Origin: a virus
Virus record (IMG/VR): IMGVR_UViG_3300020147_000018
Coordinates: 1-41,388 of that record
DNA length: 41,388 nucleotides
Strand: one strand, 5' to 3'
The translations under genes were made by a program, and so were the position numbers. The notes under the pieces are model-generated. The model was not told the DNA's origin and did no database searches. It saw only the letters and a list, made by a program, of their open reading frames with translations. Below are positions 1-41,388 of this stretch, piece by piece (the stretch's first letter is position 1; every line of letters begins with the position of its first letter).

Positions 1-3
1 TAT

Positions 4-93
4 GAGTTTGCCGGATTGCCTCATTCGCTCGGCTACTACCTAACGCATCTGCCAAAGATTGACGAGATTATCGCCAAGGCTGAGCAAAAGTGA
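4..93 (+). CDS. 3' fragment of the coiled-coil protein gene at 41101-41352 (duplicate copy)
   Basis: This is the last 30 codons, including the stop, of the 83-residue protein encoded whole at the right end. It is cut here only because the circle was opened inside it. The stop TGA overlaps the GTG start at 90, so the next small gene is translationally coupled to it. It is not a separate gene. Confidence 0.9.
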   Translation, partial: EFAGLPHSLGYYLTHLPKIDEIIAKAEQK

Positions 94-129
94 CTTACCG
101 CATCCCCTGCCCTCACTGTGGAATAGGTA
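4..129. repeat. 126-bp terminal direct repeat, left copy (circle overlap)
   Basis: These bases are identical to 41263-41388, and the three bases before them differ. The repeat begins inside a reading frame that is complete at the right end (41101-41352). The simplest reading is that the sequence is a closed circle or circularly permuted genome written with an overlap, with a unit length of 41259 bases. A true 126-bp terminal redundancy cannot be excluded from sequence alone. Confidence 0.93.
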
Positions 130-194
130 ATGAGCCTAAGAGGGTTAGGTGTAAGTGGTGTGATGAGTGGCTGGTTATAGGAGATGAGAGATGA
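90..194 (+). CDS. 34-residue zinc-ribbon-like small protein
   Basis: A GTG start overlaps the stop of the preceding gene (GTGA). The product reads as a mini zinc ribbon: CPHC near residues 7-10 and CKWC near 21-24, which would make a four-cysteine metal site. The stop at 192-194 overlaps the ATG of the following gene at 191 (ATGA), so three genes form a tightly coupled chain. The frame crosses position 129, so on the circle it is intact. Function is unknown; phage zinc ribbons of this size usually bind nucleic acid or protein partners, which is inference here. Confidence 0.7.
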   Translation: MTYRIPCPHCGIGNEPKRVRCKWCDEWLVIGDER

Positions 195-451
195 GTGAAT
201 TTGATGATGGCGGTCCAGCTTTTCCAAGGGCAGAGCTTGAATACAAGTATTTCGGTGACTCTGAACAAGTCCTACGTTCCGCCCAAAGCGGGATGACGCT
301 AAGGGACTATTTTGCAGCTAAGGCTATGCAGGCTGTGATTGTGGAAGTTCATAAGGATGTCGCTAGCTTTGGAAGCGTTCAAGGGATGTCAGCTATTGCT
401 GATGTTGCTTACGGGATCGCTGATGCCATGTTGGAGGCTAGAGACAAATGA
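191..451 (+). CDS. Conserved phage early protein of unknown function
   Basis: An 86-residue soluble protein. The N-terminus is acidic and glycine-rich (DDGGPAFP), with a central GMTLRDYFAAKAMQA stretch. Both blocks recur in small early-operon proteins of many proteobacterial phages. No catalytic motif is visible. It is coupled by ATGA overlaps to its neighbours on both sides (191-194 and 448-451). Expression is expected from the left promoter at about 40170. Confidence 0.8.
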   Translation: MSEFDDGGPAFPRAELEYKYFGDSEQVLRSAQSGMTLRDYFAAKAMQAVIVEVHKDVASFGSVQGMSAIADVAYGIADAMLEARDK

Positions 452-549
452 AAGAACGCAACCCTGAGCCTATGGTTTTTAAGTGGGTAGCAATTCTATT
501 TGGGTTAGGAGTGTGGATGTGGTTTCAACACCCTTGGATTGTTCATTAG
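448..549 (+). CDS. 33-residue single-pass membrane peptide
   Basis: The start overlaps the previous stop (ATGA at 448-451). After a short charged N-terminus, about 20 hydrophobic, tryptophan-rich residues (from FKWVAILFGLGV onward) form one probable membrane helix, and the peptide ends in WIVH. The last codons lie in boundary element A (541-583), so the gene's 3' end is shared with the repeat. Function unknown; small early membrane peptides of phages can act in exclusion or host takeover, which is not shown here. Confidence 0.55.
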   Translation: MKERNPEPMVFKWVAILFGLGVWMWFQHPWIVH

Positions 550-583
550 GTTTCTCGGTAAATAGGTTCATTGCAGAAAGGAC
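541..583 (+). repeat. Boundary element A (opening copy, cassette 584-826)
   Basis: Copy of the dispersed element whose consensus runs, in order, GTTCATTAGGTTACTCGGT, then about 12 variable bases, then GTTGCAGAAAGGA. The terminal AAAGGA is the ribosome binding site of the gene at 584. The matching inverted copy is C at 797-840, at the 3' end of the same gene. Confidence 0.85.
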
Positions 584-826
584 ATGGATATGAGTGCAGA
601 TATGAAGAGTGGCCTTGAATGCTGCCCATATTGCGGCGGAGAAGAGTTTTACAGGAAGGGTTACATGTCAGGTCGTTACGAGTACCACTATAGATTCGAT
701 GGCTCACCTGCAGATAACTCACATCTTCATGACAGCCTCGACTATAGGGAAAACAAAACTCGCTTCTGCAGTAATTGCGACAAGAGACTGCCAAATGTTC
801 TGCAACCCAGCGTCAACGAAGAGTAA
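584..826 (+). CDS. Small zinc-finger protein
   Basis: Eighty residues with CPYCGG near residue 14 and CSNCDK near residue 63, which give a four-cysteine zinc site split by a basic/aromatic loop (YRKGYMSGRYEYHYR). The start ATG sits 4 bases after the AGAAAGGA of boundary element A. The C-terminus (VLQPSVNEE) is encoded by the inverted element C. Phage zinc fingers of this layout are sometimes labelled Lar-like restriction alleviation proteins, but the similarity is only in the CxxC pairs, so no function is assigned. Confidence 0.72.
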   Translation: MDMSADMKSGLECCPYCGGEEFYRKGYMSGRYEYHYRFDGSPADNSHLHDSLDYRENKTRFCSNCDKRLPNVLQPSVNEE

Positions 827-840
827 CCGAATAAACAAGA
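797..840 (+). repeat. Boundary element C (closing, inverted copy, cassette 584-826)
   Basis: Holds the exact 11-mer TTCTGCAACCC, then, after about 12 bases, GAGTAACCGAATAAACAAG. Read on the other strand it matches the opening elements. It covers the last codons of the zinc-finger gene and the space before the gene at 856. Confidence 0.82.
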
Positions 841-855
841 ATCAGGAGGTTTTAG

Positions 856-1020
856 ATGAAACGAGCAATCCTCAAGTTTTACGCTAATGCTAATCCTACA
901 AGAGCTTTAGCAAGATTAAGAATTAGTAAGTCTATGCGTAGAGATGCAGAAAGAGAGATTAGGAATAACTGGATGTATGAAGGATCAAGGACTGATTTTT
1001 TACATTCGGTAGCTCGGTAA
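856..1020 (+). CDS. 54-residue basic protein of unknown function
   Basis: The start is fixed by a near-perfect Shine-Dalgarno (CAGGAGG, 843-849). The product is arginine-rich (ALARLRISKSMRRDAEREIR in the middle) and probably helical, compatible with nucleic-acid binding, but no family is recognised. Its last codons overlap boundary element B (1002-1047). Confidence 0.6.
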   Translation: MKRAILKFYANANPTRALARLRISKSMRRDAEREIRNNWMYEGSRTDFLHSVAR

Positions 1021-1047
1021 ATAGGCAAGGTGCAGAAAGGATAAATC
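1002..1047 (+). repeat. Boundary element B (opening copy, recombination cassette)
   Basis: Reads CATTCGGTAGCTCGGTAAAT, then, after a few bases, GTGCAGAAAGGA, which ends 7 bases before the GTG at 1048. It opens the cassette holding the annealing-associated protein, exonuclease and SSB. Its inverted partner is D (2549-2592) inside the SSB gene. Confidence 0.82.
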
Positions 1048-1566
1048 GTGACTGACAAAACACATTACAGAAAAGCGTTCGATTCGCCCTACTTGAGCAG
1101 CGCAGACATTGTAGAGCCTACCGTATTCACCATCCGCGAGGTACGGCTTGAACCTGACCAGACCAAGAAAACGAAGGATCTGTTCAATACGGCCTACTTT
1201 CAGGAGAAAGAGATTCGCCCTGGAGAAAAGCTGAAGCCGATGATTCTGAATGCCACCAACAGCAAGACCATGAAGGCGCTCACCAACTCCCCATTCATTG
1301 ATGACTGGAAGGGCGTGAGAGTCACGATCTACGTTGACCATAACGTGAGGTTCGGCAAAGAAACATTAGAGGGTTTACGCATCAGCCCACACGCACCTGA
1401 GCGCAAGCAACTCACGCCAAAGAATGAGAAGCAATGGGAGTTGGCAAAGGCCGCATTCAAGCGTGATGGCAACCTCGTTTCAGTTCTTTCGCGGGTTGAT
1501 ATGTCGCCAGAGCATCAGAAACAGCTCATGGCTGAATGCGCCAAGCAAGAGGAAGTCACTGAATGA
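1048..1566 (+). CDS. Conserved phage protein partnered with YqaJ-type exonuclease
   Basis: 172 residues, GTG start chosen because AGAAAGGA of boundary element B lies just upstream. The family signature (THYRK near the start, VFTIREV, a central LNATNSKTMKAL and GLRISPHAP near residue 110) is common directly upstream of phage exonuclease genes. The position suggests a partner in homologous recombination or single-strand annealing, but no Redbeta, Erf or RecT motif is visible, so its activity is unknown. The stop overlaps the exonuclease start (ATGA, 1563-1566). Confidence 0.8.
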   Translation: MTDKTHYRKAFDSPYLSSADIVEPTVFTIREVRLEPDQTKKTKDLFNTAYFQEKEIRPGEKLKPMILNATNSKTMKALTNSPFIDDWKGVRVTIYVDHNVRFGKETLEGLRISPHAPERKQLTPKNEKQWELAKAAFKRDGNLVSVLSRVDMSPEHQKQLMAECAKQEEVTE

Positions 1567-2180
1567 TTTTTCATGACGTAGAGCAGAACACCGAGGAATG
1601 GCACAACTTGCGCATTGGCAAGGCCACAGCGTCTAACTTTGCCTGCTTCATGGCGAACGATGGCAAGGCTTTCGGTGATCCCGCAAAACGCTATGCCCTG
1701 CAAATCGCTCTGGAGCGGCTCACAGGGAAGAAGGCTGAATACAGCTTTTCGAATGAACACATGGAGCGAGGCCACGAACAGGAGCCGGTCGCTCGGATGA
1801 TGTACGAAGAGGAAAGGTATTGCGACGTTGCTAATGGCGGTTTCTTCTGCTGCGGTGAATATGGAGATTCACCAGATGGCAGGGTGGGCAGTGATGGCCT
1901 TGTAGAGATTAAGTCGGTCATTGCTCCCACCCACTACGCCACCATGCAACGTAAGAGTTACGACCCCTCTTACAAGTGGCAGCTAGTAGGCCACCTGGAT
2001 TGCACAGGCCGCGATTGGGTGGACTTTATCAGTTATTGCTCTGACTTCCCCTTTGAAAATCAATTGCTGGTTTACAGGGTAGATAGAGACAGCTTCAAGG
2101 AAGAACTGAAACGCCTGCAAGAACGCAGGGAGCAGTTTCTGGAACTCGTAGAACAAACATTCAACAACCTTAAAGGATAA
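1563..2180 (+). CDS. YqaJ-like (lambda Exo-type) recombination exonuclease
   Basis: 205 residues of the PD-(D/E)XK exonuclease fold used by lambda Exo and YqaJ. The N-terminal EEWHNLRIGKATAS is the usual opening. A GHEQEPVA box lies near residues 70-77, the catalytic D is in GDSPDG (101-106) and EIK at 115-117. It would chew one strand from double-strand ends to make single strands for annealing during replication and circularisation. It sits between the conserved partner protein (4-base overlap) and SSB (3-base gap). All catalytic residues appear present. Confidence 0.92.
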   Translation: MIFHDVEQNTEEWHNLRIGKATASNFACFMANDGKAFGDPAKRYALQIALERLTGKKAEYSFSNEHMERGHEQEPVARMMYEEERYCDVANGGFFCCGEYGDSPDGRVGSDGLVEIKSVIAPTHYATMQRKSYDPSYKWQLVGHLDCTGRDWVDFISYCSDFPFENQLLVYRVDRDSFKEELKRLQERREQFLELVEQTFNNLKG

Positions 2181-2183
2181 ATA

Positions 2184-2639
2184 ATGGCTTCGGTAAATCG
2201 TGTAATTCTCGTTGGTAATTTGGGCCGCGATCCAGAAATGAAATATATGCCTTCTGGCGACGCAGTGACGAACTTCTCTATTGCCACCACCGACACCTGG
2301 AAAGACAAGCAAGGCCAGAAGCAGGAACGCACAGAGTGGCACCGTATCAGCATGTTTGGAAAGCTTGCAGAGATTGCGGGTGAGTATCTGAAGAAGGGTT
2401 CCGCAGTGTACGTTGAGGGCCGCTTACAGACTCACAAGTGGATGGACAAGGATACCGAGGAAGAGAAGCAGCGCACGGAGATTATCGCTGATCGTATGCA
2501 GATGCTAGGCGGCAGGGCTTCGAATGATGATTCCACCGAATCTTCCAGTCCGCAACCCAGCCGTTCAACCGAGAAACCGAATGAACAAAAGGCTTCTGCT
2601 GGTTCTTTCGATGACTTCGAAGACGACATCCCATTCTAG
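2184..2639 (+). CDS. ssb: Single-stranded DNA-binding protein
   Basis: 151 residues. The OB-fold is standard ([17 protein letters not shown] at the start, [13 protein letters not shown] and [12 protein letters not shown] in the core). The flexible linker ends in the acidic tip DDFEDDIPF, which recruits partner proteins in the bacterial family. It protects single strands made by the adjacent exonuclease. Unusually, the linker [15 protein letters not shown] is encoded by an inverted copy of the boundary element (D, 2549-2592). The methyltransferase at 34323-34919 carries the same KPNEQKA string for the same reason. Confidence 0.96.
2549..2592 (+). repeat. Boundary element D (closing, inverted copy, inside ssb)
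   Basis: On the reverse strand it reads GTTCATTCGGTTTCTCGGTT, then GGCTGGGTTGCGGA, close to the consensus over its whole length. It lies in frame in the SSB linker, 47 bases before the stop, and closes the cassette opened by element B. Confidence 0.8.
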
Positions 2640-2648
2640 GCTCTTACC

Positions 2649-3146
2649 ATGACCAAACCTGACATGACGGAAATACTCGCTGATGCTAGAGCTGCTGGCT
2701 TTGCTATCCATGAATGTCATGGGGCAAATCTCATCTTCCCGCAGCCTCTGGGGAATGGATACGTCAACCAAGAGCTAATCAAATTCGCCCAACTCCAGCG
2801 CCAGCGTGAACGTACAGGTGAGGCTGTGCCGGAAGAATGGGATTGCTGTGGCAACTTTGTTGTCGGGGCTGAATACATGGGACAGTGCGAAATGATTTGT
2901 TGCGGCAATCCAGAACCTGCTGGTGTCCCACCCTCACCCCCAAGCAGCAGGGAATTGCTGGAGAAGGCACTAGATAACCTAGAGTCAGCAGCTGACTTCT
3001 GGAAGCAAGTCAAGGCTTCAGATGAGGACACGTCATCAAACGGGGCATTCAAAGATGCTTGGACATGGCTGCAAGAGGCAGCGCTAGGAGTGGTTGAAGC
3101 ACGTGCCCTTCTCCCCCAAGAGCCAAAGGAGGAAGGGAAGTCATGA
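2649..3146 (+). CDS. Conserved early-operon protein, possible two-part architecture
   Basis: 165 residues with no recognised domain. The N-terminal half carries cysteines (DCCGNF, CEMICCGN around residues 65-86) that could bind metal. A short proline/serine linker (PPSPPSS) leads to a helical C-terminal half (LLEKALDNLESAADFWKQ). The C-terminal part resembles the stand-alone helical segments of other early phage proteins, so this may be a fusion. The stop overlaps the ATG at 3143. Confidence 0.7.
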   Translation: MTKPDMTEILADARAAGFAIHECHGANLIFPQPLGNGYVNQELIKFAQLQRQRERTGEAVPEEWDCCGNFVVGAEYMGQCEMICCGNPEPAGVPPSPPSSRELLEKALDNLESAADFWKQVKASDEDTSSNGAFKDAWTWLQEAALGVVEARALLPQEPKEEGKS

Positions 3147-3304
3147 TGAATAAGCAAGATTCGAAAGAAGCAACATCATTAGTTCTTGCGTTGATGACTC
3201 CTGAACAAAGGGAGGAACACATAGCACTTGAAAAGAGGTTTGCTGAATTCTTCAACAGCCTTCCAAAGCGTGAATCCGCCGCCCCTCAAGGAGAACAATC
3301 ATGA
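3143..3304 (+). CDS. 53-residue coupled small protein, unknown
   Basis: The start ATG overlaps the previous stop (ATGA at 3143-3146) and its stop overlaps the next ATG at 3301. The product is charged and helical (TPEQREEHIALEKRFAEFFN). No function is recognised; the tight coupling on both sides is the main evidence that it is translated. Confidence 0.6.
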   Translation: MMNKQDSKEATSLVLALMTPEQREEHIALEKRFAEFFNSLPKRESAAPQGEQS

Positions 3305-3837
3305 GCGAGAAGAATGAATTACTAAGCATCATCCATGACGAGAGCTTGGCCCCAAGAGACAGGTTGCAGCGGATAGCTGTTAGGGTGGAAGCCGCCGCCC
3401 CCGAGCAGGAAGTGGAGCCGGTGTATGTGCTGAAGGACAAGCTGAGAATCTTGAAGATGTGCGGATCATTGCATGTCGTGCTTCACACTTGCATTGGGCA
3501 ACTGATTAAGCCTGCAAGTGAGTATGCGGCGCTCTACCTATCCCCACCCACCGCCGAACAAGCAGCCGCTGATATGAAGCGGAGGTGTATTGAAGTACTG
3601 CAAACTAAGGGGTATTTAACTGAGGGCCTAATAAAGTATATCGAAGCCCTCCCCACATCCGACACAGCAATGGAAGAGATGAGGAGAGATGCAGAGCGGT
3701 GGCAATACTGGCTGAAGAATCACGGCTGGTCAGGATACTTTGATGATGGCGCAAGTAATTATGATGACGCCAAGAATGTAACTAAAGCCATAGATGCCGC
3801 CATTGCTGCTGAGAAGTATCAAACCGAACCCAAGTGA
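3301..3837 (+). CDS. Early-operon protein of unknown function
   Basis: 178 residues, acidic and helical. The C-terminal third (MRRDAERWQYWLKNHGWSGY, then DDAKNVTKAIDAAI) matches a common phage theme of RDAERWR-type small proteins of unknown role, and here it appears joined to a longer N-terminal segment. The start overlaps the previous stop. The stop is in AACCGAACCCAAG, a 13-base string repeated after the gene ending at 6225. Confidence 0.75.
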   Translation: MSEKNELLSIIHDESLAPRDRLQRIAVRVEAAAPEQEVEPVYVLKDKLRILKMCGSLHVVLHTCIGQLIKPASEYAALYLSPPTAEQAAADMKRRCIEVLQTKGYLTEGLIKYIEALPTSDTAMEEMRRDAERWQYWLKNHGWSGYFDDGASNYDDAKNVTKAIDAAIAAEKYQTEPK

Positions 3838-3870
3838 TACAGGGTCTGGGATTTGATGAGCAAAAACAGG

Positions 3871-3923
3871 TTTTGAACATTAGATTGCTCGGTTAACAAG
3901 CCGGGTTGCAGAAAGGACATAAC
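3871..3923 (+). repeat. Boundary element E (opening copy, cassette 3924-4148)
   Basis: Reads TTTTGAACATTAGATTGCTC, continues to GCCGGGTTGCAGAAAGGAC, and carries the exact 11-mer GGGTTGCAGAA. AAAGGA is 6 bases before the GTG at 3924. The inverted partner is F (4107-4150). Confidence 0.85.
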
Positions 3924-4148
3924 GTGGAATGGATTAGTGTAGAGGTAGCCGAGCCAGAATTGGATGTTGATGTTATCGCCATGGATCAGGATGGGGACGT
4001 ATATAAACTTCATCTAGAAGATTTTGATGGGCGCTCCTATTGGTTTGACAGAAGCGGCTATCAGTACGCATTTGTGGATTACTGGATTCCTATTCCACCA
4101 AAGTCTAGTGTTCTGCAACCCACCCCAAACGTAGCAGATACCAAATGA
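3924..4148 (+). CDS. Small acidic protein inside a boundary-element cassette
   Basis: 74 residues. GTG at 3924 is preferred over the upstream TTG at 3906 because the TTG lies before the AGAAAGGA ribosome binding site, not after it. The sequence starts MEWISVEVAEPELDVDVI and has the W(I/V)SVE and DYWIPIPP pattern of a widespread small phage protein family (DUF551-like). It has no known function. Its C-terminal VLQPTPNVADTK is encoded by the inverted element F, like VLQPSVNEE of the gene at 584-826. Confidence 0.75.
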   Translation: MEWISVEVAEPELDVDVIAMDQDGDVYKLHLEDFDGRSYWFDRSGYQYAFVDYWIPIPPKSSVLQPTPNVADTK

Positions 4149-4150
4149 TA
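4107..4150 (+). repeat. Boundary element F (closing, inverted copy)
   Basis: Contains GTTCTGCAACCCACC, the 11-mer TTCTGCAACCC being exact, followed by weaker similarity to the AACCTAATGA half of the element. It overlaps the final codons of the cassette gene. Confidence 0.7.
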
Positions 4151-4164
4151 CGAAAGGAATTGTC

Positions 4165-4335
4165 ATGGAAAGAGATTGGGACGATATACGCAAGGAACTA
4201 GAAAGCAGACTGCTCAAGGATGCTATCAACCTTCAGCAGTTCATGGGTACAGCAGCTATCAAGATGAACATGGGGGCAAACATGCTAATTCTGATTGGCA
4301 AGCCTGAAGACATTAAGAAACTTCTGGAGGAATGA
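4165..4335 (+). CDS. 56-residue small early protein, unknown
   Basis: The start is supported by GAAAGGAAT upstream (4152-4160). The product is amphipathic and helical (ELESRLLKDAINLQQFMG) and ends KKLLEE. Its stop overlaps the next ATG (ATGA at 4332-4335). Unknown function. Confidence 0.6.
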   Translation: MERDWDDIRKELESRLLKDAINLQQFMGTAAIKMNMGANMLILIGKPEDIKKLLEE

Positions 4336-4583
4336 TGGATAGAGAAGAGATATTGAAGCTGGCCCGCAAAACCGGAATCAGGTTCCACATTACCGGCTCA
4401 CCTTCTGTTGAGATAACGACATGGAACGGATTGGAAGATGAGCTTTTGACCTTCGCCAATGCCGTAGCCGCGCAGGAGCGGAAAGAATGCGCGAAGATTT
4501 GCGATGAACTCAGCGAGGGCCACAGCCCAACATGGCACGCTGAGGAATGTGCAAGCGCCATCCGTTCACGAGGGAATAAGTAA
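4332..4583 (+). CDS. Small conserved phage protein, unknown
   Basis: 83 residues. The end half (FANAVAAQERKECAKICDEL, then AECASAIRSRG) is a pattern seen in many short early proteins of temperate phages, with two cysteines spaced like a possible metal or disulfide site. No enzymatic motif. It lies just before the excisionase, separated by 3 bases. Confidence 0.75.
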   Translation: MMDREEILKLARKTGIRFHITGSPSVEITTWNGLEDELLTFANAVAAQERKECAKICDELSEGHSPTWHAEECASAIRSRGNK

Positions 4584-4586
4584 GAC

Positions 4587-4856
4587 ATGGAAGTAAGAAC
4601 GCTCAATCTGGAAGAGGCGGCCAAGTTCTGCAAATGCTCAGAGGATACCGTTCGAATCAAGGCCGAGGCCGGGGAGATACCGGGGGCCAAGATAGGCAGG
4701 GCTTGGGTATTTCTCGATATTGATCTAGTAGAACACATAAGAAGCAGATACGCGGCTAAGAGGGACAAGCTATGGCAATCAAGAAAAGAGGTGCGTACTG
4801 GGCACTCGACATTAGCGTCCCAGGTAGACCCAGAGTTAGAGAATCTACTGGGATAA
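4587..4856 (+). CDS. xis: Excisionase-type helix-turn-helix protein
   Basis: 89 residues with a winged/MerR-type DNA-binding module: NLEEAAKFCKCSEDTVR (about 7-23) then KAEAGEIPGAKIGRAWVF. This is the excisionase HTH family. It ends inside the integrase gene, overlapping it by 85 bases (4772-4856). The arrangement suits a factor that turns integrase toward excision at the attP arms just downstream. A regulatory role only, without excision, remains possible. Confidence 0.85.
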   Translation: MEVRTLNLEEAAKFCKCSEDTVRIKAEAGEIPGAKIGRAWVFLDIDLVEHIRSRYAAKRDKLWQSRKEVRTGHSTLASQVDPELENLLG

Positions 4857-5785
4857 GGATCGACCGCCAGGACAGCCGCAAACTCGCGCAGGAATACCAC
4901 GACAAGATAAAGGCCGAACTCTACGACAAGGTAGAGGCTGGCAAGACCTTAGGCGACGCAATCAAGCTGTGGCTTAAGGTAAAGGATAGAAGCCCCAAAG
5001 AGCTGAACATGGTGAAAGTGTTCCTGAAGCTCTACCCTAACCGCCCACTTTCAAAGGTAAACGGGCTGGACATATACGACGCGCTGATGGTGAAGTCAGC
5101 CAGCAACGCCAACAGGATTGCCAACATCATTCGAGCATGCCTCAACATGGCTACAGAGCGTAAATGGTGTGGGGAGATCCAGATACCCAAAAGAGACACC
5201 ACGGAACCACCTACCCGCTTCCTTACAAAGGCCCAATGGGAACGGCTGGAGAAAGAGCTGGCCCCGCACGTTCTGGTCATGGTCAAGTTCGCGCTCGATA
5301 CCGGCTTAAGGTTATCCAACGTCACCAAGCTGCAATGGACGAACATCAACCTTGAGAAAAAGATTGCATGGGTTGAAGCCAGAGATGCAAAGGGGAAAAG
5401 GATTATCTCTGTACCACTGTCGGAACGCGCCATATCTGTTCTGAAGGGCCAAATCGGCAAGCATGGCTCCTATGTATTCGTTTACAACAATCGCCCCATT
5501 ACGAGCGCCAAAACGAGCTTCAAGAAGTCATTGGTAAGGGCTGGGATCAATGTGGTAACGAAAGTGCGCCTGAGGGGCAAGAACAAGGGAATGGAATACA
5601 AGACATCAGAATTCAGATGGCACGATTTACGTCACACATGGGCAAGCTGGCATGTGCTGAATGAAACGCCCCTGAAGGTTCTGAAGGAATTAGGCGGCTG
5701 GGCCTCTATGGAAATGGTGGAGCGATACGCCCACCTGGACCCAGAACATGTGAGAAGTTACGCAGACAATAGCGGTGTCAAATGA
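4772..5785 (+). CDS. int: Tyrosine integrase
   Basis: 337 residues. An arm/SAM-like N-terminal part is followed by the tyrosine recombinase domain, with R180 (DTGLRLSNV), H284 and R287 (HDLRH), W310 (LGGWAS) and the nucleophile Y319 (ERYAHL) all in place. It would join attP to a host tRNA-Arg(CCT) gene, because a matching tRNA 3' half lies 100 bases downstream. The start lies inside xis, so expression is likely coupled. The gene appears intact. Confidence 0.96.
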   Translation: MAIKKRGAYWALDISVPGRPRVRESTGIRIDRQDSRKLAQEYHDKIKAELYDKVEAGKTLGDAIKLWLKVKDRSPKELNMVKVFLKLYPNRPLSKVNGLDIYDALMVKSASNANRIANIIRACLNMATERKWCGEIQIPKRDTTEPPTRFLTKAQWERLEKELAPHVLVMVKFALDTGLRLSNVTKLQWTNINLEKKIAWVEARDAKGKRIISVPLSERAISVLKGQIGKHGSYVFVYNNRPITSAKTSFKKSLVRAGINVVTKVRLRGKNKGMEYKTSEFRWHDLRHTWASWHVLNETPLKVLKELGGWASMEMVERYAHLDPEHVRSYADNSGVK

Positions 5786-5786
5786 G

Positions 5787-5808
5787 TGTGACGAAAAATG
5801 TGACATGG
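5787..5808 (+). other. Putative integrase arm site P1
   Basis: TGTGACGAAAAATGTGACAT starts directly after the integrase stop. It contains TGTGACG and TGTGACAT in tandem and matches the repeats at 5827 and 5969. Arm-type integrase sites flanking a core are expected for lambda-like attP sites; binding is inferred. Confidence 0.6.
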
Positions 5809-5826
5809 AGTACCAATAATGTGCCG

Positions 5827-5837
5827 TATTGTGACGG
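5827..5837 (+). other. Putative integrase arm site P2
   Basis: TATTGTGACGG is identical to the start of the repeat at 5969-5979 on the other side of the core, and shares TGTGACG with 5787-5808. Confidence 0.55.
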
Positions 5838-5885
5838 TTTTATCCAGAATTGGTTAGTGTGTACTATCGCTGCAAGCTAGATATA

Positions 5886-5935
5886 TGGTGCCCCCGACAC
5901 GAATCGAACGTGTGACCCTCCCCTTAGGAGGGGGC
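5886..5935 (-). other. attP: attP core: 3' half of a tRNA-Arg(CCT)
   Basis: Reading the minus strand, one sees an anticodon arm with loop CTCCTAA (anticodon CCT), a T-arm ACACG-TTCGATT-CGTGT, and the 3' acceptor strand CGGGGGC followed by ACCA. The 5' acceptor strand GCCCCCG is absent upstream, so this is not a complete tRNA gene. It is the usual attP identity segment that restores the host tRNA after integration. Partial similarity may continue beyond 5935 into the D-arm side. The exact crossover cannot be set without the host sequence. Confidence 0.88.
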
Positions 5936-5968
5936 TAAACTGCCGCGTCGTTATTGGGCCGGAGATAG

Positions 5969-5994
5969 TATTGTGACGGAAAAATTGACATGAG
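5969..5994 (+). other. Putative integrase arm site P'
   Basis: TATTGTGACGG, then AAAAATTGACATGAG. It shares the 11-mer TATTGTGACGG with 5827-5837 and the spacing of TGACG to TGACAT with 5787-5808. Its place on the far side of the tRNA core completes a two-arm attP. Confidence 0.6.
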
Positions 5995-6000
5995 AATAGG

Positions 6001-6009
6001 TTATCCACA
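6001..6009 (+). other. DnaA-box match (TTATCCACA)
   Basis: A perfect 9/9 match to the E. coli DnaA-box consensus, immediately before the ribosome binding site (CAGGAGAG) of the gene at 6019. A single box proves nothing, and no cluster was seen nearby. Confidence 0.35.
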
Positions 6010-6018
6010 GGAGAGATT

Positions 6019-6225
6019 ATGCAACACTCAATACATGCTGCAATGAAAGACATACAAGATTACTTTACATCACATAATGATGTTCCGGTGACAAGGGCTA
6101 CAATCAGACTAGAAGAGTGGCAATTCTTACGCGCACAAATAGATGCGCTTATGATTGAGTATTGCGATCATGAGATGACGCCGGAACAGATTGACGATTG
6201 GGAGGAAAGGCAGATACCTGTCTAA
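6019..6225 (+). CDS. Small acidic protein beside attP
   Basis: 68 residues; the start is supported by AGGAGAG 4 bases upstream. Acidic and helical (TPEQIDDWEERQIPV at the end). No family recognised. After integration it would lie at the end of the prophage opposite int, a usual place for genes expressed in the lysogen. The stop is followed by AACCGAACCCAAG, the string also found at 3826-3838. Confidence 0.65.
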   Translation: MQHSIHAAMKDIQDYFTSHNDVPVTRATIRLEEWQFLRAQIDALMIEYCDHEMTPEQIDDWEERQIPV

Positions 6226-6256
6226 CCGAACCCAAGCCTATTAGTACAGAAGCCAA

Positions 6257-6538
6257 ATGAACAAAACATGGCTCTTGATCTTCGCCCTACTCATCCCCTT
6301 GGCCTCGGAAGCTGGAGAGCGTAGCAGTAGAGCAAGAGCAGACTTCATCCGCCTTAATCCATGCCCAGCTACTGGAAGCAATAAGCCGCACTATGCCTGC
6401 AAAGGATGGGTAGTTGATCACGTAATAGCTTTGGCGTGTGGCGGCTTAGACCATCACTCCAACATGCAATGGCAAACCGTAGCGGATGCAAAGGCAAAGG
6501 ATAAGTGGGAACGTAAGGGTTGTCCGACTAGGCGCTAG
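6257..6538 (+). CDS. Exported HNH-family nuclease
   Basis: 93 residues. A clear Sec signal peptide (NKTWLLIFALLIPLASEA, likely cut after residue 19) precedes a compact nuclease motif: RADFIRLNPCPATGS, then WVVDHVIALACGGLDHHSN and MQWQT. The DH and N of the beta-beta-alpha metal site are present, and four cysteines (about 35, 46, 58, 87) suit disulfides or zinc. It would act in the periplasm or outside. Location next to attP suggests a lysogen-expressed accessory gene. Its 3' end overlaps the convergent DUF1353 gene by 11 bases. Confidence 0.8.
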   Translation: MNKTWLLIFALLIPLASEAGERSSRARADFIRLNPCPATGSNKPHYACKGWVVDHVIALACGGLDHHSNMQWQTVADAKAKDKWERKGCPTRR

Positions 6539-6959
6539 GCTTAACCTTATAAAACTGCCACCCAAACGCCCTAACACCTTTATACATCATCCAGCGCTTG
6601 AACCAGCCTACGTTACAAGCCTCTAGCGCTGCGTATAACACTGCATCCGCCCATTCACGTGTAACCTCTATTGGCTCGCGGGAATGAATGCCGAGCACCT
6701 TAATCTCAGGCCATGGGCTATAGAGCGCATCGTGCAGAACTCCAGCCTTCTCCCCTATCCCGCCGAATAGCATATAAGCGAACGGAAGCCTTGGCACGCT
6801 TGCCAAGTCAGTTACGAAACCACGCGGCACAATAACCTCAACCACGCTTCCATCGTCATTCACGATAGCCACATAGAAAGGCGCGATTGTCTCCCACACG
6901 TTATCCTGGAGCTTGCGAAGGTCTAGCGGATTGAGAAACTCGACTCTCACACTTGGCAA
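6528..6959 (-). CDS. DUF1353 family phage protein
   Basis: 143 residues with the DUF1353 signature: PRGFVTDLASVPR (about 46-58) and KAGVLHDALY (about 72-81). The family is common at the ends of late or lysis operons, its role unknown; the conserved D, H and D residues suggest a metal-linked fold, which is not proven. It overlaps the small lipoprotein gene upstream (6947-6959) and is the last gene of the late operon. Confidence 0.85.
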   Translation of the reverse strand: MPSVRVEFLNPLDLRKLQDNVWETIAPFYVAIVNDDGSVVEVIVPRGFVTDLASVPRLPFAYMLFGGIGEKAGVLHDALYSPWPEIKVLGIHSREPIEVTREWADAVLYAALEACNVGWFKRWMMYKGVRAFGWQFYKVKPSA

Positions 6960-7084
6960 CCTTCAGCGATCACCATAGCCTCATTACCCCATCGCTCGTA
7001 TTTAACGTGTGAACAGTCGGCGGAAGGCATGTATTGCACCAAGGAACAGCCGGAAAGCAGCAAACTTAGCAGGAAGATACGCAT
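6947..7084 (-). CDS. 45-residue lipoprotein, possible outer-membrane spanin-like partner
   Basis: The N-terminus MRIFLLSLLLSGCS is a short signal sequence with lipobox LSGC (lipidated Cys at 13). The mature part is about 33 residues with two further cysteines (24 and 43). ATTAGGAGC gives a good ribosome binding site. Its place downstream of the endolysin is where lambda-type Rz1 lipoproteins occur. It is not proline-rich and no inner-membrane Rz partner is evident, so the spanin idea is tentative. Confidence 0.6.
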   Translation of the reverse strand: MRIFLLSLLLSGCSLVQYMPSADCSHVKYERWGNEAMVIAEGCQV

Positions 7085-7169
7085 AATTAGCTCCTAATGC
7101 CTCCAGAGCCTATTTCTAGGGCCTGTGGCGCGTTTTAATGTGTGGGGAATATCAATAGATGAGTTAGGT

Positions 7170-7703
7170 CTAGAAACGCGGCCTAACGCTTGCCTCTAAA
7201 GGCGGTTTCTTGGCAGGAAATGCTTGCAATGCGCGGTCGTATTCTTTCAGTAGATTTTCGAGTTTGTGTTCGTGTTGGCCATAGCCAGCACCGGGCAAAC
7301 TTGCCCAAATGTTCTTGCACCGATCAATCGCGGTCTTTATGTCGCCATCAAGGATGCACTGAAACGCCTTCTGCTCTTTTATCTGCTGAATGGCTATGAG
7401 GTCTTGCGCGAGAGGCTCGAAGTTTTTAAGGCCGAGCTTCTTCTTGTAGTAGTCGTAATAGCGGGAAAGGAGCTGATACCTTCCGGCGGCAGTGGATTTA
7501 ATCTTGAGCTTGGGAAGTGATACCAGCTTGCGCGGATGGTCTGCGTAGTCGTCAAAGAACTCTGGCGTTCCCTTGTCATCAAACAGCGCCCCGCCAACGA
7601 TGACGTTGTAGCCATTCTGATTGCCAAAACGGATAGTGCCCTCGCTATAGGCCAGCATATCGAGGAAAGCGCTTACGTTCTTGTTAAGGTCGTAAACGCT
7701 CAT
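7170..7703 (-). CDS. R: Endolysin, lambda R-type lytic transglycosylase
   Basis: 177 residues. It follows lambda R closely: catalytic glutamate E21 in FLDMLAYSEGT, then NVIVGGALFDD, DHPRKLVSLPKLKIKSTAAG, RYQLLSRYYDYY, IDRCKNIWASLPGAGYGQ. It would cleave the glycan strands of peptidoglycan without hydrolysis. There is no signal peptide, so it needs a holin to reach the wall. A roughly 12-residue insertion after LFDD (KGTPEFFDDYA) and a charged C-terminal tail differ from lambda. The start overlaps the stop of the upstream gene. Confidence 0.95.
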   Translation of the reverse strand: MSVYDLNKNVSAFLDMLAYSEGTIRFGNQNGYNVIVGGALFDDKGTPEFFDDYADHPRKLVSLPKLKIKSTAAGRYQLLSRYYDYYKKKLGLKNFEPLAQDLIAIQQIKEQKAFQCILDGDIKTAIDRCKNIWASLPGAGYGQHEHKLENLLKEYDRALQAFPAKKPPLEASVRPRF

Positions 7704-7855
7704 TCAGCATCCAAATCTTGAATGTTCCGGATTGCCTTCACTATCTCCGCCATTTCTGGGTCAGGTTCGCCAGGGCATTCTGGGCAGTAGTCGTCATCTG
7801 TTTCTGTCAAATCAAAAGGAAGTCCGCAGCACTTGCATAGGGCTAACTTAATCAT
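7700..7855 (-). CDS. 51-residue zinc-ribbon-like protein in the lysis region
   Basis: The ATG at 7855 touches the stop of the upstream gene, and its stop overlaps the endolysin ATG (7700-7703). CKCC near residue 7 and CPEC near 24 form two Cys pairs of a probable zinc site, followed by an acidic helix (DPEMAEIVKAIRNIQDL). Function unknown. Confidence 0.6.
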   Translation of the reverse strand: MIKLALCKCCGLPFDLTETDDDYCPECPGEPDPEMAEIVKAIRNIQDLDAE

Positions 7856-8181
7856 CAGTAAACGCCCTTGAACTCGGATTGCCGAGGACGGAAAGCATTG
7901 GGGTCTAGCGATACAATCTGCTTGAAGTGGTCAACCGCCATCCAGATAGCCGCATCCTCGCCATACCAGCAGGCTTCATACTCCACCCCCTTGAAGATGA
8001 CGTAGCCGTGGTAGATAAACTTCGTCGGCTCGTTGAAATCAATCTCGCACGGCTGGTTAGTGACGACGAATACAGCGCCATCCCCTATTGCTTCCATTTC
8101 TCGATAGTCGAGCTTATCGGCTGCGGTTGCGATACTTGCGGACAACAAAAAAGCCGCAGTAGCGGCTGTGATGGGCTTCAT
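7855..8181 (-). CDS. Secreted periplasmic protein of unknown function
   Basis: 108 residues with a clean signal peptide (MKPITAATAAFLLSASIATA, cut before ADKLDY). The mature part has two cysteines (CEIDF, EACWYG), so one disulfide is possible. No family recognised. Its position between a membrane protein and the endolysin suggests a role at lysis or in envelope change. A terminator-like hairpin lies within its signal-peptide codons (8147-8167), an odd place that may tune its own expression. Confidence 0.75.
   Translation of the reverse strand: MKPITAATAAFLLSASIATAADKLDYREMEAIGDGAVFVVTNQPCEIDFNEPTKFIYHGYVIFKGVEYEACWYGEDAAIWMAVDHFKQIVSLDPNAFRPRQSEFKGVY
8147..8167 (-). terminator. Terminator-like hairpin inside a signal-peptide coding segment
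   Basis: On the minus strand AGCCGC-TACT-GCGGCT is followed by five T then G. The geometry is that of a rho-independent terminator. It lies about 15-35 bases inside the gene 7855-8181, just downstream of the gene 8193-8411. Confidence 0.55.
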
Positions 8182-8192
8182 GTGATGCTCCT

Positions 8193-8411
8193 TTAGGATA
8201 GCCAGTTATTACGGAATCCGCGCCACCATGAAAAGGTGTAGAGGAAGCACAGAGCGAAGATTCCCCATTGTTCGGCTGCCCATGCCGAGTAAAACCAGAA
8301 GGGCTGTCCAACAAGGCCAAAAATGCAGGCCCACTTCCTGTATGAGTCGCGCTTGTCTTGACTCAACCAAACTGCTGTAGCGCCAGTTAAGGCAATAGCT
8401 ATTTGTTCCAA
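8193..8411 (-). CDS. Two-helix membrane protein, possible holin
   Basis: 72 residues. An N-terminal hydrophobic segment (IAIALTGATAVWLS) is followed by a basic loop QDKRDSYRKW and two tryptophan/phenylalanine-rich helices (ACIFGLVGQPFWFYSAW and WGIFALCFLYTFSWW). Size, topology and closeness to the endolysin fit a holin, but the family is found in phages as a plain membrane protein, and the 9820-10023 product is a rival candidate. Confidence 0.65.
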   Translation of the reverse strand: MEQIAIALTGATAVWLSQDKRDSYRKWACIFGLVGQPFWFYSAWAAEQWGIFALCFLYTFSWWRGFRNNWLS

Positions 8412-8419
8412 AATTGCTC

Positions 8420-8569
8420 CTAGTCGTTGTAGAACTCGAAAACAAGGCGGATGAAAATCAGGTCAATGGATAGATAGTGGCTGTCGTTGTCGTCGTACAA
8501 ATCGCCACCGTAAACATGCTCGATACCAACTACGCAGCCGGAGATGGCTTCTACTGTGCAGGCAATCAT
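8420..8569 (-). CDS. 49-residue coupled small protein
   Basis: The start ATG overlaps the stop of the metallophosphoesterase gene (ATGA, 8566-8569). The product begins MIACTVEAISGCVVG and ends with a hydrophobic/aromatic stretch (LSIDLIFIRLVFEFY). Likely translated because of the coupling; no function recognised. Confidence 0.5.
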   Translation of the reverse strand: MIACTVEAISGCVVGIEHVYGGDLYDDNDSHYLSIDLIFIRLVFEFYND

Positions 8570-9327
8570 GAGTGGTTCTCCTTCAGGTACTTGATGGAAA
8601 CCGCCATCTCGTCAAATGAGCCATCGTTGACCTCGTGCAGGACGTAGATCCCACGGAAATGCTGATTGCCCTGTGGGCCTAGATATGATTCGTCATGTTC
8701 GTAACAGGAGCCGCAGATAATGGCTGTCATCTCTTTACCGTCAGCCCTGCGCCCATAGGCAATTTGTCTGCCCTGTTGGTGTCCGGCAAAGCAGCTCATG
8801 TGCTTCTTTGTGAGTAGTGCTTGAGCGGATGTGATAGGCCGCCCCATCACGCCAGAAGTGAAGTAATGCGAGTAGGCCACGCCATCAATACAAACCACTT
8901 CAAGGAACGGGAACACTTCCCAATCCTGATATGGCAGGTCATCGGTAGAAACCAGCCCTTCCAGCTTGCGGTCGTTGTTTACAGCGCGGTTGATTCGGTC
9001 TTCATGGTTGCCAAGCGTCAGCACCATGCGCGGGTTGTACGTCTTTTCCTTGTTGCGCTTGAGCCGTGCCTGTTCGGCGTATAGCGGTTCTAACAGAGCG
9101 TCCATCGCTTCTCTAGCCGCCCAAATGTCGTCCTTGTAGTTGCGCCCCTCAAATGACTTCTTACCTACGTCATAGGAGCTTAAAGACTCCATGTCGGCAA
9201 AGTCGCCAATGCACACTATTACGTCAGGCTTCTTGGCTACTATGTAATTGCCGATACAGCGGAGAAACGAGAAATCACTACCAGGCTTGGCCTGAACGTC
9301 TGGCAGAACGAGATGTTTAATCGGCAT
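8566..9327 (-). CDS. Calcineurin-like metallophosphoesterase
   Basis: 253 residues with the ordered metal-binding blocks of the superfamily: LPDVQ (D10; the usual DxH is DxQ here), GDFAD (41-45), GNHED (106-110), H154 and GHQQG (182-186). It could hydrolyse phosphodiesters or phosphomonoesters in nucleic acids, nucleotides or cell-wall intermediates. The DxH to DxQ change is tolerated in some phage members. Its placement in the lysis region does not fix the substrate. It overlaps the HNH gene upstream by 11 bases. Confidence 0.88.
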   Translation of the reverse strand: MPIKHLVLPDVQAKPGSDFSFLRCIGNYIVAKKPDVIVCIGDFADMESLSSYDVGKKSFEGRNYKDDIWAAREAMDALLEPLYAEQARLKRNKEKTYNPRMVLTLGNHEDRINRAVNNDRKLEGLVSTDDLPYQDWEVFPFLEVVCIDGVAYSHYFTSGVMGRPITSAQALLTKKHMSCFAGHQQGRQIAYGRRADGKEMTAIICGSCYEHDESYLGPQGNQHFRGIYVLHEVNDGSFDEMAVSIKYLKENHS

Positions 9328-9775
9328 ACGTTTTCATTGCCCATTCTGCAAAGGCTAATAGCTGCTCTTTGCTAGCGGTTGATTTCATCGAATTTGCAAG
9401 ATGGCTAATAACCTGGACATTCCCCTTTACGTAACCCTTGCTGTTGTCTACGCGATCAAGAGACATGGAGTCAGGTTTCCCTCCATGTGAGCCAGTGTTG
9501 TAATGTTGCTTAAGTGCGATACCAAGGATTGGGCAGACCTCAGGGATCACAATGTCTGTGAAATCCAAGTTGAACTCTATTCCCCTTGTTTTGGCCCTGT
9601 GCTTAGCGGCTCTGTATATCGCTCTTTCTGGGTACTTAAGGCGATATTTTGTTGAGTAATCCAAGTTAGCCTCTGGGCGGGATTGCCTATATTTTTTTCT
9701 CTTTTCTGCAACTTCTGGGCGCTTCTGGTATTCCCTGAAGTAAGCCCTTTTTTCTTCTGGATTTACGTGAGGCAT
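9317..9775 (-). CDS. HNH-type endonuclease, free-standing homing-like
   Basis: 152 residues. A basic N-terminus (KRAYFREYQKRPEVAEKRKK and similar repeats) is followed by a C-terminal block CPILGIALKQ, then DSMSLDRVDNSKGYVKGN and SHLANSMKSTA, the conserved core of phage HNH/endonuclease VII-like proteins of the selfish kind. Such genes nick DNA and spread between phages. It sits between holin-like and phosphoesterase genes and is A/T-richer by eye than its neighbours, suggesting later arrival. Confidence 0.75.
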   Translation of the reverse strand: MPHVNPEEKRAYFREYQKRPEVAEKRKKYRQSRPEANLDYSTKYRLKYPERAIYRAAKHRAKTRGIEFNLDFTDIVIPEVCPILGIALKQHYNTGSHGGKPDSMSLDRVDNSKGYVKGNVQVISHLANSMKSTASKEQLLAFAEWAMKTYAD

Positions 9776-9819
9776 TTACTCTCCTTAATTGGCACCATGG
9801 CTCCTAAGAGTTGAACGGG

Positions 9820-10023
9820 TTACTTCAGCCAGTTTTCAACCAGCTTCGTTATTGCTGCACCTACCCCGCCAGCGGCTATGAGCAGACCCATGACCACGCC
9901 CTTGCCGCCTGTTATCTGCGCATTCAGGGATTGCACCTGTGCGCTCAGTTCCTTCACGTTCTCTTCCAGTGTTTCCACTGCGTTTATCAGTTTCCCGAAC
10001 TGAACCGGATCAATTTCGCTCAT
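9820..10023 (-). CDS. Holin-like protein with coiled coil and one membrane helix
   Basis: 67 residues. Heptads (LINAVETLEENVKELSAQVQ, about 12-31) precede a glycine-rich hydrophobic helix GVVMGLLIAAGGVGAAITKLV (about 41-61). This layout matches phage proteins annotated as single-helix holins. Its place between tail fibre genes and lysis genes supports that. The start of its transcript region follows terminator 10047-10068. Confidence 0.65.
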   Translation of the reverse strand: MSEIDPVQFGKLINAVETLEENVKELSAQVQSLNAQITGGKGVVMGLLIAAGGVGAAITKLVENWLK

Positions 10024-10046
10024 GGGCTAGGCTTTCTGTTGGGCGT

Positions 10047-10068
10047 AAAAAAAGCCTCCGGAGAGGCT
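10047..10068 (-). terminator. Rho-independent terminator before the lysis block
   Basis: The minus strand reads AGCCTC-TCCG-GAGGCT followed by six T. It lies between the gene ending at 10086 and the holin-like gene starting at 10023, inside the late operon. Confidence 0.85.
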
Positions 10069-10085
10069 TGTGGCTGGTTGTTGGA

Positions 10086-10403
10086 TTAGGTTGTTATGTA
10101 GTCAGTGAAGTACGGCAGCTCCGCAATCAGCTCGGCCTCTGTCGGTATTGGTTCTGGGTCAACTTCACGCGTACATGCTGCAATCTTCTCTATGCCGAAG
10201 TTATAAACAGCATCCCTAAAAGCTACCGCCGCTCTGCCCTCTGGGCCAAATGTAGGATGGTCGGACGTGGCATAAGTGACCATGGTGCGGATGGATTCAT
10301 AGCGGTAAGAGTTGGCTACAGCGTCAAGGTGGTTATCAAGTGCTTTTTCCAGCCGAGCAATGGTTTGCTCTGCGGTTTCTGGAGTTAACGTGATAATGCT
10401 CAT
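10086..10403 (-). CDS. Conserved protein downstream of the tail fibre
   Basis: 105 residues, helical at the start (ETAEQTIARLEKALDNHLDAVA) with a central YESIRTMVTYATSDHPTFG and a C-terminal EAELIAELPYF. It resembles small proteins commonly encoded after phage tail fibres. A chaperone or accessory role is possible but unproven. The start overlaps the preceding stop at 10400-10403. Confidence 0.7.
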   Translation of the reverse strand: MSIITLTPETAEQTIARLEKALDNHLDAVANSYRYESIRTMVTYATSDHPTFGPEGRAAVAFRDAVYNFGIEKIAACTREVDPEPIPTEAELIAELPYFTDYITT

Positions 10404-10663
10404 GATGCGTCCCCTTCGAACTCGCTCGAATCACCGCCTACGCCGTCAGTCAGATCGGCCTCGTTAACGGTCCATGCCGCTCTTAGGGCACGGTCCGCAG
10501 GTATCTGAGAAACATCCACAATCTTGTACGGCTTGCCTGCCGGTACGTCTTTTGTGGCAATCGCTTCAATGCCATGGATCTCCAGCATCTCGGGAGTGGG
10601 ATTTATGACGGAAACACCACCATCGTCGTGTCTAAAAATAATTCTCTTATCGGATTGAGTCAT
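10400..10663 (-). CDS. Small tail-fibre-associated protein
   Basis: 87 residues from the ATG at 10663, chosen because AGAGGAA lies just upstream and the frame before it runs antisense-like through the fibre gene end. The sequence (RIIFRHDDGGVSVINPTPEM, then TKDVPAGKPYKIVD) is typical of small proteins encoded next to phage fibres whose last part resembles tail-fibre-assembly proteins. It ends in an acidic tail. Confidence 0.72.
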   Translation of the reverse strand: MTQSDKRIIFRHDDGGVSVINPTPEMLEIHGIEAIATKDVPAGKPYKIVDVSQIPADRALRAAWTVNEADLTDGVGGDSSEFEGDAS

Positions 10664-10673
10664 GTGAGTTCCT

Positions 10674-12008
10674 CTAAGCAAAAACTGTGATGGAGATATA
10701 GTCGTTGTCCTCAACACCAACTCCGCTGTTACGGTTATAAATGCGCAGGGCGCTCGAAGTTGGGGCCGTGGTAGGGTGGACCTCTGGAGAGCTAAGCCCC
10801 CCAGTCTTGTCACGCGACATTCCAACCATTGCGTAATTTGCATCTGGCATGGCTGTTGCAAAATTAATGGTGTAGTCACCCGTGCCATTGTCAGTAACGC
10901 TAGAGACATTCCCACTACCTCGAATGGCAAGCGTGCCTGTCCCGTTGAAATTGACCCACGCACGAGCTGCATAAATGGGAGCCTCGCCAGTTGCGTTCAG
11001 GGCAGGCTTGATGGATTTTGCAGATGGATAGAAGTTTGGAATTATGGAAACATTGGATGGTGATGTGGCCCACGTACCCGCCGTAGCCTGAGCAGATGTG
11101 ATCTTTCCGATGAGTCTATATGCTACGTTAGACCTTGCCGTGGTGGAGTATGCCGTCCCGATGGTATCTGCACCACCTGCGCCACCTTCTGCTGTGGTAG
11201 AAATAACACCAGACTGATCGAGCACCGAATTGCCTACGTTGTTTATTACGGCAAGCTCCACAGTCCCAGCGTTATCTATAGCTATAACATCAAGTTCAGA
11301 GGCAACGCCGTTCGCGGTCCCCAATGTGGAGCCAGATGAAACGACAACGGAGGTGGCTACCGTAACAGCCCGGACAACATAGCTTCCGTTGTTCAGCGTG
11401 GAATTGCGAAAGACGGCCAATACGGGATCAGAAGAAGATGGGTCGCTTCCAGCCTTGTTCTTGATGGCTATGGTGAGGGCGTTGGAGGAGACAGAAGCAG
11501 TGATGGTACCGTTAATGATGGAGAAGCCGAGAGCCGAATCGGCAAGCGATGCCGCCGTAACGGTATCATCTGCAATGGTTGTATTTATTGCCTTCCCATC
11601 TGCCCTCTTGTAGCCAATACATATCCAGCTACCGGAGCCTAGCGAGCGGAAGATAGCCGTGTCTCCGCTGGCAGTAGTGATATTCGCGCCACCTGGCAAT
11701 ATGAGGCTTGTAGCGTTGTGGGTAAGGGTGAGTATTCCAGTGAAGCGAACGGTGCGTTCTATGCCTGCTGCAATCGTTCCCAGACCCGTTATCGTGGTGG
11801 TGCCGGTAATGTCTACGAACTCACCAGTAGCCGCGCCTATGTCTGTGGTAGTGGCAGAGGCAATATCTGCCCCCTTGGCGTTCGTATGGCGAAGAATGGC
11901 CTGAATGGCCCTATGAAAATTATCTGTGGAGATTGGGGATTCGCTGCCTAACGGGCTGTTGTTATCAGCCGTTACGCTAAGCTCACTCATCTGGGTGGGA
12001 ACTGCCAT
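10674..12008 (-). CDS. Tail fibre / receptor-binding protein
   Basis: 444 residues, rich in Thr, Ser, Ala and Gly with alternating beta-prone stretches. The N-terminal part (about 1-60) would anchor to the virion; the middle is repetitive (TTTITGLGTIAAG and similar). The C-terminal part has AARAWVNFNGTGTLAIRGSG, NGTGDYTINFATAMPDANYAM and ends YISITVFA, the usual end of trimeric phage receptor-binding fibres. It probably sets host range. It follows a terminator (12070-12091), so its level may be tuned separately. Confidence 0.85.
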   Translation of the reverse strand: MAVPTQMSELSVTADNNSPLGSESPISTDNFHRAIQAILRHTNAKGADIASATTTDIGAATGEFVDITGTTTITGLGTIAAGIERTVRFTGILTLTHNATSLILPGGANITTASGDTAIFRSLGSGSWICIGYKRADGKAINTTIADDTVTAASLADSALGFSIINGTITASVSSNALTIAIKNKAGSDPSSSDPVLAVFRNSTLNNGSYVVRAVTVATSVVVSSGSTLGTANGVASELDVIAIDNAGTVELAVINNVGNSVLDQSGVISTTAEGGAGGADTIGTAYSTTARSNVAYRLIGKITSAQATAGTWATSPSNVSIIPNFYPSAKSIKPALNATGEAPIYAARAWVNFNGTGTLAIRGSGNVSSVTDNGTGDYTINFATAMPDANYAMVGMSRDKTGGLSSPEVHPTTAPTSSALRIYNRNSGVGVEDNDYISITVFA

Positions 12009-12069
12009 GTGTATCCTTTCAGCGCTTCACAGCGTTAGAAATTGGTGTGTTATCGTATTGACAGAAAAC

Positions 12070-12091
12070 AAAAAAGCCCCGAAGATGGGGC
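12070..12091 (-). terminator. Rho-independent terminator before the tail fibre gene
   Basis: The minus strand reads GCCCC-ATCTTC-GGGGC followed by six T. It lies between the ejection-protein gene (ends 12175) and the tail fibre gene (starts 12008). Confidence 0.88.
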
Positions 12092-12095
12092 CTAT

Positions 12096-12272
12096 ATGGG
12101 CTTACTTGTCATCATCCTTGCAATCAACGCAATAGCGTTCGCGGTGTTCCTTGCGTACGTTATCTATAAGGCTTTTATTCTTCCGTCCCCAGCAGTCCGC
12201 CAGCAACTCCTTGAACTCCGCCAGCAAGAGGAAGCCCGTAGGGCGACAATCTCAGAAGGTCATAAGGGTTAG
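12096..12272 (+). CDS. Possible + strand membrane peptide in the fibre/ejection gap
   Basis: An open frame of 58 codons from ATG 12096. About 27 hydrophobic residues at the start (LLVIILAINAIAFAVFLAYV) are followed by a charged helix (RQQLLELRQQEEARRA). The strand is opposite to all neighbours, it overlaps the end of the 12175-13464 gene by 98 bases, and the ribosome binding site is poor. The membrane segment comes mostly from non-coding DNA, so the frame is not simply a shadow, but evidence for expression is lacking. Confidence 0.25.
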   Translation: MGLLVIILAINAIAFAVFLAYVIYKAFILPSPAVRQQLLELRQQEEARRATISEGHKG

Positions 12273-13464
12273 AGACTAACACCTTCCCCGCCGCGTAATT
12301 AAACGGCGACATCATCCATGGAATAATGCTGTCGTAGTTCTGCCGCCTCGCTGTTGCAGAGCCTTCCTTGAAGGTCGGATAGCCCTTGGTAACTGTCGCA
12401 ATGTCTGCAATCTCCCCTGGCAATTTCCCCTGTTTGGCTGTCTTGCCAAAATCACGGTAAAACTGGCTGGTCAGCAACGGGGCTGACACATCGCCCGTCA
12501 CTGGATTAACTACATTGCCCTTCTGGATGGTATTTAGTGTGGCGAATTGCTTGTCGTTGAGCTTCCATTCAGGCCCAGCGGATGCCCTTGCCACTTCATC
12601 CATGGAGTCGAGAATCTTCTTGTATGCATTGGCAAGCTGGGTTTTACCTGCCTTGAAGGCGGTATCAACCTCGTCCCGCAAATCGGTACGCCAAATCTGA
12701 TACTGCTCACCGTTGATGCTCCCCGACTGAACGCCTTGCTTGATGCGCTCTACGTCACTCTTGAACTTGCCAGTATTCTTCAGGCTTTTCTTGAGTTCTG
12801 TAGTTGCCTCATCAATGGACTGCACAATCTGCGGTGCGCCCTTGGGGATGTTCACTTGATCGCGCAGCAGGTTTCTTGCGTTACCCAAGTCATCGGTAGC
12901 ATTAGCCAACACTTCAGCCGTTACCGTGTCAGAGTTCTGCCCGATAGCCTTTGATACCGCCTTGTTGATGGCGGCTTGGTTCTTAGCCTCATGCCTAGCA
13001 ATCACGCCAGCGCTTCCGGGGAGGTTGGCTAGAGTATCGTAAACATTGGTCAAATCGCGGCTTTGCACGGCCTGCGGAATGGTTGGCTTGTAGTTGATGC
13101 GTTGCGCGGCTTGTGCCGCCTCATTGGCTGGAGCTGGCACATAGGGCAATGATGCAACCCTGTTCGCCACTGTTAGATTGGCAATATCTGGAGCCATATA
13201 TACAGCCGTAGCTAGTCCGGGTGAGCCAGTGACCTCCAGCGCCTTGTCGCCTAAGTAATTGCGCTCTACATCCGTTACCTTGTTGCCGAAGTCATTAGCG
13301 GTCTGCAACATGCCGAGCGGAGTTGTGCGATAGGCAAAATCAGCCACCTTGCCAAGCATATCCATCTTGGATGGCTTCTTGGGTTGTTCTGGCTCTGGCG
13401 TAGAGGCGTACTGACTCCATGGGCCATCATCTGTTTCTTGATATAGCTCCCATGGTTCAGCCAT
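12175..13464 (-). CDS. Internal virion / DNA ejection protein
   Basis: 429 residues from ATG 13464, which overlaps the previous stop (TAATG); an ATG at 13479 would add five residues. It is alanine-rich and largely helical. The N-terminus is acidic with MAEPWELYQE and a proline/lysine linker; long helices occupy about 130-320. The glycine-rich C-terminus (LPLAGGVQGVAGGLLG) could insert into membrane. By position and composition it is one of the ejected proteins that form a channel through the cell envelope in short-tailed phages. No enzyme motif was seen. Confidence 0.7.
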   Translation of the reverse strand: MAEPWELYQETDDGPWSQYASTPEPEQPKKPSKMDMLGKVADFAYRTTPLGMLQTANDFGNKVTDVERNYLGDKALEVTGSPGLATAVYMAPDIANLTVANRVASLPYVPAPANEAAQAAQRINYKPTIPQAVQSRDLTNVYDTLANLPGSAGVIARHEAKNQAAINKAVSKAIGQNSDTVTAEVLANATDDLGNARNLLRDQVNIPKGAPQIVQSIDEATTELKKSLKNTGKFKSDVERIKQGVQSGSINGEQYQIWRTDLRDEVDTAFKAGKTQLANAYKKILDSMDEVARASAGPEWKLNDKQFATLNTIQKGNVVNPVTGDVSAPLLTSQFYRDFGKTAKQGKLPGEIADIATVTKGYPTFKEGSATARRQNYDSIIPWMMSPFNYAAGKVLVSNPYDLLRLSPYGLPLAGGVQGVAGGLLGTEE

Positions 13465-14906
13465 TACATACGCTCCCAATTGTTTCTATCGCCAGGATTG
13501 CCACCCTTGAACTTGTAGCCATTGATAACCTGGCCCTTCATCGGCTTCTTTGGTGCATTTGGCCTGTTTGCGCCAACCCTTCCGCCTGCTTCTCCGGATT
13601 GAATAATCTGCTTCTTGTTTGGATCTTCTTCCAACGTGTTAAGCCAGTTTTCGTAATGCTGCTTGGCTTTCTTGAGATTGGCTTTTAGTTGGGATGGGCT
13701 TTGTGCATTGTCCAGATTAGCTACGGATGCCTGAAGTGCGGAGAGTTCCTGCACCGCCACTTGACCAAGAGCGCCGCCAGTAGGCGACATATCGCGCATG
13801 GCCTGCAAACGGTCAAAGCCGAAATTCGCCCTAATGGTCTCTAGGTCCGCTTTCAGGTCGTAAGCATCTGTGCCAGGTACAACATCTAGCACGCTACCGC
13901 CAAAACCTGCCGATAAGTTGCCAACTCGCCCCATCACGTCATCAATCTTGTTGAGGACGACATTGCCCATGGTTTGCTTGAACTCTTTAGCCTTTTCACG
14001 CTTTGCCACGGCTTCGGGGGAATTGAACTCAGCCGCTTGTTCAGCCGATTTCTGTGAAGCTGCCTGCTCGGCCTTCGTTGGAATGCGGATACCGCCACCA
14101 GGATTAGGCCGTGCAGGATTGCCAACACCCAAGTTATCCGTAATCGTGCCCTCTGCGCGGTCTGTAGCAGTTGTGCCGGGAGCGCCAAAGGTGACAGGGT
14201 AAGGCGTGTTGAAATTGTTGCTTGGAAGGCCGCTCTGTGGGGATTGCGGGGCAACTTGCGGAGCCTGTTGGGGCATGCCGGAGAATGGGATAGGGTTATT
14301 TCCGTATGCGCCACGCACCACCTGTGCATCCGTGGTAAGGACACCATCAATGTCAGTGTTCGGCTTCCATGCTGCACCCGCCTCGGCCTCTGCGCTCTTG
14401 ACTGCGCCGCGAATAGTGGGGTCGTCAGATGACTTGATAGCCGTTTGCCCGTTAGGCAGTTGGATAAGCTCAAGATTGCCGGTTCTATGATCGAACCGGC
14501 CCAATCCTGCATTTGTCGGCACGGCGGAGAAGTAAGGGTCAGCAGAGCTTGTCATGTTTGGATATGCGGCCTTAATGGCGGCTTTCGGGTCTAGCCTGAA
14601 CAAATCTGTGAACTCTGGGTTATTTTCAGAAGCCCTACGGATAGCCTCTTGCTGTTCTTCGTGTAGCTTCTGCTCACGTTCGGCCTCTGCAAGTTTCAAC
14701 TGATACAGCTTGTTTTGCTGGTCAAATTGCTTGGAAGCTTGAACCTGTTGCAAGCCTTGTTGCATACCACGGCCCAGAGCTGGCCCTAGTGCGCCATAGT
14801 TGCCTTGATTGTTTGCGAGTATGCCGAGGCCCATTTGCAGATATGGATTGCCGAGCAAGCCTTCCATCTGGGGCATGCCGCCAGTTGTGCGAGGATCAAT
14901 TAACAT
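13464..14906 (-). CDS. Internal virion / DNA ejection protein
   Basis: 480 residues. The N-terminus (LLGNPYLQMGLGILANNQGN, then GPALGRGMQQGLQQVQ) and a glutamine/glutamate-rich coiled coil (about 60-100) are typical of podovirus ejection proteins. The middle is proline/glutamine-rich (SGMPQQAPQVAPQSPQSG) and probably flexible. The C-terminal region is helical and ends in GYKFKGGNPGDRNNWERM, a tail often found in this class. It likely leaves the head with the DNA. Confidence 0.75.
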   Translation of the reverse strand: MLIDPRTTGGMPQMEGLLGNPYLQMGLGILANNQGNYGALGPALGRGMQQGLQQVQASKQFDQQNKLYQLKLAEAEREQKLHEEQQEAIRRASENNPEFTDLFRLDPKAAIKAAYPNMTSSADPYFSAVPTNAGLGRFDHRTGNLELIQLPNGQTAIKSSDDPTIRGAVKSAEAEAGAAWKPNTDIDGVLTTDAQVVRGAYGNNPIPFSGMPQQAPQVAPQSPQSGLPSNNFNTPYPVTFGAPGTTATDRAEGTITDNLGVGNPARPNPGGGIRIPTKAEQAASQKSAEQAAEFNSPEAVAKREKAKEFKQTMGNVVLNKIDDVMGRVGNLSAGFGGSVLDVVPGTDAYDLKADLETIRANFGFDRLQAMRDMSPTGGALGQVAVQELSALQASVANLDNAQSPSQLKANLKKAKQHYENWLNTLEEDPNKKQIIQSGEAGGRVGANRPNAPKKPMKGQVINGYKFKGGNPGDRNNWERM

Positions 14907-15298
14907 TACTTGCCTCCCATGCCGCTCAACAGGCCAAAGGGGAAGCGGAAGCCGCCGCTAGGGTCAGGTGGTGCGTATTGGTCGCCAGTTGGAGAAGTGA
15001 TGGGCTTTGGGTTATATCCCAACAGTCCGCCATAGAGCGCATCAGAGGCTTTGATGGTGAGATTATTGAGCTTATTCTGGAATGCATCCGGCCCTTGGGC
15101 CATCATTGTTTGCTGCTGTGGCTGTGCCTGCATGCTCGCGGAAGGATTGCCCAAGTTGGAGATATGTCCGAGGTTCATATTGCGCTGCAATACGGCAGGA
15201 TTCCGCATGATGTAATCCAAGCCCTTGCCGCCGAAGATGTTCGGCAGTGCGGTATTGTTAACCCCGTAGAGGTTGCCGTTCTGGAATCTAGTAGTCAT
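14906..15298 (-). CDS. Virion-region protein, glutamine-rich
   Basis: 130 residues with low-complexity stretches (MQAQPQQQTMMAQG) and a proline/glycine-rich C-terminus (PPDPSGGFRFPFGLLSGMGG). No family recognised. Its location between two ejection-type genes and its one-base overlap with the next gene suggest a minor internal or tail-tip component. Confidence 0.65.
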   Translation of the reverse strand: MTTRFQNGNLYGVNNTALPNIFGGKGLDYIMRNPAVLQRNMNLGHISNLGNPSASMQAQPQQQTMMAQGPDAFQNKLNNLTIKASDALYGGLLGYNPKPITSPTGDQYAPPDPSGGFRFPFGLLSGMGGK

Positions 15299-15301
15299 GG
15301 T

Positions 15302-15619
15302 TCAGTCCTTACCTTGTGCTTGCCTGCGGATAAGAGGCAATGGAGTTTCAAATATGTATAGGTGCCGATAGTTGGCGGTGTTGATGACGTCTTGTTGTTT
15401 TGGGTAGAACTCAACCGCGTCTTTATCTGCGAAGCCGCATGAATTCTTGATAGTTTGCAGCTCATCCCAGGTGATTCCGTCCTGCTCATCCTTGCGCTGT
15501 ATATCCAGCCGGATAGCGTCTTGGTCCTGAAAAGCTACTGCTCGGTATTCGTCCGATTCCCACACGCCAACTGATGGCTCTCCGAAGTAGGAAAGCCACA
15601 ATTGATCTAACTTGACCAA
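15302..15619 (-). CDS. DUF7694-like small protein
   Basis: 105 residues. SDEYRAVAFQDQDAIRLDIQ, then DGITWDELQTIKNSCGF and AVEFYPKQQDVINTANYRHLYIF, is the pattern of a widespread small phage domain in virion gene clusters whose role is not known. It begins 2 bases after the preceding gene. Confidence 0.75.
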   Translation of the reverse strand: MVKLDQLWLSYFGEPSVGVWESDEYRAVAFQDQDAIRLDIQRKDEQDGITWDELQTIKNSCGFADKDAVEFYPKQQDVINTANYRHLYIFETPLPLIRRQAQGKD

Positions 15620-15620
15620 A

Positions 15621-16385
15621 CTAGAAGCCGCCCATCATTCCATAGATGGAAAGGCCGGTTCCGATGAGGTTGGCTACCCCATTCGATTGATTCGGGTTGG
15701 GCTGGCTGGAAGTAGTGGTAGAGCCGCCGCCCATTCCTGTGCGGACCACGTTGCCGTAGTTGTCCAGCTTCTTCTGAGGGTCGTTGATGAAATCTTGATA
15801 GAGCTGGTTGCCAGCGTTCATGTACTCGGTTGCAAGGCCCCTACGTGCATCACCCACACCCAGCAGAGCTTGCATGTCGCGGTAGTCGGTTTCTGCCAGT
15901 TGCGGAGCCATGCCCATAGCCGACATTTGCCGCCCACGTTCCTGCTGATAGTTGCCGCCATACATAGTGTTAGCCACTTCGCCAAGGCCGCGTTGCAATG
16001 TTTCCTGATGCGCTGTGCCGCCGAAGTTATCGTTACCGAAGGTGGAGTTGATGCGGCCCGTAACATCGTTGGCTGCGGTGTCGTAAGCACCTTTAAGCCA
16101 TGGGTTAGAGTCAGGCGACATAAAGCCGCCATTGAGCGTCATTGCAGCGTTGTTCTGTGCCGCCAGATTGACAGGAGAGCCGTTGATAGCGCGCTGCGTG
16201 GTCGCAGCAAGGCCGTACTGTGTCTCAGGCGAGAAATCAGCTACAGTGTCGCCAGGGTTGTATTGAAACGGCGTATTGAACTGCTGCTGCCCTGCTTGCA
16301 AATAGTCCTTGATGTAAGGCTGCGCGCCCTTCCAAGGCTCTGTCTTTTGTGTCGATGTTTGGCTCCCGCCTCCGCTGCTTGGCAT
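15621..16385 (-). CDS. Tail/internal structural protein, glycine- and asparagine-rich
   Basis: 254 residues. The sequence begins SSGGGSQTSTQKTEPW and continues with QPYIKDYLQAGQQQFN, FSPETQYGLAATTQRA, FGNDNFGGTAHQETLQRGLG, ending GTGLSIYGMMGGF. This matches a family of podovirus structural proteins between the hub and ejection genes; a glycine-rich hydrophobic C-terminus suits membrane contact during ejection. No catalytic motif. Confidence 0.75.
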   Translation of the reverse strand: MPSSGGGSQTSTQKTEPWKGAQPYIKDYLQAGQQQFNTPFQYNPGDTVADFSPETQYGLAATTQRAINGSPVNLAAQNNAAMTLNGGFMSPDSNPWLKGAYDTAANDVTGRINSTFGNDNFGGTAHQETLQRGLGEVANTMYGGNYQQERGRQMSAMGMAPQLAETDYRDMQALLGVGDARRGLATEYMNAGNQLYQDFINDPQKKLDNYGNVVRTGMGGGSTTTSSQPNPNQSNGVANLIGTGLSIYGMMGGF

Positions 16386-16386
16386 A

Positions 16387-16797
16387 TCAAACTCTCCTGC
16401 TCATACGGATATGGAAGTCGTCCCATCCGTGGTTTCTAAATAGTCTTTCCCACCCTTTGCGCCCACCTGTTTCCATGAAGTCGCATTGGTTCTCTTGTGC
16501 GAACTGGTGCATGGATTCGAGCAATACGCCTATCCACATCTTTGGATTGGTTCCTGTGAGCGCTACGCACTCCAGAACTCTTGCATTTGGAAAGTTGATG
16601 ATCTGGGTGACGAACGCAGCTTGTAGTCCACCGTTATGGATGCACCACAACTGCATGTCTTTCCGCTCTATTGCCGCTTTCAGGCTATCAAGCGTGTATT
16701 TGTTATGGTCTACGTCTAAAGCCTTCTGTAACCCTTCTTTCACTTCGTCCCAATGGGCCAAATCCAGCCCACAGCAGACTAGTTTCCTGTCAGGCAT
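16387..16797 (-). CDS. GNAT-like acyltransferase-fold phage protein
   Basis: 136 residues. The fold order suggests a small N-acetyltransferase-like protein: an N-terminal helix, DMQLWCIHNGGLQAAFVTQI as central strands, VLECVALTGTNPKMWI, then a helix with ESMHQFAQENQCDFMETGGR ending GWERLFRNHGW. Similar proteins are frequent among podovirus virion genes, role unknown. The acetyl-CoA pyrophosphate loop (Q/RxxGxG/A) is not clear, so enzymatic activity is doubtful. Confidence 0.6.
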   Translation of the reverse strand: MPDRKLVCCGLDLAHWDEVKEGLQKALDVDHNKYTLDSLKAAIERKDMQLWCIHNGGLQAAFVTQIINFPNARVLECVALTGTNPKMWIGVLLESMHQFAQENQCDFMETGGRKGWERLFRNHGWDDFHIRMSRRV

Positions 16798-17075
16798 CGC
16801 GCCTCAACAAACGTGAGCGGGTCGGTGTCAACACAAATCCAGCCGGTTATCAGGTACATGGAACTGGCTGAACCTAGCTCCTGCACATCTGAATTCGGTA
16901 CGAAATCCCCGACGGCATAAGCGCCAGTGGTGGGCACAGAGGCCACAGCGTTATGCCGTGCTACCAACCGCCCCTCGGATAGTTGGTTTATCTGGTTCTG
17001 CAACGTGGTAACGATTTCCTGCCATGCTTGTGCGTTGTAAGCGGATGGGACTTTGTTGCGTAGCTCTAGCCTCAT
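16779..17075 (-). CDS. Conserved podovirus structural/accessory protein
   Basis: 98 residues. AQAWQEIVTTLQNQINQLSEGRL is a coiled coil at about 16-38, followed by a beta-rich part with YAVGDFVPNS, YLITGWICVD and ending FVEARCLTG. The pattern is common in phage virion clusters, next to the hub gene. It overlaps both neighbours slightly. Likely a minor tail component. Confidence 0.72.
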   Translation of the reverse strand: MRLELRNKVPSAYNAQAWQEIVTTLQNQINQLSEGRLVARHNAVASVPTTGAYAVGDFVPNSDVQELGSASSMYLITGWICVDTDPLTFVEARCLTGN

Positions 17076-18535
17076 TCCTCACCGTCCTGCTGATACTTGG
17101 CGTTGATCGTGGATAGCTCATTACCGCCTACCATGTTGAATTGCAGCCTGTGCCAACGCGCAGAGCGCAGCAGGTCGAATCTGGACAGGCTCATGGTCGT
17201 GGTAGCGTCAGTCACCAAGGCATCGCCTTCGCTATCCTTGTAGAAATTGGTCATGGTTGCCGACTGCGGCTTTGTCAGCCATACGGGCTTTACTCGGCTC
17301 AATAGGTAAAAGTTATCGTCATCCCCAAAGTCTCCAGTGGTGAAGGATGAGTTCGTAGCCGCGCCATCCAGCGATAACAATGTGTGCGTGGTGTCGAATA
17401 TCCCCTTGCGGCTTACCCCGCCTGTCCAGAATGGGGAGTCGTAGGAAATGTCCGTTGGCAGGTCGTCATAGGTCGGAAAGAAATCATCCAGCGTGTCGTA
17501 TGTAATCCCGCCAGTCAGGAACTCAACCGCTACCTCAATGGTTCTGTCATCACGGCCCCATCTGTTCGAGCGGTAGTGATACACAACACACGAATCAATC
17601 GCGCCATTGCCTGCGTTAGAGGGGTAGTAGAAGTAAATGCGGGAGTTAACCTTGTCGTGCAGCGTCTTGATCTTGTAGGCGTAGCGCTCTGCCAGCTCTG
17701 CGAATACGGTCTCTCTCAGCGGCCCACCCAGAGGGATAGGGCGGGAACCGTCGAAGCGCCAGAAGTCATCTGCGCCCATGAAAATATGAACCGGATTATC
17801 CGGTGTGCCTACGTTGACAATAGCTTCTTGTGAAGAGCAGCCGGCATCGCCAGGAATCTGCTGCACGTCGAGGACGATAGGCGCACCAACGAACGTGCCG
17901 ATGTACATGGCGCGTTCCTTGTAGAACACAATCTGGTTGCCGAATCTCTTTGCCCCGAACAAGCGCCCTGGCGTGGAAACAATCGTGTTGGTCGCACAGC
18001 CGTTCGTGCTTGCGGATGGTGTCCAATCGGTATGGTCACGCTCACCACTCACCCACCAACGGTTAGGTGAGTCTCCAAAACTGTCGTCCACAGTGTCAAC
18101 CAGAACAACCCTGTTGCCTACCGTTTCAACGATAGCGGCTTGCGGAGCGTCGGTTACGTCCGAGAACTCGGCGGTAGTGGACTGCTGGAGTACATCCGCC
18201 TTATTAGTGGCAAGTAAGGTATTGCCGAACTGTGCGAAGCGCCAGAACTGGTCCGGGCCTAAGTTATAGTCGCCAGAAACCCTTGTACGGTCTGTCCATG
18301 CGTTCGATACCAGTTCGTAGAGCTTGGTGGACGTTCCAGCAATCGTGCGAAAAGAGTCATCAAGGTTGCGAAGCGTAGCTGCACCGAAGCATTCTGCAGG
18401 AAGAGCATCAGCGCCAATGTCTTGTGCCGAGGGCGCGCCTTCCATGCCACGCTCAGAAGGCACGAAGGCCGAGCAGTCGGTGATTAAACCCTCAATCGTT
18501 GGATCGAGGTCTGGGGCGTAGCCGATTAACTTCAT
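17072..18535 (-). CDS. Tail hub / packaged-DNA stabilisation protein (P22 gp10-like)
   Basis: 487 residues, beta-rich, with repeated motifs typical of a propeller (FRTIAGTSTKLYELV, RFAQFGNTLLATNKADVLQ, NRVVLVDTVDD, RLFGAKRFGNQIVFYKERAM, FMGADDFWRFDGSRPIPLGG). In P22 the equivalent gp10 closes the portal vertex below gp4. The adaptor gene lies immediately before it (4-base overlap), as in P22-like clusters. The assignment rests on motif pattern and order. Confidence 0.8.
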   Translation of the reverse strand: MKLIGYAPDLDPTIEGLITDCSAFVPSERGMEGAPSAQDIGADALPAECFGAATLRNLDDSFRTIAGTSTKLYELVSNAWTDRTRVSGDYNLGPDQFWRFAQFGNTLLATNKADVLQQSTTAEFSDVTDAPQAAIVETVGNRVVLVDTVDDSFGDSPNRWWVSGERDHTDWTPSASTNGCATNTIVSTPGRLFGAKRFGNQIVFYKERAMYIGTFVGAPIVLDVQQIPGDAGCSSQEAIVNVGTPDNPVHIFMGADDFWRFDGSRPIPLGGPLRETVFAELAERYAYKIKTLHDKVNSRIYFYYPSNAGNGAIDSCVVYHYRSNRWGRDDRTIEVAVEFLTGGITYDTLDDFFPTYDDLPTDISYDSPFWTGGVSRKGIFDTTHTLLSLDGAATNSSFTTGDFGDDDNFYLLSRVKPVWLTKPQSATMTNFYKDSEGDALVTDATTTMSLSRFDLLRSARWHRLQFNMVGGNELSTINAKYQQDGEE

Positions 18536-19143
18536 GCTGCTGTTACACGCAATGCAGAGCCGGAGTATTTGCTACGCCTGTCTGACTGAATCAGGCTTTC
18601 ACCCACCATGTTGGCTTTTGCCATCCACTTCTGCATACCAGCCTCATCCTTGGTGTAGTCGCACAGCTCAGCCATGGAGGCACTCAGATACAGGTCAGGA
18701 TGAGAAGTAAGTAACCAGTTGGTAGCGTTGGCGGATAAAGCGGGGATTTTCTGGTAGTACAGCAGCGAAATATCCGTGGTGTTGGTCTTGTCCGAGAGCA
18801 ACATGGAATTGCCCTCAATCGTGTAATAGCGTGATGGGCCAAACCAGTTGTTCCCGCCAGATGCGAACTTGATGTGGAACTGTTCAGGAGGCAGGTATTC
18901 AAGCTCAACCTGTGTGGCGAGGTTGATATACACCCTGCGAGCTTCCAGAAAGTCGGCAGGCAATGTACACACGCCAAGAGCAGGAGTAATTGTTACGGCA
19001 TGCTCCATATCACGCGTCCTGAGTTCACGGTTGAACTTGGCTTCAGCAAGGGTGATGAAGTCTGGCAATACGCTGGCTAGATCGGCGCGATGGGACCAGC
19101 CCGTAAGCGAGGCTTGCAGCTCCGTATAGTTAGTAATTGCCAT
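18532..19143 (-). CDS. Head-tail adaptor (P22 gp4-like tail accessory factor)
   Basis: 203 residues. The helical N-terminus (YTELQASLTGWSHRADLASV, then LPDFITLAEAKFNREL), the central RRVYINLATQVELEYLPPEQF and the C-terminal YLSASMAELCDYTKDEAGMQ are characteristic of podovirus adaptors that bind the portal after packaging. It is normally followed by the hub gene, as here. In this genome the adaptor is separated from the coat gene by six genes, four of them a sugar/methyl-transferase island. Confidence 0.82.
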   Translation of the reverse strand: MAITNYTELQASLTGWSHRADLASVLPDFITLAEAKFNRELRTRDMEHAVTITPALGVCTLPADFLEARRVYINLATQVELEYLPPEQFHIKFASGGNNWFGPSRYYTIEGNSMLLSDKTNTTDISLLYYQKIPALSANATNWLLTSHPDLYLSASMAELCDYTKDEAGMQKWMAKANMVGESLIQSDRRSKYSGSALRVTAA

Positions 19144-19744
19144 TTAGCATCCATTCCTTGCGTTTGCCCTTGAAGTGCAGCACATGACAATCCTTGTCAT
19201 CGTCGGCACTGTTCGGGGAGTAGTTGTAGGTATCACAGTCGAGTTCGGTTACTTGGTACTTGCCAGTGTTAGCAGCGGCATACACGCTTAACTGGTCGCC
19301 CCACCATCTATGAGCCTCTTCCGGCATATCCAGTAGTAATTGGTATGCGTCCTGCCAGAACTGCTGGTTCTTGGAGAACATGACGCCTGTGTTGTATGGC
19401 ATGTAGTCCACGATGTTGATGCCGCTCTCGTCGTATATCGGCTTGGTGCGTTTGGTCAGGGCTACGTCAAAGTCCTGCTCCATTACATGCGAGAGGTCTT
19501 TACGCACGATAATGTCGGTGTCCAGCGTGAGCCATTCGCCTTCCAGGTCAGCAAGATGTTCCATGCGGAAGGTCATCAGGTTGCCGTCGAAATGCTTGCG
19601 GATAACCTTGTGCGAACCTGTTACCTGTGGCGTAACCCTGTCTGTCAAATGGATGATTTCTGCATCCATCACACTCAGACTTTCCACCATGAGTTCCGCC
19701 AGTCTCGAATGCCAGCCAACATGCAGGAATGTGACTTTAAGCAC
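19130..19744 (-). CDS. Glycosyltransferase-like protein (GT-A, DxD)
   Basis: 204 residues. A Rossmann-like start (LKVTFLHVGWHSRLAELMVE) leads to the metal/nucleotide-sugar DxD in WLTLDTDIIV (D75, D77), then YNTGVMFSKN, WWGDQLSVYA and a C-terminal LHFKGKRKEW histidine block. These are the features of small GT-A enzymes that use nucleotide sugars. Target unknown; with the three genes upstream it makes a glycan-modifying group within the virion operon. Confidence 0.8.
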   Translation of the reverse strand: MLKVTFLHVGWHSRLAELMVESLSVMDAEIIHLTDRVTPQVTGSHKVIRKHFDGNLMTFRMEHLADLEGEWLTLDTDIIVRKDLSHVMEQDFDVALTKRTKPIYDESGINIVDYMPYNTGVMFSKNQQFWQDAYQLLLDMPEEAHRWWGDQLSVYAAANTGKYQVTELDCDTYNYSPNSADDDKDCHVLHFKGKRKEWMLNGNY

Positions 19745-20339
19745 CGAAAATCACATCCCTTCCGCTACGGTCTAGCTCTCTATACCCGATGGACTCAAGC
19801 AAGGTTCTTGCGTCGTAATCCAGCGGCTTGTGTGGCAGATCCTTTTCCTCTATCAAGACGATAGGGTTGTACTTTCTGAGCTGTTTAACCGCCCCTAGAA
19901 GCGCGTTGTACTCATAGCCCTCAATATCAAGTTTTATGAAGTCCAGCGCCCCGAAATCTGGCAAGGCAATCAAGCGAATGTCATTGCCTTCCGTGACGTG
20001 CCAGCAGCCCGTGTTATTGCCGGATGCCAGTGAGCCGCCGTGTTCCATTACGGATAATCCGCACTTGGAGAGAATCACGTTGTTGCAGTCGTAGGTATTC
20101 ATCACCAGGCAATCAAAGTTCTGCTGGTTAGGCTCGAATGCGGCAACTAGGCTAAAGCGGTCTGCCATGTACCTAGTCCAGCTCCCCACATGCGCCCCAC
20201 CATCCACAGCTACATCAAAGCTGCGGACATAACTCAATGCCAAATCCAGATTGGCCTGCTCGAACACATCCGAGCCTTGGAAGTAGTTCTGAAAGTAAGT
20301 GTCGGCATCAGGAACCCACGTATTACCGGAGAGTTTCAC
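19737..20339 (-). CDS. FkbM-family SAM methyltransferase
   Basis: 200 residues. The class I SAM fold is clear: VDGGAHVGSWT (45-55, motif I), AFEPN (67-71, acidic ribose ligand), LDFIKLDIEGYE (132-143, the FkbM hallmark) and IVLIEEKDLP. Family members put O-methyl groups on sugars of antibiotics or surface glycans. Here, flanked by glycosyltransferases with 8- and 17-base overlaps, it likely caps a sugar made by its neighbours. Confidence 0.92.
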   Translation of the reverse strand: MKLSGNTWVPDADTYFQNYFQGSDVFEQANLDLALSYVRSFDVAVDGGAHVGSWTRYMADRFSLVAAFEPNQQNFDCLVMNTYDCNNVILSKCGLSVMEHGGSLASGNNTGCWHVTEGNDIRLIALPDFGALDFIKLDIEGYEYNALLGAVKQLRKYNPIVLIEEKDLPHKPLDYDARTLLESIGYRELDRSGRDVIFGA

Positions 20340-20961
20340 TGATCTTCTCCGCGTGTACGCTGTTGCCCATCAGCTCTTCCCATGAAACGGTTGAGTTGGC
20401 GGCTCTTATCTCTGTGGCCCATGTATCGCTGTGTTCGAGGTGCCTTACTTCCTTAAATGCCGGAATGCCCATGGTGTAATGGATTATCTTGGCGTCAGGG
20501 TTGGGTGCGTCATAGCCGACAAGGTGGTTGTATTCCTTGGGCAGCTCTCCGACATCGCCCCATTCCAGCGTTTGCGGGTTGCCGGTTTCGATATACTCAG
20601 GCGTCAGCGCCTTGCACTTGGCACAGTTAAACAGCATCAGGGAGGGCCATTCGAAGCGCTGGGCGCTCTTGACCACTTGTACCGAATACTTGTCATCGGC
20701 AAGCTGGAATAACTCTTCTATATCGCACTGCACGACCATATCCCCATCGAGGAACAGTGCCGTTCCTTCGTACCCCATCAAATGGGGAGGGAGATAGCGC
20801 GTATAGGTGAAATCGGTTAATCCCCTGCGATTCACTGGCAGCGAATCAATCAGTAAAGGGGTTATGGCTACTGGTACACTTGCTCTTGCGATGATCGAGG
20901 ATTGCAGCGCTGTATAAGCCACTGGTTGACGGTAATCAACCCCTATGAAGATATGCCTCAA
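20323..20961 (-). CDS. Glycosyltransferase, GT8-like
   Basis: 212 residues from TTG 20961, favoured over TTG 20973 because GGAG at 20969-20972 is a proper ribosome binding site for it. It opens MRHIFIGVDYRQPVAYTALQ. The DxD is in TALFLDGDMVV (near residue 72), followed by WPSLMLFNC and the C-terminal KIIHYTMGIPAF, the order seen in GT8-type enzymes. It overlaps the end of the upstream TPR gene by 26 bases. Acceptor unknown. Confidence 0.82.
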   Translation of the reverse strand: MRHIFIGVDYRQPVAYTALQSSIIARASVPVAITPLLIDSLPVNRRGLTDFTYTRYLPPHLMGYEGTALFLDGDMVVQCDIEELFQLADDKYSVQVVKSAQRFEWPSLMLFNCAKCKALTPEYIETGNPQTLEWGDVGELPKEYNHLVGYDAPNPDAKIIHYTMGIPAFKEVRHLEHSDTWATEIRAANSTVSWEELMGNSVHAEKISETLR

Positions 20962-22285
20962 GCTCGGCTCCAAGTTTGTTAATCACCCCGCTCCATTCCT
21001 TCTCTTGCCGGAACAGGCGGACACTTTCATACCAAATCTTCTTGTCGCTGGTCATGCCGTAGCGCCAGTGAGGTTTGTTCGGCACCAGTACCCAGCACTC
21101 CTTGCCCAATGCGCCGCACAAATCCACAACAGCGGTGGTCACGGAAATGACCAAATCCAGCTCATCCACAAGGGCGGCTGTTTCGTCATAGTCGGGTGTT
21201 TCGGTAGCTCTGGCCCAATGGTGTATCTTGATGCCGTGCTTTTGCTCGAATAACGCTATATCTTGTGGTTTCTTGTATTGAAGAGACACAAATGTTGCGT
21301 CTTGCTTGAGAATCGGCAGCAATGCTTCCAAATCTACGCTACGGCGAGAGCCAAAGGTGTCTGGAAGTCCGCCAGTCCATGCAATGCCTATCTTTTTCTT
21401 GTTTCCCATCGAATCAAGCAGCGCTCGCCACTGCAATTTGCGTTCAGGATCGGCTTTCAGGTAAGACTTGCCGGAGAAATCTCTATCCTTCGTGCGATAG
21501 TGCCAAGCAAGTGAGCCGATAAGGCACCAGGAATCCACAGAATCGCTCAATACGGCGTTTTTATCGAAGCGAGTACCTTGTACTGCCAGATTCGGGAATG
21601 AACGCTTAAAAAGCCCTTCCAAGCGTCTGTCGCATTCCAGAATCACGTCCGTTTTCACGTCATTGAGCATGGAGGCAAAGGCTATTTCGTCGCCAATGCC
21701 CTGCTCACCACGAATATGAAGCTTCTTGACTGGCGAACCGTCCCAATAGGGGACGTCTTGCCGTGGTTCTGCGCTGCGCTGCTTGGTGTTTCCCACCATC
21801 GCTTCGTAGCCTTCCCAGCCCTGCTCCCAATTACCGAGCATCAGGTGGGCATAACCGAGTGTTTCGCGCACATCCCACTGTTCTGGGTCGAGTGCCAGCG
21901 ATTTGTTGGCTATTTCCACAGCCTTTAGCGGGTTACACTCGTTGACTTCGATCAACGCGAGGTTATTCAGCGCTGCGGTATTGGCCTTGTTCAGTTGCAA
22001 GGAGCGGTTCAGGTGCCGTCTGGCCTCTTCTATGCGCCCCATCTTCATGCAACACATGCCGAGGTTGTTCCATAGCTGTTCACGCTTTGGAACGAGTTCT
22101 GCGGCACGTTTCAGCAGGTTGTAGGCCATGCCGTAACGCTCGGCCTGCAAGAACACATACGAGGCAAGAAACAAGGCTCTTGCTTCGTCTGGATTCTCAT
22201 TCAGTATTTGTGAGGCTACGCGTAGCGCCTCATCCGGCTCCCCTGCGGCTGCAAGGTCGTGAGCCAGTTGGATTTGCTCGTTCAA
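20936..22285 (-). CDS. TPR protein fused to a GT-B-like glycosyltransferase domain
   Basis: 449 residues. Four to five tetratricopeptide repeats occupy about 1-165 (for example QLWNNLGMCCMKMGRIEEAR, AALNNLALIEVNECNPLKAV). The C-terminal half, LHIRGEQGIGDEIAFASML, KIGIAWTGG and ETAALVDELDLVISVTTAVV, then LCGALGKECWVLVPN, matches TPR-linked GT9/GT41-like domains. The TPRs probably hold a protein substrate. This is the first gene of the glycan island. No DxD is needed for this fold. Confidence 0.82.
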   Translation of the reverse strand: MNEQIQLAHDLAAAGEPDEALRVASQILNENPDEARALFLASYVFLQAERYGMAYNLLKRAAELVPKREQLWNNLGMCCMKMGRIEEARRHLNRSLQLNKANTAALNNLALIEVNECNPLKAVEIANKSLALDPEQWDVRETLGYAHLMLGNWEQGWEGYEAMVGNTKQRSAEPRQDVPYWDGSPVKKLHIRGEQGIGDEIAFASMLNDVKTDVILECDRRLEGLFKRSFPNLAVQGTRFDKNAVLSDSVDSWCLIGSLAWHYRTKDRDFSGKSYLKADPERKLQWRALLDSMGNKKKIGIAWTGGLPDTFGSRRSVDLEALLPILKQDATFVSLQYKKPQDIALFEQKHGIKIHHWARATETPDYDETAALVDELDLVISVTTAVVDLCGALGKECWVLVPNKPHWRYGMTSDKKIWYESVRLFRQEKEWSGVINKLGAELEAYLHRG

Positions 22286-22286
22286 G

Positions 22287-22622
22287 TTAGCCTTTGGGCT
22301 TGTGTACGATATTGGTTGTTTTCAGCTTGGCGTATTCGGGCTTGTTGACCATCCGGAACAGCTCTTTCGTGTCCTTGATGTTGATGCCCATGCAATGCCA
22401 GCGAATCAGCATGTCGTCGGTGATATGGGCGTAATGCACCATGTCATTCTTCATGCCCTTGCGGGTGTATGCGTCGTCGTTCTTCAGTGCCTGAGATACT
22501 TCTGCCTGTTGCTTAGCCAGCCCACCCGTATAGCTGATGGTGGTTTCGTCGGTGGCGTCGTCGTAGGTGAACCAGGAACAGATGTTGGTAACCGGGTCGT
22601 AGTCAAGCAGTCGTTTATCCAC
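22287..22622 (-). CDS. Conserved virion-region protein of unknown function
   Basis: 111 residues with KGMKNDMVHYAHITDDMLIRWH and MVNKPEYAKLKTTNIVHK, a pattern found in a small protein encoded just downstream of the coat gene in many related phages. No enzyme motif. A head or assembly role is plausible by position only. Confidence 0.75.
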   Translation of the reverse strand: MDKRLLDYDPVTNICSWFTYDDATDETTISYTGGLAKQQAEVSQALKNDDAYTRKGMKNDMVHYAHITDDMLIRWHCMGINIKDTKELFRMVNKPEYAKLKTTNIVHKPKG

Positions 22623-22812
22623 GCCAATTCCCCTTGCCCTTGCTTAATGCTCCGTAACAATCGGCATCTCCATCAACCATGTGCAGGTAGCCCTGGTTGT
22701 ACTTCGTCAGCAAATCCCCGCAACATGGGCATTGCAGCATTTCCTGCCTGCATAGCCTGTTGAGTAGCGGCCTGATGATGTAGTAGAAGATTGCTGCCTT
22801 TGTTTTTTCCAT
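22615..22812 (-). CDS. Small Cys-containing protein after the coat gene
   Basis: 65 residues. A basic/hydrophobic N-terminus (AIFYYIIRPLLNRLCRQ) precedes CPCCGDLL and a later Cys (ADCYG). A mini zinc site is possible. The gene starts within 2 bases of terminator 22814-22840, so most transcripts would stop before it without antitermination. Function unknown. Confidence 0.6.
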   Translation of the reverse strand: MEKTKAAIFYYIIRPLLNRLCRQEMLQCPCCGDLLTKYNQGYLHMVDGDADCYGALSKGKGNWRG

Positions 22813-22813
22813 T

Positions 22814-22840
22814 AAAAAAGGGAGAGGTTTCCCCCTCCCT
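22814..22840 (-). terminator. Terminator directly after the major capsid gene
   Basis: On the minus strand AGGGAGG-then-GGG pairs through a TTT-centred loop with CCTCTCCC (nine pairs, one mismatch) and is followed by six T. It lies 16 bases after the coat gene stop. It would make the coat mRNA most abundant while antiterminated polymerase reads on into the tail genes. Confidence 0.85.
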
Positions 22841-22855
22841 TCCTATTCAATTAGC

Positions 22856-23869
22856 TCAAAGAGCCGGATTGATATCAGTTACCTTGCCGGATGCCTTCTC
22901 GTTGTTGGCAACAAGGGTCAGCTCGGTGAGGATTTGCTTCTTGTTGCTGTCACCAGTCTTGGCAAGATCGAACGATTGGAAGCCGCGCAGAGATGCGACA
23001 GTCCAGTAGTCCATGTCCAGCACAAGGATGTTCTGGTCACGCATGAAGCGGTTAGGCACGATTTCATGCTCACCGAAGTCCGAGATGTAGAGGTCTACAC
23101 CGGAAACGATAGCGCCTTGCTTCTTGCCGGGAACTTCACGATAGCGGGTTGCGATACCATTGAAAGAGCCGGAAATCTTGCTCTTGGTCGCAGCGCCAAC
23201 CATCAACACGCCAGGCTCGCCGCCAGCATTCCAGGTAGCCTGGATAACAGCCTTCAGGGCCGCTTCTGTCACGGTGCCAGCTACAGACGAATCGGTAGGG
23301 GCGGCAACAGAGCCGGAAGCGTAGCCAGGGGTGGTCTGGGCGGTACCGCTGCCGACCGAGGTCTTGTTGGTCGCGAGCCAGGACTCAACCGAAGCCAGCG
23401 TTGCGCCAGTGCCAGCAGCGCCAGAGGTGGATGCCTGATTGCGAACCAGAGCGAATTCAACATCCCGCTTCAGTTCCTTGGAGCGCTTCGCCATCTGGTA
23501 AGCCAATTCACTTGCGCGGCCTGCCTTGTTCACTGCGTCCTGCGTACCGGATACGGATACGGTCTTGGTCAGGATTTGGCAGTAGTTGCGAAGACGAACG
23601 GTAGGCACTGCGGTGTTAACCACAGCGTCATTACCCTGAATAGCTGCATTGGTAGCAGCAGCATCCAGCGCGTCGGTCTGCCACTCATGGAACGTAGCGG
23701 AGGCAGTGCCCTTCTTGGCCTTGGAGTAGAACGGGGTTTCGGTTGGGGAAATGTCGTTGATAACATCGCTCAAGTCTTCGCGATTACCTACGGCCTGGAA
23801 GGTCTGGAACGTACCAGACGGTACTGCGTGGAGCGTGAAAAACTCCAGTAAGCCTAAAATCTTAAACAT
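22856..23869 (-). CDS. Major capsid protein (DUF5309 / SU10-like)
   Basis: 337 residues. The HK97-fold subfamily is recognised by VPSGTFQTFQAVGNREDLSD (about 16-35), DISPTETPFYSKAKKG, FHEWQTDALDAAA, the RLRNYCQILTKTVSVSGTQD block and C-terminal FMRDQNILVLDMDYWTVASL. The start ATG 23869 has AAAGGACAG upstream; this adds about 15 hydrophobic residues (MFKILGLLEFFTLHA) before the usual N-terminus. It forms the head shell. Preceded by the scaffold gene and followed by a terminator. Confidence 0.93.
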   Translation of the reverse strand: MFKILGLLEFFTLHAVPSGTFQTFQAVGNREDLSDVINDISPTETPFYSKAKKGTASATFHEWQTDALDAAATNAAIQGNDAVVNTAVPTVRLRNYCQILTKTVSVSGTQDAVNKAGRASELAYQMAKRSKELKRDVEFALVRNQASTSGAAGTGATLASVESWLATNKTSVGSGTAQTTPGYASGSVAAPTDSSVAGTVTEAALKAVIQATWNAGGEPGVLMVGAATKSKISGSFNGIATRYREVPGKKQGAIVSGVDLYISDFGEHEIVPNRFMRDQNILVLDMDYWTVASLRGFQSFDLAKTGDSNKKQILTELTLVANNEKASGKVTDINPAL

Positions 23870-23899
23870 GGTCTGTCCTTTCGTAGCGCCTCACGGCGT

Positions 23900-24886
23900 T
23901 TACTTGCTTGTGTATTTGGCTAGGAAGTAGTCTTGTGCGGCATCTACCGAGCCACTCTTCTTGAGGTTCTTTCTGGCCTCGTCAACGCGGGATTGGTTGA
24001 CTGACTTGTTGCTGGGGCCGCCCGGTTTCGATACTTTGGGCAGGTGTGCTACCTTTTTCTCTGTCAGGGGCTTGCCGGATTGCTGTTTGTCGTACAGATA
24101 GGCTTTGTGCAGAATGGAAAGCTGCGTGGGGTCCACAAGTCCGGGCGACAGCATGTAGCCGCGCTCGTTTATTTGCGGATAGACCACGGTGGCAGGAATG
24201 CCGCTCTTAATGGCATATTCACCCAACTCCTTGGCAAGCGTACGCGTCCATCCCTTGATTGTTTCGGGGACTTGGGCCGAGGCTTGTTCCAATACCTGCA
24301 AGTTGAGCTGATGCCTTTGAGCCAAGATGCTTTCGCTCTTCTGTCCTAACTGTGTGGTGAGGTTTTGCCGCTGGTCCAAAAGGTCGCGGCGCATTTCCTT
24401 CAGCCTGACAAACTCGGCTGGATCTTCATCGTATTTACTATTCCAGTCCACGGCTTCAAAAGCCTTGAGCTGATTATCCAGCGCTACTAACTGTGCGAAT
24501 TCCCCGATGGATTCGCTCTGCAACTGCGTCTGGAGTTGAAGGTCAAGTTGCGCCTTCTCCACCATCTTGCGTTGTTCAGCGACTTCCTGGGTTTTGCGCG
24601 TGTAGTCCGCCTGTAGCATGATCTTGTCCTTCAGGGCTTCGGGCACCTGATAGGCTTGACCGTCTACTTCTATCTCAACAAGGTCGGGTTCTTCAGCCTC
24701 TTCCTCTGTTTCGGCTTGCTCCTCTTCTGGAGTGCCTTCCTCTTCGGATTCCTCTGCTTCTTCGCCGTTATCTTGTGGGGCGGGTTGTTCCTCATCTTCC
24801 TCGGGAACTTCGGGGGCTACGATTGCAGCCATGCGTTCTTCAATGCTTAACTCTTGTGGCGACTGCTCTATGGCTTGGTCACTCAT
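23900..24886 (-). CDS. Capsid scaffolding protein
   Basis: 328 residues. The first 80 are strongly acidic (runs of Glu broken by Pro and Ser). The middle is a long coiled coil rich in Gln, Leu and Lys (about 85-215), and the C-terminus is basic (KKVAHLPKVSKPGGPSNK). Size, composition and place between portal and coat genes are those of a podovirus scaffold that is lost before DNA packaging. Confidence 0.85.
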   Translation of the reverse strand: MSDQAIEQSPQELSIEERMAAIVAPEVPEEDEEQPAPQDNGEEAEESEEEGTPEEEQAETEEEAEEPDLVEIEVDGQAYQVPEALKDKIMLQADYTRKTQEVAEQRKMVEKAQLDLQLQTQLQSESIGEFAQLVALDNQLKAFEAVDWNSKYDEDPAEFVRLKEMRRDLLDQRQNLTTQLGQKSESILAQRHQLNLQVLEQASAQVPETIKGWTRTLAKELGEYAIKSGIPATVVYPQINERGYMLSPGLVDPTQLSILHKAYLYDKQQSGKPLTEKKVAHLPKVSKPGGPSNKSVNQSRVDEARKNLKKSGSVDAAQDYFLAKYTSK

Positions 24887-24995
24887 TACGTATAACTCCT
24901 AAGTCTGTACCGAGCGTCCCCGGTAATGGCGTCTCACGACGTTCAAATGCTCAGTGGTTACTGCACATCAGCCGACTGAGAAACGGCTTGATTCT

Positions 24996-25289
24996 TTATG
25001 CGAACTTCCGTACTACGTTCCCCGCCTTCTGGATGATGGATTCACGCTCGATCTGGATACGCGCCAGCTTGCCAGTTTCGATAGCGGTTTTGATATTGGC
25101 TTCTACGTCATCCAGCAGTTTGCGCATTAGCCTGAGTTCGTGCTGGCCTTCGCTGTCTGCTACGGGGGAAGTCTCCCACTTGGCGACAATGGCGGCTTTC
25201 ACCATGCCGAGATATGGGGAGAGTTCTTCCATTAACCGCTCGGCTTGTGCGCCGTTGGTTGCTTCAGTCTCTAGCACTGATACCTCCAT
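24996..25289 (-). CDS. Small protein between portal and scaffold
   Basis: 97 residues from ATG 25289 inside the end of the portal gene; TGGAGGTA-like context supports it. Upstream codons are only the shifted portal frame. It is helical (AERLMEELSPYLGMVKAAIV, then LRLMRKLLDDVEANIKTAIE). Unknown role; such small helical proteins commonly sit here in short-tailed phage head modules. Confidence 0.68.
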   Translation of the reverse strand: MEVSVLETEATNGAQAERLMEELSPYLGMVKAAIVAKWETSPVADSEGQHELRLMRKLLDDVEANIKTAIETGKLARIQIERESIIQKAGNVVRKFA

Positions 25290-27369
25290 TGATTGCATCT
25301 GTTTGGGCCTTGTGAACCATGCCAGCGGCTTGCAGTCGCAGGCGGTCACGCTCAATGTCTATCTCAGCCATCATGCGTTCACGGGCAATCTGTATCTCTT
25401 TCAGCATCTCTTGTTGGGCCAATTCGGCGTTCTGCTGTAGCTCCAATTGCTTGAGTTGGAAGTCCATCTGCATCTGCTCTTGCTTCTGCTGATGCTCTGC
25501 CATGGCTTTCTGCTTGTCGAACTCCAGCCGCTGCTGTTCTGCCACTACTTTAGGGTCTGGCTGTTCTGGCTTGGGCTGTTGCTGTGCGGGATTCGTCCAA
25601 TACTTCTCGCCATCCTTGAAGCCAGCGTTCTTGGTCAGCTCCATGCAGGCTTCGTAAATATTGGCAGGTGTAGCCACGCCAATCATCAGGGCGCGTTCCT
25701 GTACGCCCAAGATGCTCATGATGTGAGCCAGCATTTGCTGCTTGTTGCCAGTGCCCAGACCCACAGCAACGGTCATGTCCGTGCGTGTTTTCCATTGGCG
25801 CGGGTCAACAGGCACCCATTCGTTGCGCAGGCGTACGATTTCCTGCTTTTTGGCGTGTTGCAGTAGTAACTTGTGGACGCCAGCGAAAAGCTGTTTTACG
25901 CCCGTTTCTGCAAAGGTACGGGCTATTAGCTCTTGCTTCTGCTGAGCGGCGTCCATGATCTGGGAGATGCCGCCCATAGTCTTGTTCAGGCTGTCTGCGT
26001 CCATGCCTTGGTTATAGCGGGTAATCCCGGTGCGGTTTTCCTTGTTGGTGTCTAGATATTCCATCAAGGGGAAAGCTGCGGGGCCGATAGCGTTGACCTG
26101 CATCGGCATAATTTCGCTGGCAGGCGTACCGTCTACACGAACAACCCCACCAGGGCGCGATACCAGCATGTCGTCAAGATTGACCTTGCCGGAGATGGCG
26201 GTACGCATGTTGTTCGATGCGTAGAAGTTATCCAGCACGTTCCGCATGATGACGGACTTGATAACCTGGATGTCTTTTACATAGTCAGCCAGCGCACGCC
26301 CGATATGACGGTGCGGCATGATGTAAGGGGTAATCGCTGCGAACGGTACGAGGTCGCACGTATCGTTGGCGAGGATATTCTTCCCCACCAGGCACACGCG
26401 GCGGCGCTCTGCAATCCCATCACCGTCAAAATCCACCTTGAGATACACCTCACGATAGACAACGCGGCGCATGGGGCCTGACGTTTCCTCATCGCGCCAC
26501 ATCTCTTCTTCTGCGAACTCCTGACGCGATAGCCACTCTTCGCTCATGTAAAGAGAGGTCTTGTCGTCTGCAATGTCGTCGGCTACGTCATAGCCAAGCT
26601 CTCGTAGATCAGAGATGGTCTTCCACTGGCGATGCTCGAAGAAGCGTGTTGAATTAGGATCAATCGAACGCTCGTCACCAGAGACTAGAATCTCTTCAGA
26701 GGCGCATGGCTCGATAACGGCATTGCCCTTGGTGTTGGTTACTTTTACCTTCACATCGTGCAGCATGGGAATCTGCTGCATCATCATCTGTGCTTGCGGG
26801 TCTCCCATTTGCGCAGCCTGGATGACCTGAGCCGCCATCGGGGCGGAGTCGTCAGGATAGGATGAATGCTCAATGGCCTCCACGTCCTGATTGGATAGAA
26901 GCATCTGCAACTCTGGGTCGCTCAAGCCTTGATAGGTTTCTTCAGTTACGTCTGCCGATTCATCCCACCAGAACTTCACATAGCCGTTCTTGTTGATTAA
27001 GGCGTCCTTGAACCACTGCGAGCCGACAAGGAAGAAGTTGTTCTGGTTGATGACAACGTGATTCACATAATCGGACTCTTGCTCGGCAGGCTTTACATCT
27101 TCCGGGCCTACAGGGTCGAAGCGCACAACCTCATCACCTGAACAGAATACTTTCATCAGGTACGGCATCATGGACTCGACTGCTTCTTGCACGTCCATGG
27201 AAACGACAGACGAGCGGCCTTCTACTGGCGCAAGTTCCCTGGTCTTGTCACCCAGGTACAGCTCCATGTTTTCAGCGCGTTCATCAGCGAGACTGCCGGA
27301 GAGATAGTCAAGAGAAGTCCGCTCCTCCCGCTCTATCCTTACCAGCAGTTCGTCATCTGTCATTTTCAC
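25264..27369 (-). CDS. Portal protein
   Basis: 701 residues, the size of P22/SU10-type portals. Features: an N-terminal RTSLDYLSGSLADERAENME, VVSMDVQEAVESMMPYLMKV near 55-75, a stem region with VIKSVIMRNVLDNFYASNNM, the NKTMGGISQIMDAAQQKQEL block near 480, and a long glutamine/glutamate coiled-coil barrel at about 585-680. It forms the dodecameric DNA channel and docks terminase and adaptor. It starts at the last base of the terminase gene (27369). Confidence 0.93.
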   Translation of the reverse strand: MKMTDDELLVRIEREERTSLDYLSGSLADERAENMELYLGDKTRELAPVEGRSSVVSMDVQEAVESMMPYLMKVFCSGDEVVRFDPVGPEDVKPAEQESDYVNHVVINQNNFFLVGSQWFKDALINKNGYVKFWWDESADVTEETYQGLSDPELQMLLSNQDVEAIEHSSYPDDSAPMAAQVIQAAQMGDPQAQMMMQQIPMLHDVKVKVTNTKGNAVIEPCASEEILVSGDERSIDPNSTRFFEHRQWKTISDLRELGYDVADDIADDKTSLYMSEEWLSRQEFAEEEMWRDEETSGPMRRVVYREVYLKVDFDGDGIAERRRVCLVGKNILANDTCDLVPFAAITPYIMPHRHIGRALADYVKDIQVIKSVIMRNVLDNFYASNNMRTAISGKVNLDDMLVSRPGGVVRVDGTPASEIMPMQVNAIGPAAFPLMEYLDTNKENRTGITRYNQGMDADSLNKTMGGISQIMDAAQQKQELIARTFAETGVKQLFAGVHKLLLQHAKKQEIVRLRNEWVPVDPRQWKTRTDMTVAVGLGTGNKQQMLAHIMSILGVQERALMIGVATPANIYEACMELTKNAGFKDGEKYWTNPAQQQPKPEQPDPKVVAEQQRLEFDKQKAMAEHQQKQEQMQMDFQLKQLELQQNAELAQQEMLKEIQIARERMMAEIDIERDRLRLQAAGMVHKAQTDAINGGISARD

Positions 27370-28634
27370 TATACGATTCCTTGATTCGGATAATTGATCT
27401 TGGGCCAGCTCATGCTCTCGTTCTTCATCTGGTCAACATGCAGCGCCAGATAGCGGAATGCGTCTGCTCCATGTGAGTATTCGTCGTGCTTCGGTGTTCT
27501 AGGCTCGGCGGTGTTTCTTGGGACTACGCGGCTGTATCGCTTCAGGCATTCAATCAGCCTTGCCGCCTTGGTCTTGTCGAAATAGCAGCGAGGGAAGATG
27601 AGGCGAGCGGCCTTGATGCCGTTCTCCACATTCATTTCTACAATCTCTTCGCGGTCAGGAATATCCCAACCGAGATCCTTGAGAATGCGATAAGCACTCG
27701 CGGCCTTCACGTCTTCGTTATAACCATCATGGGGAATGAACATCTTGCCCCAGTTGTACTGGCGCTCCTTTAGCATTGCCGAGTAGTCGGAGAGCTTCTT
27801 GTGCGTATCTTCTATGTAGTCAATCACGCGGATTTCAGAGATGTTCTTCTGCACCATGATGATTGACATGGCGTCGTTCCAGCCGAGGTCTACAACTACG
27901 TGTACTTTCAACTTAGGGTCATACGGCAGGTTGATGATCTGTCCGTTCTCTTGAACGGCTTCCATCTCGTCGTAGTAGATAGCGCCCTCAGCAGCGGGAC
28001 GACACTTGCCTTCCCATATGTTCGGGTAATCCTTGGGGTATTTGCGCTTGCACTCGATTCGCTCCTGTTCCAGCACCGAGGGGAACCAGGGATTATCTGT
28101 GTAGTTAACCAGCACCGACACACAGTCAGGCGGCGGGTCTATGGCAAAGCGTTGGTGTGTTTCGTCAGTCTCTAGGTCAGGGTTGTATGTCACCCATATC
28201 TCCGAGCTTTCCTTGCGGATGGTCGGGATGAGGATTGCCCACGATCTTTTACTGACCGCTTGCCCTTCTTCTACCCACGCTATATCCAAGCCTTCGAACG
28301 ACTTGATGGACTCAACGGTTAAATCGGATAAGCCAGCAAACAGGAACTCAGTCCCATTGCGTTTGTTTCTTATCGTGTCCTTGAGTATCTCGAACTCAGC
28401 ACCGAGGCCGAGCTTCTCTATCTGGTCACTAAGCAGCTTGTGTACCGAGTCCTTGATGGACTTCTGCACTTCACGGAAGCAGCCAATGCGTAACTTGTTC
28501 TGGCTTCCTAGTATCAGTAATGCCCTGGCGTATGACCAGCTCTTGGCAGAACCTCGTCCACCACGTGCAACCTTGTAACGCTTGGGGAAGAAGAGGAACT
28601 TGAGCTTTTCAGGGAACTGCGCCCTAACTTCCAT
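27369..28634 (-). CDS. terL: Terminase large subunit
   Basis: 421 residues. The ATPase has Walker A GGRGSAKSWS (25-34) and Walker B LDIAWVEE (117-124), with TYNPDL near 150 as the coupling motif. The nuclease domain has D250 in VVVDLGWND, D304 in IPHDG and D392 in HGADAFRY. It belongs to the Terminase_3/6 group of PBSX-like enzymes. It cuts and pumps DNA into the head through the portal. A headful or pac strategy would fit the circular permutation but is not shown. Confidence 0.95.
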   Translation of the reverse strand: MEVRAQFPEKLKFLFFPKRYKVARGGRGSAKSWSYARALLILGSQNKLRIGCFREVQKSIKDSVHKLLSDQIEKLGLGAEFEILKDTIRNKRNGTEFLFAGLSDLTVESIKSFEGLDIAWVEEGQAVSKRSWAILIPTIRKESSEIWVTYNPDLETDETHQRFAIDPPPDCVSVLVNYTDNPWFPSVLEQERIECKRKYPKDYPNIWEGKCRPAAEGAIYYDEMEAVQENGQIINLPYDPKLKVHVVVDLGWNDAMSIIMVQKNISEIRVIDYIEDTHKKLSDYSAMLKERQYNWGKMFIPHDGYNEDVKAASAYRILKDLGWDIPDREEIVEMNVENGIKAARLIFPRCYFDKTKAARLIECLKRYSRVVPRNTAEPRTPKHDEYSHGADAFRYLALHVDQMKNESMSWPKINYPNQGIV

Positions 28635-28905
28635 CCGTCCCTACGAATTCAACAACCATCTTGGTGATGAACTCACCATCAGCGCCGGGGCCTGTTATCT
28701 GCTGGGATACTTTCCCATCCACACGATCAGCCAATTCCTTGACTGCCCATGCCTCGCCTTCAGCGGCAAGGTCTAGTAGCTTCTCGGCAGTTGCACGAAT
28801 ACGCTTGCCATCGTCTTGAGTGATAGCGCGTCTTAACGCTTCCCTGAATGGCCTTTCAGTGTCCTGTTGGCCTATTGCGTTCTTGTTACCAATTGGAGCG
28901 CCCAC
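28624..28905 (-). CDS. terS: Terminase small subunit-like protein
   Basis: 93 residues directly upstream of the large subunit (11-base overlap). The N-terminus (GAPIGNKNAIGQQ) and the central helices REALRRAITQDDGKRIRATA and EAWAVKELADRVDGKVSQQ match short phage small-terminase or DUF5681-like DNA-binding proteins. It probably recognises the packaging site. It is shorter than classical TerS, so the assignment depends on position. Confidence 0.72.
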   Translation of the reverse strand: MGAPIGNKNAIGQQDTERPFREALRRAITQDDGKRIRATAEKLLDLAAEGEAWAVKELADRVDGKVSQQITGPGADGEFITKMVVEFVGTDGS

Positions 28906-28908
28906 AAC

Positions 28909-29154
28909 TCAACACATCCCTTTGATTTTATTATTTTCTCGCGGCAAAGAAACGTCCGCTTCCAATATGTCTTTCAGGAAGAGGATGGTGTTGATGCTCT
29001 CCCGAATGTTGACTAGCCAGAAGTCGCTCCTGTCTTTGAGATATTCCTCAATGTCTTGATCGAGGTTCTTTCTGTAGCTGTCTACAACTTCTTGGGTAAT
29101 TGGGAAGCCAAGTGTTTTCTCGGCTTGCGCTAATGTCAGTTCTTGGTGTTCCAT
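28909..29154 (-). CDS. Small acidic late protein, unknown
   Basis: 81 residues, helical and charged (LTLAQAEKTLGFPITQEVVD, LDQDIEEYLKDRSDFWLVN). It begins 21 bases after the gene 29176-29559 and ends 3 bases before the small terminase. No family recognised. Confidence 0.65.
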   Translation of the reverse strand: MEHQELTLAQAEKTLGFPITQEVVDSYRKNLDQDIEEYLKDRSDFWLVNIRESINTILFLKDILEADVSLPRENNKIKGMC

Positions 29155-29175
29155 GATTGCGAGTTCCCTCTTGGA

Positions 29176-29559
29176 TTATTCGCGGTTAACTATCTTTCGA
29201 TACCACATAGGCTTGTCTCGTGTTATGGAGTAGTAGTAAGTACCGATCCATAACTGGATGCCGTAGAGGTATTTCGTGTTTGCCGTACTGAGTTTGAATT
29301 GCCGCTTGTTGCCGGTAGCCTTGTGGAGCGTGAACCCTCGCCAGTGCTTTATGGTGTTCGTTGGCTTTGGCATTACCCACACCAGGTAGTCCCATTTGGT
29401 ATGTGGCAGATGGATTCCCTTGATGTATGCAGGCTTTGCAAAGATGCGGTCATAGTTCGACTCGTACTCTTTGCTGTTGGGCTTGCTTATCAACTTGTCT
29501 CCGGTGATGGGGTTTGTACTCACCAATGTCTCCAAATACCCGCAATGATGTGCAGGCAC
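29176..29559 (-). CDS. Late-operon protein of unknown function
   Basis: 127 residues from GTG 29559; the ribosome binding site is weak, so the true start could be internal. The protein is aromatic- and lysine-rich (HTKWDYLVWVMPKP, HWRGFTLHKATGNKRQFK, KYLYGIQLWIGTYYYS) and likely beta. No recognised family. It may be a DNA-contacting or accessory packaging protein by location only. Confidence 0.6.
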   Translation of the reverse strand: MPAHHCGYLETLVSTNPITGDKLISKPNSKEYESNYDRIFAKPAYIKGIHLPHTKWDYLVWVMPKPTNTIKHWRGFTLHKATGNKRQFKLSTANTKYLYGIQLWIGTYYYSITRDKPMWYRKIVNRE

Positions 29560-29602
29560 GTTATGACTTCTAGTGTTCGGATTGCTATTTGGGCCATGCG
29601 AC

Positions 29603-29806
29603 TCAGGGCTGCTGTATTGCTTTGGGCTGCTTGATCTTGGCTATCTCAAAGTCAAAGAAGTCGCATTCACAAGGCGTGTCATCTTTGAAATAACGCACCG
29701 TGTAATTGGTGCCATGAAAGGTAATCGTCACGCAAACAACCACACCATCCACATCCAGCTCAGGTATATGCACTCTGTCACTTGGAAGAAAGAGGTTTAG
29801 GTTCAC
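29603..29806 (-). CDS. Small beta-rich protein, first gene of the late operon proper
   Basis: 67 residues from GTG 29806, chosen because GGAG lies 5 bases upstream; the ATG at 29845 lies inside the hairpin 29824-29861 and would start on the terminator stem. The sequence (VHIPELDVDGVVVCVTITFH, VRYFKDDTPCECDFFDFEIA) looks like a small beta domain. Function unknown. Confidence 0.6.
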   Translation of the reverse strand: MNLNLFLPSDRVHIPELDVDGVVVCVTITFHGTNYTVRYFKDDTPCECDFFDFEIAKIKQPKAIQQP

Positions 29807-29823
29807 GCTGTCTCCATAAATGC

Positions 29824-29861
29824 AAAAGCCCCACGCGATATGCATGAGGCTGTGTGGGGTT
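29824..29861 (-). terminator. Terminator-like hairpin at the head of the late genes
   Basis: The minus strand has CCCCAC pairing with GTGGGG (six pairs, extended by wobble pairs) round a large loop, followed by CTTTTG. It is weaker than the other terminators because the T run is short. It lies between the late promoter and the first packaging genes. Confidence 0.5.
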
Positions 29862-30078
29862 GAGTGCGCCAGTGCTGATCTCTGGCTTTCAATCCTGGGT
29901 TATGTGGATACAGATTGATTTGCCCCAATCCCTAGCGTATCAGCCTACGCATTGCACTCAATTCAAATTATACGGCTGTTTGCCCTCGCCCACCGTAAGC
30001 GATGCCGTTACCTGATACGTCTATCTGGCTTGGCAATTCCCGTTAACGATCTGCGTACAGTCTGGGGAATGGGGAAAG
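29862..30078. other. Gene-free stretch in the late leader
   Basis: No convincing gene on either strand. A long-range pair TTGAGTGC (29861-29868) with GCACTCAA (29954-29961) and a local hairpin GCGTA-TCAGCC-TACGC near 29935-29951 suggest some RNA structure in the late leader. Nothing else was seen. Confidence 0.35.
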
Positions 30079-30129
30079 TTAAATCTTGGTAATGCCTTCG
30101 TATGTAATGCCATCGCCGTTTGGAATCAT
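30079..30129 (-). CDS. Possible 16-residue leader peptide
   Basis: ATG with AAGGAAGC upstream, encoding MIPNGDGITYEGITKI then stop, on the late-transcript strand. The ribosome binding site is placed as in the boundary elements (AACAAAAGGAAGC). Too short to judge; could be a leader peptide or chance. Confidence 0.25.
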   Translation of the reverse strand: MIPNGDGITYEGITKI

Positions 30130-30216
30130 GGTTGCTTCCTTTTGTTCATTCGTTCCCGGCTACGGGACAAATGGGTTCGGTTTGATAATTTATTTCTCTT
30201 TTATTTGAAAAAGGTG

Positions 30217-30244
30217 TTGACATTAATCAAATAGAGAGTATTAT
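30217..30244 (+). promoter_or_regulatory. Strong sigma-70 promoter of the + strand cassette
   Basis: TTGACA (30217-30222), 16 bases, TATTAT (30239-30244), in an A/T-rich stretch. It points to the three small genes at 30278-30829 and away from the late operon, so this cassette should be active independently, including in a lysogen. Confidence 0.85.
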
Positions 30245-30277
30245 AACTACATCAACAACGCACTCAGGAGAATCAAA

Positions 30278-30481
30278 ATGCAAGTCGGTCAACGAGTAGA
30301 AGCAGTAAAGATGGCATCAGACTCTTTTTACAAGAAAGTAATCGGCACCGTCACTAAGATCGAAAACGGCTTTGTTTCCATTGATGCAGATATAGTTATG
30401 AGCAAGTGGGATGACGAATATCAGAAACATCCAACCTTCTGCTCTACCGCTGCCAGAATCGAAAACGTTGTTGCACTATGA
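30278..30481 (+). CDS. Moron gene 1: small KOW/SH3-like protein
   Basis: 67 residues; CAGGAGAAT supports the start. The opening (QVGQRVEAVKMASDSFYKKV) and IGTVTKIENGFVSIDADIV resemble small SH3/KOW-type barrels that bind nucleic acid or protein, but no family is certain. First gene behind its own TTGACA promoter, on the strand opposite to the late genes around it. The stop overlaps the next ATG (30478-30481). Confidence 0.65.
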   Translation: MQVGQRVEAVKMASDSFYKKVIGTVTKIENGFVSIDADIVMSKWDDEYQKHPTFCSTAARIENVVAL

Positions 30482-30675
30482 AATACAAAAAGGGGCAGCC
30501 GTATGGCTCCCTCTGCACAGAAATCGTGACAGAGGATGAATCCAGGGTAGTTGCTGTGGTTTGGACACACAAGCCTCACTACGATAGAACCAATGACAAG
30601 CACACACACATCCAATGCGATAATGGGATGAAGATATTTCAAACCATATTGGATGCCCTCAATGCAGAACACTAA
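30478..30675 (+). CDS. Moron gene 2: small protein, unknown
   Basis: 65 residues coupled by ATGA to the previous gene. Features: a basic start (KYKKGQPYGSLCTEIVTEDE), a beta-like VVAVVWTHKPHYDRT and a helical C-terminus (MKIFQTILDALNAEH). No recognised family. Its end overlaps the next gene by 14 bases. Confidence 0.6.
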   Translation: MKYKKGQPYGSLCTEIVTEDESRVVAVVWTHKPHYDRTNDKHTHIQCDNGMKIFQTILDALNAEH

Positions 30676-30829
30676 ACGCGGCGGCTCTCGCAAGGGAGCA
30701 GGCCGCAAATCTATTCCAGAGTCCGACAAAGCCAAGAATCGCTCTATCAAGCTCACCGATCAGGATTGGGCTAAGTTCCGTAGCCTGGGCGGCGTTAAGT
30801 GGCTGCGCTCTCTATTGGATAATGGGTGA
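30662..30829 (+). CDS. Moron gene 3: small basic DNA-binding-like protein
   Basis: 55 residues. It begins MQNTKRGGSRKGAGRKSIP, a glycine/arginine/lysine-rich AT-hook-like arm, then SDKAKNRSIKLTDQDWAKFRSLG and a final helix. This is the GxGRK-led ribbon-helix-helix-like pattern of many small phage and plasmid regulators. It may autoregulate the cassette; binding is inferred only. Confidence 0.62.
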   Translation: MQNTKRGGSRKGAGRKSIPESDKAKNRSIKLTDQDWAKFRSLGGVKWLRSLLDNG

Positions 30830-31073
30830 AGCGTAATAACGCGGCATAATCTGTAGTACCTCATTCATGAGGCGTGGCGTCGGGATAGCCTCTGACGCTT
30901 TAGTGATGTTCGATTATGGCTGTCACACCCATAAGTCAATCATCTTGGTAGATGGCTGGCTTATGGATTTGTAATTATCTCTAGTGTTTGCGGAAGCCGG
31001 ACCTTTATTTAAAGCCGCTCGCAGGAGACTGTGTTGTAATTGCCAGGTTTGCCGTTTGTAGATAATAGGCAAC

Positions 31074-31110
31074 AAAAAAGCCGCCGAGACGAATCTCAAA
31101 GCGGCTTTTC
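31074..31110. terminator. Bidirectional terminator: end of the moron and late tR'-like stop
   Basis: AGCCGC pairs with GCGGCT and, inside, GAGA with TCTC round a CGAA loop. The minus side ends in six T, the plus side in four T. It therefore ends + transcripts from the moron and also stops minus transcripts from the late promoter after about 65 nt. Confidence 0.85.
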
Positions 31111-31140
31111 ATGTGTTATGGACGTGCGAGGTCCAACGCA
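31079..31140 (-). ncRNA. Short terminated late-leader RNA (6S-RNA-like)
   Basis: Predicted transcript from the promoter at 31147-31175 to the terminator at 31074-31110, about 65 nt. It contains GGAC-CTCGCAC-GTCC (31120-31134) and the terminator hairpin. It is positioned like the lambda pR' leader ahead of tR'. Coordinates of the 5' end are inferred from the -10 box. Confidence 0.6.
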
Positions 31141-31146
31141 ATTAGA

Positions 31147-31175
31147 ATTGTACGCTCGTACAAAGACCTTGTCAA
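31147..31175 (-). promoter_or_regulatory. Late promoter (pR'-like)
   Basis: Minus strand TTGACA (31170-31175), 17 bases, TACAAT (31147-31152), which is near consensus. It lies just after the Q-like gene and faces the late operon. The spacer contains a perfect dyad (31148-31163). Confidence 0.85.
31148..31163. promoter_or_regulatory. 16-bp dyad in the late-promoter spacer (Q-binding or operator site)
   Basis: TTGTACGCTCGTACAA has perfect 7-bp arms around CT. It overlaps the -10 box and spacer. In lambda, Q binds DNA between the -35 and -10 of pR', so this is the expected place for the antiterminator's element; a repressor operator is the alternative. Confidence 0.6.
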
Positions 31176-31196
31176 GCATAATGTTAAAAATATTTC

Positions 31197-31550
31197 TCAT
31201 AGCAACCCCCTCCTGTTCAATCCAATAGTCAGCTTCTCGATAGCATCCGCATAGTCATCTTCGATCCTTGTGCGCCGTGGTGTGATGACAGCAGCCACAT
31301 GGAAGTGGAACACGGCATGCTGTTGGTGTAGCGGCAAGTCCTCAAGGATAGCGTTGACGTTGATGGCTAGGTTTGTCTCTACCCTGCGCTCAAAGTCTTC
31401 CCATGAGCTTACAGAGCCTCCAGATTCAAATACCTGAGTCCTGCCATATCCAAGGCTTCCCCTGGTTTCGTCGCGTTGCATCCATTCTGCCCATACGTCC
31501 AAGGCATCTTTTACTCGGTCTAGTGTGTCAGGTATTTTGGCTGGTAGCAT
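31197..31550 (-). CDS. Late antitermination (Q-like) protein
   Basis: 117 residues. DALDVWAEWMQRDETRGSLGYG at the start, RVETNLAINVNAILEDLPLHQQHAVFHFHV in the middle and YADAIEKLTIGLNRRGLL at the end give a sigma-region-4-like HTH pattern (LPxxQQxAV) seen in small phage antitermination proteins. It is the last gene of the right early operon and is followed by the late promoter and terminator, exactly where Q sits in lambdoid phages. The family name is inferred from pattern and position. Confidence 0.68.
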   Translation of the reverse strand: MLPAKIPDTLDRVKDALDVWAEWMQRDETRGSLGYGRTQVFESGGSVSSWEDFERRVETNLAINVNAILEDLPLHQQHAVFHFHVAAVITPRRTRIEDDYADAIEKLTIGLNRRGLL

Positions 31551-31560
31551 GGGGGTGTCC

Positions 31561-31719
31561 TTAGTGTTGTGGTTTGGCTGGACTGGTGTTTTCCTTGATC
31601 CACCTAGCTAGTGCCGCGTGTGTGGTGAAAACATATGCCTCCTTGAATGTCCATGCTTCATGCTGGCCTTGTCTTGGCTGAACTATCCAGCCGTTAGCTG
31701 TTTGTATTAAGTCCCACAT
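31561..31719 (-). CDS. 52-residue small protein upstream of Q-like gene
   Basis: The start at 31719 has AGAAAGGAAAC upstream, the same ribosome-site form as the boundary elements. The product (MWDLIQTANGWIVQPRQGQH, then EAWTFKEAYVFTTHAALARW) is a compact pattern known in nin-type regions of phages. Unknown function. Confidence 0.6.
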   Translation of the reverse strand: MWDLIQTANGWIVQPRQGQHEAWTFKEAYVFTTHAALARWIKENTSPAKPQH

Positions 31720-31766
31720 ACCCGTTTCCTTTCTGAACCATGTTTATAAAGTCCTACCAACTAATC

Positions 31767-31862
31767 TCACCAAAGCTTGATGCCTTTCTCAGCGCTGATG
31801 AGGAGATACAGGCAAAGAACAAATCCACTTAAGAATCCAAGAATCAATCCAGCTAAAAACAT
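31767..31862 (-). CDS. 31-residue single-pass membrane peptide
   Basis: ATG 31862 follows a perfect AGGAGG (4 bases). About 22 hydrophobic residues (FLAGLILGFLSGFVLCLYLL) are followed by a short charged end. Very likely translated because of the ribosome binding site. Role unknown; early expression would be expected. Confidence 0.6.
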   Translation of the reverse strand: MFLAGLILGFLSGFVLCLYLLISAEKGIKLW

Positions 31863-31916
31863 AAAACCTCCTTTTTGTTCATCACATCTCTGTACTAATT
31901 GGCAGGTTGCCGAGCA

Positions 31917-32087
31917 TTAGAGTTGTGCGCGATTTGTAAACCAGTTGCTTAGTCGCATGGCGAATGATTTCTCTTCATCCGTTCTATCGCCTTTCGAGTC
32001 GATAAGGTTCCAGAGCGCTAGCGCCTCTTCTTTCGTTTCCAGTACCAGGGTGATTGGTTTAAAAGCCTCTTCCTGCATAACCCTCAT
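31917..32087 (-). CDS. 56-residue nin-region small protein
   Basis: AAGGAGAG lies upstream of ATG 32087. The product (FKPITLVLETKEEALALWNL, then DRTDEEKSFAMRLSNWFTNR) matches a recurring phage pattern of one strand and two helices, unknown function. Confidence 0.62.
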   Translation of the reverse strand: MRVMQEEAFKPITLVLETKEEALALWNLIDSKGDRTDEEKSFAMRLSNWFTNRAQL

Positions 32088-32130
32088 CTCATCTCTCCTT
32101 AGTTAAAAGTTCCGGAAAACCATCTGTTTC

Positions 32131-32175
32131 TTGTTCATTTGGTGCCTCGGTAAAAGGCCGGTTGCCTAATGGATG
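32131..32175 (+). repeat. Boundary element K (closing, degenerate copy, cassette 32182-32891)
   Basis: TTGTTCATTTGGTGCCTCGG, continuing through GTAAAAGGCCGGTTGC. It is a degraded match in the orientation opposite to element H, which opens this cassette. It lies directly after the membrane-protein gene. Confidence 0.6.
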
Positions 32176-32181
32176 CTTGGG

Positions 32182-32418
32182 TCATGACACTATCCTTTGC
32201 GCGGCTCTCACGATGTAGCGATTGAACCAGCGCCTTACCGCGTAGCTCCTTGCAACGCTGATGAGCGTGTAGAGAAAACCAATGAAGAAGTTCTGGCCCA
32301 CGCTGATGTTGAAACCGATCAGCGGCAGTATCAGCAGGTTGGCAAAGAAGTTGATCCAGAAGCCAATCAGCACATTGATACAGGCTTCCACAAAAGAACC
32401 TAGTCGGCTTTGGCTCAT
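32182..32418 (-). CDS. DUF7220-like small membrane protein
   Basis: 78 residues with two or three membrane helices (EACINVLIGFWINFFANLLI, LPLIGFNISVGQNFFIGFLY) and a basic C-terminus (YAVRRWFNRYIVRAAQR). The family is common in phages beside nucleotide or nin-type genes; its role is unknown. It overlaps the preceding gene by 4 bases. Confidence 0.78.
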   Translation of the reverse strand: MSQSRLGSFVEACINVLIGFWINFFANLLILPLIGFNISVGQNFFIGFLYTLISVARSYAVRRWFNRYIVRAAQRIVS

Positions 32419-32891
32419 AGCCTCAGTCCCGAATCTGCAACCGTGTAATGCCGTGGGTTCTTGTCTGCGTGTTTGTCCAGCATCGCGCCAGCAGCGGCAT
32501 TCATGGCTGGGTAGAACTCGACAGACTTAGGCGGGCGGTCATCGGCGCACATCCCCTGCATCTGGGCATCTCGGAGTACAGCCAGAGTGCAAAGCGCCTT
32601 TGTCACATGAGACAGGCCCGAATCCGGGTCTATGTCCTCACCTTCCCACCATGCAATCATGTGGCGCATGAGAGCGTCGTAGTACACAGAGGCCCGAACG
32701 CCAGCGCAGCGGTAGTTGTGCCTGCCGTACTTTGCCGCGCCTTCCAGCATCCCCACGCCCATCTCTACAACAACGCCCATAGGCACGGTGGATAGCGGAG
32801 CTTTGCGTGTGCCAATCATGTCCTTCGGATTGGTTGCCTTAACGTCTCGCAACTCTCCAAAGGTTTGTGCTTCTATCGTGTCACCGTCCAC
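32415..32891 (-). CDS. dATP/dGTP diphosphohydrolase-family protein (DUF5664)
   Basis: 158 residues from GTG 32891; the AGAAAGGA of element H precedes it, so the earlier TTG is rejected. NPKDMIGTRKAPLSTVPMGV, EGAAKYGRHNYRCAGVRASV, YYDALMRHMIAWWEGEDIDP and SGLSHVTKALCTLAVL are the conserved blocks of phage dATP/dGTP hydrolase domain proteins. It may adjust the dNTP pool during replication; the exact nucleotide is not visible. The two helices with E and D residues fit an all-alpha pyrophosphohydrolase. Confidence 0.85.
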   Translation of the reverse strand: MDGDTIEAQTFGELRDVKATNPKDMIGTRKAPLSTVPMGVVVEMGVGMLEGAAKYGRHNYRCAGVRASVYYDALMRHMIAWWEGEDIDPDSGLSHVTKALCTLAVLRDAQMQGMCADDRPPKSVEFYPAMNAAAGAMLDKHADKNPRHYTVADSGLRL

Positions 32892-32940
32892 AGCGCTTCC
32901 TTTCTGATCCAAGTTAATCAACCGAGTAACCTAATGTTCC
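32892..32940 (-). repeat. Boundary element H (opening copy, minus strand)
   Basis: Minus strand GAACATTAGGTTACTCGGTT, a variable centre, then CAGAAAGGAAGCGCT before GTG 32891. The first 20 bases match elements G and I almost exactly. Confidence 0.85.
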
Positions 32941-32944
32941 AAAC

Positions 32945-33526
32945 CTAGCTTTTCTGCATCTCCTTACACTTCCTCTGGTACAGCTTCTTTAATTCCTTTA
33001 GCTCATCTATGGTGTAGTGCTTGGCTGATTGATCTGCCTCCAAAGCCTCCACAGCATCCAATCCAATACGAGCAATAAGGCCGATCCGGTAGTCAACAGC
33101 CCGCCCAGAGCCATATCTATTGCACTGTTTCCGCTGAGCATGAGCGTTCCGCTCGTCAAACCTAAGATGAGGTGCGCTACCGACCGAACGATAGTGTCCG
33201 CAGTCGTACGCTCCGCCCACCTGCCCATCACTTTCCAGTGGCATGCCGCAACAAATACAAGGGCGACCAGCATCCCTAAGTCTGATAAATTTATTGAAAA
33301 CAATTTGAACCTCCTTGATCCACTGACTACGGGTCTTGATTCTTTCCTTCGCTTCCCTTAATGCCTGACGCTCACGCTTCTCTCTTAACCTTGCTACCTT
33401 GTCTGCATGCTTCTGGCCTTCAACCATTGCGCACTTGATAGAGCAGACTTGCTGCGTTGTCCTGGCTGGCGGAAATTTCTGCTTGCAGGCTTTGCAGGTC
33501 TTTAGCTTGAGTTCGGTGGGCTTCAA
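32945..33526 (-). CDS. ninG: NinG / Rap recombination protein
   Basis: 193 residues. The N-terminus has a zinc site (CKACKQKFPP, CSIKC), the middle is basic and helical, and the C-terminal nuclease-like block CICCGMPLES, AYDCGHYRSVGSAPHLRF, NAHAQRKQCNR is the NinG hallmark. In lambda this protein (Rap/NinG) is a structure-specific endonuclease acting on recombination intermediates. Nin-type neighbours support it. Confidence 0.92.
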   Translation of the reverse strand: MKPTELKLKTCKACKQKFPPARTTQQVCSIKCAMVEGQKHADKVARLREKRERQALREAKERIKTRSQWIKEVQIVFNKFIRLRDAGRPCICCGMPLESDGQVGGAYDCGHYRSVGSAPHLRFDERNAHAQRKQCNRYGSGRAVDYRIGLIARIGLDAVEALEADQSAKHYTIDELKELKKLYQRKCKEMQKS

Positions 33527-33590
33527 TTAATTACAATCGCCTTTTTCTTGAATTACACTTTTTCTGTCAAAGTGGCTTGCGTTCATATGG

Positions 33591-33770
33591 TTACTGTTTA
33601 TCTGCTTTCTCAGGAATTACACTAATGGGCAGCACCGGATACCATTGAGGATCAAAATCGTGATACTCGGCGGCTTGTTTTGCCCTATGCTCTGAGTCGT
33701 AGATATAGCGCAGCAGTGGTTTAGGCTCATGCCTGCCTCCGTCTGTATCGCAAATGGCCCAGGCTTTCAC
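33591..33770 (-). CDS. 59-residue nin-region protein
   Basis: GTG 33770 overlaps the stop of the NinB-like gene (GTGA). The product (MKAWAICDTDGGRHEPKPLL, RYIYDSEHRAKQAAEYHDFD) has no known family. The coupling and clean codon pattern support translation. Confidence 0.55.
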   Translation of the reverse strand: MKAWAICDTDGGRHEPKPLLRYIYDSEHRAKQAAEYHDFDPQWYPVLPISVIPEKADKQ

Positions 33771-34063
33771 GCCGCATCATCCATAAACACGTAGTCACAG
33801 TTCTCAGCTGCCCATTGCATCGTGTAGGTGATGAGGTCCGCATACTCTGACCTGCCAGCGCTTTCTGATGGCCGTACGCCTCGATACCACTTGCCGTTTA
33901 TGCACCACTCATCCAGGCCGAAATAATCAGCCTTAATCGCTTCCTTGATCTTCCCTGGGGTAAGCCCTACGTGGTCGCCTATCTCTTTGCACATGGCGTG
34001 GAATTTCTTACGCTGGTCATGCGTCTTGGGCTTCTCTCTTCCGCAAGTGGGGCACTTACTCAT
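33767..34063 (-). CDS. NinB-like recombination protein with N-terminal zinc knuckle
   Basis: 98 residues. It starts with a zinc-type CPTCGREKPK, then HDQRKKFHAMCKEIGDHVGL and ends SAGRSEYADLITYTMQWAAE. The second half resembles the C-terminal part of NinB/Orf, a recombination mediator that replaces host RecFOR in lambda. It is much shorter than NinB (about 145), so it may be only a relative. Coupled to both neighbours. Confidence 0.6.
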   Translation of the reverse strand: MSKCPTCGREKPKTHDQRKKFHAMCKEIGDHVGLTPGKIKEAIKADYFGLDEWCINGKWYRGVRPSESAGRSEYADLITYTMQWAAENCDYVFMDDAA

Positions 34064-34326
34064 GCCGTTACCTCATCTTGGGTTTCTATGGTTTCTGGCA
34101 TGGAGGGTGGATCTATCTTGACCAGCCTGGCCGCATGCACTGCATAACCTTCTGAGTGTCCATATATGAGCGGCACTTTGTTATCTGCACGGCCGCAGTC
34201 ACCGCAAATAGCAAACGAAACCATTGCGTCTGTAACCGTAAATACAGAGCCAATTCTCCCAGCGTGCCCACAACACAGCTGAGGCTTCACTACCATCACC
34301 AAATCGCCAACCTTAATGTCACTCAT
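34060..34326 (-). CDS. Small Cys-rich SH3-like protein
   Basis: 88 residues: KVGDLVMVVKPQLCCGHAGR, IGSVFTVTD, then ICGDCGRADNKV. The valine/glycine pattern looks like an SH3/KOW barrel and the two cysteine pairs could bind zinc. Found in early regions of many phages without known function. It overlaps both neighbours by 4 bases. Confidence 0.68.
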   Translation of the reverse strand: MSDIKVGDLVMVVKPQLCCGHAGRIGSVFTVTDAMVSFAICGDCGRADNKVPLIYGHSEGYAVHAARLVKIDPPSMPETIETQDEVTA

Positions 34327-34919
34327 GCATCATCCCTCTCTGTGTATTCGAGGAGGGAGATGGATTCAATGATAGAAGCTGGGTCAATGGCCTTTTGTTC
34401 ATTAGGTTTCGCTTCGTGGATGCTGGGTTGCAGAACATCCGGCGCGGGTTTCATGAAACAAATCCAGTGCGTGTTGCTCCGCTTGCCAGAGATGTGGCCA
34501 ACTAGCGGCTTAACGTTCGTGAGCTTCAGTATCTCGCTTGTTTTGATCTGGATTTCATTCCACTTGAAGATGAGTACGCCTTCTGGCTTCAACACACGGA
34601 ATGCCTCTGAGAAGCCTTTGCGGATGTCGTCTTGCCAGCTCTCGTTTAGAACTCCGTACTTCTTGGCCATCCAGCTACTCTTGCCCAACACGTTCAGGTG
34701 AGGCGGGTCGAACACGACAACAGCAAATGAGTTATCGGCGAATGGAAGGCTCCTGAAATCCATGTGCATGTCTGGGGTAATTTCCAGCTTGCGCCCATCG
34801 CATAGCGTGTGTTCCTCGGAACGAATGTCCCCAAACAAAACGTCTGGATTGGAGCGGTCGAAGTGGAACATGCGAGAGCCGCAACACATATCCAAAATTG
34901 GTTTTTCTTCTAGTTCCAC
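34323..34919 (-). CDS. Class I SAM-dependent methyltransferase
   Basis: 198 residues from GTG 34919 (AAAGGA of element I precedes it). PILDMCCGSRMF is motif I, DFRSLPFADNSFAVVVFDPPHL carries the DPPH catalytic-type motif, and FSEAFRVLKPEGVLIFKWNE is a typical strand-helix-strand. DPPH/DPPY suggests N6 or N4 methylation of a nucleobase in DNA or RNA. The tail (APDVLQPSIHEAKPNEQKA) is encoded by boundary element J and looks added on. It may protect phage DNA, which is inference. Confidence 0.82.
   Translation of the reverse strand: MELEEKPILDMCCGSRMFHFDRSNPDVLFGDIRSEEHTLCDGRKLEITPDMHMDFRSLPFADNSFAVVVFDPPHLNVLGKSSWMAKKYGVLNESWQDDIRKGFSEAFRVLKPEGVLIFKWNEIQIKTSEILKLTNVKPLVGHISGKRSNTHWICFMKPAPDVLQPSIHEAKPNEQKAIDPASIIESISLLEYTERDDA
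34391..34438 (+). repeat. Boundary element J (closing, inverted copy, inside the methyltransferase gene)
   Basis: Plus strand CCTTTTGTTCATTAGGTTTC, then after about 13 bases GCTGGGTTGCAGAACATCC, which includes the exact 11-mer GGGTTGCAGAA. Inverted relative to element I at the gene's start. It encodes the VLQPSI...KPNEQKA tail. Confidence 0.85.
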
Positions 34920-34970
34920 AGCGCTTCCTTTCTGCAAATTGCCTATCAACCGAGTAACCTAATGAACAAA
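34920..34970 (-). repeat. Boundary element I (opening copy, minus strand)
   Basis: Minus strand TTTGTTCATTAGGTTACTCG, then a centre with GATAGGC, then TTTGCAGAAAGGAAGCGCT before GTG 34919. Last 14 bases identical to element H. Confidence 0.87.
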
Positions 34971-34973
34971 TCC

Positions 34974-35405
34974 CTACCCCATCATCTCTACATAAGCCTG
35001 CGATCCACACCCTATATGCCCTGTATGCTTCGGGGTTATCCATGAGCCATGCTTCTCTTCAACCTTCCGGCCTTCTTTGGGTGTGTAGCGCTTCGGCTCC
35101 ATCAGGAACGAAAGCGGCCCTTGCGGTAACAGTGGTGCAGTGAAGTTCTCTTTCGCGTCTTTCATGGATTGCCAAATCTGCTGCCGCGTCATGGCTGGAT
35201 TGGGTGAAAATTCCTTGTCTGGATTTTTCTTGTATGTCCATGGCACAGCGCCTTTATGAATAAGCACACAATCGCCCAGCTCCCTGATGTACTGGCACAC
35301 TGTCTTTCGGTGAATCCCTACAATCTTTGCTATATCCGCCGTGGTCATGTAGTCCTCACAAGCCGCGAGGATCTTCTTCTTGCTGCCGTCTACACCTTTA
35401 ATCAT
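34974..35405 (-). CDS. Helix-turn-helix regulator-like protein
   Basis: 143 residues. The N-terminal winged HTH (CEDYMTTADIAKIVGIHRKT, VCQYIRELGDC) would bind DNA. A basic, proline-rich remainder (RQQIWQSMKDAKEN, PKRYTPKEGRKVEEKHGSWI) has no known domain. It could be a replication or transcription helper. GAGG upstream of ATG 35405 gives its own ribosome binding site. Confidence 0.7.
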   Translation of the reverse strand: MIKGVDGSKKKILAACEDYMTTADIAKIVGIHRKTVCQYIRELGDCVLIHKGAVPWTYKKNPDKEFSPNPAMTRQQIWQSMKDAKENFTAPLLPQGPLSFLMEPKRYTPKEGRKVEEKHGSWITPKHTGHIGCGSQAYVEMMG

Positions 35406-35445
35406 TCCTGATCCTCATACTCAATAGGCATTCCATTGGTAAAGC

Positions 35446-35616
35446 CTATGTTTGTGGCGTGTTCGTCCTGGCTTCCTCGAAAGAGGCGTGTCGGCTGATA
35501 AACTTCTGCGGACTCAGTTGCCAGAGTTCGTAACGCCATTCGCCGCTCACAAAGACTTTGCATACCGCATAGTTGCCACAGCGCTTCGCATATTTCCCAT
35601 AGTCGTCCCATCTCAT
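35446..35616 (-). CDS. 56-residue nin-type small protein (preferred frame)
   Basis: ATG 35616 overlaps the stop of the upstream gene (ATGA). The product, MRWDDYGKYAKRCGNYAVCK then VFVSGEWRYELWQLSPQKFI, SRHASFEEART, reads like a compact alpha/beta phage protein. A second frame, 35402-35611, is also open and also ends in an ATGA overlap with the next gene; its amino-acid pattern looks like an out-of-frame reading. Choice is by protein likeness and start coupling. Confidence 0.55.
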   Translation of the reverse strand: MRWDDYGKYAKRCGNYAVCKVFVSGEWRYELWQLSPQKFISRHASFEEARTNTPQT

Positions 35617-36011
35617 CCCGCCATCCTGTGAGCCATAACAGCGCCCACTTTTGTTATGAATCCTGTTTGTGTCTGGATCGCTGGCTTACGGTGTGCCTTG
35701 ACATGCAGCTTGCGCGGCTTGCCCTTCGACATGCGCAGCCTGTCCTTCTCGCGCCGCTCTTCGCACTGGTAATACGGGGCGCATGGCTTGCCACAATGTG
35801 GGCAGCAGCCTTCTGAGACGCGGCGGAGGTAATACCTAGCCAGCTTCGTTAACCCTGCCATTTCGATTGGCGGCTTATGCAGGCCAAGACGGTTTGCCTT
35901 CACTCGAACAGCGTTGCCGGAAAATCCAAGCTCGGCGGCAATGTCCTTGTTGCTCATCCGCGCGTAGTTGTCACGCACGAATGCAATGTCTGCATCTGTC
36001 CACTTCCTCAT
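35613..36011 (-). CDS. Myb/SANT-like HTH plus zinc protein
   Basis: 132 residues. The first 45 (KWTDADIAFVRDNYARMSNK, DIAAELGFSGNAVRVKANRL) form a GcrA/SANT-type HTH. CPHCGKPCAPYYQCEE at about 70-85 is a probable zinc site, and the C-terminus is strongly basic. It likely binds DNA; regulatory target unknown. It overlaps the genes before and after by 4 bases. Confidence 0.72.
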   Translation of the reverse strand: MRKWTDADIAFVRDNYARMSNKDIAAELGFSGNAVRVKANRLGLHKPPIEMAGLTKLARYYLRRVSEGCCPHCGKPCAPYYQCEERREKDRLRMSKGKPRKLHVKAHRKPAIQTQTGFITKVGAVMAHRMAG

Positions 36012-36223
36012 CCTTCTGCTCCTGGTTCGTATGGTTGATTGCTTGCCAGCCGTTTTGCGAACTCGACAAGCTCCCTGGCCTTCTGGCGGTTATGCTCTAG
36101 CTGTTCGGCGGATAGGTTGCGCGTGTCTATGGTGAGCTTTGCATCAGCGTTCAAGCGCCAGCCGCATGAGCAATAGCGGGGATTGCGTAGGATGGTTTCG
36201 CAGGCTGGGCAGTTGGAGTTCAT
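36008..36223 (-). CDS. Zinc-ribbon protein, replication-module accessory
   Basis: 71 residues. CPACETILRNPRYCSCGW (residues 5-22) gives four cysteines for one zinc ribbon, followed by a helical tail (LSAEQLEHNRQKARELVEFA). It lies coupled (4-base overlap) to the DUF1376 replication protein and may help it, by position only. Confidence 0.65.
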   Translation of the reverse strand: MNSNCPACETILRNPRYCSCGWRLNADAKLTIDTRNLSAEQLEHNRQKARELVEFAKRLASNQPYEPGAEG

Positions 36224-37029
36224 GCAACCCCCAGCTTCTTGTTGATCTTGGAAACAAGGTCATTCTTGGATTGCTTGTAGGTATCAATCCCAAGCTCACG
36301 CGCCTTGGCGACAAGCGTGTTGTCATCCATTGCCGTGTTCACGCCTCGCGCAGGGGTAAAGCCTTTTTTGTCGTCAAGGTATGAAGCCTTGAAGCCAGCC
36401 CATGAGTTTTCACAAGCAACGGTTATTGCTTGCTCTAGGGTAAGCCCAGCCTTCTCGGCTTCCCTGATAGTTGCTTTAAGACATGTCTCGGTAAGGGGTT
36501 GGTTTTTGCTCTTTCTGATCGTCAGCCAGTCATTAGCAAGGTTTTGAGGAATGCCATGAGAAATCAAAAGAGACAGCGCGGCAGTATGTTTTTTATTAGA
36601 AGAAGAAGTAGAAGATGAAGAGCCATCATTAGCCATAGGCTTAGGTAATGGCTGAGCCATAGCTGAGCTATCTTCCTTTGGAGCCGCGCCCCATCTAGCT
36701 TTGGCTCCCTTTTTGCCAGATTCGGCACGCTCTTTCTTGTGTTCTTCCTGCTTGATCCGCTCTTTTTCGAGCCTTGGGTGTACTAGTCTTTTTGGGTCAG
36801 CCTCTAGCTCAGCGAAACATTCCTTTATAGCTATCCATAGCTGAGCCATAGCTGAGCTATCTTCCCCACACAATCTAGCAATCTTATTTACGTCGGCAGG
36901 GATAGAACCCTCACGCCAGCAGTAACACATGAGCTTGATGTAGCAGCCAATCTCCTGGTTGCTCATAAGAACTACGTTTTCCTCAGCGAGGAAGTCTGCT
37001 GGATAGAATTGGAAGGCTGGACTACTCAT
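36220..37029 (-). CDS. DUF1376-type replication protein
   Basis: 269 residues. The N-terminal DUF1376 domain (FQFYPADFLAEENVVLMSNQ, EIGCYIKLMCYCWREGSIPA) is found in phage proteins at the O-gene position. A basic helix (QEEHKKERAESGKKGAKARW) and a serine run lead to a C-terminal helical domain with NDWLTIRKSKNQPLTETCLK. By position and domain it is the replication initiator or loader-type protein. Two 26-base direct repeats inside the gene encode EDSSAMAQ twice and may form the origin. Confidence 0.8.
   Translation of the reverse strand: MSSPAFQFYPADFLAEENVVLMSNQEIGCYIKLMCYCWREGSIPADVNKIARLCGEDSSAMAQLWIAIKECFAELEADPKRLVHPRLEKERIKQEEHKKERAESGKKGAKARWGAAPKEDSSAMAQPLPKPMANDGSSSSTSSSNKKHTAALSLLISHGIPQNLANDWLTIRKSKNQPLTETCLKATIREAEKAGLTLEQAITVACENSWAGFKASYLDDKKGFTPARGVNTAMDDNTLVAKARELGIDTYKQSKNDLVSKINKKLGVA
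36651..36676 (-). repeat. Iteron-like 26-bp repeat, copy 1
   Basis: Identical to 36840-36865. The plus strand starts GCTGAGCCATAGCTGAGC and ends TATCTTCC. It holds tandem GCTGAGC units and a near-palindromic TAGCTGAGCTA. Next to it (36580-36632) is an A/G-rich run coding for serines that could be the unwinding segment. Confidence 0.7.
36840..36865 (-). repeat. Iteron-like 26-bp repeat, copy 2
   Basis: Identical to 36651-36676. It is preceded by AGCTATCCATA, which adds one more half-unit, so the core AGC-TATGG-type motif occurs several times within 40 bases. Both copies are in frame and code for the same peptide. Confidence 0.7.
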
Positions 37030-37805
37030 TACTCAGCCCCTGTGAGTTGGTCAATTAACTGGTTCATGGCGTATGTCCATTGCGACCAGTTCCGGCAGTC
37101 TTTAGCTATCTCTGTCAGGTCGTCTTGATCTGCGCCTGCTGCATGAGCCTTCCTGAGCAAAGAGATACACATGCTCTCGTTGCAGTAATGGAATCTGTTA
37201 CGGCATATTCCGCGTATGTAGTAGAGATGTTTATCGTCTACAGGAGAGGTTAAGTTCCTGCATATGCCGCCCACCTTGCTCCAAGTGGCATTGACGCTTT
37301 CATGGGTTAACTTCCCATCAGCATCTGTTCTGAGGTACTGCTCTTTAGCTATTTGGATAGCCTCAAGAAGCTTGTCTAGGGGGAATTTTCTGAGCATGGC
37401 TTTTAGTGCCTTCTCGCCCGTTTCATTTAAGCAGTAGCCCCCAAGATCGGCTTCCCATTCATCATTAGCCACCTGGAATTTCTGCTCGTTAATGCCTTTC
37501 ATTCCATCCCGCCAAGAGAGCATCATTTCAAGCTGCTCCCTACGCTCATTCAGCTCATCCAACATAACGCGCTGTTTGGCTATCGCAGAAGAATCTGAAA
37601 GCTCTCTATCGCTCTTTCCAGAGTTGCACGGTTGGCAAGATGTGATGAGATTCATCAGATCGTTATCACCACCCTTGCTTACAGGATTTATGTGATCAAC
37701 ATGAAGGATCACGTCTGGCGCAGAAGCTCCGCAGTATTGGCACTTGAAGCCATCCCGCTTAAATACTTCGAAACGCAGTTTCTTACTTATTGCTTTCCGC
37801 GCCAT
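37029..37805 (-). CDS. HNH nuclease with long C-terminal domain
   Basis: 258 residues from ATG 37805 (AAAGGA at a proper distance; the ATG at 37811 touches the ribosome site). Residues 1-65 are a full HNH: CQYC at 22-25, LHVDHINPVSKGG at 34-46, N52 and CQPC at 57-60. The C-terminal 190 residues (ELNERREQLEMMLSWRDGMK, LLEAIQIAKEQYLRTDADGK, TWSKVGGICRN) form a helical domain found with this HNH in phage replication regions. It could be a replication or recombination nuclease rather than a selfish one, because the C-terminal domain is conserved. Confidence 0.78.
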   Translation of the reverse strand: MARKAISKKLRFEVFKRDGFKCQYCGASAPDVILHVDHINPVSKGGDNDLMNLITSCQPCNSGKSDRELSDSSAIAKQRVMLDELNERREQLEMMLSWRDGMKGINEQKFQVANDEWEADLGGYCLNETGEKALKAMLRKFPLDKLLEAIQIAKEQYLRTDADGKLTHESVNATWSKVGGICRNLTSPVDDKHLYYIRGICRNRFHYCNESMCISLLRKAHAAGADQDDLTEIAKDCRNWSQWTYAMNQLIDQLTGAE

Positions 37806-37938
37806 ATTCATCCTTTGTTAGTTAGCTAACAGAACAGTCAAAAATCTCTTGTTAATCTATATTTGGCAATTAATCTGCCTGGGTTGGAAGTCCACAAACA
37901 GGCCACAAAAAGTACCTTATGAGGGCCCTCTAAATCCC

Positions 37939-38142
37939 CTACTTGGCCTTCTTAAACTCGTACACCTTTGCTCTGGTTTTACCCGTCTTACTCTTTATCC
38001 TGCGAGCCATGCATGCGCTTATCAGTTGGCTCGCAGCTTCGTCTTCCGTAATTCCATTCAGCTCGGCTATACGCCGCACAAGCTCCATCTCAGCACCCGT
38101 TAATGGCACTTCTTCGGGACTGTTAGGGGCCTTTATAGTCAC
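37939..38142 (-). CDS. Small helical regulator-like protein
   Basis: 67 residues (MTIKAPNSPEEVPLTGAEME, LVRRIAELNGITEDEAASQL) ending in a lysine-rich tail (RRIKSKTGKTRAKVYEFKKA). The pattern suggests a small DNA-binding protein. It lies after another ribbon-helix-helix-like gene in the right early operon. Unknown role. Confidence 0.65.
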   Translation of the reverse strand: MTIKAPNSPEEVPLTGAEMELVRRIAELNGITEDEAASQLISACMARRIKSKTGKTRAKVYEFKKAK

Positions 38143-38156
38143 TATTGAGGGCCCTT

Positions 38157-38384
38157 TCAGGATCCATAACGGGCCAATTTAGGGACTTCAAATGCCACCA
38201 CATTGGGTTGAGAATGTGAGTCACCGAAGAGCACGAGCTTGGCCTGCTCCAGCAGCATCTCGCGGAGTAATGGGGCCATCTCCTCTCCGGTATATGAAAC
38301 GTAGGCCTGAATGAGCGCCTTCTCAGCATCGTTAAAGCGCACCTTTACAACGTGTTCTCTAATCTTGCTTGGGTCTGCGTACAT
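38157..38384 (-). CDS. Ribbon-helix-helix-like regulator
   Basis: 75 residues. REHVVKVRFNDAEKALIQAY then VSYTGEEMAPLLREMLLEQA fit the strand-helix-helix pattern of Arc/MobC-type DNA-binding proteins. It is the first gene beyond the two terminators after cro, the place of cII in lambda, so a role in the lysis-lysogeny choice is possible. The start has AGGA 8 bases upstream. Confidence 0.68.
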   Translation of the reverse strand: MYADPSKIREHVVKVRFNDAEKALIQAYVSYTGEEMAPLLREMLLEQAKLVLFGDSHSQPNVVAFEVPKLARYGS

Positions 38385-38433
38385 GGTTTATTCCTGTTTC
38401 CTAGGGTTGATATTTATGAAACTTGCTACTAAT

Positions 38434-38457
38434 AAAAAAGCCCCGATGCTCTGGGGC
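38434..38457 (-). terminator. Terminator after cro, distal (tR1-like)
   Basis: Minus strand GCCCC-AGAGCATC-GGGGC followed by six T. Second in line for transcription that starts at cro. Confidence 0.88.
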
Positions 38458-38499
38458 AACTCTCACGGAAATCCGAGCCGTATAGCTCAGGTTGAGAAT

Positions 38500-38524
38500 A
38501 AAAAAGGCCCGAGGGGTAACGGGC
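38500..38524 (-). terminator. Terminator after cro, proximal
   Basis: Minus strand GCCCG-TTACCCCT-CGGGC followed by C and six T. It lies 48 bases after the cro-like stop. With the terminator at 38434-38457 it forms a tandem barrier before the replication genes. Confidence 0.86.
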
Positions 38525-38571
38525 GTAAGCCGCCGTAAATGGATGTTCTTGGGAGAACCGGCGGAATGTGT

Positions 38572-38901
38572 TCATTGGATGTCCAATTTGTTGCGGCGGC
38601 CTTTGATGGCCTCGATAAGTTGAACATCACCTTTACGGCGAGTTGGTGTGCGTTTACCTTTGCTCTGCCCAGCCTCGCCTTCATATGGCGGAAAGAAGCA
38701 CAACAGGAGGTCATTACGTGTTATTGAAGAGCCGAAGTGATTCAGAGCCTTTACGAGGCCATCAAAGGTTTCCCTTTGAGGAACCTTGCGCCCATAGATC
38801 AGATGGCTTCCAATGTAGCCAGGCTTCGATTTTGCAATTTCTGCGAACTCTTTCTTTTGTTCGTCAGATAATGACCGCCAGAATGTTTTGAATTTGTCCA
38901 T
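38572..38901 (-). CDS. cro: Cro-like (YdaS-type) regulator
   Basis: 109 residues. FWRSLSDEQKKEFAEIAKSK, PGYIGSHLIYGRKVPQRETF and DGLVKALNHFG give a short HTH domain of the YdaS/Cro kind; the basic C-terminus (GKRTPTRRKGDVQLIEAIKG) may add DNA contacts. It faces the repressor gene across three operators. Its promoter places the start of the RNA at or next to the ATG, so the mRNA is probably leaderless, in line with the missing ribosome binding site. Confidence 0.78.
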   Translation of the reverse strand: MDKFKTFWRSLSDEQKKEFAEIAKSKPGYIGSHLIYGRKVPQRETFDGLVKALNHFGSSITRNDLLLCFFPPYEGEAGQSKGKRTPTRRKGDVQLIEAIKGRRNKLDIQ

Positions 38902-38907
38902 GCCTAA

Positions 38908-38936
38908 ATCTTACCTGACAGGTAAAGTACCGTCAA
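38908..38936 (-). promoter_or_regulatory. cro promoter (pR-like)
   Basis: Minus strand TTGACG (38931-38936), 17 bases, TAAGAT (38908-38913). Operator 38911-38925 covers the spacer and -10 box, so repressor binding would block it. The predicted RNA start is 38900-38902, at the ATG of cro. Confidence 0.75.
38911..38925. promoter_or_regulatory. Operator O1
   Basis: TTACCTGACAGGTAA, a dyad of TTACC/GGTAA arms with five bases between. It overlaps the cro promoter's -10 and spacer. It is the best match in the set and probably the strongest site. Confidence 0.85.
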
Positions 38937-38944
38937 GCAAAACA

Positions 38945-38959
38945 TTACCTGACAGGGCA
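38945..38959. promoter_or_regulatory. Operator O2
   Basis: TTACCTGACAGGGCA shares the first 12 bases with O1, but its right arm is degraded. 34 bases from O1, 16 from O3. Confidence 0.75.
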
Positions 38960-38960
38960 T

Positions 38961-38975
38961 TTACCCCACAGGTAA
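38961..38975. promoter_or_regulatory. Operator O3
   Basis: TTACCCCACAGGTAA has perfect arms and lies nearest to the repressor gene, about 20 bases before its ATG. It suits control of the repressor's own expression. Confidence 0.82.
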
Positions 38976-38995
38976 CGGCGCGTAGCCTTGCGGAC

Positions 38996-39466
38996 ATGAA
39001 AAAGTCGATACCGACCACCCCAGACGTTTACGCCGCTCTACGAGTTGCGTTTGCTAATCTGGTGGCGGCTAGGAAAAAGCAGGGAGAAAATCAGGCGGTA
39101 GTAGCAGAGGCTATTGGCGTGCTGCCTAACTACGTCTCCAACATCGTGAATGGGCGAAAGAATCTAGGCCCGGAAGTTATTGCGCGGATAGATGAGAAGT
39201 ACCCAGGCTGGCGCGACGCCTCTTACGAGCCAAAGCCTGCCGCACCAGAGCAGACAGGCGACGCATACTGGGACACCATAGCGTTCTGCTATAACGGGCT
39301 TACAGAGGGCCACAGAGACATGCTGGCCTACATGGCAAACAAGATGTATACGATGGATAACCCTGGCGCTGTAGATATAGGCACACCAAGGCGCAGGAAG
39401 ACGGATCATATTGATCTTGGAATATTTGAAACAGAAGAATCACAACCAGCTAAAAAACTTGCCTAG
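38996..39466 (+). CDS. cI: Phage repressor (CI analogue) without peptidase domain
   Basis: 156 residues from ATG 38996; upstream codons in the same frame cross the operators and are discarded. The HTH is at about 25-60 (NQAVVAEAIGVLPNYVSNIV, NGRKNLGPEVIARIDEKYPG). The C-terminal part (TIAFCYNGLTEGHRDMLAYM, then basic PRRRKTDHI) has no Ser/Lys LexA-like peptidase, so RecA-driven self-cleavage is unlikely. It should bind the five TTACC-N5-GGTAA sites. Opposite to cro and upstream of a lipoprotein gene 8 bases away. Confidence 0.85.
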   Translation: MKKSIPTTPDVYAALRVAFANLVAARKKQGENQAVVAEAIGVLPNYVSNIVNGRKNLGPEVIARIDEKYPGWRDASYEPKPAAPEQTGDAYWDTIAFCYNGLTEGHRDMLAYMANKMYTMDNPGAVDIGTPRRRKTDHIDLGIFETEESQPAKKLA

Positions 39467-39474
39467 GGGGATCT

Positions 39475-39750
39475 ATGAGAGCACTACTCGTATTACCTTT
39501 GATTCTTGTTGGATGCGCAACTGCCACACCAACCTATGCGCCTGATGGGTCACAAGCGCACAGCCTGAATTGCTCAGGCACCGCCAGAAACTGGGGCATG
39601 TGCTATGAGAAGGCGGGGGAACTTTGCAAGGAGCGCGGCTATGAGGTTGTTGCTGGCGGCACAGATCAAAGCGCCGGAGCGTATGCAAACCGTGAAGGGT
39701 TTTACGCTAGCAGCTCCCATACAAGGAACCTCGTAGTTAAGTGTAAGTAA
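39475..39750 (+). CDS. Lysogen-expressed lipoprotein, possible exclusion factor
   Basis: 91 residues. RALLVLPLILVGCA is a signal sequence with lipobox LVGC (lipidated Cys 14). The mature part has four cysteines (33, 43, 51, 90) for disulfides and a region with YAPDGSQAHSLNCSG, then CKERGYEVVAGGTDQSAG. It is 8 bases after the repressor and has GGGGGAT upstream, so it should be made in the lysogen. Surface lipoproteins at this place often block superinfection; the function is not proven. Confidence 0.78.
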   Translation: MRALLVLPLILVGCATATPTYAPDGSQAHSLNCSGTARNWGMCYEKAGELCKERGYEVVAGGTDQSAGAYANREGFYASSSHTRNLVVKCK

Positions 39751-40011
39751 TCACGGCCCCTCCTTCAGTATCAGTCCGTCATTCCTTGCGCGGTCGCTGA
39801 TAGAAGCGAACAACTGTCCTACCACACAGGCCGCCACGTGCGGCTGTTCGCAATAGTCTCCAGCAATCCCCATCCCGTGCTTCTTGGTGCTTATTTTCAC
39901 CGCATAAGCCATTCCTGACACCTCTCCACTCCTGGCCTTCCTAAGCAGGGATTCCAGAGCTTCGATAATCTCCCGATTCCGATATTCAACGATGCTCGTA
40001 ACTGTCTGCAT
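39751..40011 (-). CDS. Small protein convergent with the lipoprotein gene
   Basis: 86 residues from ATG 40011, chosen for GAGGAG upstream. SIVEYRNREIIEALESLLRK then GMAYAVKISTKKHGMGIAGD, CEQPHVAACVVGQLFASI is a pattern of small early phage proteins. It ends base-to-base against the lipoprotein stop (39750/39751). Possible promoter TTGAGA-N18-TAATCT upstream, weak. Function unknown. Confidence 0.65.
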   Translation of the reverse strand: MQTVTSIVEYRNREIIEALESLLRKARSGEVSGMAYAVKISTKKHGMGIAGDYCEQPHVAACVVGQLFASISDRARNDGLILKEGP

Positions 40012-40133
40012 AGCCGTCTCCTCAAGCCTCAACTTCCCCCTTAGATAGATTAGCGGCTCAGGTAATTAGTTCTCAATGCCACCTGTCGGGGCATTCCTTC
40101 CACTCATCTCAAAAGTAACTTTTTGTTAAAATA

Positions 40134-40148
40134 TTACCTACTGGGTAT
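40134..40148. promoter_or_regulatory. Operator OL1 (left)
   Basis: TTACCTACTGGGTAT matches the TTACC-N5-GGTAA dyad at all but the last base. It abuts the -35 box of the left promoter at 40148. Confidence 0.8.
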
Positions 40149-40175
40149 TGCAATATGTTACCCGTTAGGTATAAT
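40148..40175 (+). promoter_or_regulatory. Left early promoter (pL-like)
   Basis: TTGCAA (40148-40153), 16 bases, a perfect TATAAT (40170-40175). Both left operators overlap it (40134-40148 and 40158-40172), so repressor would shut it. It drives the structured leader and the recombination/integration operon. The predicted start is about 40182. Confidence 0.88.
40158..40172. promoter_or_regulatory. Operator OL2 (left)
   Basis: TTACCCGTTAGGTAT lies in the spacer and -10 of the left promoter, 24 bases from OL1. It differs from the consensus arm only in the last base. Confidence 0.8.
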
Positions 40176-40181
40176 GGCATT

Positions 40182-40490
40182 CATCAACTAAGCAATTAGT
40201 TGGCTAGCAAACCCGAGGAATTAGCCGCCGATGGGTAGTTACCGGAACACAGGTAATCAGAAGGAGGCCGCTGTTTCAGAGTGAGTAGGTTGCTAGGTAG
40301 TCAGTAGTAAGGAGAGGCGGCGTGGAAGGACACGCGGACGGTAAGTTAGGCGGCCCAGGCACTTAACCTGGTATCCCCTGATGCCACGGGATGAGCAGAG
40401 TCTAGATGAAGCTCTGAACGAGGGCTAAGTCGCCAGAGGCGCACTGAGTTGGTTTCGAATCCATCCCTCTCCTTACTGCTGACTAGTTGG
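40182..40490 (+). ncRNA. Large structured leader RNA downstream of the left promoter
   Basis: No open frame of note here. Predicted folds: (1) CAACTAA-GCAA-TTAGTTG, 40185-40202, a perfect stem with a GNRA loop at the very 5' end; (2) a stem of nine pairs, 40204-40213 with 40288-40296, around a TTACC/GGTAA hairpin (40239-40256); (3) next to it a 20-pair stem, 40298-40317 with 40466-40485, one G-U only, closing a junction. Inside it: GCGTG/CACGC (40320-40335), CCAGG/CCTGG (40355-40371), ATCCC/GGGAT (40373-40392), CAGAG/CTCTG (40396-40416), and AGTCGCC with GGCGCACT (40428-40445). Candidates: antitermination RNA (put-like), small RNA, or tRNA-like element. None is proven. Confidence 0.7.
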
Positions 40491-40544
40491 ATGCTCAGCA
40501 ATGAGTGTCAACGATAGTGAAGCTAGATGAACAAGAACAAAGGG

Positions 40545-40596
40545 TTTTGAACATTAGGTTACTCGGTAAATAGGCCGGGTTGCAGAAAGGGAACGT
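40545..40596 (+). repeat. Boundary element G (opening copy, cassette 40597-41093)
   Basis: TTTTGAACATTAGGTTACTC, then GGTAAATAGGCC, then GGGTTGCAGAAAGGGAACGT before ATG 40597. It is the most complete copy and contains the exact 11-mer GGGTTGCAGAA. The inverted partner is N (41063-41087). Confidence 0.88.
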
Positions 40597-40902
40597 ATGG
40601 GAACGCCACATTTAAGCGAGAAGGTTATTTACGAGGCAGCAGACCGTGCAGAGCGTGAGCGCAATCTGGCACTAGGCGATATATGCGATGCCATCCGCTT
40701 TAGCAAGCTAGACCTTACAAGCATGGATGACGATGCCTTTGAGCTGGCTAATGAAACCTTCCGCATCCTGAATGATGAAGAGGATGACAAGGAAGGCCGG
40801 ATTCGTGACCTGTACGACGCACGAGTATGGAAGCTGGCTGAGTGGGTGCATGACGATGGCGGCTACTACGCAAACCAACTGAAAAGAAAGCTGGGGCTGT
40901 GA
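40597..40902 (+). CDS. First gene of the left operon, acidic early protein
   Basis: 101 residues. It is acidic and helical (SKLDLTSMDDDAFELANETF, RILNDEEDDKEGRIRDLYDA) with the basic end NQLKRKLGL. No family recognised. The ribosome binding site is supplied by boundary element G. Its stop overlaps the next start (TGATG, 40900-40904). Confidence 0.7.
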   Translation: MGTPHLSEKVIYEAADRAERERNLALGDICDAIRFSKLDLTSMDDDAFELANETFRILNDEEDDKEGRIRDLYDARVWKLAEWVHDDGGYYANQLKRKLGL

Positions 40903-41093
40903 TGTACGGCATCTTCCACCGTTCCTATAACCATCAGGGCGAGCTGCGATGGAGATTCATAGGCATCTATGGCCATGAAATGAGCCATACCCACGTTGAG
41001 CGATTCGGTGATGAGACCGTGGTGACTTGCAGGATAAAAAAATCGCCCAAAAGAGCCTTTACGTTCTGCAAACCACCTGCTTATTACATGTGA
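40902..41093 (+). CDS. Small beta-rich early protein
   Basis: 63 residues from ATG 40902, coupled by TGATG to the gene before; the overlapping GTG at 40899 would add one residue. MYGIFHRSYNHQGELRWRFI, then HVERFGDETVVTCRIKKSPK, look like a small barrel. The end FCKPPAYYM is encoded by the closing boundary element N. Function unknown. Confidence 0.65.
   Translation: MYGIFHRSYNHQGELRWRFIGIYGHEMSHTHVERFGDETVVTCRIKKSPKRAFTFCKPPAYYM
41063..41087 (+). repeat. Boundary element N (closing, inverted, partial copy)
   Basis: GTTCTGCAAACCACC matches GTTCTGCAACCCACC of element F with one change. The remaining half is weak. It covers the last codons of the second gene in the cassette opened by element G. 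Confidence 0.55.
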
Positions 41094-41100
41094 GGTTGAG

Positions 41101-41352
41101 ATGGATAGAAACAGCTTAGTGGGTTTTGCAAAGGCTGCGGTAGAAGGGGCAGTCGAAATAATCGCACAAAAGGACGACGCCATAGCCGCTTGTGAACGCC
41201 AAGTAAACGAGCTGGCAGAGATAAACAAGGAGCTGCTGGAGGCTGTGAAGATGTTGCGTGAGGAGTTTGCCGGATTGCCTCATTCGCTCGGCTACTACCT
41301 AACGCATCTGCCAAAGATTGACGAGATTATCGCCAAGGCTGAGCAAAAGTGA
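41101..41352 (+). CDS. Coiled-coil early protein (complete copy)
   Basis: 83 residues. AQKDDAIAACERQVNELAEI then NKELLEAVKMLREEFAG is a coiled coil at about 22-56; the C-terminus has LPHSLGYYLTHLPKIDEIIA. Probably dimeric; function unknown. GAGGTTGAG precedes the ATG. It runs through the circle join, the same 3' end being present at 4-93. Confidence 0.75.
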   Translation: MDRNSLVGFAKAAVEGAVEIIAQKDDAIAACERQVNELAEINKELLEAVKMLREEFAGLPHSLGYYLTHLPKIDEIIAKAEQK

Positions 41353-41388
41353 CTTACCGCATCCCCTGCCCTCACTGTGGAATAGGTA
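41263..41388. repeat. 126-bp terminal direct repeat, right copy
   Basis: Identical to 4-129. See the left copy; it shows that the sequence closes into a 41259-base circle. Confidence 0.93.

What the first reader, a model, noticed from the sequence alone, without database searches (positions are those of the whole stretch)
541..41087. Six gene cassettes are bracketed by inverted copies of one 45-base element
Opening copies (A 541, B 1002, E 3871, G 40545 on +; H 32940, I 34970 on -) end at the start codon of a gene. Closing copies in the opposite orientation (C 797, D 2549, F 4107, N 41063; K 32131, J 34391) lie at the end of the same gene or gene group. The pairs enclose 584-826, 1048-2639, 3924-4148, 40597-41093, 34323-34919 and 32182-32891. 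The exact 11-mer GGGTTGCAGAA or its complement occurs in C, E, F, G and J; about 0.02 copies would be expected by chance in both strands of 41 kb with even base use. Lambdoid phages have short boundary sequences between genes thought to help module exchange. Inverted bracketing of each module, on both strands and in both early operons, is to my knowledge not a described feature.
Basis: partly seen in the sequence, partly recalled or inferred. Interest (0 to 1): 0.86.

Follow-up and report, generated by a model that had tools for sequence, protein, structure and literature searches.

The report
Inverted repeats bracket swappable phage genes
A small family of temperate phages places one 45-base sequence before, and its mirror copy at the end of, each exchangeable gene, and comparing seven family members shows that unrelated genes have been swapped in and out with the joints falling inside that sequence.

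Summary
The repeat is real. A matrix built only from the six opening copies predicts closing copies D, J, C and K at 30-37 bits, against a best of 21.9 in 100 random sequences. F is a half-decayed copy; N is not supported, so five of the six pairs stand. Six further IMG/VR contigs carry the element. In all there are 42 copies: 18 openers (ribosome-binding site and start codon at the inner end) and 24 closers (antisense, at gene 3' ends). At one locus five unrelated genes sit between nearly identical elements: elements 81-100% identical, gene sequence just inside 37-53%, against 46% for random 90-mers. The closer is usually translated, so unrelated proteins share one C-terminal tail. One opener is an exact chimera of two tandem openers, joined within 12 shared bases; another joins halves belonging to two loci. 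A relative with a different annealing-protein candidate and SSB keeps the same brackets. Best reading: homology blocks at which cassettes are exchanged, most likely by phage-encoded annealing recombination (inferred). No promoters, terminators, attC boxes, target duplications or pair-specific RNA pairing were found. It is a new, systematic, inverted and ectopic variant of phage 'boundary sequences'.

The parts
537..582 (+). Opener A (leader and ribosome-binding site of gene 584-826); also ends the upstream ORF at TAG
   Evidence: nhmmer E 5.8e-9; sequence
584..826 (+). Cassette gene, small zinc-ribbon-like protein (phrog_9107); C-terminus LPNVLQPSVNEE is encoded by closer C
   Evidence: phrog_9107 4.5e-13; translation
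798..840 (-). Closer C (type 2 core), inverted copy inside the 3' end of the gene
   Evidence: 30.5 bits vs shuffle maximum 21.9
996..1041 (+). Opener B; also ends upstream ORF 856-1020 at TAA
   Evidence: E 4.8e-9
1048..2639 (+). Bracketed recombination block: phrog_21613 (1048-1566), YqaJ exonuclease (1563-2180), SSB (2184-2639)
   Evidence: phrogs and Pfam
2548..2592 (-). Closer D, in the SSB linker ([16 protein letters not shown]) before the acidic tail
   Evidence: 36.6 bits; in L004 the same place holds a type 2 core
3871..3916 (+). Opener E
   Evidence: E 6.6e-9
3924..4148 (+). Cassette gene; homologue of the DUF551 genes that sit in other brackets in relatives
   Evidence: phrog_924 3.9e-7; 37% identical to DUF551 protein L004:5863
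4110..4150 (-). Closer F, inner half only (VLQPT)
   Evidence: exact 11-mer; 18.9 bits, not beyond chance alone; inner extension shared with G002
6231..6265 (-). Additional weaker closer (type 3) at the end of ORF 6019-6225
   Evidence: E 1.8e-3
31874..31913 (+). Possible degenerate closer after gene 31917-32087 (-)
   Evidence: 7.6 bits only
32128..32170 (+). Closer K, just downstream of gene 32182-32418 (-)
   Evidence: 30.0 bits
32182..32891 (-). Cassette: dATP/dGTP diphosphohydrolase-like gene plus DUF7220 gene
   Evidence: PF18909 7e-25, PF23858 1.8e-26
32894..32944 (-). Opener H
   Evidence: E 6.5e-8
34323..34919 (-). Cassette gene, DNA methyltransferase; tail SLLEYTERDDA encoded beyond closer J
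   Evidence: phrog_954 1.8e-79; tail shared with unrelated genes in relatives
34391..34437 (+). Closer J (type 2 core), in frame as VLQPSIHEAKPNEQK
   Evidence: 31.2 bits
34923..34971 (-). Opener I
   Evidence: E 1.8e-9
40545..40590 (+). Opener G, first early gene; no valid closer (L004 has opener-DUF551-closer at this place)
   Evidence: E 3.4e-11; comparison

Best explanation
A roughly 45-bp DNA element is scattered through both early regions of this phage family. In sense orientation it is the leader and ribosome-binding site of a cassette gene; in antisense orientation it forms the end of the same gene, usually translated as a (V/S)(L/P)QPS..KPNEQK linker. The copies act as interchangeable blocks of homology. 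Recombination between like-oriented copies (opener with opener, closer with closer), in one genome or between two phages, swaps, inserts or deletes one cassette and always leaves a complete leader-gene-tail unit. SHOWN: the repeats, their fixed orientation, exchange of unrelated genes between conserved elements, and breakpoints inside the element, including chimeric openers. INFERRED: that the phage's own exonuclease/annealing/SSB genes do the exchange, and that the inverted layout is kept because opener-closer recombination can only invert a cassette, not delete it.
For: Opener-only matrix finds the closers. 42 copies in 7 phages, 18 openers all with AGAAAGG and a start codon, 24 closers all antisense at gene ends. 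At the methyltransferase locus the second cassette is HNH (L004), N4/N6 methylase (L090, L118), gene Y (L092), DUF551 (L116) or gene Z (L138), with unrelated coding sequence abutting closers 81-100% identical and one shared tail. P1 and P2 cassettes also differ between window, L004 and G002 inside conserved elements. L138's opener is 37/40 identical outside to opener 1 and 28/30 inside to opener 2 of L092, joined in CGGTTACTCGGT; G002's P3 opener has the outer flank TAGGGAAGATT of P2 openers and the inner half of P3 openers. Core type at the SSB closer differs between window and L004. DUF551 genes occupy different brackets in different phages. The closer is read in another frame in L093 3495-3998, so the conserved thing is DNA. 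The window encodes a YqaJ exonuclease and an SSB and so does G002. Phage annealing proteins recombine short diverged homology (PMC3945230: minimal pairing segment 23-27 bp for Redbeta).
Against: Perfect identity between present-day copies is often shorter (12 bp at the L138 joint) than the 23-27 bp reported for Redbeta. Annealing activity of phrog_21613 is unproven (OB-like but non-significant fold hits). Some cassette edges (3' end of P3; the start of the gene after the shared tail) are conserved boundaries without the element. Only seven contigs from three metagenome datasets. Exchange at a site does not prove that the site is maintained for exchange.
Confidence: 0.72

Rival explanations
1. 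The element is kept for gene expression: a translation-initiation leader (openers) and a 3' regulatory or protecting element (closers, perhaps pairing with the leader). The exchanges at the element are a side effect of its being a repeated conserved sequence.
For: Every opener carries a ribosome-binding site and start codon. Openers and closers are complementary in the same transcript. Mycobacteriophage start-associated sequences show that repeated leaders exist (PMC3203893).
Against: Opener and closer of one bracket are no more complementary than random pairs in the same genome (0.68 vs 0.70). Closers lack the ribosome-binding site, are inside coding sequence, and vary between three core types at one locus. 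No promoter or terminator lies on the elements. No Rfam match.
Confidence: 0.15
2. Each cassette is a mobile element with terminal inverted repeats, moved by a transposase or recombinase supplied in trans (MITE-like).
For: Inverted repeats flank single genes; related DUF551 genes appear in different brackets.
Against: No target-site duplication at the outer ends; no transposase seen; replaced cassettes leave the element and outer flank in place; joints fall in the middle of the element, not at its outer edge; outer flank is conserved per locus.
Confidence: 0.04
3. Integron-like gene cassettes whose closer is an attC site.
For: Single genes with a repeated sequence at the 3' end; CALINs occur in phages (PMC9892861).
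Against: RYYYAAC and GTTRRRY boxes are absent from 10 of 11 elements (D has one matching box, without its partner); the same sequence also stands before the gene; no integron integrase.
Confidence: 0.01
4. The elements are shared remnants of a common ancestor, and illegitimate recombination plus selection for intact genes explains why joints fall at gene ends.
For: Some cassette borders lack the element (P3 end); gene-edge joints are the usual pattern in phages.
Against: Joints lie inside a repeated sequence, including inside translated closers and in the middle of openers; elements at different loci are homologous to each other, which descent at each locus does not explain.
Confidence: 0.08

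Closest known systems
Boundary or linker sequences of lambdoid phages (Susskind and Botstein 1978; Clark et al. 2001, as cited in PMC3029335)
   Same: Short conserved sequences at module borders, proposed homology for module exchange
   Different: To my knowledge those are specific to each border and not copies of each other; here one element family is used at all borders, in inverted pairs, on both strands, and is translated in closers
SAS/ESAS of Cluster K mycobacteriophages (PMC3203893)
   Same: Repeated leader next to start codons of many early genes, lineage-specific
   Different: The 13-bp SAS and the 17-bp inverted repeats both lie upstream of the start; no inverted copy at the gene end; a translation role is suspected there
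Mobile regulatory cassettes of T4-type phages (Arbiol et al. 2010; from memory, paper not held)
   Same: Repeated intergenic cassettes thought to mediate gene shuffling by homology
   Different: Those carry early promoters and terminators; none found here
Relaxed homologous recombination by Rad52-like phage recombinases (PMC3945230)
   Same: Machinery and short diverged homology that could do the exchange
   Different: Describes exchange in chance homology, not a dedicated repeated bracket
Integron gene cassettes and phage CALINs (PMC9892861)
   Same: Single-gene cassettes with a repeated 3' sequence
   Different: No R boxes, no integrase, element also at the 5' end

Membership tests
Phage boundary/linker sequences | Conserved short sequence between modules that are themselves non-homologous | tested here: met
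   Element 81-100% identical with unrelated coding sequence inside at the methyltransferase locus
Phage boundary/linker sequences | Exchange breakpoints inside the sequence | tested here: met
   Chimeric openers L138 and G002 P3
Phage boundary/linker sequences | Exchange shown experimentally to use the sequence | not testable with these tools
   No bench data
SAS/ESAS | 13-bp GGGATAGGAGCCC next to start codons, optional inverted repeats upstream | tested here: not met
   Different sequence; the inverted copy lies at the gene's 3' end
T4 mobile regulatory cassettes | Early promoter plus terminator in the intergenic cassette | tested here: not met
   No promoter-like site on any element in the scanned regions; one weak terminator-like match (34381-34393, + strand, antisense to the gene) overlaps the outer edge of J (sigma-70 consensus only)
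Integron cassettes (attC) | RYYYAAC...GTTRRRY core boxes | tested here: not met
   Absent in 10 of 11 elements; D has an unpaired match
Terminal-inverted-repeat transposon or MITE | Target-site duplication outside the repeats | tested here: not met
   Outer flanks of A-C, B-D, H-K, J-I share no direct repeat
Terminal-inverted-repeat transposon or MITE | A transposase acting on the repeats | tested here: inconclusive
   No transposase among the proteins examined; not every gene was scanned

The most novel reading that the evidence does not exclude
The phage family has evolved a dedicated gene-exchange architecture: one universal homology block in inverted pairs lets its own annealing recombinase swap any cassette into any bracket, in either early region and on either strand, while the inverted layout protects cassettes from deletion and the translated closer gives every incoming protein a ready-made tail and stop.
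Probability: 0.35. Interest if true: 0.88.

Novelty: new variant of a known kind. Interest (0 to 1): 0.74.

Why it matters
Whether phage mosaicism arises at dedicated short homologies or at random followed by selection is a long-standing dispute (summarised in PMC3029335, which notes that boundary sequences cannot be found at most mosaic joints). Here is a phage family in which one repeated, invertedly paired element marks most accessory cassettes and in which individual joints can be read, so the dispute becomes directly testable. It also shows a route by which unrelated proteins acquire a common C-terminal tail.

Tried and rejected
N as closer: rejected. Pair-specific opener-closer RNA duplex: rejected, within-bracket similarity 0.68 vs 0.70 between brackets. 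Known RNA family: none. attC boxes and target duplications: not found. Promoters or terminators on the elements: no promoter; one weak antisense terminator-like match at the edge of J. Protein-level linker conservation as the sole cause: unlikely, since the closer is read in another frame in L093 and the sense copies are untranslated leaders. The element in other phages: no blastn hit in INPHARED; pattern hits in genome contigs resembled chance or an unrelated repeat (Devosia and others) and none carried multiple copies. Analogous element families of other sequence in phages sharing phrog_21613: a self-comparison screen gave only intragenic repeats or one large inverted duplication in the loci inspected. 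phrog_21613 as a proven annealing protein: AlphaFold model moderate (pLDDT 76), best PDB hits PriB/SSB-like but E above 0.1, so not claimed. Two early pattern scans of viral contigs returned mostly chance hits.

Full report
SETTING. The window is one virus record of 41,388 bases. Its ends overlap by about 120 bases after a few mismatches, so it is probably a complete circular assembly. It is a temperate phage with integrase, portal, scaffold, capsid and virion genes, and early genes on both strands. Nothing near it is in the INPHARED phages at the DNA level. The block 1048-2639 encodes phrog_21613, a YqaJ exonuclease and an SSB.

THE ELEMENT. Consensus TTTTGTTCATTAGGTTNCTCGGTNNATAGGCYGGGTTGCAGAA. 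I built a matrix from the six openers only and scanned both strands. Besides its six training copies it found D (36.6 bits), J (31.2), C (30.5) and K (30.0); the best score in 100 Markov-1 sequences was 21.9; F scored 18.9 and N did not appear. The 11-mer count of five is confirmed, 0.02 expected. F is accepted because of its exact 11-mer and its inner extension TTCCACC..TGTTCTGCAACC, which the closer of relative G002 also has. N is rejected.

RELATIVES. Searching viral contigs with protein and DNA patterns gave six further contigs with the element: IMGVR_UViG_3300020152_000052 (L004/L093, handle G001), _000120 (L090), _000135 (L092), _000064 (L116), 3300020156_000142 (L118) and 3300020131_000004 (L138/L139, handle G002). 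A profile search lists 42 copies at E below 0.05 (profile seeds come from these phages). All 18 sense copies have AGAAAGG and a start codon 2-7 nt on. The other 24 stand antisense at gene 3' ends. In most closers the CAA codon falls in the same frame, giving (V/S)(L/P)QPS..KPNEQK, but L093 3495-3998 reads the same DNA in another frame (CSATQHPEAVTE). So the conserved thing is DNA. Three core types exist: CTCGGTNNATAGGC, TTCGTGGATGC and CTGTGCTAATGGGC.

GENE EXCHANGE. At the methyltransferase locus the upstream and downstream sequences are shared, but the second cassette is an HNH gene (L004), an N4/N6 methylase (L090, L118), an unknown gene Y (L092), DUF551 (L116) or an unknown gene Z (L138). 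Each is followed by the same closer and a shared tail such as SERSEYASRDDA. Pairwise identity across the element is 81-100% (excluding the identical pair L090-L118). It falls to 37-53% just inside the gene, where random 90-mers give 46% with sd 3%. The window has a single methyltransferase cassette here with a tail related to the others. At P1, L004 has DUF551 and G002 an unrelated gene, both ending ..QFTEQQN(V/E)QKEQL from elements 93% identical. At P2, window, L004 and G002 carry three different contents between related openers and a shared outer flank. G002 has a different SSB (36% identical) and an unrelated annealing-protein candidate, yet its SSB carries the closer in the same linker.

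JOINTS INSIDE THE ELEMENT. L004, L090 and L092 have two tandem cassettes with openers O1 and O2; L138 has one. L138's opener is 37/40 identical to O1 (L004, L092) outside and 28/30 to O2 (L092) inside, the joint lying in the 12 bases CGGTTACTCGGT common to both. That is what O1 x O2 recombination deleting cassette 1 would leave (or its reverse, insertion). G002's P3 opener has the outer flank TAGGGAAGATT, otherwise seen only at P2 openers in these relatives, and the inner half of P3 openers: ectopic exchange. The SSB closer has a type 1 core in the window and type 2 in L004.

MECHANISM. Like-oriented recombination (opener x opener, closer x closer) always yields intact leader-gene-tail units; opener x closer within a genome can only invert the cassette. 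This logic, and the presence of exonuclease and SSB genes in the window and in G002, suggest phage annealing recombination. Redbeta needs 23-27 bp of pairing and tolerates divergence (PMC3945230). The element is long enough in total, but present-day perfect matches are often shorter, which is a weakness. The machinery is inferred.

ALTERNATIVES. Regulation by leader-tail pairing is not supported by pair-specific complementarity and no promoter lies on the elements. Transposon ends and attC sites fail their defining tests. Descent plus illegitimate recombination cannot explain homology between elements at different loci or the chimeras, though some borders (P3 end, CCCATGAGCGCATGTTATAGACAGCAAC) are conserved without the element.

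NOVELTY. Boundary sequences as exchange points are an old proposal (PMC3029335 and references therein). Repeated leaders are known (SAS/ESAS, PMC3203893). I found no report of one element family bracketing cassettes in inverted pairs, translated at one end and serving as leader at the other; only open-licence papers could be searched. I file it as a new variant of a known kind.

Noticed in passing
window 1-125 and 41268-41388: The two ends repeat each other for about 120 bases after a few mismatches: circular assembly, so opener G and opener A belong to one operon across the junction.
   Followed up: partly
window 40180-40540; L004 5280-5800: Long non-coding leader between the divergent early region and the first early gene, of different sequence in the two phages; function unknown.
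   Followed up: no
window 30830-31130; L116 2480-2760; L138 4330-4980: Non-coding stretch downstream of the left early operon; no tRNA or Rfam match in the window; possible late-promoter or leader region.
   Followed up: no
window 38906-38965: Repeated TTACCTGACAGGTAA-like sites in front of the repressor-like gene 38888-39466, probable operators.
   Followed up: no
L004 7958-7992; G002 (reverse of L139) 7520-7552: A second conserved boundary (CCCATGAGCGCATGTTATAGACAGCAAC) ends the P3 cassette, unrelated to the 45-base element.
   Followed up: partly
L116 46-336, L004 5863-6105, L004 7609-7980, window 3924-4148: DUF551-type genes occupy four different positions in three phages; their function is unknown.
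   Followed up: partly
window 30141-30181: Weak closer-like sequence (TTTTGTTCATTCG..GGGTTCGG, 7.3 bits) at the late/early border; may be decayed.
   Followed up: no
L055 130-496 and 7921-8844: Clustered inverted matches in an unrelated phage that also encodes phrog_21613; looks like a large inverted duplication, not brackets.
   Followed up: no

Follow-up and report, generated by a model that had tools for sequence, protein, structure and literature searches.

The left early operon of a temperate phage, whose genome constitutes the window (the whole stretch of 41,388 bases analyzed), opens with a leader RNA that is real and under selection, belongs to no Rfam class and is simpler than was first proposed. 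The best explanation for it, to which a probability of roughly 0.4 was assigned, is that of a cis-acting 5′ untranslated region of the recombination-gene messenger, composed of a constant 5′ part and of exchangeable cassettes closed by stems of RNase III size.

The window is a closed circular contig, with bases 4-129 repeated exactly at 41263-41388, and an integrase, an exonuclease, a single-strand binding protein, a portal and replication genes are all encoded in it. The cro-like gene and the HTH regulator are divergent, with operator sites between them at 38911-38925 and 38961-38975, and a second operator-promoter pair (40134-40175) is directed into the recombination genes and the integrase. 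The left-promoter operators are of the same type as the two intergenic sites, and the perfect TATAAT promoter with two operators described previously was found again (Table 1). Since an operator-promoter pair placed upstream of the recombination genes is the layout of lambda PL, the leader lies at the nutL/putL position, as had been proposed. Between the cI-like gene and PL, a small lipoprotein-like gene (phrog_5685, 39475-39750) is likely a lysogenic conversion gene; its relatives occur in P22-like Salmonella phages.

Table 1. Features of the early region of the window (positions and strand as in the window; p, pairing probability; z, fold stability against shuffled sequences).
Feature	Position	Strand	Remarks
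PR-operon intrinsic terminators, in tandem behind the cro-like gene	38440-38524	-	L089 and L091 likewise have tandem terminators
cro-like gene	38572-38901	-	Named by position; without family match
HTH regulator (cI-like)	38888-39466	+	PHROG transcriptional-regulator matches
Operator pair at the left promoter (TTACCTACTGGGTA, TTACCCGTTAGGTA)	40134-40171	+	Pattern TTACCN5GGTA; sites at 40134-40147 and 40158-40171
PL-like sigma-70 promoter, TTGCAA-16-TATAAT	40148-40175	+	Equivalent promoters at the same place in relatives
Constant 5′ element CATCAACTAAGCAATTAGTTGGCTAGCAA	40182-40210	+	Near-identical in L009 and L091, whose remainder differs
Untranslated leader RNA, ~415 nt, predicted start to first gene	40183-40596	+	No long ORF; fold z -3.6
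Domain 1, closed by CTAGCAA/TTGCTAG	40204-40296	+	p 0.83; counterparts in relatives
20-bp stem, 5′ arm	40298-40317	+	Predicted pairing, inverted-repeat rank, covariation
Variable interior ("cap") of the long-stem cassette	40318-40465	+	z -1.39 alone; without sequence match to L009 interiors
20-bp stem, 3′ arm	40466-40485	+	Predicted pairing, inverted-repeat rank, covariation
Second GCAA-tetraloop hairpin, GATGCTCA-GCAA-TGAGTGTC	40490-40509	+	p 0.93; not seen in relatives
Dispersed boundary element ahead of the first gene, including a ribosome-binding site	40536-40590	+	Copies at several gene starts, both arms
101-aa gene, first in the left operon	40597-40902	+	Without known family

The stretch had been described as free of genes, and indeed the plus-strand ORFs inside the leader are all of 22 aa or less. 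None of 100 shuffled sequences folded as stably as the whole leader, the C content of which is 20-22%. At its start, the reported hairpin with a GCAA tetraloop was predicted with a probability of 0.98 (CAACTAA-GCAA-TTAGTTG, 40185-40202). The constant 5′ element is kept mainly as sequence, the hairpin having one A-C mismatch in each relative. A nine-pair stem had also been described; seven continuous pairs (CUAGCAA/UUGCUAG) stood, and the remaining two or three form only after a bulge. By inspection, the closing stem of this domain has counterparts at the same place in both relatives, CTAGC/GCTAG in L009 and TAGC/GCTA in L091.

The adjacent 20-pair stem was recovered in full (20 pairs including one U-G, p 0.98), and only five inverted repeats with arms no more than 500 nt apart were found in the 41 kb genome, among which its 20-nt repeat is the best. 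The elaborate junction with at least five hairpins that the preliminary description had placed inside it did not hold: the minimum-energy fold contains three hairpin loops, mostly with weak pairing probabilities, and the 148-nt interior taken alone is indistinguishable from chance (19 of 200 shuffles were as stable). The 188-nt domain formed by stem and interior reached z = -5.56, with 0 of 200 shuffles as stable; the excess stability is thus mainly that of the long stem. No RNA class could be named before, and no Rfam match was obtained at the gathering score, only chance matches appearing at E values up to 10. A tRNA-like fold, suggested by GGTTTCGAATCC near the 3′ arm, was rejected because neither ARAGORN nor Rfam supported it and L009 has no loop to match. 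The 5′ GCAA loop could pair with TTGC in the ribosome-binding region of the window and L091, but this idea fails in L009 and was also discarded. The tetranucleotide CTAG reaches 12.3 per kb in the leader (40182-40505), about six times its genome frequency of 2.1 per kb.

The leader is common to only two other records, L009 (the same record as L089) and L091, so that the sequence family comprises the three members found. A 172-aa protein of the recombination operon, 95% identical, led to the first, followed by a DNA match at the promoter; L091 was reached through the dispersed boundary element. Promoters lie at the equivalent place in both (TTGACA-17-TATAGT in L089, TTGACA-18-TACTAT in L091), and all three leaders begin with (C)ATCAACTAAGCAATYAGYTG, followed by CTAGCA. 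The operators of L091 differ in sequence (TTCACCGNNNGGTG), yet its RNA start is the same, which indicates that a change of immunity specificity leaves the leader in place. No relatives were found with the downstream gene or the cI-like gene as query. Phages compared by blast with the leaders of the window and L009 yielded nothing useful, and plasmids compared with the L009 leader nothing. Patterns built from the 5′ element returned only L009 and L091; their other matches fell mostly within reading frames or immediately ahead of one. The domain common to L009 and L091, used as a pattern, added no members, and no such leader was present in loci fetched through the lipoprotein gene.

Behind the constant start, the three leaders differ in composition. 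A stretch of about 100 nt is 90% identical between L009 and L091 and for the most part absent from the window, and the number of long-stem cassettes is none in L091, one in the window and two in tandem in L009. The tandem cassettes, at 10258-10473 and 10479-10650 of L089, are the two best inverted repeats there. In L091, GGCTAAG runs directly into GATTGATTAG, which by inspection is similar to the 3′ end of the last cassette of L009, and this junction looks as if a cassette were missing or not yet inserted.

The boundary element, of about 45 nt (CATTAGGTTNCTCGGTNNATNGG...TTGCAGAAAGGA), occurs just before start codons in both early arms, with copies in the window at 545, 1004, 3879 and 40553 (+) and at 34963 and 32935 (-), and is inverted near gene 3′ ends, near 2582 (-) and 34395 (+). 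It is also present in L089, L091, L092, L095, L097 and L099, and lambdoid phages have similar boundary or linker sequences. In the PR arm, a 20-nt inverted repeat (90% complementary, arms 38600-38619 and 38749-38768, 129 nt apart) lies immediately upstream of the PR terminators, within the cro-like gene, and was not seen in L089. A small gene of the PR arm lies between copies of a palindrome, GAGGGCCCTC or AGGGCCCT, both in the window (~38155 and 37920, minus strand) and in L089 (8417-8430 and 8639-8652); the palindrome is perhaps an autoregulatory site.

Compensatory changes in a relative, named in the preliminary description as the check on the fold, were observed in the long stem, where 12 of the 20 pairs had changed on both sides with respect to the two equivalent stems of L009. 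Across these three stems (one from the window and two from L009), 96.7% of the cells were paired, a value reached by none of 500 shuffles, and sliding the partners by 1-3 columns cut the pairing to 28-61%. Since it was a protein and the flanking sequence that led to L009, and not its inverted repeats, the covariation is fair evidence that the helix is under selection. The interiors of the L009 cassettes gave fold z values of 0.22 and -0.49; therefore, the stem is conserved as a helix and its content is not. On the operon strand, G-U exceeds A-C in the stems by 12 to 4 over three groups, a small excess that mildly favours an RNA of that strand.

From this anatomy we infer transcription of the leader, cutting by RNase III and an effect on the mRNA. 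In the lysogen, repression would keep the leader of the left (PL-like) early operon silent, and induction or infection would switch it on. The constant part of the leader consists of the first 28 nt and then the small domain closed by CTAGC/GCTAG, and each cassette of a long-range stem of about 20 bp closing a stretch without conserved sequence. RNase III is proposed to cut at the stems because 20 bp is the size of its substrates: a helix of about 20 bp or more is expected, and 20 pairs, predicted with a probability of 0.98 and covarying, were found. The lambda PL leader and the rRNA spacers are cut by RNase III. The cutting would set the end and the stability of the recombination-gene mRNA, and the structured, C-poor leader may resist Rho. 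Some points count against this reading. Known phage RNase III sites need not enclose 150 nt. A site for processing alone would have no need of the sequence conservation seen in the 5′ element, which may therefore bind something. The sequence family is also small, with three members, and so is the G-U excess.

An antitermination role, suggested by the nutL/putL-like placement, was disfavoured because PR has strong tandem terminators in all three phages and no copy of the RNA, while PL has the RNA and no strong intrinsic terminators were found in the scan downstream of it, a scan that is blind to Rho-dependent sites. The nascent leader could nonetheless act as an RNA-only antiterminator like HK022 put, binding RNA polymerase so that it passes left-operon terminators or pauses, and such Rho-dependent sites would escape the scan; this was considered unlikely. 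HK022 put suppresses termination through the zinc-binding domain of the RNA polymerase beta′ subunit. As with HK022 putL and putR, the element lies just downstream of PL and near the transcript start, and the constant part begins at the predicted start, where an element that acts on RNA polymerase would be expected. No N-like gene was seen, in agreement with the earlier account, and the first gene product has no known family. The best boxA, compared with CGCTCTTTA, has two mismatches in the window leader and three in L009 and L091, and the leaders do not conform to lambda nut, with its boxA and following boxB and its N gene. Against a put-like element, putL and putR are similar in sequence and serve both early operons (PMC9378689), whereas no second copy of the 5′ element beyond chance was found in the window. 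Moreover, put RNA is of about 70 nt with two stem-loops (PMC9378689), whereas the leaders described here are of 210-540 nt and in PL only; at about 415 nt and with a 20-bp long-range stem, that of the window is far larger than put, as already pointed out. No significant match was obtained between the leader and the HK022 stretch searched.

Instead, excision at the long stems could release from the leader one or more stable RNAs that act in trans by binding host or competitor molecules, the rapid change of the interiors reflecting an arms race. Each long stem would free a domain of 130-175 nt, the interiors of the window and L089 diverge almost completely while the nearby recombination-gene region is about 85% identical, and abundant noncoding RNAs of variable sequence are known in phages and satellites (PMC7567579). 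However, the interiors are without excess structure, the long-stem domain is absent from L091, and neither of two possible activities was well borne out. Antisense action on the phage's own leaders or PR terminators, of the c4, P4 CI or IIR type, was rejected, with two antisense 11-mers against 5.6 expected and duplex energies within those of shuffles. A CsrA sponge was rejected as well, GGA in loops being clear in the window alone (0 of 60 shuffles), weak in L009 and not significant in L091. This trans-acting reading was considered unlikely.

The processed-leader reading gains a wider setting from a survey of long-range stems, in which loci were fetched with the 172-aa protein and their non-coding stems then inspected. 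Three further groups have the same architecture, with early-operon position, stems of 17-29 nt and variable interiors, and no sequence in common with the window. In the first (L042, L059 and L070), an early-type promoter (TTGACA) is followed by the invariant CATGCAGTAACGAA, a conserved domain, a stem of about 17 bp and a variable interior, and inverted repeats lie over the promoter in L059 and L070. The second consists of nine loci (L027, L051, L054, L056, L057, L058, L061, L066 and L076) with a stem of the GCATCGG...CCGATGC type and interiors of 60-160 nt; double changes were counted in 12 of 19 pairs, a count biased upward since the loci were picked partly as inverted repeats. The third (L030, L033 and L045) has ACAAGRAAGCTG stems. 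The interiors of all three groups are at chance fold stability, and the Rfam scan of the surveyed loci gave no match at the cassette places. L009 and the L070 group have 12-13 nt in common (GCTGGCAGATCGG), a match noticed post hoc and by inspection that hints at a link between the two. Another conserved structured leader after an early promoter, which may be the nut-type leader of other phages, was observed at 1033-1316 of L044, with a boxA-like AGCTCTTTAA, and at 1644-1964 of L027.

The recurrence of the long-stem architecture across phage groups is a more interesting lead than the single leader. That temperate phages have in such leaders a common and so far undescribed early-operon class, whose constant start is followed by exchangeable cassettes of hypervariable interior that, once excised, target host or competitor molecules in trans, seems improbable. 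An equally improbable account, in which the cassette is a mostly neutral exchangeable insertion with inert content and a closing stem that holds the flanking leader together, agrees with the variable interiors of chance stability, the cassette number of 0, 1 or 2 and the similar elements in other phages, but fails to explain the twelve double changes preserving the stem, which need selection at some level, and a transposon or MITE end was rejected since terminal repeats would keep their sequence and the cassette arms change together between copies.

The early leaders of temperate phages are a meeting place of antitermination (nut, put), RNase III control and immunity. A leader with a fixed 5′ end and swappable covarying cassettes, found in several phage groups under unrelated sequences and not represented in Rfam, would be a new kind of module worth searching for, and would make it testable whether the cassettes control mRNA fate or release RNAs. 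Among known systems, the ornate phage RNAs GOLLD and ROOL (PMC12286853, Rfam) are likewise phage-borne, large, non-coding and structured, but the leader has no Rfam match, is not near tRNA genes and has an interior without conserved or unusually stable structure. The 5′ UTRs of PLE satellites and their IIR transcript (PMC7567579) are similar in being long untranslated early leaders present in every relative without sequence conservation, and the IIR transcript also in being bounded by an inverted repeat; its antisense matches to ORF leaders (PMC7567579) are absent here. The RNase III leader of lambda PL and the early intergenic sites of T7 share with it the early-operon position, a stem of about two helical turns and the non-coding nature, whereas the stem described here is long-range, encloses 130-174 nt, can be repeated in tandem and is a putative site of cleavage. 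Set beside these systems, the leader is a variant of the structured phage early leader, new in form.
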